Shown: piece after piece, positions 1-64,000 of the stretch
Layout: every line of letters starts with the position of its first letter
Position numbering within the stretch: position 1 is the stretch's first letter
Assembly (NCBI GenBank): GCA_014904985.1
Contig: MU129103.1
Location: 21,799-85,798, forward strand
DNA from: Hydnum rufescens UP504
Taxonomy: Eukaryota; Basidiomycota; Agaricomycetes; Cantharellales; Hydnaceae
Direction of reading: 5' to 3'
DNA length: 64,000 bases
The notes under the pieces: generated by a model
The model's input: only the letters and a program-made list of their open reading frames with translations
What the model was told of the DNA's origin: nothing
Database searches by the model: none
Position numbers and translations under genes: made by a program

Positions 1-2190
1 AGAGCAGGTACCTAGATTGGCCATGGAGTTAGATATCTTGAGATACTTAGTCATTTGTATTTCTGGTGCAAGATTGAAGAAAAACCATAGCTGGGTCTTC
101 ATGTGATGTTGGAGCAGCTGGCAGAGATTTTGTGCATTTTAAGAAAACATGCATTTCCCTGCACTACAACACAGTAGCTGAACGGATTGACACCAATTTT
201 GGTACAGTTGTAGTTCTCATCAATGTAAACAAATAGGACCTAGAACCAAGCTGCTATGGCTTGAAATGGTGGAGATAATTGAGGTGATTCAGTGACCGGT
301 CAAATACTGTACGTATCGAATTACGGAACCCACCTCGAGATGGCCTCTTTTCTCGCCAAAAAAAGTCGCCGCGCAATGGCTGCCATTGGTAATGTGAGAC
401 GTGTCCCCGCACCATTTTTCAACTTCCAAAAGCGGTAGTGAGTTTATGGGTGGCATACTTATGCCATTTTCGGAGTTCACAGTGTGTGCCTTATTATTGT
501 TCGAGACTGGGGAATGATCGCTGTAATGTTAATATTAACATTATCTGGATCATTTTAGATCTGTTCATGTCATCCAGTATGTGTTTATCCATTCATGTAT
601 CTCGATTTTTCTTGAGGGGGAAGTCTCGCCGAGGTGTTGTTCCTGGTCTTAGGCCACAGAATTGCGTTTTCAGGATCGCTAGCCTTACACGTGGCCTATT
701 GGTAGATCAGGACCCTAAGATTCGGTTAAGGATTGCGGACTGTTAAGAAAATGGCACTATCACGTGATGAATGCCGGCAAATTCCGGTCTACTCACCGCT
801 TTTTGCTGCCCTGGCACCCCGACGCGAAAATTCATATACGATGCGGTATATACTTCGAGCTCAACCCTACGTGCTTCACATCACCCCACAGGCATATTGT
901 CATTGACAGGTATACGACTGGCGCGGCCTTTTGATGCCGTGGTACTCCATCACATCGCGGATCGAACGCTTTTCCCACAGATCTTCCGGCGTTGGGTACC
1001 TTCACTTGGTGGGTGTCTTGGACTGGTGTAATATCCCGGGAATGGGGTCTGAATGTGACTTTGATTTCCTCCGTTTCCGATGTGCTGTGGCTTGCCTGCT
1101 TTTGGTCTCTGGGGCGTTGGTGCGCGCGCCGCGGTCGCCTACTTGATGTCCGATGTTCTGCTATTCAGAACCGACGTCCTGAACAAGCTCCCTATCGTGA
1201 GTTTCCAATCGTGATACTCCTTGGCTCCTTGGGTTCGTTGTACTGGGACTTTCGCACGGCCTCCCTTTCCTCCCTTGGCTTGCCGGCGGGAGAGTCGAGG
1301 GGCCCAGAGGCCCCCCCCCCAAAAAAAAGAGCAAAGACCCTGCGTGCTGTACTACATATAAATTCGAAAATCCCGCTATAGCTAACTGTCAAAAGGAGCG
1401 GCGAGTGGCGGTTTTTTTTTCGGAGGGATTTGTCAACGCCCATTGTTACTTATTGTATGCGAGGTGATGGCGTGAGGAATGTTCCAGCCCCCTACCCTAC
1501 ATGACTCTTCTTTTTTTCCCTACTTTTGGGGTGCCACCGATCCAGTACAATGGGGATGATGGCGACTCCGGAAAAAATTTTTTTTCAATACGCCAAGGCT
1601 TTTCTCCCGGGGGCAAGTCCCCGACTCTAATGCCTGTGCATGGAGTGATGCTTAGTTACTCGGATTAGTGATTTATGTACACGGAGTGTATTGAGGCGGC
1701 ATGGTGCCTGCGTGTAAGTGGGTTCCCCGCTTTATTGACACCCTCTCGATTAGCTCACACCTGTATTAGTCTGGATACGGGTCACGCTTGTGCGTTCTGG
1801 TGCTATCGCCGGCGGACACTGATCCAAACCCCGAACTATGTGCAGATCACTGGCACCCGAGACTTCACGCTCCTCAACATCCCGGAGAATGATGCAGCGG
1901 GCAAACTCGATCCTTGCGTGCGTCATGTTGGTCTACACTCCATATCTCTCCTTTTATAAGAATGTTCTAGGGTGCGGATGGAAACGGCAATCCCATGCGC
2001 AGGTTTCCCTCTCATTCTCATGTGACGTAGATTGACCTGTTGTATAGGGGTTCTTGTATTTGGTACGTCGTACGGCGGCATGCTGCGCCAGTATCACGAA
2101 TGGACAAATTTCACGGGCGTTGCATATTTCTCCAACATCATTCGAGCGCATGCACCAGAACAGCTCAAAGTTCGACCAAATCACCCTCGA
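1..2190. other. No gene recognised; CpG-rich flank
   Basis: I see only short open frames without family motifs, codon structure or splice context. The DNA is visibly richer in CG dinucleotides than the rest of the window and has short homopolymer runs near 1310-1330 and 1410-1420. It looks like unique host intergenic or untranslated DNA rather than transposon. Confidence 0.4.
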
Positions 2191-2196
2191 TCGTTC

Positions 2197-2580
2197 ATGA
2201 CGGCCACTCCGTCAGCTGTCCCCGAGCTCGATGAGGAAGTCGATCATATTGATTCCTGCTCTTCGATAGATTCAGTGGCCGAGGAGGCCCTGCGAACGGC
2301 CACCACGTCTACCGTGAAGACTTCGGCACTTCTTCATGCGAAAAGTGTTCCAAATCGGATGGGTTCCCTAACTCCATCGCGGGCATCCTCGACAGCCTCC
2401 CCACGATCACCGTCCTTCCCGCATTCCCCAACATGTGATCTATATCGCTTCAATCCCTCTGAAATCTGTATTGTCTTGTCGACGACCGGCCCACATCCAA
2501 CTAATCCTCAAGGAAGTCGACACTCCCACCGGTAAAGCTGCCTCGCCCTGGTGCATCGCTGGACGAGAATTTTCCATTAC
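2197..2580 (+). CDS. Possible 5' part of an unrecognised host gene
   Basis: An open frame from the ATG at 2197 encodes an acidic, then Ser/Thr/Pro-rich segment with SPRSPSFPHSP-like low complexity. Such segments are common at the disordered N-termini of fungal regulatory proteins. A second frame (roughly 2470-2580) encodes a more globular-looking stretch (PAHIQLILKEVD, then ASPWCIAG) and ends at a possible donor GTAAGA, so the two may be exons split by an intron beginning near 2436. No downstream exon is evident before the convergent oxidase gene. It may be a truncated or unusually spliced gene, or chance. I recognise no family. Confidence 0.3.
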
Positions 2581-2920
2581 CACCGTGGTGACCGTAAGAA
2601 GAATTGGGAATCAATTGGGGAAGGGGTTCTCATTTTCCCCCAAAGGCATTGATTGGGGGGGCACTCAGGGACCTTAGATGGAATTCGGGTCGACCTTGTT
2701 ACGTAGGTTTCCACCACCTACCTAACAAGGGCATCCATGTGTACCTATCTCGATTCGGAGGGGGCTTCACGAAGCAGAATTTCACAAAAGAATCAACCCT
2801 CCAACCGTTCCATCCTTGAGTATTTTGGAGCACTTGAAATACACATCTGGCTCTATTTACAAGCCATTTGGACCCACCATCCGCCGCACATTAAATCTAC
2901 CGCAAGTGTCAGATCATCAG

Positions 2921-5247
2921 CTATCCCAAGTCGGTCTGCAGTACTACGTACCGTGTAGGATCATACTTGCGATAAATCTCTTTCAACTTCTCGTACCCAC
3001 TGTAAGTCGTCACCGCGTTCTGAACGTCTTCCGACTCGTTGAGATAGAGAGGAAGGCCTGGAGACCGAGGGATCCTGGGGGGGTCCAAACGGTCGTAAAT
3101 ATACGAACATATGACATGAGATGGAAAGCGGGCCGGCTGCAATAGAAACCCACTGGCGATATAGTAGATCGAGCCCAGCACGTAGCGATTTGCTTATCTT
3201 CGTGGCTCCAAAGGAAAGGACCTCTCCTACTTCTAAACTGTACGGATGTGTGGGTTTATAGAGGGAAGGGGACATTACTAGAGGGAGGCAAGCTTACTAC
3301 CCAAATGCACCTGTAAAAAACAGAAGAAAAACAAAGAGTTTAATGTCGGTCCCAAAACGCGGGAAAGGAAAAGAGGACATAGAAAAAAAAAGGAAACTGA
3401 CCATTTGGTGGGGTGAAGGATGTCCCACCATGGGCGCGACTCACATCGATTTGGCTCTGGAACACAGGTGTGATCACCCAAAAGGTACCGAAAACTTCAT
3501 CCTTGAAATTGATGGAAAAGTTGAGCCAGTTGTTGTAGGATTTTTCGAATAAACCTTGACCCGGGTAAAGCGTAGAGCCACCATACTTGTAAGGGTTATT
3601 AGAGATATTATATGAGCGAGTGCCGGTCGAAGCAAAGCCAAGAGAAAAATATGTTTGACATACCACATTCTGGAATGACAGTAAAGGGCCTCAATGAGCG
3701 CGCGAAAATGTATGTATAAAAGCAGAAAAATCCATACCACGTTCGTCGCCCGAGGTCCTATCCCTGGGGACTGTGAAGGAGTCAACACTTTCGTCACCTC
3801 GTTGTAGCTCAAAGGTCCAAGATTCGTTGCAACAGCAGGGATGGCCAAGAAATCGGCGAACACCTGTTTGAATTGTGCCTCCGTGCCGTTGTAGAAGAGC
3901 GTCGCAGCCGCGGCTGTCGTGAAGGTACCCGAGACATTCAAATAAGCTACTGTAGTGAGGATCACTGGACACAAAATGGTAATGAGGTAGTGTTCATGTA
4001 ACGTTGAAACCTTTCTAAGCCTCTCTTACCAGTGTTAGGATCCTTGTTCGAATAAACGAGCTGAATGTGTGGAGTATCAGGGGACACATATTCTAGCCAG
4101 CGCGTTCAAGTCGACTTACGGCGTCGATAGCTTTCACGACCGCCGCTGCCGACGTTGGGCCCACATACTAAGAGATGTAGCGTTAAATTGGGTTGCCATC
4201 TCCCAGCGCTATAACTGGATCATCCAGGAGAGGGCGGCACGCACATTAATGGAACCGCCCCAGTATGTCTTATCTGCAGCCGTCCCAACATGGATCGCAT
4301 CCACTTCATATCTCGTCACAATTCCAAAGCGACTACCCCCGCCTTTCAATGCAGTGAAAAGGTCCGAGTACTCGTTCGTGCGGGTGGCAGTGACGAGCCG
4401 GCCATTTGTCAGAACCACGTCGAGAGAGCGGAATCTATCGCAGGCCCAGCCTTGAGAAGGGGACAGGAAACTCAGACCACCACCGAGAGCAAGGCCAGAG
4501 AAACCAACAGCCCTAGAATAGGCAAGCTAGATGTCACCTTTCGTGGCTAGGGAAAGGCGGAAAAAAGGCGGAATATAAAAAAGAATGAACGAACTCCACC
4601 CGTCCTCCAACGGGCGCTACACCCTGAGATTGAAGCCCGTCATAGACCTCTCCGTTCAGGACACCGGGCTCAATGAATATGGAATCGCGGACCGGGTCGT
4701 ACGAGAATGCCTTCATCTGAGAAAAGTCGATCAAAACACCATTGCTGATCCTGAAACGGGCTCCCGACAGATGAAAAAAGGAAAGAGATAATTTGGGATC
4801 GAGGACTAGAACGCGACTCACGTATTCCAGCCGGGCATCGCACTGTGACCACCACCTCGTACGGCATAGTGCGCGTCAGAATGAAAAATAGTGCGCATTG
4901 CAGAGACTACATCGGAGGAATTGCGAGGGAAAATGATACATGTTGGTTCTGAAAAGAAGAAAGGGAAACAAACCCGTCATACAATTGCAAAGGATCTAAA
5001 GGAAGGGGAAATTGGACTGACTATCGAACTGGTTATAAAGATCCCATGCGCCCGTGGCGGAAGCTTCATACTGTGCACCTCCCGCACTTTGGACTTTGTC
5101 GGTACCAAGCAGAGTGCTCAAAGTATGACAAGCAGTTTTCGCAGGTGTAGTATGGTCGTGCCCGGCGGACACACCAAGGACCAACAGGTAACCAACGACG
5201 AGACCAATGGAGCGAGTCTTAGAGGGAAAAGACATCGTGAGGGACAT
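2921..5247 (-). CDS. FAD-linked oxidase (BBE/6-hydroxynicotine oxidase-like), multi-exon
   Basis: A minus-strand gene for a secreted flavin oxidase of the FAD_binding_4 plus BBE C-terminal family, which oxidises small molecules or sugars using O2. Start is at 5247 or the in-frame ATG at 5235, followed by a hydrophobic signal peptide. Exons I can place: 5022-5247, 4822-4948, 4600-4750, 4245-4512, 4120-4167, 4030-4060, 3741-3964, 3402-3669, a possible 10-nt exon 3301-3310, and a last exon ending at 2921. Motifs in order: PTCIIFPRN, RGGGHSAMPG (the His is the usual covalent FAD attachment residue), GLALGGGLSFLS, GWACDRF, FTALKGGGSRFGIVT, and C-terminal YLNESEDV then YDPTRYV. I saw no second covalent Cys, so attachment is probably single. 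All listed introns have GT-AG ends; the splicing between 3310 and 3190 is uncertain. No internal stop is needed, so it is probably functional. It could belong to a secondary-metabolism or carbohydrate oxidase clade. Confidence 0.85.
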
Positions 5248-5249
5248 CC

Positions 5250-7215
5250 GTCAACCCACGAGTCTATATAAGCGTGCGTGAAACCTAGATTACTGACATA
5301 ATTCCCGATCAGTATTCCGCCCTCTGGTTGCGGGCGATTACGGCGCCTAAGCAATCCTATGGTACGCGTGGTTCAGGCTTGCGCAAGGGAGCAGTGATGC
5401 CCCGTTATATCTGCACCCGAATACGCCACATCCGCGTTGTAAACATGCGGGCCATGTCTTGCATCAATGTTAATGTATCCGCGTACGTAAGCGAGAAACT
5501 AACGGCGCACAGCCTTATAATTGAATAGGATTAACGCCCAGGACGCAAAAACTGCGGCAAATTACAGTAATATTTGTGGCCCACCTTCTGGACCTCATAC
5601 TCCTGGAGACCATACCGTCACCATAGTTAAGCATTCTACTTGGAACTCGGCAACGCCCAGAAAACAAAGCACACTCCCAAAGGAAGTTGAGGAGTATTTG
5701 TCGGTGTTTTGCCAGCAGATCAATGCGGGTGTTGTTGGGGAATAAGCAATGCACATGCGCGTGAATAGTTGCTAGCAAGGGTAAGACATTCCTTCGCTGC
5801 CACCCCTTGGTAGGCCCTGGACCCTTGTTGGTTTGCTTGCTCATCACGCATCATCTGTCCTTCCAAATCATTTTCCTACCTATGTCTTCTGTGGACTGTC
5901 ATGAGCCCGCATTTGTGTTGCCAAAATTACACATAATCGGGAATGCAGATATCGGCAGTGGCCTTGTATGCTTGAATATCCAGAAACCTCTACTGGGAAA
6001 GACTGCTTTGTGTAGTGATTGAATCACAATCCTTGCAAGACATCTGTCAACTCAGTACTTAAGCCATTCCACTCCTGTACACCTGGTCTGTTCCACCTGG
6101 AAGTACCTTGCCAGCCCAGCTGCGAGCTAAAGCTGTGCTCAAGGGTGGGCCTGGCTCTCGACAGCTCCCTCCACCAGCTATTCATAATCCAGGCCTGTCA
6201 TAGAGATTTACCTCCCATGTATGTACAGTATCTGTCCCATAGTAATATTACTAGTACTTACAGGGTAATTGCCACAAAGTGATGAAAATCCATCATGTAC
6301 ATGACAGAGGGCTCTGTTCAGGCTCAAACTTGGCAAGGATGTTGGAAATGATACTATAAACAAGCTGTAAAAATTATAAGGGATTATATGCAAAATTGAT
6401 GGCAGTAGAAGGAATCTGCATCAAGTACCCATTCTGGGTCCATTGAGTTTGGCAACCCACATAATTGCTGTTTTTCCTTTGTTCATTGCCCTCCCTCAGT
6501 TCCAGAAAAACCATTGTTATGTCATTGTCTGATGTGTCCCTAGGTGTACTAATGTGAACCAGAGGTGGGGGTGGACCTGGATATGTAGCCATATTGTGGG
6601 TTGCTGTAGTATAGTGATTATGTAATAGTATTGTACATATGTTGCGTGATGTTAGGGAGCTGCCATGGTGAGCCCGCGGCTTCTCCCCCTTGAATTCTAC
6701 ATTGTTTTTACTCCTGAAGTGAGTCAAAGTAACACATTGTTCATAGGAATGTGAGAATATGAGAACCGAGCAGTGAGTACTCACTATCAGTTAGACTGCT
6801 AACAATTGCTATTTTAGGTAATCCTCTGCCTTCTTCCTGTCACCCAACCACTCCACTTCCACATGAGGCCAGGCCAAATGGGAAGTGGGATTACTACCTA
6901 GCCAGGCTAGGTAGGATCTTCAAGTCGGTCGAACTAAGGACATGCTATGAAGTGTGCCCCTTCTACACTCTTCTGGAACTCGCATGTCCGTGCTCCTTTG
7001 AGTCACACCTATTGCATGCCTCTGTCTACTCCCTCCCATCTCCTACCCTCCTGCTGCCCCTCCTATACTTTCTGTGCACTTCTCTTACTACGTGTCCAAT
7101 TACTCTCAGTTTACGATGATCTACTCATCCAATTTATAACACTTTATTACACTGGTTCCCTCTAGCCGACTGAGAGTTTGAACCAATCACTATGGGTCCT
7201 AACCAACCCTCCACA
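5250..7215. other. Intergenic; CpG-rich to CpG-poor transition
   Basis: No gene recognised. The oxidase promoter should lie just right of 5250. CG dinucleotides become scarce to the right of about 5.8-6.1 kb, marking the edge of the repeat-rich part. A small perfect hairpin (CTACCTAGCC/GGCTAGGTAG) lies at about 6893-6913. Confidence 0.4.
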
Positions 7216-7248
7216 TGAAGTGCCTCCAAAATCCGGACTCTACATGTT

Positions 7249-10125
7249 GTGGTCAATCCCAACAACCCCAGAATTGAATACCACCCCACGATGCAAGAAT
7301 GTCTCACTATCCCTGCACATCTGCAGATGCCAGGTTGTCTGCAGGAGATTATCAATCATCTGGATGCCCCATTGGGTGAATATTGTCTCCCAGACACAGA
7401 TGTGCCCATCATGCTCTACCAATTTCTCATGGCATGGGCAAAGTTCTCCCCATCCATGTATTATGGCGAGTACTTCCAGCAGGATGAGGACACTGGGGCT
7501 TGGGGAGATGAGAGCCTTGGTCCAGATGGGAGTAGAGGTGCTACAAGCTGTAATTACACACTCCATACATCTAATGGGAGAGGAAAGGTACCCCTTCTAT
7601 GTCAACAAAGAACATGTCCTTAGCAAGAAGCTGTGGACATTGACTATGATTGAGGAATTGTGCATGGTGGACAAGCTGTTGAAGTTATGGGTGGAATTGA
7701 CACTTGCGTGCCTAAAGAAACTAAAGAACCTACACCAAGAGATGCTACTGGCTACCCCTATGGCGTCCCTCACTTCCCTCCCTCCTACTCCTGACCTGCC
7801 TAAGTGCTTGAAGGAGTTGTGGGAGGACAAATGCCTCCCTATATGTAAGGTCACCCACTGAGCAGTTATGGTAGGGTGGGAGACCCTACAAGGTGAAATC
7901 CAGCAAGGGGAAGAAGTCCCATATTCATGACACCACCCATTCCTGGGTGTGTATGTGAAAAAGCTTGATGCATACAATGCAGAGCTAGATGACCATCTTA
8001 ACCTCCAGCCCCTTCCACATATATACACTGAGCTGTATGGCCTGGGGCTCTTCATACCTCCTGAGGAGGAAGCTACCCCTTCAGCCACTAATAAGGGCAA
8101 AGGGAGAGCAGTAGCTCTCGAGCAAGGACTTGGATTAGGACTCAGGAGCCTGTCAATGCCAACTCCCCCCCACTGAGCCCTCTCCATCACTCTTGGCAGT
8201 GCACTATTGTGCCTCTTCAGTGGATTGGGATGCCATGCCATCCCCTCCATCTAGTTGGAAGGACATCCCCTTGGATGAAGGCCCTTCACCTTCAGGGTCT
8301 AATCCCAAAGGACTCCTCCAACAGATGCCCCTGTCAGCAATAAGATGATTGGCAGGATGGTCCCAACAGGTCTCCACTATGGGGGAAGGGCTACTGAGCA
8401 CTATGTGGACCCCTACTAAAGCCTGTTCCATGTCACTGCAGACTCAAGGGCCAGAACTGCCCCGGACCCCCACATTACAGCAGACTGCCAGGTCTCCCCC
8501 AGGGGGAGGCCATCAGGCCATGGCTTCTGAAGAGGTGGCTCCAAGTATGCCATGTACAGACTTCTTCATTGCAAAGGCTAACAACAAGTATGCAGACATC
8601 AATGACTACCTCTATAGGGAGGCTCCCTTCCTCCCCACTACTCAACGCCTCCCTCAAGCCCATCACCACTTCGCCTGCCTAATGGAGGAATCCATCACCC
8701 CCATGGCTATACTAAAGGCCCCAGGCCCCATCCTATCTTCAGAGCCCACAATATGCATCCTCCCAAGGGAGTTAATGAGCAAAACAGTGCCCACATTGTC
8801 TCCGGGAATGGGAGGCATGGGGACAAGTCCTAGTCCTCCCCACGTCTCAACACCCAGCCCCTGAGGATCAAAGGGTGATTCTGGAAGGCCCGACAGCCCA
8901 GAAGGAGGGGAAGAACCTGATAACCTACCAGGTGGGAGCAGGGGACCCCCACTCCTGCCAGAGCCCCTGAGTGGTGACCCAGGGCCTGGAAGGGGACCAG
9001 ACCCAGGGCCACCTGTACCCCTGAGACCCCCTGGACCCCCAGGGCCTCCAGGGCCACCAGGGCCTCCAGGAGGCACTGGTGGTTTCTTCCAGCAGCCACA
9101 AGGGCTTATATGGGATAACAAACTCAAGTGGTTGGTCATTCCAGAATGGGATGGGGACCTGGAGACAGCCCTAGAGTGGATCCTAGCCTGCAACGACCTC
9201 ACTAACCTTGGCATGGAAGTTGTGAGACTTCTCCCCATGATAGCGTCATCTCAATTTAGAGGTGCTGTAGCCTCAGCATGGCAAGCTCACTCTTGTCCAA
9301 TCCACACTCCCATATTACAATCCTGGCATAAGCTAGAAGATTGGGTGCTCAAACACTATCTAGGTGATTCCGGGGTTATGGCGCAGCATCTAATGTACAG
9401 TCAAGAGACATTCTGAGGTGCAGTGCATCCCTACAAATCCCCAGCCCAATACATCCAGCAACACATTCTCTGTGCCTGTCTCTTCTATTGATTCCTGGTC
9501 AATAGCGCTGAAGAGATAGCATCGATCATGGAGAATGCCCCCCTCCCTTGGAATCACATACTGCACTGGAGTGAGAGGCCTCCCATCGAAGACATGCTCG
9601 CTTTAGCTAAGCAGTACGAAGACACACTAGTACAAGATTGGGGGGACAAATGGCACCAGCAGAGGAGGCATGAACGGGGGCAGCACAAGCAAGCAAACCT
9701 TGTGGGCATTGGAAGTCCCTCCTCTAACAGTTCAGATTCCCTCCATTCAGTGGGAGAATGACAAGGAGGGCACCTACAAGTACTCTGACACAGATACAAC
9801 ACATGAGGTTACTTCAAGAGCCCATAATGTGAACAAATGCTCATTCAAGCCCAGGGATAGAGATCAATCAGGAAAGCCATGGCTAGATCGTACAGCAGCA
9901 AGCACAGAGAAAACATATCCATACCCCCACAATGATTCAGTTGTCAGCCACCATAAACCTGGGCAACGTTGCTTTGCCTGCAGAAGCAAGAAACACTGGC
10001 TGCATGAATGTCCCCACTATGGGGAATTCTCCAGCCGGCTGGACTGCAAAACACTGCAGAAAGAGCATAGACGCTATGAATCTCCACAATATAAGGCCGC
10101 ATATGCTGCATATGTCGATGAATGA
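7249..10125 (+). pseudogene. Decayed retrotransposon gag-like gene with CCHC zinc knuckle
   Basis: A Gag-type structural gene, broken by frameshifts and stops. The N-terminal part (7249-8176) uses two frames and matches nothing I recognise. The main frame runs 8349-9757: a Pro-rich linker, a collagen-like stretch of Gly-Pro-Pro triplets (about 9005-9076), then a capsid-like region beginning VIPEWDGDLETALEWI. That pattern resembles the retrotrans_gag domain of basidiomycete Ty3 elements. In-frame stops are TGA at 8862, 9414 and 9489. A frameshift near 9700-9760 leads to the frame (9670-10125) with CFACRSKKHWLHEC, an exact CX2CX4HX4C nucleic-acid-binding knuckle. No protease, reverse transcriptase or integrase follows in 10.1-12.2 kb, so this is an orphan or truncated element. 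I found no flanking LTRs. Confidence 0.75.
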
Positions 10126-10129
10126 ACAA

Positions 10130-10660
10130 ACAGGCAGTCTTTTCAGTAGAGGAGCAGGGGACAATCACTCCACCACCTGTCTCCAGTGTAATTAAGAAGG
10201 AGCCTACATTCATGGAGACACGTCCCAATCTGCTATATAATGTAAATACAACTGCAAGGACATTTTGGAAGGTTCCTCCAGCTGCTTGAGTGCCCCTGAG
10301 GCCACCTTGGTCAGCCACTTGGGCTGACCTCAAAAGGAGTACCATTTGAGGTCATTTCACTGGCCTAAGGAGGACTGATTTTCTTTGATGTCAATTGACA
10401 ATGATCAAATTGACCTTAAGAGAAATTCACCTTCAGCCAATATCAATACTACATGGAGGGGGAACCACATGGGGGTAGCAGGAGGGGGTCTGGAAATCAG
10501 GGGAATGCGGGCCTTGGGGTCAGCAGGCAACACAGCATTATCAGGGATAGCCACAATGGGTTATAATGAGTGATTTTGTACTCTGATAGACATTGACACA
10601 TATGGAGACTAATTATGACAATACATGGAGAACACAGGGATGATCCATTACCTCCACCAG
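10130..10660. other. No gene recognised
   Basis: Post-gag stretch. The segment near 10320-10400 (CTCAAAAGGAGTACCATTT and a following TTGAC motif) resembles, in inverted form, sequence at about 16190-16310, so both sides of the foldback element may belong to one older repeat. Confidence 0.3.
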
Positions 10661-10664
10661 GGAA

Positions 10665-10965
10665 AGGGGTGTTGAAAAGCTGTGATTTGGGTGCACATAA
10701 TTCACCCACACACAGCTTGAACAACAACCCCCATCCCCCTGGGGGACTACATGAGGGCAGTGGGAGAGGATGGGGATAGTGAGATGAGGGATGATTGGAT
10801 TGCTTTGTAAATGAGGTTAAAAGATGTGGATGAATGGGGCGATTCCAACAAGCCTATGAACACCCAATTTGGTTAAGATTTGAGGATTCCAGGTGATGTT
10901 GAGTGGGAGGGCAGGAGGAGATGAGGGACAGCATGGCCAAAAATTGTCAGATCACCTTGAGAGTG
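10665..10965 (-). repeat. Inverted single copy of the 300-bp repeat
   Basis: This reads, in reverse complement, like one unit of the array at 11.1-12.2 kb. It carries the same landmarks in the opposite order: a GTTGAAAAGCTG block, CACCCACACACAGCTTGAAC, a CATGAGGGCAG block, and the CCAAAAATTGTCAGA block. It is more diverged than the array units are from one another. Confidence 0.75.
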
Positions 10966-11089
10966 ACAATGGAATCACCAACATTAATGCTGGCAAGATT
11001 GCTGCACAACTGTGTACATGGGCACTTTGCTGACTGCAGCAACTGCCAGTGTTGAGTCCACTGTTTCAACACTCACTGTACTTCAAATG

Positions 11090-12180
11090 GGACAGTCCCA
11101 GGTCCCACCAGTGCCATGGCTTTGTCAGACAGGCTGAGTGTGGGCACATTCTGTGTGCCCAAATCTCAGCTGTCCAACAAGCCTACCTCAAGAGAATCCA
11201 TGACCACATTCACTTCACCTTCCACTCAACAGCAGCTGGGATGACCAAATATTGGCCATTTCAGGAGCTCTCAGGCTTGCTGGATTTGTCCTGTTTGTCT
11301 GCATTATTCAAGCCTATTTACAAAGCAATCTGATCATTCCTCATCTCACTATCTCCATCCTCTCCCCCTGCCCTCATGTGGTCTCCCAGGAGGAAGGGGG
11401 TCGTTGTTCAAGCTGTGTGTGGGTGCATTCTATGCGCCCAAATTGCAGCTTTTCAACACCCCCACTCTCAAGGTAGTCTGACAATTTTTGGCCATGCTGT
11501 TCCTCATCTCCTCCTGCCCTCCCACTCAACATCACCTGGAATCCTCAAATCTTAACCAAATTGGGTGTTCGTAGGCTTGTTGGAATTGCCTCATTCTTCC
11601 GCATCTTTCAAGTCTATTTACAAAGCAGTCTGATCACTCCTCATCTCACTATCTCCATCCTCACCCCCTGCCCTCATGTGGTCCCCCAAGGGGAAGGGGG
11701 TTGTTGTTCAAGCTGTGTGTGGGTGCATTATATGCGCCCAAATTACAGCTTTTCAACACCCCCACTCTCAAGGTGGTCCAACAATTTTTGGCCATGCTGT
11801 TCCTCATCTCCTCCTGCCCTCCCACTCAACATCACCTGGAATCCTCAAATATTAACCAAATTGGGTGTTCATAGGCTTGTTGGAATCACCTCATTCGTCT
11901 GCATCTTTCAAGCCTATTTAAAAAACAGTCCAATCACTCCTCATCACGCCATCTCTATCCTCTCCCCCTGCCCTCATGTGGTCCCCCAGGGGGAAGGGGG
12001 TTGTTGTTCAAGCTGTGTGTGGGTGCATTCTATGTACCCAAATCACAGCTTTTCAACACCCCCACTCTCAAGGGGTTCTGACAATTTTTGGTCTCACTGT
12101 TCCTCATCTCCTCCTCCCCTCCCACTCAATATCCCTCATATCTTGCCCCACTTGGGCATTCATGGGCTTGTTGGATTTGT
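11090..12180 (+). repeat. 300-bp tandem repeat, about 3.5 units
   Basis: Direct repeats with the GGCTTGTTGGA-like landmark at 11273, 11573, 11873 and 12163 (periods 300, 300, 290). Each unit contains a pyrimidine-rich block, GCTGTGTGTGGGTGCATT and TTTTCAACACCCCCACTCTC. The first unit is partial and more diverged. A 297-aa open frame runs across the units, but its residues are simply repeated with the DNA, so I do not regard it as a protein. Confidence 0.85.
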
Positions 12181-12236
12181 CTTGTTCACCTGGATCTATG
12201 AAATATATTTACAGCACCCCAGACAATCACTTGGGA

Positions 12237-12245
12237 TTGTGAAGT
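12237..12245. repeat. Left target-site duplication of foldback element
   Basis: TTGTGAAGT, identical to 16032-16040 immediately beyond the other end of the element. Confidence 0.8.
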
Positions 12246-12673
12246 TAGGCTATTGCATGGGGTTTCAAAACCCGCGGGTTTTGACCCCACGGGGGAAATC
12301 CCTGTGGGGCAGGAGTACCAATGTGGACCTGTGCCTAAAACCCGCCAAGAACCCGCCATCCCCGGGAATATGCAGGCGGGTTTTGAAACCACCAGAGGCT
12401 GTAAGTGGATGTATCATCTCAACATCAAAATTCATATCTCCTGTCCACTGTTAGGTAACCAATTATTTATTTATTAATTTATTATTATTATAGACACATT
12501 TACATTAGTAAGGAAAAAAAATTCAACAAAAGAGCACCATAATATAAAATGTAACTGAATGTTGCCACACCCGCCGAAGTGGGTGTGGCACCATATGTAT
12601 TTCGTCATTGATACTCGGGGTTGGGGTCTTGGGTGGCATTCTTCAGGTGGGGTTGTGCAGAGGGAGAGAGGAC

Positions 12674-12786
12674 CTATAATAATAAATAGGTTAGTAAAAA
12701 AAAAAGAACACAAGCAATGCCAAAAGAGCAGCTAGTGCTGCTCTTTTGGCACCATGGTACACACTGTAATAAAAACAAACACACAC
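12674..12786 (-). repeat. Hairpin-intron cassette L1
   Basis: 113-nt intron-like unit on the minus strand: donor TTAG|GTGTGT, intronic hairpin 12719-12750 (GCCAAAAGAGCAGC arms), TACTAAC-like branch, acceptor TTATAG. The adjoining exonic hairpin is 12795-12824 (CCACACACCCAC arms). Confidence 0.7.
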
Positions 12787-12962
12787 CTAATATTGCCACA
12801 CACCCACTTCGGCGGGTGTGTGGCTCTGTATTTGAGGCCACCTCGTTGTATTGGTTGCGAATAGTCGAGAGTTAGGGTCTTGGGTGGCTGCGCACACGCC
12901 CATATTTCACCCAGGCCTTGTCCACGGATTCTTTGGATGGGGGTTTCGCGGAGTGAGAAAAC

Positions 12963-13073
12963 CTAGAATAGCGCGTATGTTAGTTTAAAAAAAATAACAA
13001 AAGCAACGCCAAAAGAGCAGCCAGGGCTGCTCTTTTGGCATCGTTGTACACCCCATAATAAAAAAACACATAC
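12963..13073 (-). repeat. Hairpin-intron cassette L2
   Basis: 111 nt. Donor ATTAG|GTATGTG, intronic hairpin 13008-13039, CTAACATA branch, acceptor TTCTAG. Exonic hairpin 13082-13111. Confidence 0.75.
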
Positions 13074-13244
13074 CTAATATTGCCACACACCCACTTTGGT
13101 GGGTGTGTGGCACCATACTCGTTTTGTCGTTGTATGGGTTGTGGGCACTTGAGAGTCGGGGTCTTGGGTGGCTGCGCACTCCTGTATTTCGTGGTGCATT
13201 GTCTGTGCATTCTCTGGATCGGGTTTTGCGGAGGGAGAAAGAAC

Positions 13245-13356
13245 CTAGAATAATTAAATATGTTAGTAAAAAAAAAATACCATAAGCAACGCCAAAAGAG
13301 CAGCTGGTGCTGCTCTTTTGGTGTCATAATACACCCCATAATTAAAAAAAACTGAC
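13245..13356 (-). repeat. Hairpin-intron cassette L3
   Basis: 112 nt. Donor TTAG|GTCAGT, intronic hairpin about 13292-13321, TACTAACA branch, acceptor TTCTAG. Exonic hairpin about 13361-13384 has a shortened stem. Confidence 0.75.
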
Positions 13357-13512
13357 CTAATACACCCACCGAAGTGGGTGTGGCGCCGTACTTGATTCGT
13401 CATTGTAGGGGTTGAGGATACGCGAAGGTTGAGGTCTTGGGTGGCTGCGCGCGCCCCCGTATTTCACCCTCGGTGCATAATTCGACTGGGGTTTCGCGGA
13501 GGGAGAAAGGAT

Positions 13513-13618
13513 CTAGAATAACAAATTTGTTAGTAAAAAAAAAACAACACAAGCAACGCCAAAGAGCAGCTGTTGCTGCTCTTTTGGCATCGCCGTACAC
13601 CCCAGATAAAAAACTTAC
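13513..13618 (-). repeat. Hairpin-intron cassette L4
   Basis: 106 nt. Donor TTAG|GTAAGT, intronic hairpin 13558-13588 with one base missing from one arm, TACTAACA branch, acceptor TTCTAG. Exonic hairpin 13627-13656 is perfect. Confidence 0.75.
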
Positions 13619-13656
13619 CTAATAGTGCCACACACCCACTGCAGTGGGTGTGTGGC

Positions 13657-13959
13657 ACCATCTCGTGCTTGCTTCAGCTTAGTAGAGTAGAATTGGACAA
13701 GATTCAATGCCGGCGATTGCTGGTCTCAAAAAAGCACCCAAGTAGGGGCAGTACAAGGCTCATATAAATAGATAATAGATACCTACACATAGAATACTAA
13801 ATAATACATATTTAGTATTATTCTATGTGTGTCTATTATCTATTTATATGAGCCTTGTACTGCCCCTACTTGGGCACTTTTTTGAGGCCGGCAATCACCG
13901 GCGTTGAATCTCATCCGATTCTACTCTACTAAGGCCACCTGAAGCAAGCACGAGATGGT
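13657..13959. repeat. Central palindrome of the foldback element
   Basis: About 150 bp read outward on each side of an AT-rich centre near 13806 (AATACTAAATA and its complement around a short spacer). Arms share GAGCCTTGTACTGCCCC and a GCACTTTTTTGAG-like block with slight divergence. This segment joins the oppositely oriented cassette arrays, and diverged counterparts occur at 29290-29345 and 30540-30600. Confidence 0.8.
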
Positions 13960-13997
13960 GCCACACACCCGCCGCAGCAGGTGTGTGGCACTATTAG

Positions 13998-14102
13998 GTA
14001 AGTTTTTTATCTGGGGTGTATGGCGATGCCAAAAGAGCAGCAACAGCTGCTCTTCTGGCGTTGCTTGTGTTATTTTTTTTACTAACAAATTCGTTATTCT
14101 AG
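13998..14102 (+). repeat. Hairpin-intron cassette R1
   Basis: 105 nt. Donor TTAG|GTAAGT, intronic hairpin 14028-14059 with one A-to-C mismatch, ACTAAC branch at 14081-14086, acceptor TTCTAG. Preceded by exonic hairpin 13960-13989. Confidence 0.8.
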
Positions 14103-14256
14103 ATCCTCTCTCCCTCTGTGAAACCCCAGCCAAATTATGCGCAGACAAGGCCCAGAGCGAAATGTGGGGGTGCATGCAGCCACCCAGCACTTCAACCCCA
14201 ACCCCTACAACAACGAATCAAGTACGGTGCCACACCCACTTCGGTGGGTGTATTAG

Positions 14257-14366
14257 GTCAGTTTTTTAAATTACGGGGTGTATTATGACACCAAAAGAGC
14301 AGCACCAGCTGCTCTTTTGGCGTTGCTTATGGTATTTTTTTTTACTAACATATTTAATTATTCTAG
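14257..14366 (+). repeat. Hairpin-intron cassette R2
   Basis: 110 nt. Donor TTAG|GTCAGT, intronic hairpin 14291-14320, TACTAACA branch, acceptor TTCTAG. Preceded by exonic hairpin about 14231-14252. Confidence 0.8.
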
Positions 14367-14537
14367 GTTCTTTCTCCCTCCGCAAAACCTGATCCGGAGA
14401 ATGCACAGACAATGCACCATGAAATACAGGAGTGCGCAGCCACCCAAGACCCCGACTCTCGAGTGCCCACAACCCATACGACAACAAAACAAGTACGGTG
14501 CCACACACCCGCCAAAGCGGGTGTGTGGCAATATTAG

Positions 14538-14648
14538 GTATGTGTTTTTTTATTATGGGGTGTACAACGATGCCAAAAGAGCAGCCCTGGCTGCTCTTTT
14601 GGCGTTGCTTTTGTTATTTTTTTTAAACTAACATACGCACTATTCTAG
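14538..14648 (+). repeat. Hairpin-intron cassette R3
   Basis: 111 nt. Donor TTAG|GTATGT, intronic hairpin 14572-14603, CTAACATA branch, acceptor TTCTAG. Preceded by exonic hairpin 14500-14529. Confidence 0.8.
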
Positions 14649-14813
14649 GTTTTCTCACTCCGCGAAACCCCCATCCAAAGAATCCATGGACAAGGCCCGG
14701 GCGAAATACGGGCATGTGCGCAGCCACCCAGGACCTCAACCCTCGCGTATCCCCAACCCCTACAACGATGAATCAAGTACGGCGCCACACACCCACTTTG
14801 GTGGGTGTATTAG

Positions 14814-14924
14814 GTCCGTTTTTTTAAATTATGGGGTGTATTACAACGCCAAAAGAGCAGCACCAGCTGCTCTTTTGGCATTGCTTGTGTTATTTTTTTT
14901 TACTAACATATTTAATTACTCTAG
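14814..14924 (+). repeat. Hairpin-intron cassette R4
   Basis: 111 nt. Donor TTAG|GTCCGT, intronic hairpin 14848-14879, TACTAACA branch, acceptor CTCTAG. Preceded by exonic hairpin 14784-14810. Confidence 0.8.
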
Positions 14925-15094
14925 GTTCTTTCTCCCTCTGCGAAACCCAACCCGGAGAATGCACAGACAACGCACCACAAAACACAGGAGTGCGCAGCCA
15001 CCCAAGACCCCGACTCTTGAGTACCCACAACCCATACGACGACGAAACAAGTATGGTGCCACCACCTGCCAAAGCGGGTGTGTGGCAATATTAG

Positions 15095-15203
15095 GTAGTG
15101 TTTTTTATTACGGTGTGTACAACAACACCAAAAGAGCAGCCCCGGCTGCTCTTTTGGCATTGCTTTTGTTATTTTTTTAAAACTAACATATGCACTATTC
15201 TAG
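15095..15203 (+). repeat. Hairpin-intron cassette R5
   Basis: 109 nt. Donor TTAG|GTAGTG (weak), intronic hairpin 15128-15157, CTAACATA branch, acceptor TTCTAG. Preceded by exonic hairpin 15058-15086. The following exonic hairpin (15342-15371) has no donor after it; the array stops there. Confidence 0.75.
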
Positions 15204-16031
15204 ATTTTCTCACTCCACAAAACCCCCGTCCAAAGAATCCATGGACAAGGCCCGGGCGAAATACAGGCATGCGCACAGCCACTCAAGACCCTAACTCTCA
15301 ACTATTCACAACCAATACAATGAGGCGACCTCAAATACGGAGCCACACACCCGCCGAAGCGGGTGTGTGGCAATCAGCCCCTCCGTGTTTCCGTGTTATC
15401 CAATCAGTTCGAACTCCATGTATCCATTATCCCACAACTCTGTAAATAGTGACATCTGCCCTGAAGTCTTCAAGCCCATGTTCAACCCATCACAAGGTCT
15501 TTACTGTGTATTAATCTGATGATCACCCGACTTTCGAAAGGATCAAGACATTCATGGTGCCCTGGAATCTTTGGATTATGGTTGAGGATGAAGATGTGGA
15601 TGGTGAGATTAGTGGAAGATGAACACCCTGACTGTCCCAATGTATGAGCCCTTTGGCCCCTTCCCACCTAAGTACTTAGTGTCATTAGTTTTGAATCACT
15701 GGCTCTGTGGAGAGTCAGCAGCCAATCTCATTCAAGGACCTGATCCTTCCTAAGTAATTCCCTCTCACAACTCCTCTCCTCTCCCTCCAGCCACTCCCTC
15801 TTGCTACATTGCACAAGGAACTTGAGGGACCACACCCAAGCAAATTACAGTCATTCTCTGGTATCAATACTGTGATCATTGTCCCATGGGGTTCCCACGG
15901 GGTCCCCCCGGGTTTTTCAACCCCGTCTTGTATCCTGCGGCTTTTACACCCATGAGTCATGGGGGCGGGTTTTCAACCCCGCGGGGTGGGAGGTCCTAAA
16001 TTCCCCCGCGGGGACCCCATGCAATAGCCTA

Positions 16032-16040
16032 TTGTGAAGT
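16032..16040. repeat. Right target-site duplication of foldback element
   Basis: TTGTGAAGT, matching 12237-12245. Confidence 0.8.
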
Positions 16041-16347
16041 AGAGGCCCTTGGTCATGTCTATATAGAGCCCTCATAGATAGTGAAGATTAATGTACTTGA
16101 ATTCTTATCCTTTAATGTGTATAGCCCTTGCATTGAACTCCATCTTGTTAAGTCTTTGAGGTTGAGGCCATTGACATTGGTTAATGTCGAATTTGATGTC
16201 AAAACCATCCATCTGAGGTCAAAATTCAGTTTTTGATCATCACTTGACATCAACCCCAATTTAAGCCTCTCAGGCCCAGACAACATGTCAAAATGGTACT
16301 CCTTTTGAGCTAAGGCTATATGGCTGACCAGCCTGCCTTCTTACTAG

Positions 16348-16431
16348 GTACAGCTGTGCAAAAAGGGCAGCAAAAGCTGCCCTTTTTGCACTCCTTTAAC
16401 ATTTTTACTAACCATATTATTTCCATTCTAG
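16348..16431 (+). repeat. Hairpin-intron cassette, short variant
   Basis: 84 nt. Donor CTAG|GTACAG, intronic hairpin 16357-16390 (TGCAAAAAGGGCAGC arms, so a different stem sequence), TACTAACC branch, acceptor TTCTAG. It lies outside the foldback element. Confidence 0.65.
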
Positions 16432-16567
16432 GTTTAAAGTTATCACCTCTGATCCAAAGATGGCCACCCGAAAACCAATCTGGGCCAAAACTCATGCAAG
16501 ACCCTGCATGTGATGACAGATAAAACAGCCCCACACACCTGCTGCAGTAGGTGTGTGGTTATATCTG

Positions 16568-16676
16568 GTGAGTCCCTCACTAAAGCATGTACAATGGGTG
16601 CCAAAGGAGCAGCATATGCTGCTCTTTTGGCACTGTCTCTTCCTTTTTTTTACTAATATTATTATTTGCTATTCTA
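16568..16676 (+). repeat. Hairpin-intron cassette
   Basis: 109 nt. Donor TCTG|GTGAGT, intronic hairpin 16599-16632 (one mismatch), TACTAATA branch, acceptor TTCTAG. Preceded by exonic hairpin 16531-16558. Confidence 0.75.
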
Positions 16677-16837
16677 GGTCCCCCTCCCTGCATGAAACCC
16701 ACCCAACAAGGTCCAAAATGAAGCCCTGCATGAAAGAATGACACATAGCAGTCAATACTGGCAGCCCCCAAATGCACACAACAATGAATGAAACACAGCA
16801 CCACACACCCACTGTGGTGGCTGTGTGGTGATTTAAG

Positions 16838-16942
16838 GTAAGTATTTTCTCCACTAGGCCCTATCATGCAAGAAGAGCAGCAGCTGCCGCTGCTCTTCTT
16901 GCACCTTTGTAAATTGTTGCTGACTTAGGTGTTCTATTCTAG
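16838..16942 (+). repeat. Hairpin-intron cassette
   Basis: 105 nt. Donor TAAG|GTAAGT, intronic hairpin 16867-16903 (TGCAAGAAGAGCAGC arms), TGCTGAC branch, acceptor TTCTAG. The exonic hairpin 16801-16828 has a bulge. Confidence 0.75.
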
Positions 16943-16981
16943 GTCCTGACTGCCCACCCAAGCAAGAAGACCTGCAAACAT

Positions 16982-18532
16982 TGTTGGAGGGAAAAATCCC
17001 TACCACATAGAGTTCCATTTCAGCATCAAATTTTCCAATGAACGAATTAAAAATGTACCAATATGTTGTTCCAATAACAAGCCTTTCGTCTGTTCATGGA
17101 TGAGCATGAATTCCATATGCCTGAAAAGATGTAAATGGAATGCTCATTTCCTTTGTACATGAGTCAACCTCCTGGGGTCTTCAACAGGCCATAGGGACTG
17201 TATTCATTTATGCCCTATCATAAGCCATGATATGGTGGACCCAGCAATTCAACTTGCCCTTCTGTATATCGTCTTGAATTCTCCTTCAATCTGCTCATAC
17301 GGATCTTGTTGCCTTAAGGGCAACTCTAACGAATGGTGATTATGTAATACAATGGATTACACACCTGGGCCTTCATTCCTACTTGTGGATACGGTTACAT
17401 AATCAAATAGGGGCAAATGCGGCACTCTTAAGGAGTATTCATCGAATTTCTCTGTCAGTTTTGATCGGATCGGCTCGAAAAAGTAGCGTCCGGAAAGGTA
17501 TGATTCACACCTATCCAACAATACCGAGCACGAGTCGATCTGATTAAAATTGCATGTTCTAGAACTATTTTACTATGGAATCCATGCTCTTAAGGAGTAT
17601 TCTCCACTTTTCGAAGTCAATTCGTATCCGATCGACTCATAAGTATAGCTCCTTGAAAGCTGTGATCAATACCTATCGAATGATACCTATTACGCATTTA
17701 TCGGATCAGAACTGAGGCTTCTGGAATGATTTCACCTGCTCATTCATAATTAGAAGGTGTATTTTTCAAATTTCTCCATCAGTTTTGATCGGATCTGCAT
17801 GAAACAACCACGGCTAGAAAGGTATTAAAAATGCCCATCCAGCGGTATGAAGGGCGTCACGAACAAAGAAGAACTTGGTGTTCTACATACAAATTTCCCC
17901 CTTGTCTCAGGAGAACATCATTCCCCCTTCCAATTTTCAAATATCAAATATTGTCTGGCAGCCTTATATCCAAAGGATAGGACGTTTAGGACGACTCATT
18001 CCACCATTACTCAAGGGAATCTGTCCAAAAGGGAAGGAGAAATAGTCATTTTATGCTCTATCCTATCCCCAGATTTGTAAATTGAATATCTCTGTCAGTT
18101 TTGAAGATTTTGACTTGATTCCTTTTTCTACATATTTCCCCTATCCCCCTGCTTCCGTCGGATATTTGATCTCATAGCTGGGTTGTATATTAAGCGAATT
18201 GGGTTGAAAATTCCATTGTCTTCCCCCTCCCCAGTCTGAAGCACTGAAGTATTGCTGCTGGATTTCCAGGCGAATTCCATCTGAGGACATTGCTACTACT
18301 ACACTTTGTCTAAGGCCACAAGACTAGGACCTTGGAGTGTGGTATTTGTGGCATAATTTCCCCTTTATTCATCTGCTTGAGCAACTACTGCTGACAGTGG
18401 ATTATCTTCTATCCTAAAGATCCTCCTACACTTGGACCTGAACATTCGGATTATTTTGGTGGCCCCCATTCTTTGTTCTCGATTCCATATCGTGGACTGT
18501 GGCAGAGATTCCCCCTTTTTCTCCTGCTTACA
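16982..18532 (+). mobile_element. 1.55-kb element, copy 1 (inverted partner at 62.1-63.6 kb)
   Basis: A 1551-bp segment that is the reverse complement, with many substitutions, of 62106-63649. It begins TGTTGGAGGG and ends CTGCTTACA, so the termini are TG...CA as in an LTR, but no internal retrotransposon DNA adjoins it. Near 17450-17830 it contains diverged reiterations of a motif with TCAGTTTTGATCGGAT and GATTCACACCTATCCAAC, also found in elements A, B and C. It interrupts a cassette exon: the flanks (16943-16981 and 18533-18685) add to about 190 nt, close to neighbouring exons. I could not find a clean duplication for this copy. No gene is visible inside. Confidence 0.6.
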
Positions 18533-18645
18533 ATGTCAAGGAGAACCTGTGCAACCATGGGATCATGCGAACAAACACCTGCACAACAGTGGGGGTGAAA
18601 TTCCCCATGAACAATGCCCACACAAGTACCCAGAGGACAACAAGG

Positions 18646-18691
18646 GACCATACACCCACTACAGTGGGTGTATGGTCATTTTAAGGTAAGT
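18646..18691 (+). repeat. Exonic hairpin with donor, rest of cassette lost
   Basis: A perfect hairpin 18646-18677 (GACCATACACCCAC arms) is followed by TTTTAAG|GTAAGT. No intronic hairpin or acceptor follows, so this is a truncated cassette. Confidence 0.6.
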
Positions 18692-19038
18692 ACACCTTGG
18701 ACAGCCATATGTGACCCCCTTCTTAGGTATCTATTCTGGGGCATGATTTGGTACCTAAGTAGGTACCAGACACTATTGGGGCCCCAGTCCACCACTTTGG
18801 TTGTGGTTTGGGCCCTCATTGGGGCCTTATTGGGCCAACTTCCAGTGCTAGATCACATATTGATTTATTTATTATTATTATATACATATTATGCCCTGCC
18901 ACCACCTGGCGGGGCCACACACCCCATTCTTACTGGTGTTCGGTCGGCGGGGTCGCGGGTTGCTTCATTTGTGGTTGCATGTTTTGATCATCCGGGATTT
19001 GCTTGGGGGTTTGTGCGGGTGGTGGGCTCAATAAGAAT

Positions 19039-19148
19039 CTACATTAATAAAGTACCATGTTAGTAAAGAGAAAAAGAAAAGAAAACCCATGAAAAAGGAG
19101 CAGCCTGTGCTGCTCCTTTTGCATGGTCAGACACAGATATACACTTAC
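19039..19148 (-). repeat. Hairpin-intron cassette
   Basis: 110 nt. Donor TCAG|GTAAGT, intronic hairpin 19088-19125 (AAAAAGGAGCAGC arm), exact TACTAACA branch, acceptor AATGTAG. Exonic hairpin 19160-19183. Confidence 0.75.
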
Positions 19149-19315
19149 CTGAAAAATTACCACACCCGCTGCAGCAGGTGTGGCTCGTTATTTTTCGTCT
19201 GTGGCTTCGTATGCCCGTCCCCATGCATTTGTTCGCATGTTTTCATTGGTGTACTTGCGTTTGGACTTACGGCTGCATAGGTTCGCATGTTGGGGTGGGA
19301 GATCTTATTAACTTA

Positions 19316-19349
19316 CCAGATATTACCACACCCGCCGCAGCGGGTGTGG
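19316..19349 (-). repeat. Truncated cassette: hairpin plus donor
   Basis: A perfect exonic hairpin 19326-19349 (CCACACCCGC arms) is followed on the minus strand by ATCTG|GTAAGT, but no intronic hairpin follows. Confidence 0.6.
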
Positions 19350-19487
19350 TATGGTGCTTGACCTCGCGTAGGTTGCAGGGGTTGGGGTGCTGTGCGATCG
19401 GGCAGTGTTTGGCGGCTGTGCATCAAAACTTTGTGGGGACATCGTTTGTCTTCTCATCGGGTGGATTTTCATGTGGGTGGGGGCAAT

Positions 19488-19576
19488 CTACAATAAGGAG
19501 TAATACGTTAGTTAAAAAAAAAACAAGAGGCAGTGCCAAAAGAGCAGCTTCTGCTGCTCTTTTGGCGCCGTGGTAC
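19488..19576 (-). repeat. Hairpin-intron cassette, short
   Basis: 89 nt. Intronic hairpin 19535-19566, TTAACTAAC-type branch, acceptor TTGTAG, donor GCAG|GTACCA (non-consensus). Nearly identical to 20348-20435, indicating recent local duplication. Confidence 0.6.
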
Positions 19577-19762
19577 CTGCCCACCTGGACATCTATGCGC
19601 TGTTCGTACGGGCATTCTTGCAGGTTTAAATACCGGTGGGTTTTGGTATCAGTGTTCTCGTGGGTTTTGCTATGGCCGTTCGCTTGGGTTTTCGTATGGC
19701 TGTTCGTTCGGGTTTTCATATGTGCGTTCATGCGGGTGTTTGCTCGGATCGGGGGTGATGAA

Positions 19763-19874
19763 CTACGATAATAAAAGAAATATCAGTTAGAAATCAATGG
19801 CAGCAGGAAAGAGCAGGGTGGCCTGCTCTTTTTGCGCCACTTTAGGTATTCTGACAAACAAAAACTTAGCTTAC
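19763..19874 (-). repeat. Hairpin-intron cassette, variant stem
   Basis: 112 nt. Donor CAAC|GTAAGC, hairpin about 19801-19833 with AAAGAGCAGG/CCTGCTCTTT stem, CTAACTGATA branch, acceptor ATCGTAG. Duplicated at 20630-20742. Confidence 0.65.
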
Positions 19875-20056
19875 GTTGTGGTATCTTCTTTTCATTCCAC
19901 CATTTGGGGTTTTTCGTTTGGGTGTCCTTTGGGGCACAGATTTAGTCAATCATCATGTTTGGGGGCCGGGCACTCAGGGCTTGGGCGGCTGTGCATCGAA
20001 TTTCATGCTGGGGGTTGGTCCGTGTCCTCGTCGGGCGGGTTTTCACGTTGGGAGAC

Positions 20057-20167
20057 CTAGAATAACGAATAATGATATATTAGTAAAACAAACAAACCAG
20101 AGCGGCACCAAAAGAGCAGCTTCTGCTGCTCTTTTGGTGCCATTGTATAGTTTGGGATTAGACGCAC
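20057..20167 (-). repeat. Hairpin-intron cassette
   Basis: 111 nt. Donor TTAG|GTGCGT, long intronic hairpin 20104-20141 (GGCACCAAAAGAGCAGC arms), TACTAATA branch, acceptor TTCTAG. Exonic hairpin 20177-20204. Confidence 0.75.
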
Positions 20168-20347
20168 CTAATATTACCACACACCCACCGCAGCAGGTGT
20201 GTGGTATCATGCTTGACCTCTCGTCGCATAGGTTGCGGGGGTTGGGGTGCTGGGTGCTCGGGCAGTGTTCGGCGGCTGTGCATCGAAACTTCGTGGGGGC
20301 GTCGTTTGTCTTCTCATCGGGCGGATTTTCATGTGGGTGGAGGCAAT

Positions 20348-20435
20348 CTACAATAAGGAATAATACATTAGTTAAAAAAAAACAAGAGGCAGCGCCAAAA
20401 GAGCAGCTTCTGCTGCTCTTTTGGCGCTGTGGTAC
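20348..20435 (-). repeat. Hairpin-intron cassette, short
   Basis: 88 nt. Intronic hairpin 20391-20428, acceptor TTGTAG, donor GTACCA. A local duplicate of 19488-19576. Confidence 0.6.
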
Positions 20436-20629
20436 CTGCCCACCTGGACATTTATGCGCCGTTCGTATGGGCGTTTTTGCAGGTTTAAATACCGGTGTTC
20501 TTGCGGGTTTCAGTATCAGCATTCTTGTGGGTTTCACTACGGCCATTCACTTAGGTTTTCGTATGGCTATTCATTCAGGTTTTCATATTGGCGTTCATGC
20601 AGGTGTTTGCTCGGGTCAGGGGTGATGAA

Positions 20630-20742
20630 CTATGATAATAAAAGGAATATCAGTTAAAAATCAATGTCAGCAGGAAAGAGCAGGGTGGCCTGCTCTTTTT
20701 GCCCCACTTAAGGTATTCTGACAAAAAAAAAACTTAGCTTAC
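20630..20742 (-). repeat. Hairpin-intron cassette, variant stem
   Basis: 113 nt. Hairpin 20671-20703 with AAAGAGCAGG stem, donor CAAT|GTAAGC, acceptor ATCATAG. A local duplicate of 19763-19874, so the whole 19.3-20.7 kb block appears duplicated with a period near 0.87 kb. Confidence 0.65.
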
Positions 20743-20913
20743 ATTGTGGTATCTTCTTTTCATTCCACTGTTTGGGTGTTCTGTCGGGTGCAGATTTAGT
20801 TGGTTGTCATGTTTGAGGGCCAGATACTCAGGGCTTGGGCAGCTGCGCATCAAATTTCATGCTGGCAGCTCATTGATGTCCTTGTCGGGCGGGTTTTCAT
20901 GTAGGGAAGAGAC

Positions 20914-21040
20914 CTAGAATAACGAATAATAATACATTAGTAACAAAAAGAAAGCAGAGGGGTGCCAAAAGAGCAGCTTCTGCTGCTCTTTTGGCACCGT
21001 TGTATAATTTGGGATTAGACGTGCTGCAGCAGGTATGTGG
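20914..21040 (-). repeat. Hairpin-intron cassette, donor deleted
   Basis: Acceptor TTCTAG, branch TACTAATG and intronic hairpin 20961-20998 (GGTGCCAAAAGAGCAGC arms) are intact. A deletion has fused the donor region directly to half of the exonic hairpin (GCTGCAGCAGG), so no donor remains. Confidence 0.6.
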
Positions 21041-21179
21041 TGCTATATTTTATCCAGCGTGTATGCAGGTGTCGGGGGCTGGGCTCTCGGATCATGTAGT
21101 TGCTTGGCTGCGCACGTCCAGATTTCGTATTGGGCCGGGGCCATTTCTCGTTGTGTGAGGCTTCGTGCAGGGAGACAGG

Positions 21180-21280
21180 ATAATATGTTAGTAAAGCAAA
21201 AAAAAAACAAAAAAAAAAAAGCAGTGCCAAAGAGCAGCTACTGCTGCTCCTTTGGCACCATATATGCTATAAAAACTTAC
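21180..21280 (-). repeat. Hairpin-intron cassette beside element A
   Basis: Intronic hairpin 21224-21258 (GTGCCAAAGAGCAGC arms), TACTAACA branch and donor CTT|GTAAGT. The acceptor is not recognisable (CTAG lost). Its exonic hairpin is split by element A, with the remainder resuming at 22867. Confidence 0.55.
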
Positions 21281-21307
21281 AAGGTAACACCATACCTGCC
21301 GCAGCGG

Positions 21308-22866
21308 TATAGAAGAAGGATTGGGAGCTCCGATGACTGTCAAATCAAACTCTGGTTCAGCCAGTGTGTAGATGGGAGACTGTATTTCTGTTTTTATTCA
21401 ATGGGCTGGTTCGCTCTGATGGTTGATCACTCTCTAACAAGTTAGGTATGGTATTCAGTGGAGGATAAGATTGTGGTATGGACTATCTATAGTCAATGAT
21501 ATATCGTGGGATGCTTGTGAAAGGCTTATACGTGTTGTATTGAACTGTTTACTGCTATTTGTAGGTACCTATTTGTGTCCTCCTGGTCAAAATGCGGATT
21601 CTAAAGAGGACTCTAGACTAGTTTAAGCTTGATTTAGTATGTCAATGTGTTTCTTTCTTCTTCTGACTTAACTTTGTTTTTACTCACCTTTCCTTGGATG
21701 TCCAGCAACTCTAACCTTAGGTTCTGCAACTATCCTTGGCTCAGTATTTTGCATAGAGGGCTTCCAGTCACTTAGTCTTAACAACCTTGTATATGACTTA
21801 GCTCCAGATGGCTTTAGATCAGTACTCTCTTAAGATGCAAGCAGATTTGTAGACAGTAGTATATTCCAGTAGTGAGAAGATGATGGGGGGATACAGGAAA
21901 ATCTACCAGCTTTTATACCTTTCTGAAGGTGGCTGTGTTTAAAGAATATGACTCACTCCTAGGTGAGTCATATGTGAGAACAATAGGGTTGTCAAGGAGG
22001 GTGAGTCATTCATAAAGTGGTTGCAAGATAGGTGAGTCATTCATGAACAGAACAAAAGGGTTGCTAAGAAGGTGTTATCTTTCATAAAGTGGTTGCAAGG
22101 AGGGTGAGTCATTCATAAACAGAACAAAAGGGTAGTCAAGGGAGTGTCATCTTTCTTATCTGTGAGGTTCTAGAAGTTATTTGTGGCAATGGGAGATGAA
22201 ATCAAAGGATATTTCAGAGTTCTTGGAGATTAATTTGTTTGTAGTCCAGTGGTTAAGATGTTTTTGTTGCTGGTTGATAATGGGGACAAGTGCATGGGAT
22301 GGGATTTGATGCAGAAACAACAGTTTACATCCGTAATAGACGTTCTTGGTATCATTCGATGCGGATTTTTAACAGCTTTCTGGGCGCGGTGATTCTGAGC
22401 AGATCCGGTGTAAACTGACAGAGAAATTCGTTTTTTACTGATGGGTGTTGATTCTGATAGCAATATTATTCTGTAGAGCTCAGTTTTGATCTGTTCTTTG
22501 CGTGCTCAGTACTGTTGGATGCAGATTTTTTATATCTTTCCAGGCGCGGTTGTTCCGAGAGGATTGGATGCGAACTGACGGAGAAATTCGTTTTTTACTG
22601 AAAATCCCGGATTTTGACAGTAATATTGGTCTGGAGAGTGCATTTCTGGTCCATTCGACTTGTGTTCGGTACCGTTCGAAAGGTGTGAATCGTAGCTTTC
22701 TAAGCGTTATATGGGCGTACCTCTCCGATCAAAACTGACGGAGTTATAGAACGAATTCGATTTCTGCATGTAGCCGTAATTAATTTCGTAATTGGTCATG
22801 TGATCATCCAAAGGCTGGGAGTGGTGTGATTTCACATTTTCTGATACTGGATGTTTTTATCTTCCA
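21308..22866 (+). mobile_element. Element A (1.56 kb), inserted in a hairpin stem
   Basis: Begins TATAGAAGAAGG and ends TTATCTTCCA. It is flanked by CAGCGG at 21302-21307 and 22867-22872, a 6-bp duplication. Removing it rejoins an exonic hairpin (CCTGCCGCAGCGG with GTGTGG). The first part has a TCCAGCAACTCTAACCTTAG block and a GTGAGTCATTCATAAA-type short repeat (21960-22120). The last 500 bp has two to three reiterations of a roughly 170-bp module (for example 22500-22660 and 22670-22760). I see no coding capacity and no long TIRs. Class is unknown. Confidence 0.65.
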
Positions 22867-22959
22867 CAGCGGGTGTGGTCCTGTATTCGATGTGTTGTCA
22901 TGTAGGTTCGGGGGTTGGGCTCTTATATGGTTGTGCGCATTTGTATTTCGTCTAGGTAC

Positions 22960-23070
22960 CTAGAATAATAATACGTTAGTAAGGGAAAAAAAACCGAAGG
23001 CAATGCCAAAAGAGCAGCTGGTGCTGCTCTTTTGGCATTGTGGTACACCCCGTAATGAAAAAAAACTCAC
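22960..23070 (-). repeat. Hairpin-intron cassette
   Basis: 111 nt. Donor TTAG|GTGAGT, intronic hairpin 23002-23039 (AATGCCAAAAGAGCAGC arms), TTACTAACG branch, acceptor TTCTAG. Exonic hairpin 23079-23108. Confidence 0.75.
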
Positions 23071-23264
23071 CTAATATTGCCACACACCCGCCGAAGTGGG
23101 TGTGTGGCACTGTGTTTGATTCATCGCAGAAGTTGCAGGTGCCTAGGGACAGGGATTTCGGGTGGCTGCACAGATCCATATGTCGCCTGTTTTCTTGTCG
23201 GGCGGGGTTTCCTACAGGCAACGGGCGCATGATCTGATCGGTGAAACAGGGGGAGGAGTCCTAA

Positions 23265-23416
23265 GAGCCCACGCACACAACATTTAATGTGCATGGGCTC
23301 ACTCATTCGCCCGTTAATCGCAATTGTGTGCCGGTACTTCATTAGTACCGGCTGTCGGGGCTTTGGCCACTCGCAGAGTTCGAGGTCCGAGACGACGATG
23401 GGTAATCGTTGTCGTC
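23265..23416. repeat. Three extra hairpins inside a cassette exon
   Basis: Consecutive hairpins 23265-23300 (GAGCCCACGCACA arm, one mismatch), 23330-23352 (GCCGGTAC arms) and 23391-23416 (GACGACGAT arms, near-perfect). They are unrelated to the two main hairpin types but lie at the acceptor-proximal side of the exon. Related structures occur at 23990-24020, 28213-28243 and 30847-30871. Confidence 0.6.
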
Positions 23417-23470
23417 ATTTGACATGCGGGAGAGGGGTTGGGCCAGACCAACAGGCTGTAATCCAAGAGG

Positions 23471-23551
23471 CTGATTAGTAAAACATTCAAGTATGCGAAA
23501 GGGCAGCTCCAAGCTGCCCTTTCGCATAACAGTAACAGATAAAATACTTAC
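23471..23551 (-). repeat. Hairpin-intron cassette, short, GGGCAGC class
   Basis: 81 nt. Donor TAAG|GTAAGT, intronic hairpin 23492-23528 (TATGCGAAAGGGCAGC arms), TACTAAT branch, acceptor TCAG. Exonic hairpin 23559-23585 (CCACACCCCAGC arms), with its 3' arm repeated once more to 23601. Confidence 0.7.
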
Positions 23552-23781
23552 CTTATCACCACACCCCAGCAATGCTGGGGTGTGGCATTGCTGGGGTGTG
23601 GTGTGCTCCTTAGTGGACATCGAAGGTTTGTTCTCCACCTTCCTGGTTTGGGTCGCGGTATTCTCAGGTGGTATGCGGTCACAAGATCCGCAGCGATTCA
23701 TAATCGCGATGGGGGAGCCACGGTACCACTGTGGGTGCATCATCGCCATTGGTTACGATGGAGGGTGCGCGGGGATAGGGT

Positions 23782-23871
23782 CTAGAATGAAGATAATTTG
23801 TATTAAGAAATTGTGGGAACACAGAAAGGGCAGCTTAAAGCTTCCCTTTGTGCAAGTAAGAAAATAAGTAC
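23782..23871 (-). repeat. Hairpin-intron cassette, short
   Basis: 90 nt. Donor ACAG|GTACTT, imperfect intronic hairpin 23820-23852 (CACAGAAAGGGCAGC), acceptor TTCTAG. Exonic hairpin 23879-23905. Confidence 0.65.
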
Positions 23872-24057
23872 CTGTTCACCACACCCCAGTGATCCTGGGG
23901 TGTGGTGTCCTGTGTGTGGTGGCGTCCTCGGTCACACTCTTTGTGTTGTTCGGTTATGTGCCAGTGATAATAGTCGAAATTGCCGACGACGACAACAACA
24001 AATGTCGCCGTCGTTGTTTGGGGTGCGAGAGGGGTCGGGGGATGATAGCAAGTGTCC

Positions 24058-24154
24058 CTATAATGAAAATAGAGAATTATTAGTAAGAGCTTAAAGCAGC
24101 GCAAAGGAGGCAGGCCACAAGCTAGCCCCCTCATGCAGGAGCAGTAATACTTAC
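24058..24154 (-). repeat. Hairpin-intron cassette, decayed stem
   Basis: 97 nt. Donor CAAG|GTAAGT, TACTAATA branch, acceptor TTATAG. The intronic hairpin is largely lost. Exonic hairpin 24162-24188 is near-perfect. Confidence 0.6.
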
Positions 24155-24326
24155 CTTGTCACCACACCCCAGTGATGCTGGGGTGTGGTGTCCGGTTTAT
24201 GTCGTCCTTGGTCCTGTTCTTCACGTTGGTCGGTTGTGCGGGTGACAGAACCCACGATTTGTCGTAATGGCGACGACAGGACCATCGCCACCATTCAAGG
24301 TGGGTCGCGGGGGGTAGCGATAGTAT

Positions 24327-24426
24327 CTACAATGAAGATAATTTGGATTGTTAGTAAAACCATTAAGCAACACAAAAAGGGCAGCTTAAAGCTGCCCTTG
24401 TTGCACGAATAAATAATGGGACTTAT
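24327..24426 (-). repeat. Hairpin-intron cassette, donor mutated
   Basis: Intronic hairpin 24368-24403 (AAGGGCAGCTTAAAGCTGCC core), TACTAACA branch, acceptor TTGTAG. The donor reads AAG|ATAAGT (GT to AT), so it should not splice normally. Confidence 0.6.
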
Positions 24427-24429
24427 CTT

Positions 24430-25135
24430 ATCACCACCCCCCAGCATTGCTGGAGGTGGTGCCTCGTTTATACCATCTGTAGTCTCACGTTTTGCCTTGT
24501 TCGGGTGTATGGGCTACAGAACCCATTATCAGAGCTGAACCGTCTGTATCAGCTTATCGTGCATCGGAGGGTATCACAGTAGGGGATTGGACCAACGGCC
24601 AGGAGCTCCTTAACCTCCAGCCAATAAAGAATGGGCATTGACGTAGCATCCTGCATGTAGCCACACTTCTGTCAGCTCCCTAAGCAGTTCACCGCAGTCA
24701 TTTTCGTACCTGGAAAGACTCCACCTGGTTGTATGGACGCAGAGACCGCTGTCCAATTATGGAGACAAGGAATCGCGCTTAAGCATGTCTTTGAACAGGA
24801 GGGGTAATGTGGTATTGCGCCCCTTCCTTCGATTCAAGCCTCCAGCCTGCGAGCTGCCAAAGGAACCGCCAATGCTCAGAATATCTCTGCAACCCAAATC
24901 CATAAGGCTCGCTCCTGTGGCGATCAATTCTCCTTCAATTCCAATGGCTGGCCAAGTGAGCCATTCTCAGGCACTCGTGGTGGGGGGCCATGATACATTG
25001 TTACCAGCTTCATCGCAACTAGGATGCATGGTCCTGCCACTAAGGGGAGTCAAACGAGACTTCCAGCCCCGAGTTTGGGTTGGGGAGCAAAGGAGTGAGG
25101 AGAAACGCCCCTCAAACTTTTGCGTGATCGCGGCC
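24430..25135. other. No gene recognised
   Basis: Relatively CpG-rich DNA inside the array. An open frame beginning at 24785 shows no family motif. It could be a captured host fragment. Confidence 0.3.
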
Positions 25136-25160
25136 NNNNNNNNNNNNNNNNNNNNNNNNN
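25136..25160. other. Assembly gap (25 N)
   Basis: A run of N in the supplied sequence, adjoining a G/T-rich repeat that is probably hard to assemble. Confidence 0.95.
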
Positions 25161-25505
25161 GCAGGGGGTTGGTCAGTGGGTCTTTGTTTGGATTTGGGTT
25201 GCAGGGTCTTCATTTGGTGGGTTTGGGCTCATGGGGGTTGGCTCGGTGGGTCTTTGTTCGGATTTGGGGTCATGGAGTCTTTGTTTGGTGGGTTTGGGCT
25301 CACAGGGTTTGGCTCAGCAGGTCTTTGTTCAGATTTGGGGTCACAGGGTCTTCGTTTGGCAGGTTTGGGCTTGCAGGGTTTGGCTTGGTGGGTCTTCATT
25401 CGGATTTGGGGTCACGGGGTCTTCATTTGGTGGGTTTGGGGTTGTGGGGTTTGGCTCAGTGGGTCTTCATTCGGCAGTCTTGGGATTGGGGGTTCATGCA
25501 GGTTC
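25161..25505 (+). repeat. G/T-rich tandem repeat
   Basis: Degenerate repeats built from GGGTCTTCATTTGGTGGGTT and GGATTTGGGGTCA-like words with a roughly 100-bp period. The strand has very few C residues, so all three forward frames stay open. I do not regard the open frames as genes. Confidence 0.7.
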
Positions 25506-25516
25506 AAGTCTGAGAT

Positions 25517-25621
25517 CTAGAAAAAATAAATAATATATTAGTTAAAGAATATATGCATCACAAGAAGAGCAGCCATAGGCTGCTCTTCTGGCACAAAAGT
25601 ATCTAAGGATATGATACTTAC
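25517..25621 (-). repeat. Hairpin-intron cassette
   Basis: 105 nt. Donor CTGG|GTAAGT, intronic hairpin 25563-25589 (AGAAGAGCAGCC arms), CTAATATA branch, acceptor TTCTAG. The flank after the donor resembles 16310-16345 and 18700-18770. Confidence 0.7.
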
Positions 25622-25639
25622 CCAGGCTGGTCAGCCATA

Positions 25640-26345
25640 TTTGATACCTATGATAGGTATCAAATTTGGGGCACTTTTTGGTACCTAAGTAGGTCCAATT
25701 GTGATGGGGTGCCATAGGGGTGCCAATTGATAATTCAATATCAGAGAATCAGCCCAAGTGGGGCCCAAATTGGGTATATGGGCCCCAATGTGGTGCCATG
25801 GGGCCCCAATGTGGCTCCAAAATGAACCCCTTCATAGTTTCCACACCACTGAGGCACTAATCTGCATTTATGTTTAATTATGTAATACCCAAATGTGGAA
25901 AATGCAGAAAATAAGTACATCCACAGTGTCCCCAAGCCATCCAGCCCAATCCAGCAGCCGATCTTGTAGTATACATACATCAAATTGCATATGTTACCTT
26001 GGATATTTGTGCTTGAAAGGCTTACCATACAGTAACCATAAGTTATGGGATGATATATTATATGGGTGCATGGTATATATTCCTACTGCCAAGCTGCTTT
26101 ATAATCACCATCAGCAATGGCGGGATTTCCTTATTTGGAAATCACATGTGCATATGAACTCGCACTTCATTCTGCATTCTAGCCTGCTACAGGGCTTTTT
26201 TTTGGATTCTAATTGGGTGGTTCAATACCCTGGATTTATCTCTATTTTTATGGTACAAAGAAGAGACTACAGAGGAAAGAATACAAAATTGAATTTACAA
26301 AAAAAAAATATATATATATATATTACACATGCCCGGTGCCTACAG
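25640..26345. other. No gene recognised; small palindromes
   Basis: Contains a GATACCTATGATAGGTATC palindrome near 25650 and a GGTACCTAAGTAGGTCC segment shared with 18750. A poly-A/TA run lies at 26300-26325. A GCCCGGTGCC/GGCACC half-palindrome directly precedes element B. Confidence 0.35.
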
Positions 26346-26352
26346 GCACCAG

Positions 26353-28036
26353 TATAGAAGAAGGGTTAGGAGCTCCGATGACTGTCAAATCAAAATCTGG
26401 TTCAGCCAGTGTGTAGATAGGAGACTGTGTTTCTGTTTATTCAAATGGGTTGGTTCGCTTCGATGGTTGATCACTCTCTGCAAGATATGTATGTGTTTAT
26501 TGGAGAATGGAATGTGATATGGACTAGCAATAGTCAATGATATATCGTAGATGCTTATAAGAAGGCTTATACGTCGTATGGAATGCTTATAGAAAGGCTT
26601 ATATGTGGAGGATGCTTATAGGAAGGCTTATACGTCTGGGATGCTTGTGGAAAGGCTTATACGTGTTCGTGTTGTGTTTGTTCGTTTACTTATATTTGTG
26701 TGTCCTTGTTTACGTCCTCTGAGTCAAAATGCGGATATCTGTGGGCTATAGAATGGTCAGCGCTTGGTTAGTTTGGTTAGTATGCTTCAATCTTCTTCCC
26801 TGACTCGTATTTTTGTTATGCTTACCTTTTCCCTGGATGTCCAGCAACTCTAACCTTAGGTTCTGCAACTATCCTTGGCTTCAGTATTTTGCGTAGATGG
26901 CTTCCAGTAGCTTGGTCTCAACAACCTTGAAGATGACTTAGCTCCAGATGGCTTTAGATAGACAGTTCTTTAGATATTAAGCAGAATGGTAGACAGTAGT
27001 TGACAGTGGTTCATTTCCAGAGTGAGGAGATGGGGGGGAACAAGAAAATCTGCTAGCTTATATACCTATCTGAAGGTGGCTGTGCATGGAGCAAGAACAA
27101 AAGAGTAATAAAGCTATGAGATCATAGTGATGTCATGGGGGAGTCATAGTGGAGTAGAACAAAAGAGTAATAAAGAAATGATGTCATAATGCGGTCATAG
27201 CTGAGTCATCCACAGAGTGTGATGTCATAGTGAAGTCATAGTGATGTCATTCATAAAGAGAACAAAAGGATTCATAAAGGGAATGATGTCACTAATTTGC
27301 TGAGCTTGTGGAGTGGTTGGAGCATGATGTCACTGATCTTGTGATGTGTTTTGGGGCTCATGGGAAGTGAAATTAAAGGACATCTCCGGGTTCTGGAGAT
27401 TAATCTGAGCATAGTCCAGTGGTTAAGGTGTTTTTGTTACTGGTTAATAAAAGGAACAAGTGCATGGTGTGGGATTCGATGCAGAGACAGCAGTTTGTAT
27501 CCGTAATAGGCGTGCTTGGTATCATTCAATGCGGATTTTTAACAGCTTTCTGGGCGCGGTGGTTCCGAGCAGATCCGGTGTAAACTGACGGAGAAATTCG
27601 TTTTTTACTGATGGGTGTTAATTCTGATAGTAATATCATTCTGTAGAGTTCAGTTTTAATCTGTTCTTCGCGTGCTCAGTACCGTTGGATGCGGATTTTT
27701 TATATCTTTCTAGGCGCGGTTGTTCCGAGAGTATTGAATGCGAACTGACGGAGGTATTCATTTTTTACTGGAAATCCTGGATTTTAATAATAAAATTGGC
27801 CTGGAGAGTGCAGTTTTGGTCCGTTCAACTTGTGTTTGGTACCGTTCGAAAGGTGTGAATCGTAGCTTTCTAAGCGTTATATGGGTGTACCTCTCCGATC
27901 AAAACTGACGGAGTTATAAAACGAATTTCGTTTCTGCGCGTAGCCATAATTAATCTCATAATCGGTCATGTGATCGTCCAATGGCTGGAAGTTGTGTAAT
28001 TTCGCTTTTTCTGATACTGGATGTTTTTATCTTCCA
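26353..28036 (+). mobile_element. Element B (1.68 kb), inserted in a hairpin stem
   Basis: A second copy of the element A family with the same termini (TATAGAAGAAGG...ATCTTCCA). Flanks are CACCAG (26347-26352) and CACCGG (28037-28042), a 6-bp duplication with one mismatch. Taking it out joins GCCCGGTGCC-TACA-GGCACCGGGC, a perfect hairpin. Inside are direct repeats of a GGATGCTTATAGAAAGGCTTA type (26540-26650), the TCCAGCAACTCTAACCTTAG block, GTCATAGTGATGTCAT repeats, and the 170-bp modules in 27480-27980. No gene is visible. Confidence 0.65.
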
Positions 28037-28212
28037 CACCGGGCACACGACTTGATAGGCGAGAATGTGGGAAAGATCCTAGGGGCCGATGCACACAAAT
28101 TTTTGAGTGTATGGGTGCCCTGGCCCCTCCGTCGTTCTTGATTTTGTACGGGTGGTCCTGTTGTACCAGCCATGGCTGTGGCGGGTCCTAGGAGTGCAAA
28201 TCGTCGATGGCA

Positions 28213-28243
28213 AGGGCGATCCTGTCATTATGGGATCGCCCTT
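28213..28243. repeat. Hairpin inside a cassette exon
   Basis: Near-perfect stem AAGGGCGATCC/GGGATCGCCCTT around CTGTCATTAT. Same position class as the hairpins at 23391 and 30847. Confidence 0.6.
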
Positions 28244-28288
28244 ATCATCAGTCGGGGGAGGGACGAGGCTGGGGAATAACATTAATCC

Positions 28289-28435
28289 CTATGATGGAAA
28301 TAATTCATGTTGTTAGCATGAAATTTAAGCTGTGCGAACAGGGCAGCTTAAAGCTGCCCTATTCATGCTAAAAGGGAGGCAAGTTTGGGGAACTTAGCAT
28401 ATTACTACACCCAGCAACACCGGGGTGTGGTGGCT
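28289..28435 (-). repeat. Decayed hairpin-intron cassette
   Basis: Intronic hairpin core 28340-28360 (AGGGCAGCTTAAAGCTGCCC), acceptor ATCATAG. The donor region (TAATATGCTAAG) is altered, and the exonic hairpin (28407-28432) is degraded. Confidence 0.5.
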
Positions 28436-28595
28436 TGCTTATTGTGCGGGTAGTTTGCGTCTTCGGCTTCTTTGGTCATGCGGGTCATGCAGGTCATGCG
28501 GAGGTGCAGGGCAGTCACTTGTTCCCAATGACAATGGTGGGATTCCCAGTGTGGTCATTGGTTGAGGTGGGGGGGGCAGGCAAGATTGATTGTCC

Positions 28596-28702
28596 CTAAA
28601 ATGAAAATGATCAAACGGTTAGTACATGATTAAAGCAGCACAAAAAAGGGCTGCCTTAGGCTGCCCTTGGTGCAAAATGAGACAAAGCAGGCATATACTT
28701 AC
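28596..28702 (-). repeat. Hairpin-intron cassette
   Basis: 107 nt. Donor TAAG|GTAAGT, intronic hairpin about 28637-28673 (AGGGCTGCC variant core), TACTAACC branch, acceptor TTTTAG. Confidence 0.65.
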
Positions 28703-28878
28703 CTTATTACCATACCCCAGCTTTGCTGTGGTTTCCAGTCTCAGGTGATTTATTGCCGGTTTCTCTAGCGGAGTGGGGTCATATGACCCTGCAACCATTT
28801 GCGATAACGGCCGGATCATCAGGTGGCGGTGTGAACGTGTTCATTTGAAGGGCATGAGGATGGTGGGCAGCAGTGATT

Positions 28879-28959
28879 CTGTAATGAGAGAATTGAAACC
28901 ATTAGTAAAAAATAAAAGTCATAGAAAGAAGGCAGCTTAAAAGCTGCCCTCTACGCTAC
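28879..28959 (-). repeat. Hairpin-intron cassette, short
   Basis: 81 nt. Donor TAAG|GTAGCG, hairpin 28926-28950 (GGCAGCTTTTAAGCTGCC core), TACTAATG branch, acceptor TTACAG. Exonic hairpin 28969-28993 is imperfect. Confidence 0.6.
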
Positions 28960-29136
28960 CTTATTGTTGCACCCCAGCAAGGCTAGGGTGTGGCAGTTTA
29001 TTTACACCATGGGGTGGGTATCTTCAGTCGAGGTTGCGCGAAACCATAGGATCCGTGATAGTCCATGAAAAGATGAAGGCATTGCTGCCATGATCCTCAT
29101 GCGACTCCAGTGAGTCGATGGTCAAAGCAAAGGTGC

Positions 29137-29218
29137 CTATACGGAAGAAATTTGAAAGGTCAGTTAAGAGTGATAAAAGGAGCGAGTTTAAACTCGCTCC
29201 TGACACAAAGATACTTAC
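29137..29218 (-). repeat. Hairpin-intron cassette, new stem sequence
   Basis: 82 nt. Donor TGAG|GTAAGT, perfect hairpin 29178-29201 (AGGAGCGAGTTT and its complement), acceptor GTATAG. The stem differs from all others yet is fully paired. Confidence 0.65.
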
Positions 29219-29344
29219 CTCATCATGGCACTGGGGTGTAGATCGCGTGCTCCTTTGCGCGGATTACGGAATCGAAATTGGCGACAGACAAAGCTGAAAC
29301 TCAACAGCGGCACATGCTGGGTTCAAAAAACCCAAAGGGGAGCA

Positions 29345-30350
29345 TGCCACAGGGTACTGTGACAGGGTCTATATGCAGACCAGTGCTAGGTGAATGATAT
29401 TTTATTATTATTTTTCTGTGAAGATTCAGGGGGGAAGCAAGAATGAGCCAGATACCAAATAAGGCAATATATGGCAGGGGTTGGGGCAGTCTGTATGGAT
29501 CAGAGTCATCCCAAGATTAAATATTATTATCCCATATATATACTACAAGATCCAGGCATGAAAATGGATGTCCAAACAATCCCAAAATTTCCCAATCCTC
29601 ATTTTTTATTTAGGCATATACAGTGAGTCTGACAGTCTGGAATTGTAGTTCTCTCAACTGTTTGGTAGTTGAATAGCATACTATACTTCATCTGATAGTT
29701 TCCCCTCTCCACAATGGCCCAGATATGTCCAGAGATGGCCAAGACTTGAATTTCCTTATTTGGGTAAGTGTATTTCCTCCTTTGTGCAGTCATAGCACAG
29801 TATTAGAGCCTAGGAAGCTGGGATTAGAATGTGATCTAGTCTGGCCACAAAATATAATTTTTTTCAGAATTTTTAAGACAAATAATATGTCACGGGTTCC
29901 GCATATCCAGAGTGGCTCTGATTCTCAGAATCAGAGCCACTCTGGATATGCGGAACCCATGACATATTATTTGTCTTAAAAATTCTGAAAAAAATTATAT
30001 TTTGTGGCCAGACTAGATCACATTCTAATCCCAGCTTCCTAGGCTCTAATACTGTGCTATGACTGCACAAAGGAGGAAATACACTTACCCAAATAAGGAA
30101 ATTCAAGTCTTGGCCATCTCTGGACATATCTGGGCCATTGTGGCATTGGAAAAATTCTCAGATAAAGTCTGGTGTGTTATTTAAGTAGGACACAGTTGAA
30201 AGAACCAAGCACTCACAAGGCCAGACTGTTGGGCTTAGTGCATATACTGTAACTTGGAAATAGGGGTTTGGGAAATTTTAAAATTGTTTTGATATCCATG
30301 TTAACATATCTACCTTGTAGATATATATGTGTTATCCCAATATTTTATTT
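29345..30350. repeat. Insert in array centre, with a 430-bp palindrome
   Basis: AT-rich DNA dominated by a near-perfect palindrome 29712-30140 centred at about 29926 (CCAGAGTGGCTCTGATTC and its complement with no spacer). Mirror open frames of 84 residues on both strands follow directly from the symmetry and are not evidence for a gene. I saw no protein motif. Confidence 0.75.
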
Positions 30351-30641
30351 TTGGGGCACCCTGATCCATACAGGCGACCCAAGCCCCTGTTCAGTGTCAT
30401 AATGCATTGCCATATTCGGATTTTGCTCATTCTTGCCTTTTTCTTCCATATTATTATCAAAATAATTATCAAATATAACATAACACACATTTCCTTTCGT
30501 ATATACACTTCCACAATGCTCTGTGGTGTCTTTCTGCCTGGGGTTCGGCGCTTTTTTGAATCCAGAGCCTGCTGGCATTGAGTCTCGGCTTCACCCGACA
30601 GCCATATCGGGGATACCACGAGCAAGCGCCCAAACGAGGTG

Positions 30642-30782
30642 CATCACACCACACCCCAGCCGTGCTGGGGTGTGGTGATGAGGTAAGTAATTTTTTTGTT
30701 TATGATTTCTTCCAGAGGGAGCGGCTTTAAGCTGCTCCTCCGGGTGGGTTTAATTTTGTACTCATAACTTTTCTCACCGTAG
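30642..30782 (+). repeat. Plus-strand cassette of the second array
   Basis: Exonic hairpin 30642-30680 (extended CCACACCCCAGC arms). Donor TGAG|GTAAGT at 30683, intronic hairpin about 30719-30739 (GGAGCGGCTTTAAGCTGCTCC), CATAAC branch, acceptor ACCGTAG at 30782. Opposite orientation to the 19-29 kb cassettes. Confidence 0.7.
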
Positions 30783-30912
30783 AGTCGATTGCCATTGCCC
30801 GTACCCCCGCCATCTCAAAAAATGATGCCGATCCGGCTATGACATGACGACAACGATCCCCTCGTTGTCGTTATGAGCTTCTGGTAGCCCTGGTCCACAG
30901 CAAAGTCGCCCC

Positions 30913-31143
30913 ATGACTTCTGTTGAATTTGACACGGAATGGCTAAGCAGGCAACTCTATAGTGTGCGCCAGGGAAACCCAGCTTCTGTGACCGTTGGGA
31001 TGCAACATATGGAGATGCAGTTGATCGCGCATAAAACACCTGTCAAGGGTACCCCGCTCAGTTTCAACTTGAATATCTGGCCAACCGTTGGGGGCACAAT
31101 GAACTCGGACATTCGCCAGATCACGAAGGTGGGCAATTGCTGA
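30913..31143 (+). CDS. Small ORF, function unknown
   Basis: A 76-residue frame starting MTSVEFDTEWLSRQLY. It lies downstream of the last cassette acceptor (30782), so it could be in its 3' exon. The DNA here is CpG-richer than its surroundings, suggesting a captured or less mutated fragment. I recognise no family. A perfect hairpin (ACGACAACGA/TCGTTGTCGT) lies just upstream at 30847-30871. Confidence 0.25.
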   Translation: MTSVEFDTEWLSRQLYSVRQGNPASVTVGMQHMEMQLIAHKTPVKGTPLSFNLNIWPTVGGTMNSDIRQITKVGNC

Positions 31144-31149
31144 TCTCAG

Positions 31150-31660
31150 CAGCAGCAGTGTTTCTTCAAATTTGGAGAGTTTTGCACATACAAAAGTTCA
31201 ACCGGCGTGGCGAATAATATTGGAACCAGAGCTGGATCGACCTCGGTATTTCAAGCCCACTGCGTAGTCCTCTTCCTCTTTGTTATCAACCTGTTTGTTG
31301 TCAATACCTTCATCATCTCCATTGTCATCGTCATCTTCGTCATCGCCCCATTATCATCATCTTCGTCTCCTTCCCCCCCTTGGCATTATGTTTTTCTCCT
31401 TCGTTTCTGATGTATGTATGGATTTATGTATGTATGTAATGATACATCTAGGATGAATATAGTCGTCCACCTGCTCTACATTTTCCCACCCACCCTTAGA
31501 ATAATTTCGAGTATGTAGTCGAACTGCTCTTGGCCCCCTGCGGGAGCCTACACGGTATGTAAATGAGAATTCCGACCAACGCGCTCTTCATTCAGACCTG
31601 GAGAAATTATGGCAATCGCCAATATCGATTCATTCTCAGTGTCTTATCTCTCGATACTGT
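31150..31660. other. No gene recognised; simple repeats
   Basis: A CATCATC/GTCATCGTCATC-rich stretch (about 31300-31370) and an ATGTATGTATG run (about 31410-31440). Confidence 0.4.
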
Positions 31661-31662
31661 GT

Positions 31663-32115
31663 CTGGAGTTTGACAGCATGTCACGCTCCAAACTCTGACC
31701 GTACTACACCATCTCTACATAAATCTTGTGGTCTGGAGTTTGACAGTGCCTTGCGCTCCCAACCCCGACCACACTACACTTGACTTCCTAGAATCTCTCT
31801 GTTGTGGTCTGGAGTTTGACAGTGCTTTGCACTCCCAACTCCGACTGCTCCACTCCCAACTTTTTGACATATCTGTTGTGGTTGAGTTTGACAGTGCCTT
31901 GCACTCCCAACTCTGGCTGCACTCACTCCAACTTTTCCACACATCCATTGTGGTCTGGAGTTTGACAGTGCTTTGCACTCCCAACTCCGACTACCCTAGT
32001 CTCAACTTTTCCACACATCTGTCATGGCCTGGAGTTTGACAGTACACTGCATTGTGCTCCCAACTCCAGCTGTGTTAATATCTGGTTTTCCATCCAGCCG
32101 TCATGGTTTGGATTT
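31663..32115 (+). repeat. Minisatellite, period about 72-78 bp, six to seven units
   Basis: Each unit starts CTGGAGTTTGACAGTGC and contains TTGCACTCCCAACTCCGAC and, in later units, CAACTTTTCCACACATC. Unit starts fall near 31665, 31733, 31809, 31881, 31955 and 32030. It ends just upstream of the broken gene at 32190. Confidence 0.85.
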
Positions 32116-32189
32116 TGACACTGCACCTATTGCACTCCCCTGCTGCTAAAATCCCAAGTTCCATAACAACATACTCCTTCACATTCGCT

Positions 32190-34373
32190 ATGCCACCAAA
32201 AGCACGAAAAATGTATAAGAGAAATAAATGGGTGACAGTGCCGACTGCCAGCCCAGCCTTTTCTAAGGGTAAAATGGCGGAGTCTTCTATGGCCAGGCCT
32301 TCCACTAAGCCCAGAGCAACGGGGTCATCTGATGCACCCATGAAAAGTGTAGTTGGTGATCTAGTTCAACAGTCAGCAGCTCCTCGCATGAAATGGAGTG
32401 TTGAAATACCACCACGACAGTCGGATGCACCATTGTTGTCGGGGGCCCTCCACCCCCCAATCCAATCCATGGTGGACGTAAGTCGTGCTCACTCACCTGT
32501 CAGCTCCGTTGCCAATTCCCCGGTTCACAATACTGTCAATTCTCCAGCCCTCTCTACGGCAGTTCTCTGGCCCCTTGGAATTCCTTGGGCTCTCCTCACG
32601 GTTCCCCAGCTTCCCCTGGCAATTCTCCGTACCACTCTTCGCTCCAGTTGTGTTCGCCCCACTTGCGTTCGCCCCTTGCCTTTTATTTTGACGAACCGGA
32701 TTTTGATTTCCGCACTCCCACTCCCACTCCCACTCAAGACCATAGGGATGATACTCCCCTGTTCCTTGATGATGGGGAAGGAAGTGAGGATGAGATTGAC
32801 CACGGTCTTGAGAATGGTGGAGACATTGATAGTGGCGACGAGGTCCTGGCCAAATCTCTTGGAGGCCCCTTTACTGAGCAACAAATTGCTGAGATTAGGG
32901 AGATAGTTGATGCTATGAATCAACAGCTAGAGCAAAAGGCCAAGGAATGGGAGCGACCTCTGGAGTCAGTGATGCGGATTGGCAACCTTGGCATCAATAC
33001 CAGAGAACGACGAAGTGGAGGGAATCTGTGGAATGCGTTTCATCACTCGTATGAGAAGGATTCTGACCCGGATCGGCCTCATCATGAGTATGTGGAGAAG
33101 GTTATACAGCCTGCATACTGTTCGCTCATTCTTGAACATGGTTGTGGAAGACTCTGCTGGAGTGGGAAGGAAGGAAGGCCAAAGAACCCTGTTGGAACAA
33201 CACAATTGCTTCAAAAGGGCTGCACCAGGCCGCTGCAACGCACTATCTCCCTGCGGCTATGGGGTAAAGGCTCATCAAGCAAACACACAAAACGTTGGAC
33301 GGAGATTTGAAATGGGATGGGCTACGTGATGAACATCCATGTGGGTTCTGCACATTGTTTAGTGGGCATTCCTGAGGGAGGCAGCAGTCCAAACACAATG
33401 CTGGTTACTGGGACACTTGGCGGATGAAAGCCATGGTGGATGAATCATTCCCAGAAGGACAGACATTGCTGAAGATGATTTCATGCTCACATGCCTAGTC
33501 TTCAGGGGAGCAGCAGCCTGCAAATGGGATGTGAGGCGGAAGTCCCCAAAAACTATAGCACGATAGGATGCGGGAAGGAGATTTCAGAAGAGCTCCAAAA
33601 TCTTCTGAAGCCATTTGTTGGCCACATCCCTAGGGTGCCATGGGCAACTCTACCCAGATTCCTTGCCAACAATCATCTGAAGATGGAGAATTGGGTCACA
33701 GAGTTGGACTTTCCAAATCTAATGTCACTTGATGTATCAGTGGTCCGAATGGATAGTTGGAAGAAACTGTGGCAGGCATTTTTTGAACTGAAGGATGATT
33801 TGCAGCAGGTTTGAATTCTACAGTTGGCGGATGACACGAGATTGCCAGATGACACTGCTATTGTTGTGGATCAATATAATGCAATACTTGTTACCGCTGG
33901 GCAAGCATACGAATCTGAGGGCTCGGGTGGACCAGAAAGTCATAATGGTGTGAATGGGGGTGGGTTCTTCAGCCACTGAAAATGCTCCCCCCCAGAACCC
34001 CAACAACCCACAGTCAAATTCAGTTGCCACAGGCTCATCTAGATCCCAAAAGCGAAGGTCTGATACAAGTGGGGGACCGGTCCAGAAGAAGAAATGGGTT
34101 CGTGGTGGCAGGAAGAAGGGCGCTAGGGACGTGATATCCAGCGAGTTCATAGCAGAGTCAGATGAAGAGCCTGAAGAGCAGGGGGCATCTACATTTGATG
34201 CATCACTTGGTGGTATTTCTGGCAGTGCCTCAGGATCCGACCCATTCGCTGTGCCAGTTAACTGGGAAAATGGGCTGAACACTGGAGTGTACAACCCTGT
34301 GGTGCCAAATGATGTCCCTCCTAGTGACTTTGATGCATTGCTTGCACAATATCCTGATTTGGCCTTGGATTGA
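32190..34373 (+). pseudogene. Broken gene for an unrecognised, nuclear-looking protein
   Basis: Successive forward frames together look like one protein. A basic start (MPPKARKMYKRNKW) at 32190 leads into a Ser/Pro-rich segment. After a frame change near 32560-32590 come an acidic region and a helical domain (FTEQQIAEIREIVDAMN, then GNLWNAFHHSY). A degraded middle follows to 33490, then a globular stretch to 33813. After another change near 33954 comes a C-terminus with a bipartite-type basic cluster (SRSQKRRS and QKKKWVRGGRKKG), then an acidic tail ending at 34373. At least two frameshifts and internal stops (for example 33309 and 33812) would need sequencing errors or introns to be tolerated. 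It resembles lineage-specific repetitive proteins of mushroom-forming fungi, but I cannot name a domain. Confidence 0.5.
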
Positions 34374-34689
34374 ATGTGTTTGCTGGATCCTCCTTATTTT
34401 GAGCTCTTTTGTCATCCTGTTGGATTCATGTCCTTGTCAATCTTGTAGTTTCTTGTCTCTTGAATAGATAATAGATGTACACTGATTAATTTAACTTGGA
34501 AGCTCATTGATACATTGATCTATGTAGTCTAAGTCCCCATGTTGATATTATTTGAGATCAAAAGACCATGTCTGTCACCCGAGGTCATGGCATTGAAATT
34601 ATGTGAGATCAAAGGATTTTGATGCCTCATAGGCAATTAATTTGATGCGGTTCGACATGTCTTTTGAGATCAGTCCAAGTGGCTGACTG

Positions 34690-34982
34690 AGGTGCTAAGG
34701 TTAGAGTTGCTGGACATCCAAGGAAAAGTAAGCATAATGAAATACATATCAGGTTTTGAAGAAAGAAGAAAGAAACATACTAACAAGACACAAATATCAG
34801 TAAACAGACCAACACAACATGAATGACATATAAGCCTTTCCACAAGCATCCCAGATGTATAAGCCTTTCTATAAGCATCCCACACAATGTATAAGCCTTT
34901 CTACAAGCATCCCAAATGATATATCATTGACTACAGCTAGTCCATATCCCTTCCTATTCTCCACTGAACACCATACACATTG
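34690..34982 (-). mobile_element. Fragment of an element A-family copy
   Basis: Minus-strand match to about 21445-21725 of element A, with TTAGAGTTGCTGGACATCC and the AAGGCTTATA repeats. It abuts the complete copy that starts at 34983. Confidence 0.65.
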
Positions 34983-36582
34983 TGGAAGATAAAAACATCC
35001 AGTATCAGAAAATGCGAAATTACACTACTTCCAGCCATTGGACAATCACATGACCGATTATGAAATTAATTATGGCTACGTGCAGAAACCGAATTCGTTT
35101 TATAACTCTGTCAGTTTTGATCAGAGAGGTACGCCCATATAATGCTTAGAAAGCTACAATTCACACCTTTCAAACAGTATCAAACACAAGTTGAACGGAC
35201 CAAATCTGCACTCTCCAGGCCAATTTTACTATTAAAATCCAGGATTTCCAGTAAAAAAACAAATACCTCCATCAGTTCGCATTCAATCCTCTCGGAACAA
35301 CTGCGCCTATAAAGATATAAAAAATCTGCATCCAACGGTACTGAGCACGTGAAGAACAGATCAAAACTGAACTCTACAGAACAATATTACTATCAGAATC
35401 AACACCCATCAGTAAAAAATGAATTTCTCCGTCAGTTCGCATCCGATCTGCTTGGAACCACTGTGCCCAGAAAGCTGTTAAAAATCCACATCAAATGGTA
35501 CCAAGCACGCCTATTATGGATGCAAACTGTTGTCTCTGCATCAAATCCCACACCATGCACTTGTTCCTTTTATTAGCCAGTAACAAAAAACACCTTAACC
35601 ACTGGACTATGCTCAGATTAATCTGCAGAACCCAGAGATGTCCCTTAATTTCACTTCCCATGAGCCCCAAAACACATCACAAGACCAGTGACATCATGCT
35701 CCAACCACTCCACAAGCTCAGCAAACTAGTGACATCATTTCCTTTATGAATCCTTTTGTTCTCTTTATGAATGACATCACTATGACATCACTATGACTTC
35801 ACTATGACATCACACTCTATGGATGACTCAGCTATGACCACATTATGACATCATTTCTTTATTACTCTTTTGTTCTACTCCACTATGACTCCCCCATGAC
35901 ATCACTATGATCTCATAGCTTTATTACTCTTTTGTTCTTGCTCCATGCACAGCCACCTTCAGATAGGTATATAAGCTAGCAGATTTTCTTGTTCCCCCCC
36001 CATCTCCTCACTCTGGAAATCAACCACTGTCAACTACTGTCAACCATTCTGCTTATAATCTAAAGAACTGTCTATCTAAAGCCATCTGGAGCTAAGTCAT
36101 CTTCAAGGTTGTTGAGACCAAGCTACTGGAAGCCATCTACGCAAAATACTGAAGCCAAGGATAGTTGCAGAACCTAAGGTTAGAGTTGCTGGACATCCAA
36201 GGAAAAAGTAAGCATAACGAAATATGAGTCAGGAAAGAAGATTGAAGCATACTAACCAAACTAACCAAGCACTGACCATTCTATAGCCTACAGATATCCG
36301 CATTTTGACCAGGAGGATGTAAACAAGGACACAAAAATATCAGTAAATGAACAAACACAACACGAACACATATAAGCCTTTCTATAAGCATCTATGATAT
36401 ATCATTGCTAGTCCATATCACATTCCATTTTCCAGTAAACACATACATATCTTGCAGAGAGTGATCAACCATTGAAGTGAACCAACCCATTTGAATAAAC
36501 AGAAACACAGTCTCCAATCTACACACTGGCTGAACCAGATTTTGATTTGACAGTCATCAGAGCTCCCAACCCTTCTTCTATA
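34983..36582 (-). mobile_element. Element C, full-length copy of the A/B family
   Basis: 1600 bp on the minus strand with the family termini (TGGAAGAT at 34983, TTCTATA at 36582) and all internal blocks, including the 170-bp modules (35040-35560) and the GACATCACTATGA repeats (35760-35930). The flanking 6-mers differ (ACATTG and CCATAA) because both neighbours are themselves fragments of the family. I cannot show a target duplication. Confidence 0.65.
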
Positions 36583-37118
36583 CCATAATAGATGTTCTTG
36601 GTATCAGTCAATGCGGATTTTTAACAGCTTTCTGGGCATGGTGGTTCTGAGAAGATTCGATGTGAACTGACAGAGAAATTCATTTTTTACTGATGGGTAT
36701 TGATTCTAATAGTAATATTGTTCTATAGAGTTCAGTTTTGATCTGTTCTTCGCATGCTTGGTACTGTTGGATGTGGATTTTTCATATCTTTCCAGGCGCA
36801 GTTGTTCCAAGAGGATTGAATGTGAACTGACAGAGATATTTGTTTTTTACTGGAAATCCTGGATTTTGATAGTAAAATTGGCCTGGAGAGTGCAGTTTTG
36901 GTCCATTTGACTTGTGTTTAGTACTGTTTGAAAGGTGTGAATCATAGCTTTCTAAGCATTATATGGGCATACCTCTCCAATCAAAACTGACAGAGTCATA
37001 CAATGAATTCAGTTTCTGCACATAGCTGTAATTAATTTCATAATCGGTCATGTGATTGTCCAATGGCTGGAAGTAGTGTAATTTCACATTTTCTGATACT
37101 GGATGTTTTTATCTTCCA
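36583..37118 (+). mobile_element. 3' end fragment of an element A-family copy
   Basis: Matches the last 540 bp of elements A and B, ending ATCTTCCA and followed by CACCAC. It is more CpG-depleted than A and B (for example CTGGGCATGG against CTGGGCGCGG), as expected for an older or more heavily deaminated copy. Confidence 0.65.
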
Positions 37119-37311
37119 CACCACCAAGGCCTGACTCACACTTTTCAAGAGGGCATTGAGGTTTGGTCCTTGTCTCCTTTTCAGTGGGGGTGGTAGTGCC
37201 TTGTCACTGTTGGACTCATTGGAAAGGTTGAATCTAGGGGATATGTATCCATGTTGAGGTGTTGGGGGATCAGTGAGAATACCATCTTTCACTGTGGAAG
37301 CATGACTCACC

Positions 37312-37985
37312 TACAGTTGCCAGAAAGTCAGGTTCAGGTCAGGTTTTGCCCCATTTGGGCAAAACCTGAACTTAACTAACACCTGAATCTCCTTAATTGA
37401 CAAAACCTGAACCTAACCTGAAGAAAACCTATCTTAGGTCAGGTTCAGGTCAGGTTCAGGCTAACCCAGGTTCAAACCTGAAATCATGAGCCCCTTCAGA
37501 CATGAGAAATATCTGAGCTGAACACTGATTTTAACCATAATCTGGAATGAGTCATCAATTCTGGCAAGTTCCAGAGTTATGTAAGCAGGTTCCTTGGTGG
37601 AGAAATAGGTCTGAAGTTGAACATAAAACCTCATGCAAAGTTTATATTGACTATACATAGTCTATGTGTTATATTGATTATATATAGTCTACACATAGAC
37701 TATGTATAGTCAATATAAACTTTGCATGAGGTTTTATGTTCAACTTCAGTTCAAAGTAACCTATTTATCCACCAAGGAACCTGCTTACATAACTCTGGAA
37801 CTTGCCAGAATTGATGACTCATTCTGGATTATGGTTAAAACCAGTGTTCAGCTCAGATATTTCTCATGTCTGAAGGGGCTCATGATTTCAGGTTTGAACC
37901 TGGGTTAAACCTGAACCTGACCACAGGTCAGGTTCAGGTTTGAACTCAGGGTTCCAGGGTTTGTAACCTGACTTCAGCAACCATA
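37312..37985. mobile_element. Foldback MITE with 8-bp duplication
   Basis: A 674-bp, almost fully palindromic element centred near 37680 (ATAGTCTAYRCATAGACTAT-type core). Short imperfect termini TACAGTTGCC and TATGGTTGCT are flanked by GACTCACC at 37304-37311 and 37986-37993. The arms carry AGGTTCAGGTCAGGTT repeats. An 8-bp duplication suggests the hAT superfamily. No coding capacity is visible; the mirrored 65-68 residue frames reflect the symmetry. Confidence 0.75.
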
Positions 37986-38850
37986 GACTCACCTCCCTCA
38001 CTGTAGAGGCATCATCACAAGCCTTATCTGCTGGCTTGCCTTCAAAAGGAGAGGAAGCAGATTGCTCTTGCCACCAGTAGCCAGAATGATATTGTGCCTC
38101 ACCAAGGGTTGGGACAGATCCACAGAGCCATGAGAACTGGGAGAACTCAAGGGAGCCATGAAGTCAGTGGACCATTGCATAAGTAGAGCAGATAAATCAG
38201 CTGAAAAGCAAAGCCCAGGAGACATTTTGCAATGGTCGAGGCTGATGCTACTGAAATGCTCTGAGCATCTGAGCTCATGTTTCAGAAAGTGCAAAAATAA
38301 GTTCCTAATCCATGGCATCATTGCACCATATCACACACTAATGCATCCACTATCTCAAAAAATATTTTGCTATACCTGAACAAACTATGAACAAACTAGC
38401 TGTGGGGTTTGTGCTCACTTGCACGCCCTAACATGTGATCTGTAGTGGGCACTTTTGACTTTATACTTGAATAGAATTTCCCTTGCAAGTGATGGGATGA
38501 GTTCAGTGAGGAAATGGCTCATACCATATTTGTAGATGTCAACTTTGGAATGATATTTTACTTTGTCATTTTTGCTCTTAATGGTTGGAGGTTCATGGGC
38601 TGAAAGTGGGCTCCTTGATATCCAGAAAGAGCTGATGAAAAGCATGATGTAAGCTCCTAAGCAAAAAGGATAGGTGCATGGGTGAAATCACACTGAATGG
38701 GGAGCCACATAAAGAAAATTTCCATGGTTGTGACATTAGATGGGCTCCTTGAGATTTCAAAGAGCTAATGCTAGTACATAGCAGTAACATGAATGAACTT
38801 GCAATGACATAGAGCTCCATTCACTGGGGAAGAGCTCCTTGGTGCCCAAG

Positions 38851-39698
38851 NNNNNNNNNNNNNNNNNNNNNNNNNNNNNNNNNNNNNNNNNNNNNNNNNN
38901 NNNNNNNNNNNNNNNNNNNNNNNNNNNNNNNNNNNNNNNNNNNNNNNNNNNNNNNNNNNNNNNNNNNNNNNNNNNNNNNNNNNNNNNNNNNNNNNNNNNN
39001 NNNNNNNNNNNNNNNNNNNNNNNNNNNNNNNNNNNNNNNNNNNNNNNNNNNNNNNNNNNNNNNNNNNNNNNNNNNNNNNNNNNNNNNNNNNNNNNNNNNN
39101 NNNNNNNNNNNNNNNNNNNNNNNNNNNNNNNNNNNNNNNNNNNNNNNNNNNNNNNNNNNNNNNNNNNNNNNNNNNNNNNNNNNNNNNNNNNNNNNNNNNN
39201 NNNNNNNNNNNNNNNNNNNNNNNNNNNNNNNNNNNNNNNNNNNNNNNNNNNNNNNNNNNNNNNNNNNNNNNNNNNNNNNNNNNNNNNNNNNNNNNNNNNN
39301 NNNNNNNNNNNNNNNNNNNNNNNNNNNNNNNNNNNNNNNNNNNNNNNNNNNNNNNNNNNNNNNNNNNNNNNNNNNNNNNNNNNNNNNNNNNNNNNNNNNN
39401 NNNNNNNNNNNNNNNNNNNNNNNNNNNNNNNNNNNNNNNNNNNNNNNNNNNNNNNNNNNNNNNNNNNNNNNNNNNNNNNNNNNNNNNNNNNNNNNNNNNN
39501 NNNNNNNNNNNNNNNNNNNNNNNNNNNNNNNNNNNNNNNNNNNNNNNNNNNNNNNNNNNNNNNNNNNNNNNNNNNNNNNNNNNNNNNNNNNNNNNNNNNN
39601 NNNNNNNNNNNNNNNNNNNNNNNNNNNNNNNNNNNNNNNNNNNNNNNNNNNNNNNNNNNNNNNNNNNNNNNNNNNNNNNNNNNNNNNNNNNNNNNNNN
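38851..39698. other. Assembly gap (848 N)
   Basis: A run of N. The 70 bp before it (38781-38850) are the same as 39807-39876 after it, so the gap lies inside the tandem array. Confidence 0.95.
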
Positions 39699-39876
39699 GA
39701 AATGGAGCTCCTTGAGATCTTCAAAGAGCTGATGGCTAGTACAATAAAGGTTTCAATGAAAAACAACAGCTACAAGGGGGAAACTGTAAGCTCCAATATA
39801 AGAATAGCAGTAACATGAATGAACTTGCAATGACATAGAGCTCCATTCACTGGGGAAGAGCTCCTTGGTGCCCAAG

Positions 39877-40891
39877 ATAAAAGCTCCAATGAGAGGACAG
39901 AAGCTACCAAAGGACCCTTGCAGTGAAATGTGTGAAAAAAAGCCTTTTCATGTCCAGGAAAGAGCTGATGATCACCAAGAGGAAGCTGCAACCTGAGAAC
40001 ATCAATTACATAAATGAAACCACAATAGAATGGAGCTCCATCCCCATGAAGCCAAGCTCCTTGGCATGCAAGGAAAAAGCTCCAAAAGAGAAAAAGTAAC
40101 TGAATGTGCCTCAGGAGCTGCTTGATGGAAGCTCCTTTGAAAGAATACAGCTACATCAATGAAGCTGCAAGTGATTGGAGTTACACTTTCTGATAAAAGC
40201 CCCTGAGATGCAAGGTAAGAGTTGCATTGAAAGACTAACAGCAGCTGAATAAATAAAACTGCTCATGATGTGGAGCTCAACCCCTTAGAAAAAGCTCCTT
40301 TGAATACAAGGGAAGAGCTCCAAGGAAACAACAGCAGCCACAAAAGAGAAATTGTAGCTGACTTTGAAAAAAAAGCTCCTTTTATATCCAAGAAGAGCCA
40401 GGATAATGAAAGGATGAGCTCCAATGCAAGGACAGCAGCTCCATGGATAACAGTGAAATGGAATTAAGCTCCATTTGCTTGGCTTAAGCTCCTTGGTGCA
40501 CAGAATAGGAGCTCCAAGGGAAAGACAGCAGCTACATAAATGAGCTTGGAATGGAATGAAGCTCCATAAGGGTAATATTGCAGCTGGTTCTACAGGATGT
40601 GGAGCTCTTGGATATTCAAGAGAGCCAATGAATAATCAAGAGATGGACTCAATCCAGTAACAGCAGCTAACCATGGATGAAAGTGCAATGAAATGGAGCT
40701 CCCAAGGGGAAAAACAGCAGTCGGAATGTCAAGCTGCAGGCTCAATCCAAGGACAGCAGCTACACTGATGAGAGTGCAATGAAAGAGACCCAATTTGCTT
40801 GAGATAAGCTCTTTGGTAGGAGGGGTGGAGCTCCAAATATGTTCAGACTCAGCTGACTCAGGGAATGGAGCTCCTGGATGATTTTTGAGAG
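39877..40891 (+). repeat. 1.0-kb higher-order repeat, copy 1
   Basis: Almost identical to 40915-41931 (offset about 1038 bp). Differences include small deletions and a changed junction near 40780. Confidence 0.85.
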
Positions 40892-40914
40892 CCACATGTC
40901 GTACTGTCCGCAGT

Positions 40915-41931
40915 ATAAAAGCTCCAATGAGAGGACAGAAGCTACCAAAGGACCCTTGCAGTGAAATGTGTGAAAAAAGAGCCTTTTCATGTCCAGGAAA
41001 GAGCTGATGATCACCAAGAGGAAGCTGCAACCTGAGAACATCAATTACATAAATGAAACCACAATAGAATGGAGCTCCATCCCCATGAGGCCAAGCTCCT
41101 TGGCATGCAAGGAAAAAGCTCCAAAAGAGAAAAAGTAACTGAATGTGCCTCAAGGAGCTGCTTGATGGAAGCTCCTTTGAAAGAATAGCAGCTACATCAA
41201 TGAAGCTGCAAGGGATTGGAGTTACACTTTCTGATAAAAGCCCCATGAGATGCAAGGTAAGAGCTGCATTGAAAGACTAACAGCAGCTGAATAAATAAAA
41301 CTGCTCATGATGTGGAGCTCAACCCTTTAGAAAAAGCTCCTTTGAATACAAGGGAAGAGCTCCAAGGAAACAACAACAGCCACAAAAGAGAAATTGTAGC
41401 TGACTTTGAAAAAAAGCTCCTTTTATATCCAAGAAGAGCCAATGATAATGAAAGGATGAGCTCCAATGCAAGGACAGCAGCTCCATGGATAACAGTGAAA
41501 TGGAATTAAGCTCCATTTGCTTGGCTTAAGCTCCTTGGTGCACAGAATAGGAGCTCCAAGGGAAAGACAGCAGCTACATAAATGAGCTTGGAATGGAATG
41601 AAGCTCCATAAGGGTAATATTGTAGCTGGTTCTACAGGATGTGGAGCTCTTGGATATTCAAGAGAGCCAATGAATAATCAAGAGATGGACTCCAATCCAG
41701 TAACAGCAGCTACACATGGATGAAAGTGCAATGAAATGGGGCTCCCAAGGGGAAAAACAGCAGTCAGGAATGTCAAGCTGCAGGCTCCAATCCAAGGACA
41801 GCAGCTACACTGATGAGAGTGCAATGAAAGAGAGCTCCAATTTTCTTGAGATAAGCTCTTTGGTAGGAGGGGTGGAGTTCCAAATGTCCAGACTCAGCTG
41901 ACTCAGGGAATGGAGCTCCTGGATGAGTTGA
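40915..41931 (+). repeat. 1.0-kb higher-order repeat, copy 2
   Basis: Second direct copy of 39877-40891. The spacing of the duplicated gap flanks (about 1026 bp) implies at least one more copy across the N gap. Confidence 0.85.
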
Positions 41932-42964
41932 TGAATTACAAGAATGGGAGCCACATGAATGCAACTGCATTGACATGGAGCTCCATCATCTGGGAACAAG
42001 CTCTTCAGCATGCAAGACAGGAGCTGCAGGGAAAGATTAGCAGCTGAAGAAGCAACAGTGCAGCTGAATTTTCAGAAAATGGTACTCCAGGGATTCTGGA
42101 AGAGCTAATGGTAATCAATGGATGAGCTCCATCCATGAAATTTCATTGACATGGAGCTCCATCATCTGGAAACAAGCTCTTCAGTGTGCAAGACAGGAGC
42201 TGCAGGAAAAGATTAGCAGCTGCAGGAGCAAAAGTGCAGCTGAATTTGCAGAAAATGGTACTCCAGGGATTCTGGAGGAGCTAATGGTAATCAATGGATG
42301 AGCTCCATCCATGAGATTGCATTGACATGGAGCTCCATCATCTGGAGACAAGCTCCTCAGTGCACCAGGCAGGAGCTGCAGGGAGAGATTAGCAGCTGAA
42401 GGGGCAAAAGTGCAGCTGAATTGCAGAAAATGGTACTTTTGGGTATCCTGGAGGAGCTCATGATCATCAAAGGATAATCTCCATGGATGAGATTCAAAGA
42501 AGCTGCTGAGCATAAGTTTCAATGCAGCTGATGGATGTCCAGAAGCAGCTCCTCTGCATTGGCATGGAGCTCCATCATCTGGAGATAGGCTCTTCAGTGT
42601 GCAAGACAGGAGCTGCAGGAAAAGATCAGCAGCTGAATTTGCAGAAAATGGTACTCCTGGGTATCCTGGAGGAGCTGATGATAATGAAGGGATAAGCTCC
42701 ATGGATGAGATTCTAAGGAGCTGCTGAAAGCATTTTTTGATGCAGCTGATGCATGCCACCCTGCAGCCTTTCCCTTGCATTGTGCAGCTGCTCCTTTTAG
42801 CTATGGATCCTCCTGCCAATGTTTGGGCTGAAAGGTAGCTGTACATGATCAATTCAGTAGCTCCATAATCTGGAATGGAGCTATGCCACAGGGAACAGCA
42901 GCCACAGCATTGGGCCATGGAAGTGATGATGCAGCTCCTACTCAAATTCCAAGTTGCTCCTTGA

Positions 42965-43380
42965 AATACTACTGACCTCTTAGGTCCCTTTTGGTGTAGT
43001 GAAAGCCAACCTGAGAGGTCCAAATCTTGATGTCTGGATTTGCAATGATTGGGAGAGCAATTTAGTTCGTGTGAGAGTGTGAGGAAACATGGGTGGTGGG
43101 GACTGGAAGCATGAGATGATAGTGGAATAGGGACCAGAGGTGAAGGATGATGAGAAGCTTGGCTTTTCATGCCTTGTTGTGTAACTTCATCTAGATGCTT
43201 TGCACCATGAGGGGGGCCAGTATGCTCCTTGAAGGCAGCTTGGTGAGGGTGAGACCTTAGTTCTAGCTTGACAATTGCATGGTTGACATAGGGTGGAAGG
43301 GGCAGCTGCTCTGATGAGTCAGCTATGTGTTGAGATTTTGGAGTATTGGACCCAGGGCATCTAGGTTTCTTGTAAGTTTT
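42965..43380. other. No gene recognised
   Basis: Transition between the AGCTCC array and the next repeat. A minus-strand open frame crosses it without recognisable motifs. Confidence 0.3.
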
Positions 43381-43384
43381 TGAG

Positions 43385-43690
43385 TTTCTCATGCTTAGGC
43401 AAACAGAGTGAGGGTAGGGAGAGTGACTAAGCAAGTTCCCTGAACAATCAACTTGTGTTCTTATTACTTGGGAGGGAGCAAAAGCAAAGAACACAAAAAA
43501 GTATGTTCTGGACAATCAACTTGTAGTCCTGGTGCTTGAGATAGAGTGAAAGTGAGCAATGCAGAAGTGCACCCCAGACAATCAACTCTCATTTTGTTCC
43601 TTGTACTTGTAATGGAGTAAAAGCCAAGAACACACTGGAGTATGTTCCTAGGCAATCAACTCCCTACTTATTAAGAAAGCAGATTTGAGA
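43385..43690. repeat. About 75-bp tandem repeat
   Basis: Three to four units containing CAATCAACTTGTGTTCTT, ACTTG-rich linkers and AGAACACA...AGTATGTTCC words. A related pair of units occurs at 44440-44580. Confidence 0.65.
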
Positions 43691-44099
43691 ATGCAATGCA
43701 GGCCAACTCAAAACCCCTCTCCAAAGCAGGTATGAAAAACAAACACAACAGTGTATGTTTGCTGCTGCCATATATACATGACTTTTTAGTCCTCACTTAA
43801 TTATGTAATACACTATATTACACTGGTTGTGGTGTGATTGTGGTTCAGTGAGGAAACTGCTGACTGTTGAAGCAAAAATGACTCAACACCAATGTGTCAG
43901 TCTAAACAAGTAATTTATTAGGCATATGTTGAAGTAAAGATGAATACATAATGAACAGTTGAGCTGTTACAATTATTTTTCACATCACAGGTGAGTAGCC
44001 ATGCAGAGGAAAGGGGTACTTGTGAGATAGTGAGAATGAGAGGAAAAAGTCACCCCTCTAGATTACACATTTCAAGTCCCAGCTCAACACTCTCCTCTC

Positions 44100-44830
44100 A
44101 CTTGAAGGTCATTGTTCCACTGGCAGAGCCAAAACATATATTGAGCCACAGAATACTTTCATAGATAGAGATAGTGAGGGTGAGGGTGACACCATCAGCA
44201 GAGTCAGAATGGCACCAGTGCATGCAAAGCTGTTGTACATAAGGATGGTGTGGGCACAAGTCCAGATTGATATCCATTGGTGTAAAGTTTGTAAATAGGG
44301 ATAGCATGGGTGACTCTGTCATTGGAGTTCAGCATGACACCAATCAGTGCAAAATCTTTGCACTCTGTGGGCTCAAATAGGCATCAAAATCATCATTAGA
44401 ACTGGGTCTTCTGGGTCTCATAAGTGTTCTCACAGGCCACTCTTAAGCAAGCAGAGTGAGTGTAGGGAACCCAACAAAGTGAGTTCCCTGGATGCCCAAC
44501 TCCCATTCTTGTTACTTGAGACAGAGTAAAAGTGGAGACACAAGAAACTGTGCCCCAGACAATTAACTCTTGTTCTGTTGAGTGAAACAGCTCCATCAGA
44601 GTCCAGTATGATACCTTCAATGCAAAGTCATAAATAGGGGAGGTGAGTCTCAGAGTTGAACACAATACCAGTCCAGTTGAGGTGAAGTTCATAAATAGGG
44701 AAGGTGCAGGTAGCATCATCATCAGAGTCTAGTGTGATCCCTGCTGGGGTGAAGTTCATAAATAAGGGGGTGAGTCATTGGACCCCAATATGATACCAGT
44801 TGAGGCAAAGTTTGTAAATAAGGAAGGTGT
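44100..44830. repeat. Degenerate tandem repeat with AAGTTCATAAATAGGG words
   Basis: Units of roughly 70 bp with GAGTCNAGTNTGATNCC and AAGTTCATAAATA-like words near 44290, 44690, 44755 and 44815. No gene seen. Confidence 0.55.
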
Positions 44831-45219
44831 AGCATAAGATACTGGTTGATGCTGTCACAACCTTTCTTTGTGTTGACATCCATAAAGGGCTCTTCCACTT
44901 TGATGCATCCCATGATCCTTGTGGCCTAGAACCACAATTCATCAGCATAACCAAGAGGCCATCCAAATTGTGAAACCCTTGTAGATTGGGACAGCTGTGG
45001 GTAACATCGTCATTGGAGTCCAATAGTTGTTCTTATCCTGTTTTTATTTCCACATCACCCACCACCCTGGGAAGAGTTTGAATAAACCTGATGCCTTATC
45101 TCACTGAGCTGATCATCATCATAGGGAGGGAGATAACCAGAATCAGACCCTCCTCCCACCCAAGCTCTTTCAGATGAAGGCAACAGGAACTTACCCATAC
45201 AGGGTCTTGGGGCTGATTT

Positions 45220-46640
45220 CCAGTGAAGGATCCATGACTCAAAGGATCTAGATGAATCAGTGGCCAAGGCAATAAAGGAGCTGGATGGATCTCAGGAGAA
45301 TGGTTGGGATGGGCTTATCCTCCTCTGAGGAGAAGTCTATGTCCCACACAATCCCAAGTTACATCATGATATTGTCAAGGCTCATCATTACACTCCTGTT
45401 GCAGGGCACCCTGGTCAATGGAAGACAGTTGAGCTAGTCACTTGCAATTACTGGCAGCCAGGGATCACACAATACATTGCTGACTATGTATGGGGGTGTG
45501 ACAGATACAATTGCACTAAGACATTCCCCACAATGCCATTGGGAAAACTCCAAGCTAACTGAGTTCCAGACCATTGGTGGCAAGTTGTCACCACAGATTT
45601 CATCATAGGCCTCCCACCTAGTCAGGGATATAATGCAATTTGGGTAGTGGTTGATTGCCTCTCAAACCAGATGCATGCAATCCCAACTACAGATGAGGTT
45701 GACTCTGTAGGACTTGCTTGACTCTATCATGACCATGTTTGGAAGCATCATGGCTTACCTGAAGAGATTATCAGTGACTGGGGACCCCAGTTTGTATCCT
45801 CCTTCATGAAGGAACTTAATCATTTCCTTGGTATTCACACTTCCCTGTCCATGGCATATCACCCTCAAACTGATGGTCAGACAGAGCAAGTCAATCAGGA
45901 AATCAAACAATATCTATGCCTCTTCATCAATGAGAGGCAGGATGATTGGTTTGACTGGATGGCATTAGCAGAGTTCACCTACAATAATCACATTCACTCA
46001 GCCACCCAACACTCTCCTTTTGGACTTGATACTAGGCAACACCCATGCCTGGGAACAGACCCTACTTGGGAAACCTGCCTGGAGGCTGTTGATGAGTTTG
46101 TTTGTGAGTGCATGAAGCAAGCCACAAAAGAAGCCAAGTCTGCCCTTCACCAAGCAGCAAATGACATGGCATGCTTCTATGATGCTCACTGACAAACTGC
46201 ACCCAGTTATGAAAAAGGAGATAAGGTTTGGCTCAATACAGAGAACATTACAACAACATACCCTACCAAAATGTTCGATCACAAGTGGTTTGGTCCCTTT
46301 CCCATTGACAAAGTCATCTCACCATCAACATATCAGCTAAAACTCACCCAGAACTTCTAACAAGTCCATCCAGTTTTCCACATCAGCAAGCTCTGCCCAT
46401 TCATACCTGATCATATCCCTGAGTGACACCAACCCCCAGTACCCAAACCAGTCATTACAGCAAAGGGAGACACAGAATACAAGGTCAAGACAATCTTGGA
46501 CAGTTGTCTCTATTGTGCAAAACTTCAATACCTCATTAAATGGAAAGGCTATGGCCCTGAGGAAAATAGTTGGGAACCAGAGTCCAACCTTGGTAACTCT
46601 AAATGGCTACTCCTCACCTCATCATATTGCAACTGCTATC
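45220..46640 (+). pseudogene. Ty3 pol relic: integrase and chromodomain
   Basis: The C-terminal part of a Ty3 (chromovirus) polyprotein, broken by stops. In order: DGLILL linker, an HHCC-type zinc region (H...GHPGQW, then CDRYNC, about 45390-45510), and the integrase core (TTDFIIGLP with the first catalytic Asp near 45595). Next are HGLPEEIISDWGPQF with the second Asp, and AYHPQTDGQTEQVNQE with the catalytic Glu (about 45855-45905). Then EKGDKVWL, HPVFHISKL and a chromodomain YLIKWKGYGPEENSWEPE (about 46525-46580). Stops include TGA in the expected arginine contexts LA*LYHDH, YDAH*QTAP and IPE*HQPP. Protease, reverse transcriptase and RNase H are absent upstream, so the element is 5'-truncated. 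The chromodomain normally steers integration into heterochromatin. Confidence 0.9.
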
Positions 46641-46743
46641 TGGGATACCCTACCTTTCATGTGCTTTGAAAATCTTATGGAGGTCCCTCAACATGCTTTA
46701 TTTGACTGGACTCAAGGAAAACTCATTGTGATGCCAATTCCTA

Positions 46744-46755
46744 AAAGGGGGGTAA
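46744..46755 (+). other. Polypurine tract of the Ty3 element
   Basis: AAAAGGGGGGTAA directly precedes TGTCAGG, the typical primer site for plus-strand synthesis before a 3' LTR. Confidence 0.7.
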
Positions 46756-47509
46756 TGTCAGGATCAAATTGACATTTGCTTCCACTTGTGGACTTACCCA
46801 TCAGAGTATCATTCTTCATCAACTCTATCATATGGTGCCTACTTCTTCAAATGCTCTCATCTCCTCTCTCCCTCCATTCAGTCAGGGGGTTATTGTCATC
46901 ATTGCCATTATTGGCATTTCTCTTATTATTATTGCCCTTGTACTATTGGGCCTTGACCTGTGGGCTGTGGGCTGGGTAATCAACCAGTGGCAGCATTGGC
47001 AGCCTTGTCAGCACCTCTTATCCCCTTGCTCCCCATGCAAGTCAATGCAGTTGCCAATCCCGACTCCTCCTCCTACTCTGCCCCCATTCCCTGAATCCTC
47101 ACCACCCATCCCACTCACAGCTCCCTCTGCATCATTATGGTCCTTTGACACCTTTGGCATACCCAGGTGTACACTGCCTTAGAAGTATATGTGCTAAGTG
47201 GGATACATATGGAAGTTGGGGCATAGCCATGTGGAGGTGCACACAGGATTTGTAACATGGCTGTGTCAGCTTAGTGAGGCTTAGTGATGGTGGATGTGGA
47301 GGCTGTGTGCAGGAAGTAGTACTTATAGCCCTTTGTAGTGGGGGGATCATCAGTTTTGATCTCTCAGGACTCCAACTGCAATAGGTGCAAGACTTGTGCA
47401 TAGCTGGTGTGTGTTGCTGTATACTCAGGATTCCCACTGTGATAGCATGTGGTTAATTACTCTCTTTCCTCTTTCTGTTTCTGGCTTTGATCACAGTGTC
47501 ACCCTGACA
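46756..47509 (+). mobile_element. 3' LTR of the Ty3 element
   Basis: Starts TGTCAGGATC after the polypurine tract and ends TCACCCTGACA, giving inverted TGTCAGG/CCTGACA termini; length 754 bp. Internal open frames (for example 46769-47182) are probably incidental. The 5' LTR is not in the window. Confidence 0.7.
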
Positions 47510-48540
47510 CAAAAATCCTCAATGAACAGATTGGAAAGTTGAGTCAGAGCACTCTTGATGAAGTGCAGCTTCTGGCATACAAGTATGTGAGATTTGGAGC
47601 TGAAGACTGTTCTTTGACTGATTTAGTTTACAGTCACAATCTCTCCACCTTTAATTTTATCCTGCTTTTGTAATGTCCTTCATGCAGATGATCATGATAA
47701 GACCAAATCTACTGACATGGCCTGGTGGCAAGCCTGATACAATCAAGATCTCAAAGACTGGGTCATCACTGATAGGAAAGAAGATGAAGGCCAAGTTCAA
47801 AATGGGGCCTTCTTGATCTCCAGTCTAGGCATTGGTATTGATTTGGAAAAGTAAGTAGACTGGGTTGAAGCATCCAAGTTGATCTCAAGTTGAGCAAAAT
47901 CTAGACTTTGTGGTCAAGGCTTTGTTGTGGCAATTTACACTGCCAAAGACACTGGCATGTGACAAATGGAAGTGCTTGGGCCAGAGGGTACACACATCAT
48001 GGAATTGGTATTGCTATCATCACTTTGAACCAAGTCAACAGTGCCCTGGCAATTCAATGTGCCAAGAAGGAAAATGATAGAGGTCTTTGTACAGCTGGGG
48101 ATGTTCTCACAGATTTGGAAAAAAAGTGGGAAGGAAAAGTGAGTGCCACAAGCAAATGACCTCACACCATTGGTGAACTTGAACATTGTATTGAAAGGAT
48201 ACCATTTCCTCCTTTCTCCACCAACCCGATCCCTTGATCACCCTATATGTCAACAATCAGTATCTGTGTTGGCAATCCCCACTACATTGACTATCCCCAT
48301 ATCAGTCTCACCATCAGTACCTCAAAATTCTTTCCACAATTCCAAATAGGCTCCACTTCTTGGTACAAGGAGCTGAAGGTTCACCTTGAAGCATCTCATG
48401 CTGGGACGCAGGATGTTTCAGCCTTCCTTGCTGGGGGTTTAACTGCCATTTAGAATCATGTTTTCAGGGAAAAGGACCATCTGGCCCTTGAAAATAAAGG
48501 TGGGAATGATTGGGAGGAGGATTTGGTACAAAGTCTGAGG
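47510..48540. other. Decayed coding-like DNA, unidentified
   Basis: Fragments in several forward frames (for example SLGIGIDLEK near 47830 and WQFNVPRRKMIEVFVQ near 48050) look like an old protein-coding sequence full of stops. I cannot assign a family. Confidence 0.3.
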
Positions 48541-48543
48541 ATC

Positions 48544-48712
48544 AAGACCACCAAAGACAAAGACAACAAAGACAACAAAGACAACAAAGACAACAAAGAC
48601 AACAAAGACAACAAAGACAACAAAGACAACAAAGACAACAAAGACAACAAAAACAACAAAGACAACAAAGACAACAAAGATGATAAAGATGACAAAGATG
48701 ACAAAGATGAAA
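48544..48712 (+). repeat. GACAACAAA 9-bp microsatellite
   Basis: About 18 units of a 9-mer, ending in a degenerate GATGACAAA part. It would encode Asp-Asn-Lys repeats in one frame. Confidence 0.95.
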
Positions 48713-48715
48713 CTT

Positions 48716-49640
48716 AATACATAATGAAATCATAAGATCAAATGGAATATGAGTTGTATGAAGGACCAGACACACAAGTAAAGGCATACACAACTAGAGA
48801 AGCAGACAAGTAGACAAAGAGACAATGTTGGAACCAGGCAAGCTGAGAAAGGGACAATGGGATAATAGGAGAAGTAGACCTACACAACATGAGGATGGGC
48901 CAATGGGAAAGCTGGACATGGCAATGAATGGACAATGAAAGAAGTAGAGAAATAGACAAGGAGAGAATGGGACAATGGGACAAGGAGACAAGGAGACAAG
49001 GAGATGACAAGACAACTGTTGATGTAGACAAAGGTAGAAACTAGAAGAGTGGACAAGGGGACAGGGAGACAAGCAGAGGACAAGACAAGTGAAGGGCTGA
49101 AGAAGGAGACAAGTAGACAATGAGAGAAGATGAATTGAACAGAATTAAGGGGACCTGGAGGGAAGTAAAGAGAGAATGGGAGAAGGAAGAAAGAGATATT
49201 AAACAATGGACAAAGACAAGAGGGATGAAAGAAAGAGAGCATGGTGGGACTATGGGATAACTAGACAAGGGGATGAGGACACAAGGGGTTAAGAGAAGAA
49301 AAGTGAAGGAGAGGAGCAGAGAAGTAGACAATGAGAGAAGGAAAGAAGGATAGAACCAGAGGACAGGGAGAGCTAAAAGGAGAAGAAATAGAGGAGACAA
49401 GAAGGGAAGGAATGAGATGAGTAGATGAGTGGAGTAGTAGAGAGGAAGACAAAGAAAGGAAGAGAGAAGCAGAGATGAATAAAGCAGACTATGGGATAAC
49501 TAGAGAGGTAGATGTAAAGAACGAGAGAATGAATGAGATATGCAAGAAGTAATGAGGAAAGAATGAAAGAAGCATACAAGTGAAGAGGTGGAGGAGGAGA
49601 GAGGGAGGGAAATGGAGAAGGTAAGGGGAGGGGGGAACAA
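48716..49640 (+). repeat. Purine-rich strand-asymmetric tract
   Basis: About 900 bp of AGACAAG, GGAGAC and AGAGAATGG words with very few pyrimidine runs. The minus strand is a Leu/Ser/Pro-rich open frame in several overlapping frames, a compositional effect. It continues from the adjacent microsatellite. Confidence 0.7.
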
Positions 49641-49644
49641 TGAC

Positions 49645-50465
49645 ATTCCACCCAATGGTTAGCTGTACATGGAGTTCATTTGGAACAGAAGCCCCACCAG
49701 TCAGTGTGAGATCCCCAACAAGAACCATGTTGTTCTTCAACTTCTGTTTGTCAATGTGGTGAATCCTGTCACTGGAGGTGTCTTGGGTCCAGGCCACCTG
49801 CATCTCTATGACTATTGACAAGAACTGAATGAGACTTTGGAGGATGGCTGATATCCCTTAGTGTTTGGATCTATTTCAAATAATGATGCAGAGTCATGGT
49901 ATTCACAACCCCAGTTGGAGAAAAAAGGTCTATATCAAGCTCTCATGGTGTAGAGGAATGATTTGTGGGGCATCCACTATAAAGTAGAAGTAGATGCCAA
50001 GTTTCTGAACCAGATGATAAATGTTGGTCTACCTAATCAAGTCATGTCAATTATTCAATTTTGAACTTATGTATGTGCCAGCTATGAGACATATGGGTCT
50101 GGATGGATTATCACAATGGTGAGAGATGAGAATGATACAGATGATACAGAAGAATCACTTGAAATTGCAGAGTTGGGATATTTTTTATCAGGCCCGCACT
50201 ACCTAGTGGGAGGAGAAACAATTAGCATTAAAGTCTGCTTATATAGTTGTCATAACCCAGTTGAAAACAGAGGCTTATGAGGAGCTAATAGATCTGCAGG
50301 AATGGTGGTTGACCTACATAGCAAGTGAAAGACTGAAAGATGAAAGATGGAGGGTTCATGGCACTAGGGGGTGCAGTGACAATATCAAGTGAGGAATTGG
50401 ATGGACCACAAGATGATAAAGATGTTAGCTCAGTTCATAAGCACACAATATGAGATAAGGACAGT
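49645..50465. other. Decayed repeat DNA, unidentified
   Basis: Short coding-like fragments on both strands (for example VLVGDLTLTGGASVP on the minus strand near 49700). Probably transposon-derived; no firm family. Confidence 0.3.
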
Positions 50466-50468
50466 CCA

Positions 50469-50714
50469 ATGTATGAGAAAGAGATAGAGAGATACCTTGA
50501 AACTTTGCAAGTACCACCCCACATTAAAAATCAAAGATTGTTTATTTCAATGTCCAGGCAATTCTTTTTATACAAATATATGTTGTGGCAGCAGAATAAG
50601 AACAAGCTCCCATGGGGGGTGATCAGGGACAAATGCAAGAGACTTATGTGCTGCTGCACACAACAATTCAGGGCATATAGGAAGGGATCTGACATTCAAG
50701 AAGATAGCAGATAG
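50469..50714 (+). pseudogene. Possible Ty3 pol linker fragment
   Basis: KEIERYLETLQVPP, then FFLYKYMLWQ and WGVIRDKCKRL, follows the pattern of the RNase H-to-integrase linker of fungal Ty3 elements (a YL.TL helix followed by FF...LWR and an E.R/K-RL helix). No zinc region follows. This is a weak assignment. Confidence 0.35.
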
Positions 50715-50924
50715 GTTTTTCTGGCCCATCATGTGGGCTCAAGGTTGATCCCAGTAGGGCTGCTCAATTCTAAATCTGAGCTCACAGAACATTGAACATT
50801 TGAGAACAATGAATGATTTTTTTTGTCCCAGATCATTGCCATGGAAGCTTAGATAAGCAACCTCACACCTCAGGAAGTTCTTCTAGTGACAAGTCTCCAT
50901 CATGGTCAATTTCAGCAACCCAGC

Positions 50925-51030
50925 TGTTAAGGGTTGTTCAGGAGGTGATTATGAAATCAGGTCAAGTATGAAGGAGACCAAAGTATCATGGGTTGGGAGA
51001 GATTGGATGCCTCAAGGAGGTTAATGTTGA
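50925..51030 (-). mobile_element. LTR fragment related to the solo LTRs
   Basis: Begins TGTTAAGGGTTGTTCA like the LTR at 51288 and shares GTCAAGTATGAAGG-like sequence, then diverges. The far end is not identifiable. Confidence 0.5.
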
Positions 51031-51190
51031 AGGATTACATAACCCACCATAGAGGGCAGATTACATCAGCAAGCATGAAAAGGGACACTACATCAGCTGC
51101 CATATGCTATATTCCATAAGCTACTATATCTGGTAGATAGCCACCATATGTGGCAATATTACATAAGATGACATAAGCTGCCTCATTCAT

Positions 51191-51287
51191 ACAAGGAGGG
51201 CATCCATTCTGATGATTCTGACAAATGGTTGGAGGCTGCCCAAGTTGAGTACAAGGCCATAATGGGCAACAACACCTGGGACCTGGT
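51191..51287 (+). pseudogene. Ty1/copia pol relic, segment 1
   Basis: Encodes SDDSDKWLEAAQVEYKAI followed by NNTWDLV, the conserved start of the copia reverse transcriptase region. The frame continues at 51658 after a solo LTR. Confidence 0.8.
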
Positions 51288-51657
51288 TGTTAAGGGTTGT
51301 TCATAGTACAAGGAAATGATATGTAACCAGTGTCAAGTATAAGGGAGTTCATGGTGTGAGGATTATGTGAGGTTGCCAAGGATGAGAACATGAGAGAAGC
51401 AGAGCAAGGACTGATTTCTCAATGAGACTTAGTATGAGGGTATGAGAAAGATGATGGAGAGAAGGTCAACCAAATGAGATATATTCTTGATCTTCTAAAG
51501 AGGTGAGGATACAAGAGGTGGCTACTTATATACTAAGGATTGAGAAGGAATTACTAAGATAATTATTAAGCAGGGTGGAGGTGAGTACATGGCAGGATAT
51601 GTGGCACATACATGGAGGATAGGTCACATGATGAGGTTATGAGTATGACTTGTAACA
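51288..51657 (-). mobile_element. Solo LTR inside the copia relic
   Basis: 370 bp with TGTTA...TAACA ends and a perfect 5-bp duplication CTGGT (51283-51287 and 51658-51662). Minus orientation is inferred from the TATA-like box of the related copy at 59588. It splits the conserved W-D-L-V-P motif of the host copia element. Confidence 0.85.
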
Positions 51658-52259
51658 CTGGTCCCATTTCCAAAAGGCCAGAAAGCAGTTGGCTCTCAAT
51701 GGGTTTCCAAGATCAAGGAGAATGCAGATGGCTCTACTGAGAGGTACAAGGATCATCTTGTTGCCCAGGGTTTCTCCCAAAAACCCCACCTTCACATACA
51801 GGAACCTATGACCCTGTTGCCAAATTTGCCTCCCTCCATGCCATCATTGCCACAGATGTCTCCTCTGTTTTCCTAAATGGTGATCTTAAGGAGGAAATAT
51901 ACATGGCTCAACCAGAGGGGTTTATTCAAAAGGGGAAGGAGGGACTTGTCTGTTGTCTCAGGAAACCACTCTATGGTCTGAAGCAAAGCCCTTAGCAGTG
52001 GTACAGGAAACTCAATAGCTTTCATGGAGCTTGGTTTCAAGAGGATCCAATCTGATCACTCCCTCTTTGTGTGGGCTCAGAACAAGATTAACATCATCAT
52101 TCCAGTCTATCTGGATGATCTCTCCATTGCTTGCAATGACCAGGCCACCCAAGTCCATGTCAAGACTGAGCTTCAGAAATGGTTCAAGATGAGGGACCTG
52201 GGCAGTCTCTCCTATCTTATTGGAGTTCAAATAACTCAAGACTGCCCAGACCATAAAAT
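51658..52259 (+). pseudogene. Ty1/copia reverse transcriptase relic, segment 2
   Basis: Continues with PFPKGQKAVGSQWVSKIK, ERYKDHLVAQGF, FLNGDLKEEIYMAQPEGF, CCLRKPLYGLKQSP and the catalytic VYLDDL box, then LGSLSYLIGVQI. It uses three frames because of small indels (near 51800 and 52020) and has a stop after QSP, so it is inactive. It is interrupted at 52259 by a Harbinger element and resumes at 55742. Confidence 0.9.
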
Positions 52260-52430
52260 AGGGGGCTTCATGGTAGACAAAACTAAGACAAAACTGATGC
52301 AAAACTGGTGCAAAACTGGAGTCAGTTTTGATCAAGTTTTGATCTGCAGTTTTCAATCAGTTTTACTTTCTTGAAAAGGCCTTCATGGTAGCAAGCCCAG
52401 AACTGGCCTACAAGTGAGATGATTGTAACC

Positions 52431-54064
52431 ATGGCAGAGTGTGAATTGTGCTTTGTCATTGTACTTCACTCCCTCATGCTGTCCATCTCACCACATCAAA
52501 AGGTGATACTGGGGGTTCTAGACCATGCCAAATCTCTGCAGAAGCAGTATGTGGAATGTCTACATCATGTACACTCTAGCTCCATAACATCATGTTCTAC
52601 TGACAGTGAGTCCAACACATCTGCTGGCACATCCACAAGTTCCAGCAGCTCCAACACCTCAAGCCACTCCATCAGGACTGGTGGCAGTTCCATGTCCACA
52701 GCCACCTCCCTATTGAGTATGGATACCACTACAGACCTCAACGAGGTTCGAACCACTGCTCAACAATGGTACATGAGGTCAATGTGGCAAGTGTGTTTGT
52801 TCCTAATCATGCTCCTCTCCACCCAGGTTCTTTTCCCCCATGAAGTAGAGAAGGCCATGCAGCTTGGACTTGTTTTAATATTCTATAAAGAAGAGGACCC
52901 CTTCTGCTTTTGTTGCAACCTTTGTGTGACAGCCAAGGCCTTTGACACTCTCCTTTCACTTATTGGCAACAACCTCATTTTCTACAGTGCATCCAATGCC
53001 AAACAGCTCCCTATACCATATCAACTTGCTATTACACTTTATTGCTTTGGGCACTTTGGCATTGCTGCTGGTGTTGAAGTGGTTGCACAATGGGTGGGGT
53101 GTAGTGTCAGTGTTGTTGTAAAGTCCATGCATAGGGTGATGCTGTCATTCATCCCACTGCATGACTGAGCCATTCACTGGCCAAATAGCATGGAGAAGAA
53201 AGTGGCTGCAGATTGGGTGGAGTTGGTATTGTGTGCTGCATGGCAGCCAGGGTTTGCAATGGTGGACAGAACTCTCATCCCTCTTCACTGTAAGCCTGGT
53301 CATCATGGGGAACAATTCTTTGATCATAAGTGCAACTACTCACTCAGTCTCATGGTGTGTCATACTACCTGTCTCATCCTGGATAGGGTTTTCTCTCATT
53401 CTTTCTGATGTCACTGTTATTCTAGCTGGTCACAACCCCCAACCTGCACATAATAGACTACATCCTAGGGCCACCAGGCAGTGTCCATAATTCCATGTCA
53501 TTTCAAGAGTCTCACACATCAATTGAATCTGCTGCCCTTTTCCAGGAAGGGGAATGGCTATGGGCTGATTCTGCATATGGTCTGACATCCTGGTGTGTTG
53601 TGCCATATAAGCAGCCCCTTTCACTCATCCCAAGCAATCACCAGTTCAACTATCACTTATCTTGAGTATGTCTGGTATTCTTCATTTTGTTCTACATGTC
53701 TTTAACCCCTTCAGGTCCATATCTGCTCAGAGCATGCCATTGGACACCTTAAAGGACGGTTCCAGTCTTTGTGAGGCCTTAGGCAAAATATTAATTCTGA
53801 GACTGACTCCAAATGGGCTCTGGCATGGGTGAGGGTCTCTCTTATTATCCACTCACTTGTAATGCAGATTGAAGGTGGTGAAGAGGATGAGGATTTCTGG
53901 GCATGGGTACATGATGGGCTGGATGGTATAGCCAAGGAAGGTGATAGTGAGGTTGAAGGATTTATATGGAATTGGGAGCCAAGGACTTTGGGGGAGAGCG
54001 AAGGCCAGCTGAAGTGGCATCTAGTAAAGGAGGTGTTTTTTGAGGCACTATACCCAGAGTTGTG
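52431..54064 (+). pseudogene. Harbinger (DDE superfamily) transposase, inactivated
   Basis: Encodes a nuclease that would cut the terminal repeats. Conserved stretches: VTAKAFDTLLSLIGNN, LPIPYQLAITLYCFGHFG (helix-turn-helix region), GFAMVDRTLIPL with the first catalytic Asp (codon 53265), GHHGEQFFDHKCNYSL, then DYILGPPGSVHNS. There the second catalytic Asp is replaced by Asn (codon 53489). The Glu is kept in SEHAIGHLKG (codon 53730). Two short introns fit: 53355-53425 and 53666-53714. TGA stops at 53166, 53663 and 53772 occupy positions where Arg or a similar residue is expected. The start at 52431 is the first plausible Met. Confidence 0.8.
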
Positions 54065-54113
54065 AGGTACTCATTAACACATTTTAATTGCTCAAGCTTG
54101 GAGGGCATCTAAA

Positions 54114-55477
54114 CTACTGTGAGGGATGTGGATGGAATGGGTCCAGAGGAAATGGGTCAAATTCAGGACTACTGGGATAGGATGTACGGTCCACGAGAGG
54201 GGAAGCAGAACTACTGGAACCAGCAAGAGAATGGCTGAGCTCAGCAGTACAATATGCCAACTCTGCAAGCTTGATCTTGTGCTTCATGGCCATGCACTGG
54301 GCTTTTGCCTCAATCTTGGCCATATTCTCCATGTGCTGCTGATCAGCATCCCAACAAGTCTGTTCTTGGTCAGCATGTGTAGCTTCACTGAACTCAGCAA
54401 TTGGATCAGGCCATTTTGAACGAGGGTGGGGCTGAAGAGATTTTGTGCCTAAGATTTCTTCAGCCTTAACAGAAACAATGGACTTTGATGCAATCTGAGC
54501 CCTTTTCAGAACCACTTTGTAAGTTGAGAGAGGGGATTCTCCTTGAGCCTAGCTCTTTCAGCATGAGCCAATGGACACATTCTATGAGGCTAAACACACA
54601 CCTGGTCCTCATTCTTGCTATCTTCCCCAAGACTAATGGGCAGGGGCTCAAAGTCTGGGATATCATTGGCAGGGACATCATTGAGAGTATCAATGGCACT
54701 TAGAGTCGACACCAGTTCCTCAATATCTGCTGAAAGCTTTGCCGCCCTGGATGCTGAATTTGTGATGAGATGTGTCGTGTATCTTGGGATTTCACACCAC
54801 AGTGGATTGAGCTGATCCCACCAAGGGAAATCCTTGCGAATTTCATCTGAAAGAGTTAGTTATGACCAAAGGTATAAGGATCATAGAATCTCCACATACC
54901 CAGCATATTCACTATGTCTGAATCAGGAATAACTTGCTCAGGATCAAGTCTGACACCAGTTTGGCTTGTTTAGCTCTGCATATGTCTTCTGTAGTCTATT
55001 GAAAGTAGAAAGATGAGATAAGCAGCACAATGCCATCCACATGGTGTGAGAGGCAGCCAAATGTACTGTGAAATCCTTCCATTGATGGACTGGACATACA
55101 CTGAAGTATTTGAAATATATCTAGAGCACTCCACCTCCTCTGGAATATCAAAGATGGCAGCCACAAGCTGGCCATGATAAAACTTTTTGGGTTTCCCATT
55201 CATTATCTAAGTTATTAGTAGCAGATGTCCTATAGTATACCTGTGAAGGACACACCTTCTTGCGGTCTTCATCTTTGGCATTCTTGACTGAATCACTGAA
55301 GAGCTTGATACAAAAATCTGGGTTTTCAAAGAGGTGTGCCACTAGGTGGTCAGTCCAATGCTGGTTACCAGGGGACCCCCAGAGAACTTTGAAAGATGAA
55401 GATGACTCCTCTGCAGCAGCAGCTTTGAGAGATGACTTCTTGATACATGAAGCCTTGGGAACAAGGGTTGCCTCCAA
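54114..55477 (-). pseudogene. Harbinger second protein (Myb/SANT-like), decayed
   Basis: A minus-strand gene converging on the transposase. The N-terminal part (55477-55200) has a Ser-rich start, then WTDHLVAHLFENPDFCIKLF, a trihelix-like DNA-binding pattern. Further segments are DEIRKDFPWWDQLNPLW (about 54790-54845) and a C-terminal coiled-coil-like QHMENMAKIEAKAQ (about 54300). Introns or frameshifts separate these. In this superfamily the Myb-like partner imports the transposase and binds the ends; that role here is inferred. Stops and frame changes suggest it is inactive. Confidence 0.65.
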
Positions 55478-55741
55478 ATCTTATTTGCCTTCCTTTTTCC
55501 CATAAGGACTAGAGTTGAAAGTAAGGAGCACAGAGGGAAATCTAGTGGAAATGAACTGTACAGTTGGAGCAGAGTTTGAGAGTGGGAAAACCTGGTGCCT
55601 GGCCCAGTTTCAGTTTTTCAAAACTGGCAGTTTTGCCTCTCTTGGGTCTCTAGAGGCCCAAGACAAAACTGCCAGTTTTGTGTCAGTTTTGCCAAGATTT
55701 TCCAGTTCTGCTCCAGTTTTCTTACTGTGAAGCCCCCTAAT

Positions 55742-55905
55742 GTTCTTCTCCCAACAAAAGCACATCCATGACATTGTGGAACATTTCCACCAATCCCATG
55801 CTCATCCTGTCTCCATGCCTCTTGATTCCAACATCCACCTCTCCAAAGACCTGTCTCTCAAGACTCCTGATGAGGTTGAATACATATTGATGCCAGGATT
55901 GAGAC
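55742..55905 (+). pseudogene. Ty1/copia relic, segment 3
   Basis: FFSQQKHIHDIVEHFHQSHA, then PVSMPLDSNIHLSKD and TPDEVEYILMP, the usual region after the reverse transcriptase palm. It joins segment 2 in frame once the Harbinger element and one AAT are removed. Homology fades after about 55905. Confidence 0.85.
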
Positions 55906-55909
55906 CACT

Positions 55910-56190
55910 GGTGAGCAGAGCTTAGCCATACAATTAAGCCCAACCCAAACTGTCACTTCATCACAGGTTCTCTATATCTTGAGCATGTTATATTCATGCA
56001 GAAGCCCCTTTAACTTGTTTTCACATTACCAGGGCCATGACATGTTTGCCATCTACTTTGTTCTCATTGATCAACCAGCAAAATTTAGTCAATGGGACTT
56101 TGTGACTTTCAGACCCAGTGGGCCAGCTGAGCATGAGGTTGAAGAGGCTAAGAGTTCATCAGGTGGTCATGACAATATAATTCACCAGTG
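55910..56190. other. No gene recognised
   Basis: Degraded sequence between the copia relic and the next MITE. Confidence 0.3.
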
Positions 56191-56200
56191 ATTGGGCAAG

Positions 56201-56848
56201 TATGGATGCCTTTGGTCTGGTTTAAACCTACAGAACCTGGGTTTAAACCTAAACCAGACCCAGGTCTGGTTCCATTCAGGTCAGGTTCAGGTTTTGCCCT
56301 TGCCTGGAATCCAAAAACCAGTCTGAAACCAGGTTTAAACCTGAACCTGAAAAGTAGGGTGTAGCTTCCATTCCATGTAAATTGACCATGATTCTGGCAC
56401 CAAATCTGGCAATTTACACATGTGACTATAGTTCTGGAGTCAGAAGTCACATGACTCAGCAATCAAATGAGGTAATTGGTGCAGGTCACAAGTCACATGA
56501 CAGAATGTAGTGACTAAATACCATCTCTAGAAGATGTGTGAGCAATAAATTGAAGTGAAAGGGGGCTAGGAAGGAGATGTGGACCTAATGCAGGATGTAA
56601 AGGGAGTGGCAGAGGCAGAGACTTGAGCAGAGGGTGTAGATATTCTATAGTACCCCCTGAAAATGTTGGCTCTCCCCATAGCTCAGGTTTGAGGTTTAGA
56701 CCAGGTTTAAACCTGAACCTGACCTGAATGGAACTGAACCTCAGGTCAGGTTCAGGTTTTGCCCTCATGGGTGATTTCAGGTTCAGGTATGGTTTAGGTT
56801 TGCCCAAAATAGGAAAAACTGAACCAAAACTGAACCTAGGCATCCATA
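56201..56848. mobile_element. hAT-like MITE, 648 bp
   Basis: Termini TATGGATGCCT and its inverted form AGGCATCCATA, with an 8-bp duplication TGGGCAAG (56193-56200 and 56849-56856). Subterminal repeats AGGTTCAGGTTTTGCCC and GGTTTAAACCTGAACC in both orientations are shared with 37312-37985 and with fragments near 58800 and 60300. Non-coding. Confidence 0.8.
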
Positions 56849-56859
56849 TGGGCAAGCTT

Positions 56860-58160
56860 GCACACCTATTATTTTATTTTCTGCATGAGTAGGGTAGTGA
56901 TGCTAAGAATTGTGTTTGACACATCTGCCTTGGTGCCCCATCAAAGCTGCAAACTTGCACCCATGGCAGAAGATGTCACACCCAACACACAACAATGTGA
57001 ACCCTCTCACACAATAGCCATAATCTCTTTAGAATTAAGGCCAGCTGTGGCTCTCTCTCTGTCTAAACAACATTCCCCACCACACTGTATGCATTGTCTG
57101 ATGCATGAAATCAACTGGAATCCACCATGAATACATGTATGTCCTGCTCAAGGCATGCAGATACATCAACAGATCTGAACTTTGGCTTTGACTGGATTGG
57201 GCTGGTCTATTTTCATGGCTATCAATGATGATCTTGTTGGCACCTATTTATGATTCAGTGAGTCTGATCTCCAACATACACTCTACAATACAACAATATC
57301 TAGGACTCTTCAGGTCACAATCACTGCCCTGGATCACCCCCTCTCATCTGGAACACCATCAAATCTATCCACACATAAGGGTCAACTATGAGTGAAGGAA
57401 AGAAAGAAATGCAAGCCAAGTCAGCTACACCATCATATGGGTGCAGAGCAGGCAGTCAATTGTTGCAGTGATTACAACAGGGTTGGTTACAGGATAGTTG
57501 GCAGGCATCAGGTACACCCTCATATGGGTGCACAGGTAGTTGATCATTTCAACAATGAGGGGGTTGATTGTGGGATACTTTGCAGATACAAGCACAGTGA
57601 TGGGAGCACAGAAAATGGGAGGACTAAGTTAGCTCCCAGGTTGACACATTATATCTTTATGGATCAATATTGGAGTGTCTGGCAAGAAGGCAAACAATAA
57701 TCATGGTGCCAGGGCAAAAAGAGGATGAGTGGTGTGCATGCAATGTTTTGGCATTTATATATACTGATAGAGTTGAATTCCATCAGCATAGAGTGCCAGA
57801 TGGATGGTGTCAATATCAAGATGACTTCCACCTTGTGGATTATCCTGACACCCAGCCCTGGTTGAACAATACCATGTGAAAAAACAACTGGGAGTGGGAG
57901 GCAGACAACTAGGTGGAACACCTGAGGTGCAGGATGAGGAAGTGGAGGAGAATGTTGCCAACCAAGTGCCAGACTTTCCTACTGATCCTGTAGCACACCA
58001 TGAGCAAGCAGTTGCAGATTATTCAATCCCATGAGGCAGTTCAGGCAATTGTAGTGAGGTTACAGTGAGGTGGAGAAGGAGGATGATGAAGATTTGAGGC
58101 ATCATCACAGACAGGGGACAATCAGCATGAGACTGAGTATTGCAGCCCTGTAGTATTGGC
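56860..58160. other. Decayed coding-like DNA, unidentified
   Basis: Forward frames at 57392-57700 and 57670-57879 (for example CQYQDDFHLVDYPDTQPW) look protein-like and may derive from the C-terminal part of a transposase gene, but I cannot assign a family. No complete gene. Confidence 0.3.
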
Positions 58161-58164
58161 CTCC

Positions 58165-58260
58165 AGAAATGTTTCCATTGCAAGGTTTGAACCTGCAACC
58201 TCATTGTAAAGCACCCAGGATCTTAAGAGCTTAGACTCAAAGTGCCTTGGTGAAAAGCAT
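58165..58260 (-). repeat. Possible tRNA-derived SINE head
   Basis: On the minus strand GGTTGCAGGTTCAAACCTTGC gives a 5-bp T-stem (GCAGG/CTTGC) with a 7-nt TTCAAAC loop, matching a Pol III B box. GAGTCTAAG about 45 nt upstream may be a D-arm remnant. The acceptor stem does not close, so it is not a functional tRNA. Confidence 0.35.
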
Positions 58261-58794
58261 GTGTCCAGGCTCCATGGTCACTCTATCCTGGCCTTGTAGA
58301 AGAAAAAAGTGACTTTGTCAAAGGCATGCTTCTCAGCTGCATGATTGACTGGCCATCCAGCACAAAAAAATGAGACACTGTGAAATTAAACTGTGCTTTG
58401 GTGAAAAGCATGCTTCTCAGCCATGCTCCCTAAGGGACACTTTTTCATGAATAGAAGACTGGAAAAAAAAACTTGCAGTACTTTACATTTTCTCCACAGT
58501 CAGGAGAAATGGTTTCCATATTTGAAATCTCTTAAAAGAGGCACAATATCCTTATTTGGAGGTGGTCATATGACTTGCCTTATTAGGCAAGTATCAATCA
58601 TGTGATACACCAAATAAGGCAGGTCACAGGGGCATTGCTAAAGTAGGAAATTACATGACCTTCTAGAAAAGGAGATTATGTGGCTTGTCAAGGAGATTCC
58701 AAATATGGAACCCATATTTCCATATCTGTCCTGGCCATGGAGAAAAATGTGCAAATACTGAACCATAATGCAAGTCTGTTTGGACTTGTGGCTC

Positions 58795-58890
58795 AACCCT
58801 CATGGCTGGTTTCAGGTTCAGGTCCATGTTTGGTTTTGCCCAACTTGGGAAAATCCAAACTGAAACCAAACCTAGGCATTCATACCAGTG
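58795..58890. repeat. Fragment of the AGGTTCAGG MITE family
   Basis: GGTTTCAGGTTCAGG, TTTTGCCCAACTTGGGAAAA and the terminal CCTAGGCATTCATAC resemble the right end of 56201-56848. The other end was not found. Confidence 0.5.
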
Positions 58891-58899
58891 GCAATGCAT

Positions 58900-59585
58900 G
58901 GAGTGTGGCTCTTAGCAAAGCATGTTCTCATGGAAGTTGCCATGGCTTGGAACAGGGGCCATGCATCCCCTGATTATGTGCAGATGTTGAAGTCACATGA
59001 CTCTTGAATCAAACCACAGCTAAGGTTTGCAAACTGTACAACCAAATCCACTGCAGCCCTTGCCTTGGAGGTTAGGTCTGGTATATACACTTGCTTACAG
59101 CACAGCAGAACCTGTTGGAAATATGAAAACTGTGGCTCCAGGTATATTATATACTAGGGAAGTGAGTGTGACTGGAGGAATCCAACAAACAATGACTTAT
59201 CATGACATGTCTGGCCAGTACCACCAGAAAGCCATACAGCCTATCTCTTATGGGTCAGGAATAACACTTATTTACTGTGGGCTTGGGACCATGACTCATG
59301 TCTAGGTAGCCTACATCTGACCCTTTCTAATGGTGGTACTCACTAAGCTCTGGCTGCACCAGTTGAGGCCCTGTGGGGCTTGCAACACCTGTGCTCTGTT
59401 GTGCTCATGGTCTTTGAGAGCCATGACAGGGATGTGAATGGTATCAAATTGTAGATATGATCTGTGTGGTCATTTTGAAGTGACTATGACACCTGCCAGT
59501 GGCTTGGTTGGTGAGGTATGGTTGCCAACATGACATGTGCTCCATTGTGCTCTATGCCTATATGACCTGGCATGGACATGGGAGT
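58900..59585. other. No gene recognised
   Basis: Open frames lack family motifs. A CATGAC...GTCATG-rich, CpG-poor stretch. Confidence 0.3.
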
Positions 59586-59587
59586 GG

Positions 59588-59991
59588 TGTTATGAGTCAT
59601 ACTCATAACCTCATCATGTGACCACTCCTCCTCACTGCCCATATTGCTCACCATTATCAATCCCCTCATTCAGCCTTCTTAATAATCCCTCTTACCAATC
59701 TCTCCTTGATCTACTAGTATATAAGTAGATACTCTTGTATTCTCAATCCCTAGAAGATTCAGAATACATGTCAATGATTGTCCTTCTCCTCATCCTTCTT
59801 CCCATATCCTTGTGTTAAGCCTCTCTTCAATAATCAGTCTTCCCTGCTCTGCATTTCTTGCATACTTGTTTTCCATGATGTTATGAAATCCTCATGCCAC
59901 AAACTCTCTTGTCAATCATCTTAGGGGCTACTCCTTTGTACACAACATTGATTACATAGTCTCTTCCTCATACTATGAACAACCCCTAACA
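59588..59991 (+). mobile_element. Second solo LTR, related to 51288-51657
   Basis: 404 bp with TGTTATGAGTC at the start and CCCCTAACA at the end, inverted relative to the LTR at 51288. A TATA-like box (TATATAAGTAGA, about 59718) sets the plus orientation. Flanking AGTGG (59583-59587) and AGTGT (59992-59996) are a 5-bp duplication with one mismatch, so this is an older insertion. Confidence 0.75.
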
Positions 59992-60283
59992 AGTGTTGGA
60001 ATATGAGTCCACTGGTGATCCCAATTGACCCCTTCCTTATTTAGTAGAGCTTGCCTTCCATGTATATACAGTTTATGTAAGCAAGGTCAATATCAACTGA
60101 CTGGTTTTCTGGCAATAATTGGGACCATATTGAAGAGGTCATCTGTAGGGAACATTTGATAAAGGCACACTATTTATGCCAGCCCTGTGCCACCCTATTG
60201 TTATGTATAAAGGTATTTTAGTATTCTGCATACAGGCATTCTATTGTTATGGATACCCACCTGTCAAGAGTCTCCTGAGTAAG

Positions 60284-60410
60284 GTTACCACAGTCAGGTT
60301 TTGGTCAGGTTTTGCCCAATTTGGGCAAAACCTGAACCTGACCTGAGGTTTGGTTCCATTCAGGTCAGGTTCAGGGTTAAACCCACTGTAAACCTGAATC
60401 CCAAGATATG
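60284..60410. repeat. Fragment of the AGGTTCAGG MITE family
   Basis: GTCAGGTTTTGGTCAGG, then a perfect hairpin GGTTTTGCCCAA/TTGGGCAAAACC, then CCTGAACCTGACC. The matching other end was not found. Confidence 0.5.
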
Positions 60411-60419
60411 GGAGAAGCC

Positions 60420-62100
60420 AAAAATTTTAGTAAGTACTACAGAATATCTAGACACTCTACTTGACTCTGGATTGGTAGCTGTAGGGACTGATGTGGGGGG
60501 TGAGGTGATGAGGGATGCTGACATAGCCACAGTGCACCATGTGATACCCAACCACAGCTGCTGACCTATGCCTGATAGTATGAGGGCAATGATGATAATG
60601 AAATGCCAATGATCACAGCAAAAGATGATGAGAACCCCATGACTGAGGTGGGGGAAAGAGGTGAGGGTGTACAAGGATATGGGTGCCATGTGTTAAGATT
60701 GATGTAGGATGAAAGTTTGCCTGGCTAGCTCTGAGGGTGGAAGCAGATGTCCCAAGGCAGAAGCAGATGTCAGTTCACTCCTGACAGTTGGTGGAGTGGA
60801 TGCTTCAAGAGGGGGTGGCAGGGGTGGGGGCTGAGTGTGATGATCAGGCTCATTCAGCTTCACATAGCATTCAGCATGTTGATGAACAAAATCATGCACA
60901 GGAAGCCCCTCCCCTAAATGAAAGACATTACTGTCACCAGTGAATCATTGTGGAACACATACAATCCCCAGACACTGCCATCTCAACACAAATTCCAAGC
61001 TTGAGGGATGCATCATTAAATGCATCACAAATGATATTCAAGTTAGGCACTGTGTAGCATGCATGACCTCAGTAAATATGCCAGTAGATAGCTGCCCCAG
61101 CAGACTCCTCCAAAGGTGCAGTTGCAGTGCCCAGTGCCCAGTGTGTTCTCCATTGGTGATGCAGAGTTTTGTTGTTCAGCATTTGCATGCTCAGTGAACA
61201 TGATGACAAGTAGGGCAGTTGACAGTTATCTGGATGCTGTTAGAAGCAGGCCAGTCACACCTTCCACATATAGTATATATACTGTAAATATTCTAGCTGC
61301 ATAGTGAACAATGTCATGAGGTCAATTCTGATTTCAGTGTGCAATGAACAGATGAAGGATGATGTTGCAGTGGTGCTAGCCCAGTTTGGCATCATGAGAG
61401 CACTTGTCGCCATCACAGTGACTGCTGGAGCTGCCAGTCATCCAGTAAATCTAGTTCACATTCATTCAGTATGTGCCACAACCCTGGATTTCATTTCACA
61501 ATCAGCTGGGTGGGGCCAAGTGGGGCTCCACACAAAAATTTTCTACTCTGTATCATTATGAGAAATAACCTTGTTCCTCACTTAACCAACAAATAATACC
61601 ATCTTGATCCACCCCCAAGTTTTCAGGATTTGCCTCTGGATGTTGCCCAAAGTCATTTAGAAATGGCAGATGCTGAAGGGCTATATAGTAGTTACATAAT
61701 GTGAAATTTGCTCTCATGCCCTCAGTCCATATTGATGACCCCATTGTCACTGTGCAGGTTTGCTGGTGGTCCAAGGGCCACATGAAGCTTGAATGTATAG
61801 TGTATAGGCATGGGTGATGCAGGCCAGTAGGGGTGCAAATGTGTTGCCAAGTGCCCTGTTGTCTGGGCTCTGCATTAGGTTGCCTCCTGCTATTCTCCCC
61901 AGCCTTCCTCTGCACTCTGCCAACCCCCACCCATCCATCAAGGTCACATCTACTATGGTGTGTGATGGTACCTTACATCAGGAAAAATCATTTCCTCCAA
62001 AGATTGGGTGTATCTCTGAAGACTCTGAAGACTTTGAAGGCTCAAAAGTTCTCAGAAGACACTTGGAGGTCTGGAAGCCAGGAGTGGCTGTGCATACATA
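60420..62100. other. No gene recognised
   Basis: Short open frames only (for example 61304-61561 on the plus strand). No conserved motif, splice pattern or repeat that I can identify. Confidence 0.3.
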
Positions 62101-62105
62101 TACAA

Positions 62106-63649
62106 TGTAAGCAGGAGAAAAAGGGGGAATCTCCACTACAGTCTGCAATATGGAATTGAGAACGAAGAATGGGGCCACCAAAATAATTTGAATATTCAGG
62201 TCCAAGTGTAGGAAGGTCTTTAGGATAGAAGATAATCTGCTGTCAGCAGTAGTTGCTCAAGCAGATGAATAAAGGGGGAAATTATGCCACAAATACCACA
62301 CTCCAAGGTCCTAGTCTTGTAGCCTTAGACAAAGTGTAGTAGTAGCAGTATCCTCAGATGGAATTCACCCAGAAATCCAACAGCAATACTTCAGTGCTTC
62401 AGACTGGGGAGGGGGAAGACAATGGAATTTTCAACACAATTCACTTAATATACAACCCAGCTATAAGATCAAATATCCGACGAAAGCAGGGGGATGGGGG
62501 AAATATGTAGAAAAAGGAATCGAGTCAAAAGCTTCAAAACTGACAGAGATATTCAATTTACAAGGCTGGGGATAGGATAGAGCATAAAATGACTAGTTCT
62601 CCTCCCCCTGTGGACAGATTCCCTTGAGAAATGGTGGAATAAGTTGTCCTGGACATCCTATCCTTAGGATATAAGGCTGCCAGACAATATTTGATATTTG
62701 AAAATTGGAAGAGGAATGATGTTCTCCTGAGACAAGGGGGAAATCTGTATGCAGAACACCAAGTTCTTCTTCGTTCATGACGCCCTTCATACCATTGGAT
62801 GGGAATTTTCAATACCTTTCTAGGTGCAGTTGTTTCATGCAAATACAATCAAAACTGAAGGAGAAATTTGAAAAATACACCTTCTGATTATGAATGAGCA
62901 GATGGAATCATTCCAGAAGCTTCAGTTTTAATCCAATAAACACCTAATCAGTATCATTCAATAGGTATTGATCACAGCTTTGAGGGTGCTATAGTTTCAA
63001 GTCAATCAGATACGAATTGACTTTGAAAAGCTGAAAATACTCCTTAAGAGCATGGATTCCATAGTAAAATTATTCTAGAACATGCAATTTTAATCGGATC
63101 AACTTGTGCTTGGTATCGTTGGATAGGTGTGAATCATATCTTTCCAGACGCTACATTCCTGAGCCAATCAAATCAAAACTGATGGAGAAATTTGACGAAT
63201 ACTCCTTAAGAGTGCCGCATTTGCCCCTATTTGATTATGTAAACGTATCCGCAAGTAGGAATGAAGGCCAAGGTGTGTAATCCATCATATTACATAATCC
63301 CAATTTGTTAGAGTTGCCCTTAAGGCAGCAGGATTGATTTGAAAGGATTGAAGGAGAATTCAAGATGATATACAGAAGGGCAAGTTGAATTGCCACCATA
63401 TCATGGCTTATGGTAGGGCATAGATGAATACAGTCCCTGTGGCCTGTTGAAGACCCCAGGAGATTGACTTGTGTACAAGGGAAATGAGCATTCCATTTAC
63501 ATCTTTTCAGGCATATGGAATTCATGCTCATCCATGAACAGATGAAAGGCTTGTTATTGGAACAACATATTGGTACATTTTTAATTCATTCATCAGAAAA
63601 TTCAATGCTGAAAGGGAACTCTATGTGGTAGGGATTTTTCCCTCCAACA
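62106..63649 (-). mobile_element. 1.55-kb element, copy 2 (inverted partner of 16982-18532)
   Basis: Reverse-complement copy with the same TG...CA termini (TGTAAGCAGG at 62106, CTCCAACA at 63649). Flanks ACAA (62102-62105) and ACAA (63650-63653) form a possible 4-bp duplication. It is more CpG-depleted than copy 1 (for example TCCAGACGCTACA against AGCGTCCGGAAAG regions), yet still carries the three internal modules. No gene seen. Confidence 0.65.
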
Positions 63650-63654
63650 ACAAG

Positions 63655-64000
63655 CAGCCATATATACCATCATATCACTTTTGCTCTTGCCTACATAGGT
63701 AATGCCCTATTCTTGACTCTTGGACAGAGACGAGATAGCAGCACCCCATCAACCTGGTGGCAGCAGTGAGGCACCATGTGAGCTTCATGCCAGTGTCATT
63801 GAAGAATGCTGGGGGTTATTCTGCCAGGGTGCTGCAACAGGAGTGCCAAGATGGAGGCACAGGAGTTGAGGTTGAGACAGAATGAGGTGAAGCCTGAAGG
63901 AGCTGGATTGAGAGTAGTGCAATTGATGCTAGCCTCCTGTGTTACTTGTGCATGGCATGCCTGATGAGAGCATGGGAATGGGGTCAAGAGTAGGATCCTA
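63655..64000. other. No gene recognised; possible start of another element
   Basis: TGGTGGCAGCAGTGAGG at about 63758 has the look of a retroelement primer-binding region, and a Met-initiated frame near 63851 follows, but the window ends before any domain can be seen. Confidence 0.25.

Follow-up and report, generated by a model that had tools for sequence, protein, structure and literature searches.

Divergent arrays of hairpin-bearing, probably spliced units in hAT-type transposons of Hydnum rufescens

A 64,000-nt stretch of the Hydnum rufescens UP504 genome (assembly GCA_014904985.1, contig MU129103.1, positions 21,799 to 85,798; hereafter the window) holds many similar hairpin-bearing predicted introns, which raises the question of what is being copied: the intron itself, as in introner-like elements, or something larger that carries it. 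Window coordinates are used throughout.

Units and arrays in the window

The first-pass annotation had described about thirty units with the same internal order, and this was borne out by a profile HMM, which found 28 units, all within 12669-30767, ordered as exon hairpin, donor, intron hairpin, branch site and acceptor. A unit was counted if more than 90 model positions were covered at E<0.001; the profile was seeded with 43 motif-filtered units, window units among them, and splice motifs were not used as a filter on the count. An independent parser placed the two junctions given as examples, 13998-14102 and 14257-14366, at exactly the same positions. The hairpins were confirmed as well: 69 strong stem-loops lie at 12001-31000, whereas three equally long Markov-1 controls gave 7, 10 and 10, and 40001-60000 gave 22. 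In the first array, introns measure 105-113 nt and exons 154, 171, 165 and 170 nt on the plus strand and 156, 171 and 176 nt on the minus strand; shorter introns of 82, 96 and 100 nt are present in later arrays. The units of the first array are repeated as had been described, but they form two opposite-strand arms diverging from 13.66-13.84 kb rather than a single tandem run. In several units one of the hairpins is missing or a signal is imperfect, and some later units are truncated by other repeats (at 18693, 25623 and ~21.3 kb). The features are listed below, where "both" marks units found by the parser and the profile HMM.

12237-12245, target-site duplication, left, TTGTGAAGT (9 bp)
12246-16031, non-autonomous hAT-type transposon with the first divergent array, inverted end to inverted end
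12246-12399, terminal 154 nt common to an element with a hAT transposase domain (L032, C151), by alignment
12458-12491, minus strand, polyadenylation-like AT-rich cluster of AATAAA motifs at the outer edge of the minus arm
12560-15374, first divergent array, two arms outward from paired leaders
12669-12829, minus strand, unit of the minus arm, intron 12674-12786 (both)
12959-13116, minus strand, unit of the minus arm, intron 12963-13073 (both)
13241-13387, minus strand, unit of the minus arm, intron 13245-13356 (both)
13509-13661, minus strand, unit of the minus arm, intron 13513-13618 (both)
13661-13790, minus strand, leader or promoter-like region of the minus arm (profile match at 13661, E=8.3e-28; window leaders in the seed)
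13793-13819, palindrome between the two leaders
13840-13956, plus strand, leader or promoter-like region of the plus arm (profile match, E=2.1e-30; in the seed)
13955-14107, plus strand, unit of the plus arm, intron 13998-14102 (both)
14226-14370, plus strand, unit of the plus arm, intron 14257-14366 (both)
14495-14652, plus strand, unit of the plus arm, intron 14538-14648 (both)
14779-14928, plus strand, unit of the plus arm, intron 14814-14924 (both)
15054-15207, plus strand, unit of the plus arm, intron 15095-15203, weakened donor GTAGTG (donor position read off the sequence)
16032-16040, target-site duplication, right, TTGTGAAGT (9 bp)
16342-16434, 16525-16682 and 16795-16946, plus strand, three units of an older array (profile HMM)
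18642-18692, plus strand, exon hairpin and donor of the older array, cut at 18693 by a transposon end
18693-18730, plus strand, end of a group 2 transposon, CACCTTGGACAGCC
19035-25632, minus strand, array of 13 units starting at 19035, 19484, 19760, 20052, 20344, 20627, 20910, 21180, 22956, 23465, 23780, 24325 and 25513 (profile HMM)
28308-28431 and 28596-28723, minus strand, units (profile HMM)
29137-29218, minus strand, intron within 28308-29218 (parser)
29709-30143, perfect palindrome of two 217-nt arms with a 1-nt spacer, with the last minus unit to one side and the last plus unit to the other
30514-30645, plus strand, leader of the last plus arm (E=5.4e-23; one of five seeds)
30645-30767, plus strand, unit that opens the last plus arm, intron 30683-30782 (both)

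The 13-unit array is broken by another repeat at ~21.3-22.88 kb. The intron matching the cut exon at 18642-18692 may now be the minus-strand stretch 25517-25621, moved by an inversion, since the 8-bp flank GGTAAGTA is common to both.

Transposon ends, leaders and orientation

The first divergent array lies inside an element with terminal inverted repeats (TIRs; TAGGCTATTGCATGGGG / CCCCATGCAATAGCCTA), the boundaries of which agree with several other copies. Within it is a 434-nt inverted stretch (94%), and units are found in both arms. Inverted ends of 17 nt with at most 3 mismatches were found in the window copy and in L011, L013, L015, L016, L017 and L018 (group 1). Both ends are visible in all seven of these fetched copies. 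Direct repeats flank six of them, 8 bp long in L011, L013, L016 and L017, 9 bp in the window and 7 bp in L015, and matching flanks are absent in L018. The 154-nt end aligns with C151, an element known from one end only, which has a Dimer_Tnp_hAT domain (E=2e-10) ~3 kb from that end on the same strand. Group 1 copies combine TIRs, a duplication of about 8 bp and ends common to an element with a hAT transposase domain, and it is very probable that the arrays are divergent and borne by hAT transposons. A second transposon family (group 2) also carries the array plan; its copy L027 has both ends and an 8-bp direct repeat (CGTGAACC), matching flanks are absent in the L020 and C248 copies, and no transposase was linked to the ends of this group.

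Leaders were located by profile, after a regular expression gave no match, and the DNA of the plus-arm leader at 13840-13956 has 54 matches genome-wide, many as minus/plus pairs ~180 bp apart. In the fetched loci, 21 centres with paired divergent leaders had 207 units pointing outward and none inward. Because L029 duplicates the window centre with its 5 units, this amounts to 20 distinct centres, the window's own among them, and 202 distinct units outward with none inward. An AATAAA-rich stretch closes many arms, with none in L009, L014, L015 and L036, and some clusters are antisense and inside arrays; from their motif, these clusters may serve polyadenylation.

Hairpins, splice signals and what the arrays may do

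Both the exon and the intron hairpin covary. Across 34 diverse units, the 30 stem pairs are 93% paired, and 17 of them have changed on both sides, which was equalled in none of 500 shuffles; in 248 distinct rows, 94-95% of stem cells are paired, as opposed to 25-59% after sliding. Older changes between subfamilies favour G-U over A-C (93 vs 35 in the intron and 39 vs 31 in the exon, counts that are uncorrected for shared descent). Recent private stem changes show no preference for G-U over A-C (14 vs 18), so this test detects no RNA-level selection in present copies. One mostly-G-U intron pair contributes much to the intron count of 93 vs 35. The donor is unpaired in the consensus fold, and the idea that the hairpins act as donor openers was set aside, as partition-function folding of 44 units gave an openness of 0.29 with native and 0.28 with shuffled hairpins; the branch is slightly less open with native hairpins (0.52 vs 0.54).

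Conservation of the splice columns was measured over 253 profile hits to which no motif filter was applied, the profile seed itself being motif-filtered. The donor reaches 1.74 bits at G1, 1.92 at T2, 0.46 and 0.61 at positions 3-4, 1.47 at G5 and 1.69 at T6, the branch ACTAA 1.58-1.96 and the acceptor AG 1.96 and 2.00, while linker columns 50-63 have 0.27-1.05. T content is 15% in exon bodies (95 exons) and 49% in introns outside the hairpin (175 introns). Splicing is inferred from the conservation of these motifs, and we consider it quite probable that the arrays are transcribed and spliced. One exon-junction pattern, searched with at most 1 mismatch, gave 0 matches to an intronless (spliced and copied-back) version, an absence that says little. 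Together, the splice columns and the covariation support the earlier description of structured, tandemly amplified and apparently splice-competent units with an exonic hairpin, but not the "introner-like" label attached to it.

The reading we favour, and consider likely, is that these are non-autonomous hAT-type transposons carrying a transcription unit that is bidirectional, non-coding and multiply spliced. Two back-to-back leaders at an often palindromic centre would drive outward transcription of the arms. In each unit, a U-poor exon closes with a hairpin of ~9-19 bp and is followed after 2-14 nt by a U2-type donor; the U-rich intron then holds another hairpin, of ~10-20 bp, the branch site ACTAAY and the acceptor YAG. 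The whole element would be mobilised via its inverted ends by a hAT transposase supplied from elsewhere, and tandem duplication would alter the number of units. Copies founding new subfamilies retained the RNA hairpins and splice signals, the hairpins probably through selection during amplification, and the hairpins could perhaps set the geometry of each intron. The array would then give efficiently spliced element RNA that does not feed RNAi. In Cryptococcus, an RNAi pathway acts on poorly spliced transposon transcripts, according to PMC5851062, and matches to RdRP and Piwi domains are present in the H. rufescens genome; even so, RNAi evasion, although the role that we rank first for the arrays, seems to us doubtful. 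It is conceivable, and put forward tentatively, that splicing or hairpin products serve the transposon as a selfish RNA device against host RNA surveillance. We are just as tentative about the joint claim that related spliced bidirectional hairpin modules in at least two non-autonomous families, with anything between one unit and more than eight in an arm, are under RNA-level selection.

Selection on transposons is usually viewed as acting through their proteins and ends. In this genome, an exact hairpin core is kept at thousands of sites, and in the sampled units covarying hairpins and complete splice signals persist with no detected coding, which suggests that a DNA transposon may gain from being spliced. 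The arrays are a natural and highly replicated system for the effect of donor-side hairpins on splicing, and allow one to ask if good splicing shields transposon RNA from RNAi.

The covariation of both hairpins would also be expected if the spliced or circularised products mattered, for instance as small-RNA precursors or as stable hairpin RNAs working for the transposon, and the act of splicing did not. The palindromic introns flanking each exon could promote back-splicing, and the RdRP and Piwi matches fit as well. However, stems of ~9-20 bp are short for Dicer substrates, and a search of Rfam at gathering thresholds gave no match in the window, and we regard this explanation as improbable. 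The palindromic form of the units, the inverted tandem-repeat arms and palindromic centre inside a TIR element, and the recent changes lacking a G-U preference could instead point to DNA-level repeats, in which the units are transposase or recombination sites, as known from foldback elements and hAT subterminal repeats, and the splice-like motifs are incidental. This is hard to reconcile with donor, branch and acceptor columns whose conservation is close to that of the stems and whose variation is typical of splice sites, with U-poor exons and U-rich introns, with the strict orientation away from leaders, or with the preference of older changes for G-U over A-C when read as transcript (shared descent uncorrected), and we think it rather unlikely.

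Genome-wide copies, coding potential and known systems

Exact matches to the intron-hairpin core number 3,490 across the 63-Mb genome, and those to the exon core 2,047, with 0 for the backward-sequence controls. A pattern match on a viral contig (L039) was taken as chance, as no unit was found in the surrounding stretch. Near-identical structured introns in such number, along with a repeat family that has a single unit at many sites, would fit a mobile intron copied into many genes and seen in tandem only by chance, and PMC8469720 describes stable secondary structure or inverted repeats in fungal introner-like elements. However, the transposon ends and target duplications lie ~0.4-0.8 kb beyond the arrays and flank them whole, with no element end found to coincide with a splice site, and the mobile unit is the whole transposon and not the intron. 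Exons are amplified along with introns, all three of the fetched matches that appeared to stand alone lay within arrays, and in the single-unit family a separate leader and exon accompany the intron within a repeat of at least ~1 kb. The small part of the 3,490 sites that was read revealed no copy inserted into an ordinary gene as one of its introns. We consider a mobile intron very unlikely here, and for introner surveys the caution is that many similar introns in one genome need not be mobile introns.

That the exons encode a repetitive peptide in a multi-exon repeat gene, with the hairpins as by-products, can be dismissed on codon-position and indel counts, which in 92 exons show no consistent third-position excess and mostly indels that are not multiples of three. 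Substitutions at codon positions 1, 2 and 3 numbered 91, 115 and 128 above 90% identity, 251, 297 and 333 at 80-90%, and 351, 346 and 296 at 65-80%, position 1 being somewhat less changed above 80%. Indels with length modulo 3 of 0, 1 and 2 numbered 1, 15 and 5, then 15, 80 and 49, then 62, 77 and 79 in the same identity classes. A spliced frame above 200 aa is found in 3 of 29 intron chains (231 aa in the window plus arm, 237 in L012 and 269 in L018), but the other 26 have none and unspliced frames are similarly long. Ten window ORFs gave three weak Pfam matches, with 0 above cut-off.

The elements resemble non-autonomous hAT transposons in their TIRs, their mostly 8-bp duplications (9-bp in the window) and ends common to an element with a hAT transposase domain, and differ in what they carry, namely divergent leaders followed by arrays of hairpin units that look spliceable; a literature search, with most subscription literature beyond its reach, found no hAT with such cargo. 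Foldback elements (FB, Galileo) are TIR transposons with long inverted arms composed of tandem repeats. The element at 12246-16031 likewise has long inverted tandem-repeat arms inside target duplications, but is set apart by the conservation of donors, branch sites and acceptors in its units, by a leader and by hairpins that covary. Some introner families show the target-site duplications or TIRs of DNA transposons (PMC9860276), and introners share with the present introns their many similar copies and, in fungi, their structure (PMC8469720); here, however, the element ends lie elsewhere than at the intron, exons are co-amplified and no ordinary gene in the sample was found to carry an insertion. 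The symmetrical stwintrons of Hypoxylaceae, also repeated fungal U2 introns with internal symmetry, are described in the same source (PMC8469720) as nested introns with terminal inverted repeats that occupy new gene positions without flanking duplications, whereas the H. rufescens units have a central intron hairpin and an exon hairpin and lie in transposon arrays.

Hairpin units and their splice signals

The first-pass annotation had described some thirty hairpin-bearing intron cassettes in tandem, and its hairpins and repetition were both borne out: 69 strong stem-loops were found at 12001-31000 of the window against 7-10 in Markov controls, and a profile HMM seeded with 43 motif-filtered units, with its hits left unfiltered by motif, recovered 28 units, all within 12669-30767. 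The splice junctions it had given were also reproduced by a parser that accepted a unit only if hairpin, donor, branch-site and acceptor motifs were all present. The repeated hairpin unit is real and occurs on a large scale. A single unit gave 263 matches across the 63.2-Mb genome (539 contigs), and exact searches returned 3,490 occurrences of the intron core AAAAGAGCAGC-N(2-8)-GCTGCTCTTTT and 2,047 of the exon core CCACACACCC-N(4-12)-GGGTGTGTGG, with 0 for the backward control of each. When three apparently isolated core sites from the listing were fetched, all three lay within arrays of diverged units.

In transcript order, each unit has an exon (mostly 145-177 nt, range 135-254, n=110) ending with a hairpin of type GCCACACACCCGC-loop-GCGGGTGTGTGGC, then 2-14 nt and a donor, whose forms include GTGAGT, GTATGT, GTAAGT and GTCAGT. 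The linker that follows mostly spans 16-38 nt and leads to a second hairpin, this one of type GCCAAAAGAGCAGC-loop-GCTGCTCTTTTGGC; after it come a T-rich stretch, the branch sequence (ACTAAC or ACTAAT) and finally the acceptor, in most cases TCTAG. These tallies are biased by a parser that demanded the motifs. Across 253 profile hits, letters 1-2 and 5-6 of the donor hexamer, the branch-site ACTAA and the acceptor AG are conserved at about the level of the stems, while conservation is lower at positions 3-4 of the donor (0.46 and 0.61 bits) and in columns 50-63 of the linker (0.27-1.05 bits). Since the ends of the hexamer are kept and its middle and the linker are loose, we read the column pattern as the profile of a real donor. 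Directly 5′ of the intron hairpin, a TGTA (columns 64-67) is conserved (1.08-1.72 bits) within the otherwise variable linker. T content is 15% in exon bodies and 49% in introns outside the hairpin. Splicing of the units is predicted and seems likely.

Pairing, selection and coding potential

In an alignment of 248 distinct rows made on sequence alone, standard pairs fill 94.3% of exon-stem cells and 95.0% of intron-stem cells, and sliding one stem side by 1-3 columns drops pairing to 25-59%. From a diverse set of 44 units differing by more than 20%, 34 entered the aligner; over 30 pairs, 93.0% of cells were paired, and changes on both sides were seen in 17 pairs and 70 cells. Not one of 500 shuffles matched any of these three values, and slid versions reached at most 53.5% paired and 11 both-side cells. 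RNAalifold recovered the intron hairpin in full and, of the exon hairpin, the inner 7 pairs, with both-side changes in 13 of 24 pairs, and a scripted run on 55 units gave both hairpins, an unpaired donor and a small extra stem linking branch site and acceptor. The pairing, the covariation and both kinds of control show that the two hairpins are real and that pairing itself is maintained.

Private recent changes are rarer in stems (57/11,509) than in spacers (101/12,856; Fisher p=0.005) and also fewer in splice columns (8/2,162, p=0.04), which may reflect constraint or composition; those in stems show no preference for G-U over A-C (14 vs. 18). Between 73 subfamilies, G-U exceeds A-C in the intron stem (93 vs. 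35, the G-U total being raised much by one pair that is mostly G-U) and in the exon stem (39 vs. 31), as compared with 659 vs. 694 and 99 vs. 166, respectively, in slid controls. These counts, which ignore shared descent, lean towards selection on the transcribed-strand RNA in copies that seed new subfamilies.

A spliced frame above 200 aa was present in 3 of 29 chains. Comparison of 92 exons with four framed window exons gave no consistent third-position excess; position 1 changed somewhat less at >80% identity, position 3 changed least at 65-80%, and the majority of indels in the 92 exons were not multiples of three. The codon-position and indel patterns rule against protein-coding exons, and no sign of coding was seen.

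Divergent arrays and their transposon carriers

The elements discussed below, some from loci fetched from the same genome (L numbers), are as follows.

12246-16031 of the window: group 1 element carrying the first array
13661-13790 (-) and 13840-13956 (+): promoter-like leaders of the first array
L019-L024, L027, L028 and part of L012: group 2 arrays, ending in GGCTGTCCAAGGTG
L025 and L040-L042: further repeat family, in which the stretches read hold a single leader and a single unit

Profiles of the unit and of a leader lying upstream of the first unit agree on a single layout, in which minus-strand units and their leader are followed by a plus leader and its plus-strand units. Around 21 centres between paired leaders (L016 and L026, with a single leader each, were left out), all 207 units lying within 2.2 kb are directed outward and none inward; removing L029, a repeat of the window's centre with 5 units, leaves a distinct set, window included, of 20 centres and 202 units. 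These loci were sampled by match to a window unit, L036 excepted, and a genome search with the leader alone again returned -/+ leader pairs. AATAAA-rich stretches occur at the outer end of many arms and were not found in L009, L014, L015 and L036. We read each array as two putative transcription units placed back to back. Two divergent centres hold long palindromes, one at 29709-30143 of the window with perfect 217-nt arms and 1 nt between, the other seen by eye at ~545-780 of L036; such arms may come from inverted duplication.

The group 1 element has inverted ends, TAGGCTATTGCATGGGG and its complement, with TTGTGAAGT flanking both sides. Among seven copies with both ends visible, flanking repeats are 8-9 bp in five, 7 bp in one and absent in one. 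Its first 138 nt also occur elsewhere in the genome, and the C151 element carries this end sequence (direct alignment over 154 nt) and, ~3 kb away on the same strand, a hAT dimerisation domain (Pfam Dimer_Tnp_hAT, E=2e-10). Group 1 is therefore a non-autonomous hAT element. At locus L032 (C151) the hAT transposase gene is divided among several open pieces, and its family is a likely source of the ends of the array-bearing element.

In group 2, the opposite end, visible in L020, L027 and C248, is CAGGCTGGTCAGCC or a near variant; L027 has both ends and an 8-bp repeat, CGTGAACC, and no matching flanks were found for L020 and the C248 copy. Group 2-type ends interrupt older window units at 18693 and 25623 with a common flank, GGTAAGTA, in opposite orientations, from which we infer one insertion followed by inversion. 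In the single-unit family, donor, branch site and acceptor are intact in 4/4 copies, and its intron core makes up 15 of the 50 matches listed (127 found with one pattern), each on a separate contig.

Introners are introns that are mobile in themselves and present in many genes. Here the ends of the element differ from those of the intron, so a defining feature of introners is lacking, and the introner-like reading of the first-pass annotation is not supported; we replace it with divergent arrays, carried by transposons, of non-coding units that bear hairpins and look competent for splicing. An introner survey describes TSDs or TIRs in many families and fungal introners as without both (PMC9860276). 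The arrays resemble a foldback-shaped non-autonomous hAT element with a probably spliced non-coding cargo, of which no description was found in the literature searched, which took in a minority of subscription journals.

Proposed mechanism and other repeats

We propose that a transposase from elsewhere would act through the ends to move the element, and that the two leaders would drive outward transcripts from which the spliceosome would excise every intron. The intron hairpin would shorten the donor-to-branch path by some 25-45 nt and the exon hairpin would seal off the exon directly 5′ of the donor; partition-function folding of 44 units gave no support for an opening of the donor by the hairpins. 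In Cryptococcus, poorly spliced transposon RNAs lead to siRNAs through a spliceosome-coupled RNAi complex (PMC5851062). RdRP and Piwi domain matches are present in this genome at several loci, and our guess is that a run of well-spliced introns might offer escape from that fate.

Another repeat in the window (~21.3-22.88 kb, 26352-28038 and 34970-36583) has copies 87-99% alike, the one at ~21.3 kb interrupting a unit hairpin; L010 holds a copy 99.3% identical to 26353-28038, so this repeat moved recently. A ~1.4 kb repeat at 16981-18366 and 62272-63650 (inverted, ~45 kb apart, 88-95% alike) has another copy in L009, and a 300-bp tandem repeat of 2.8 copies with an inverted copy near by occupies 11307-12133 and 10666-10965. 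The stretch 38001-40000 has 25% G+C and open frames of ~300-340 aa in all six frames, and is probably low complexity. A weak integrase core domain match at 45722-46192 (E=0.003, below cut-off) is probably a retroelement remnant, and 48557-48707 holds 16.8 copies of the nine-base tandem repeat ACAAAGACA.
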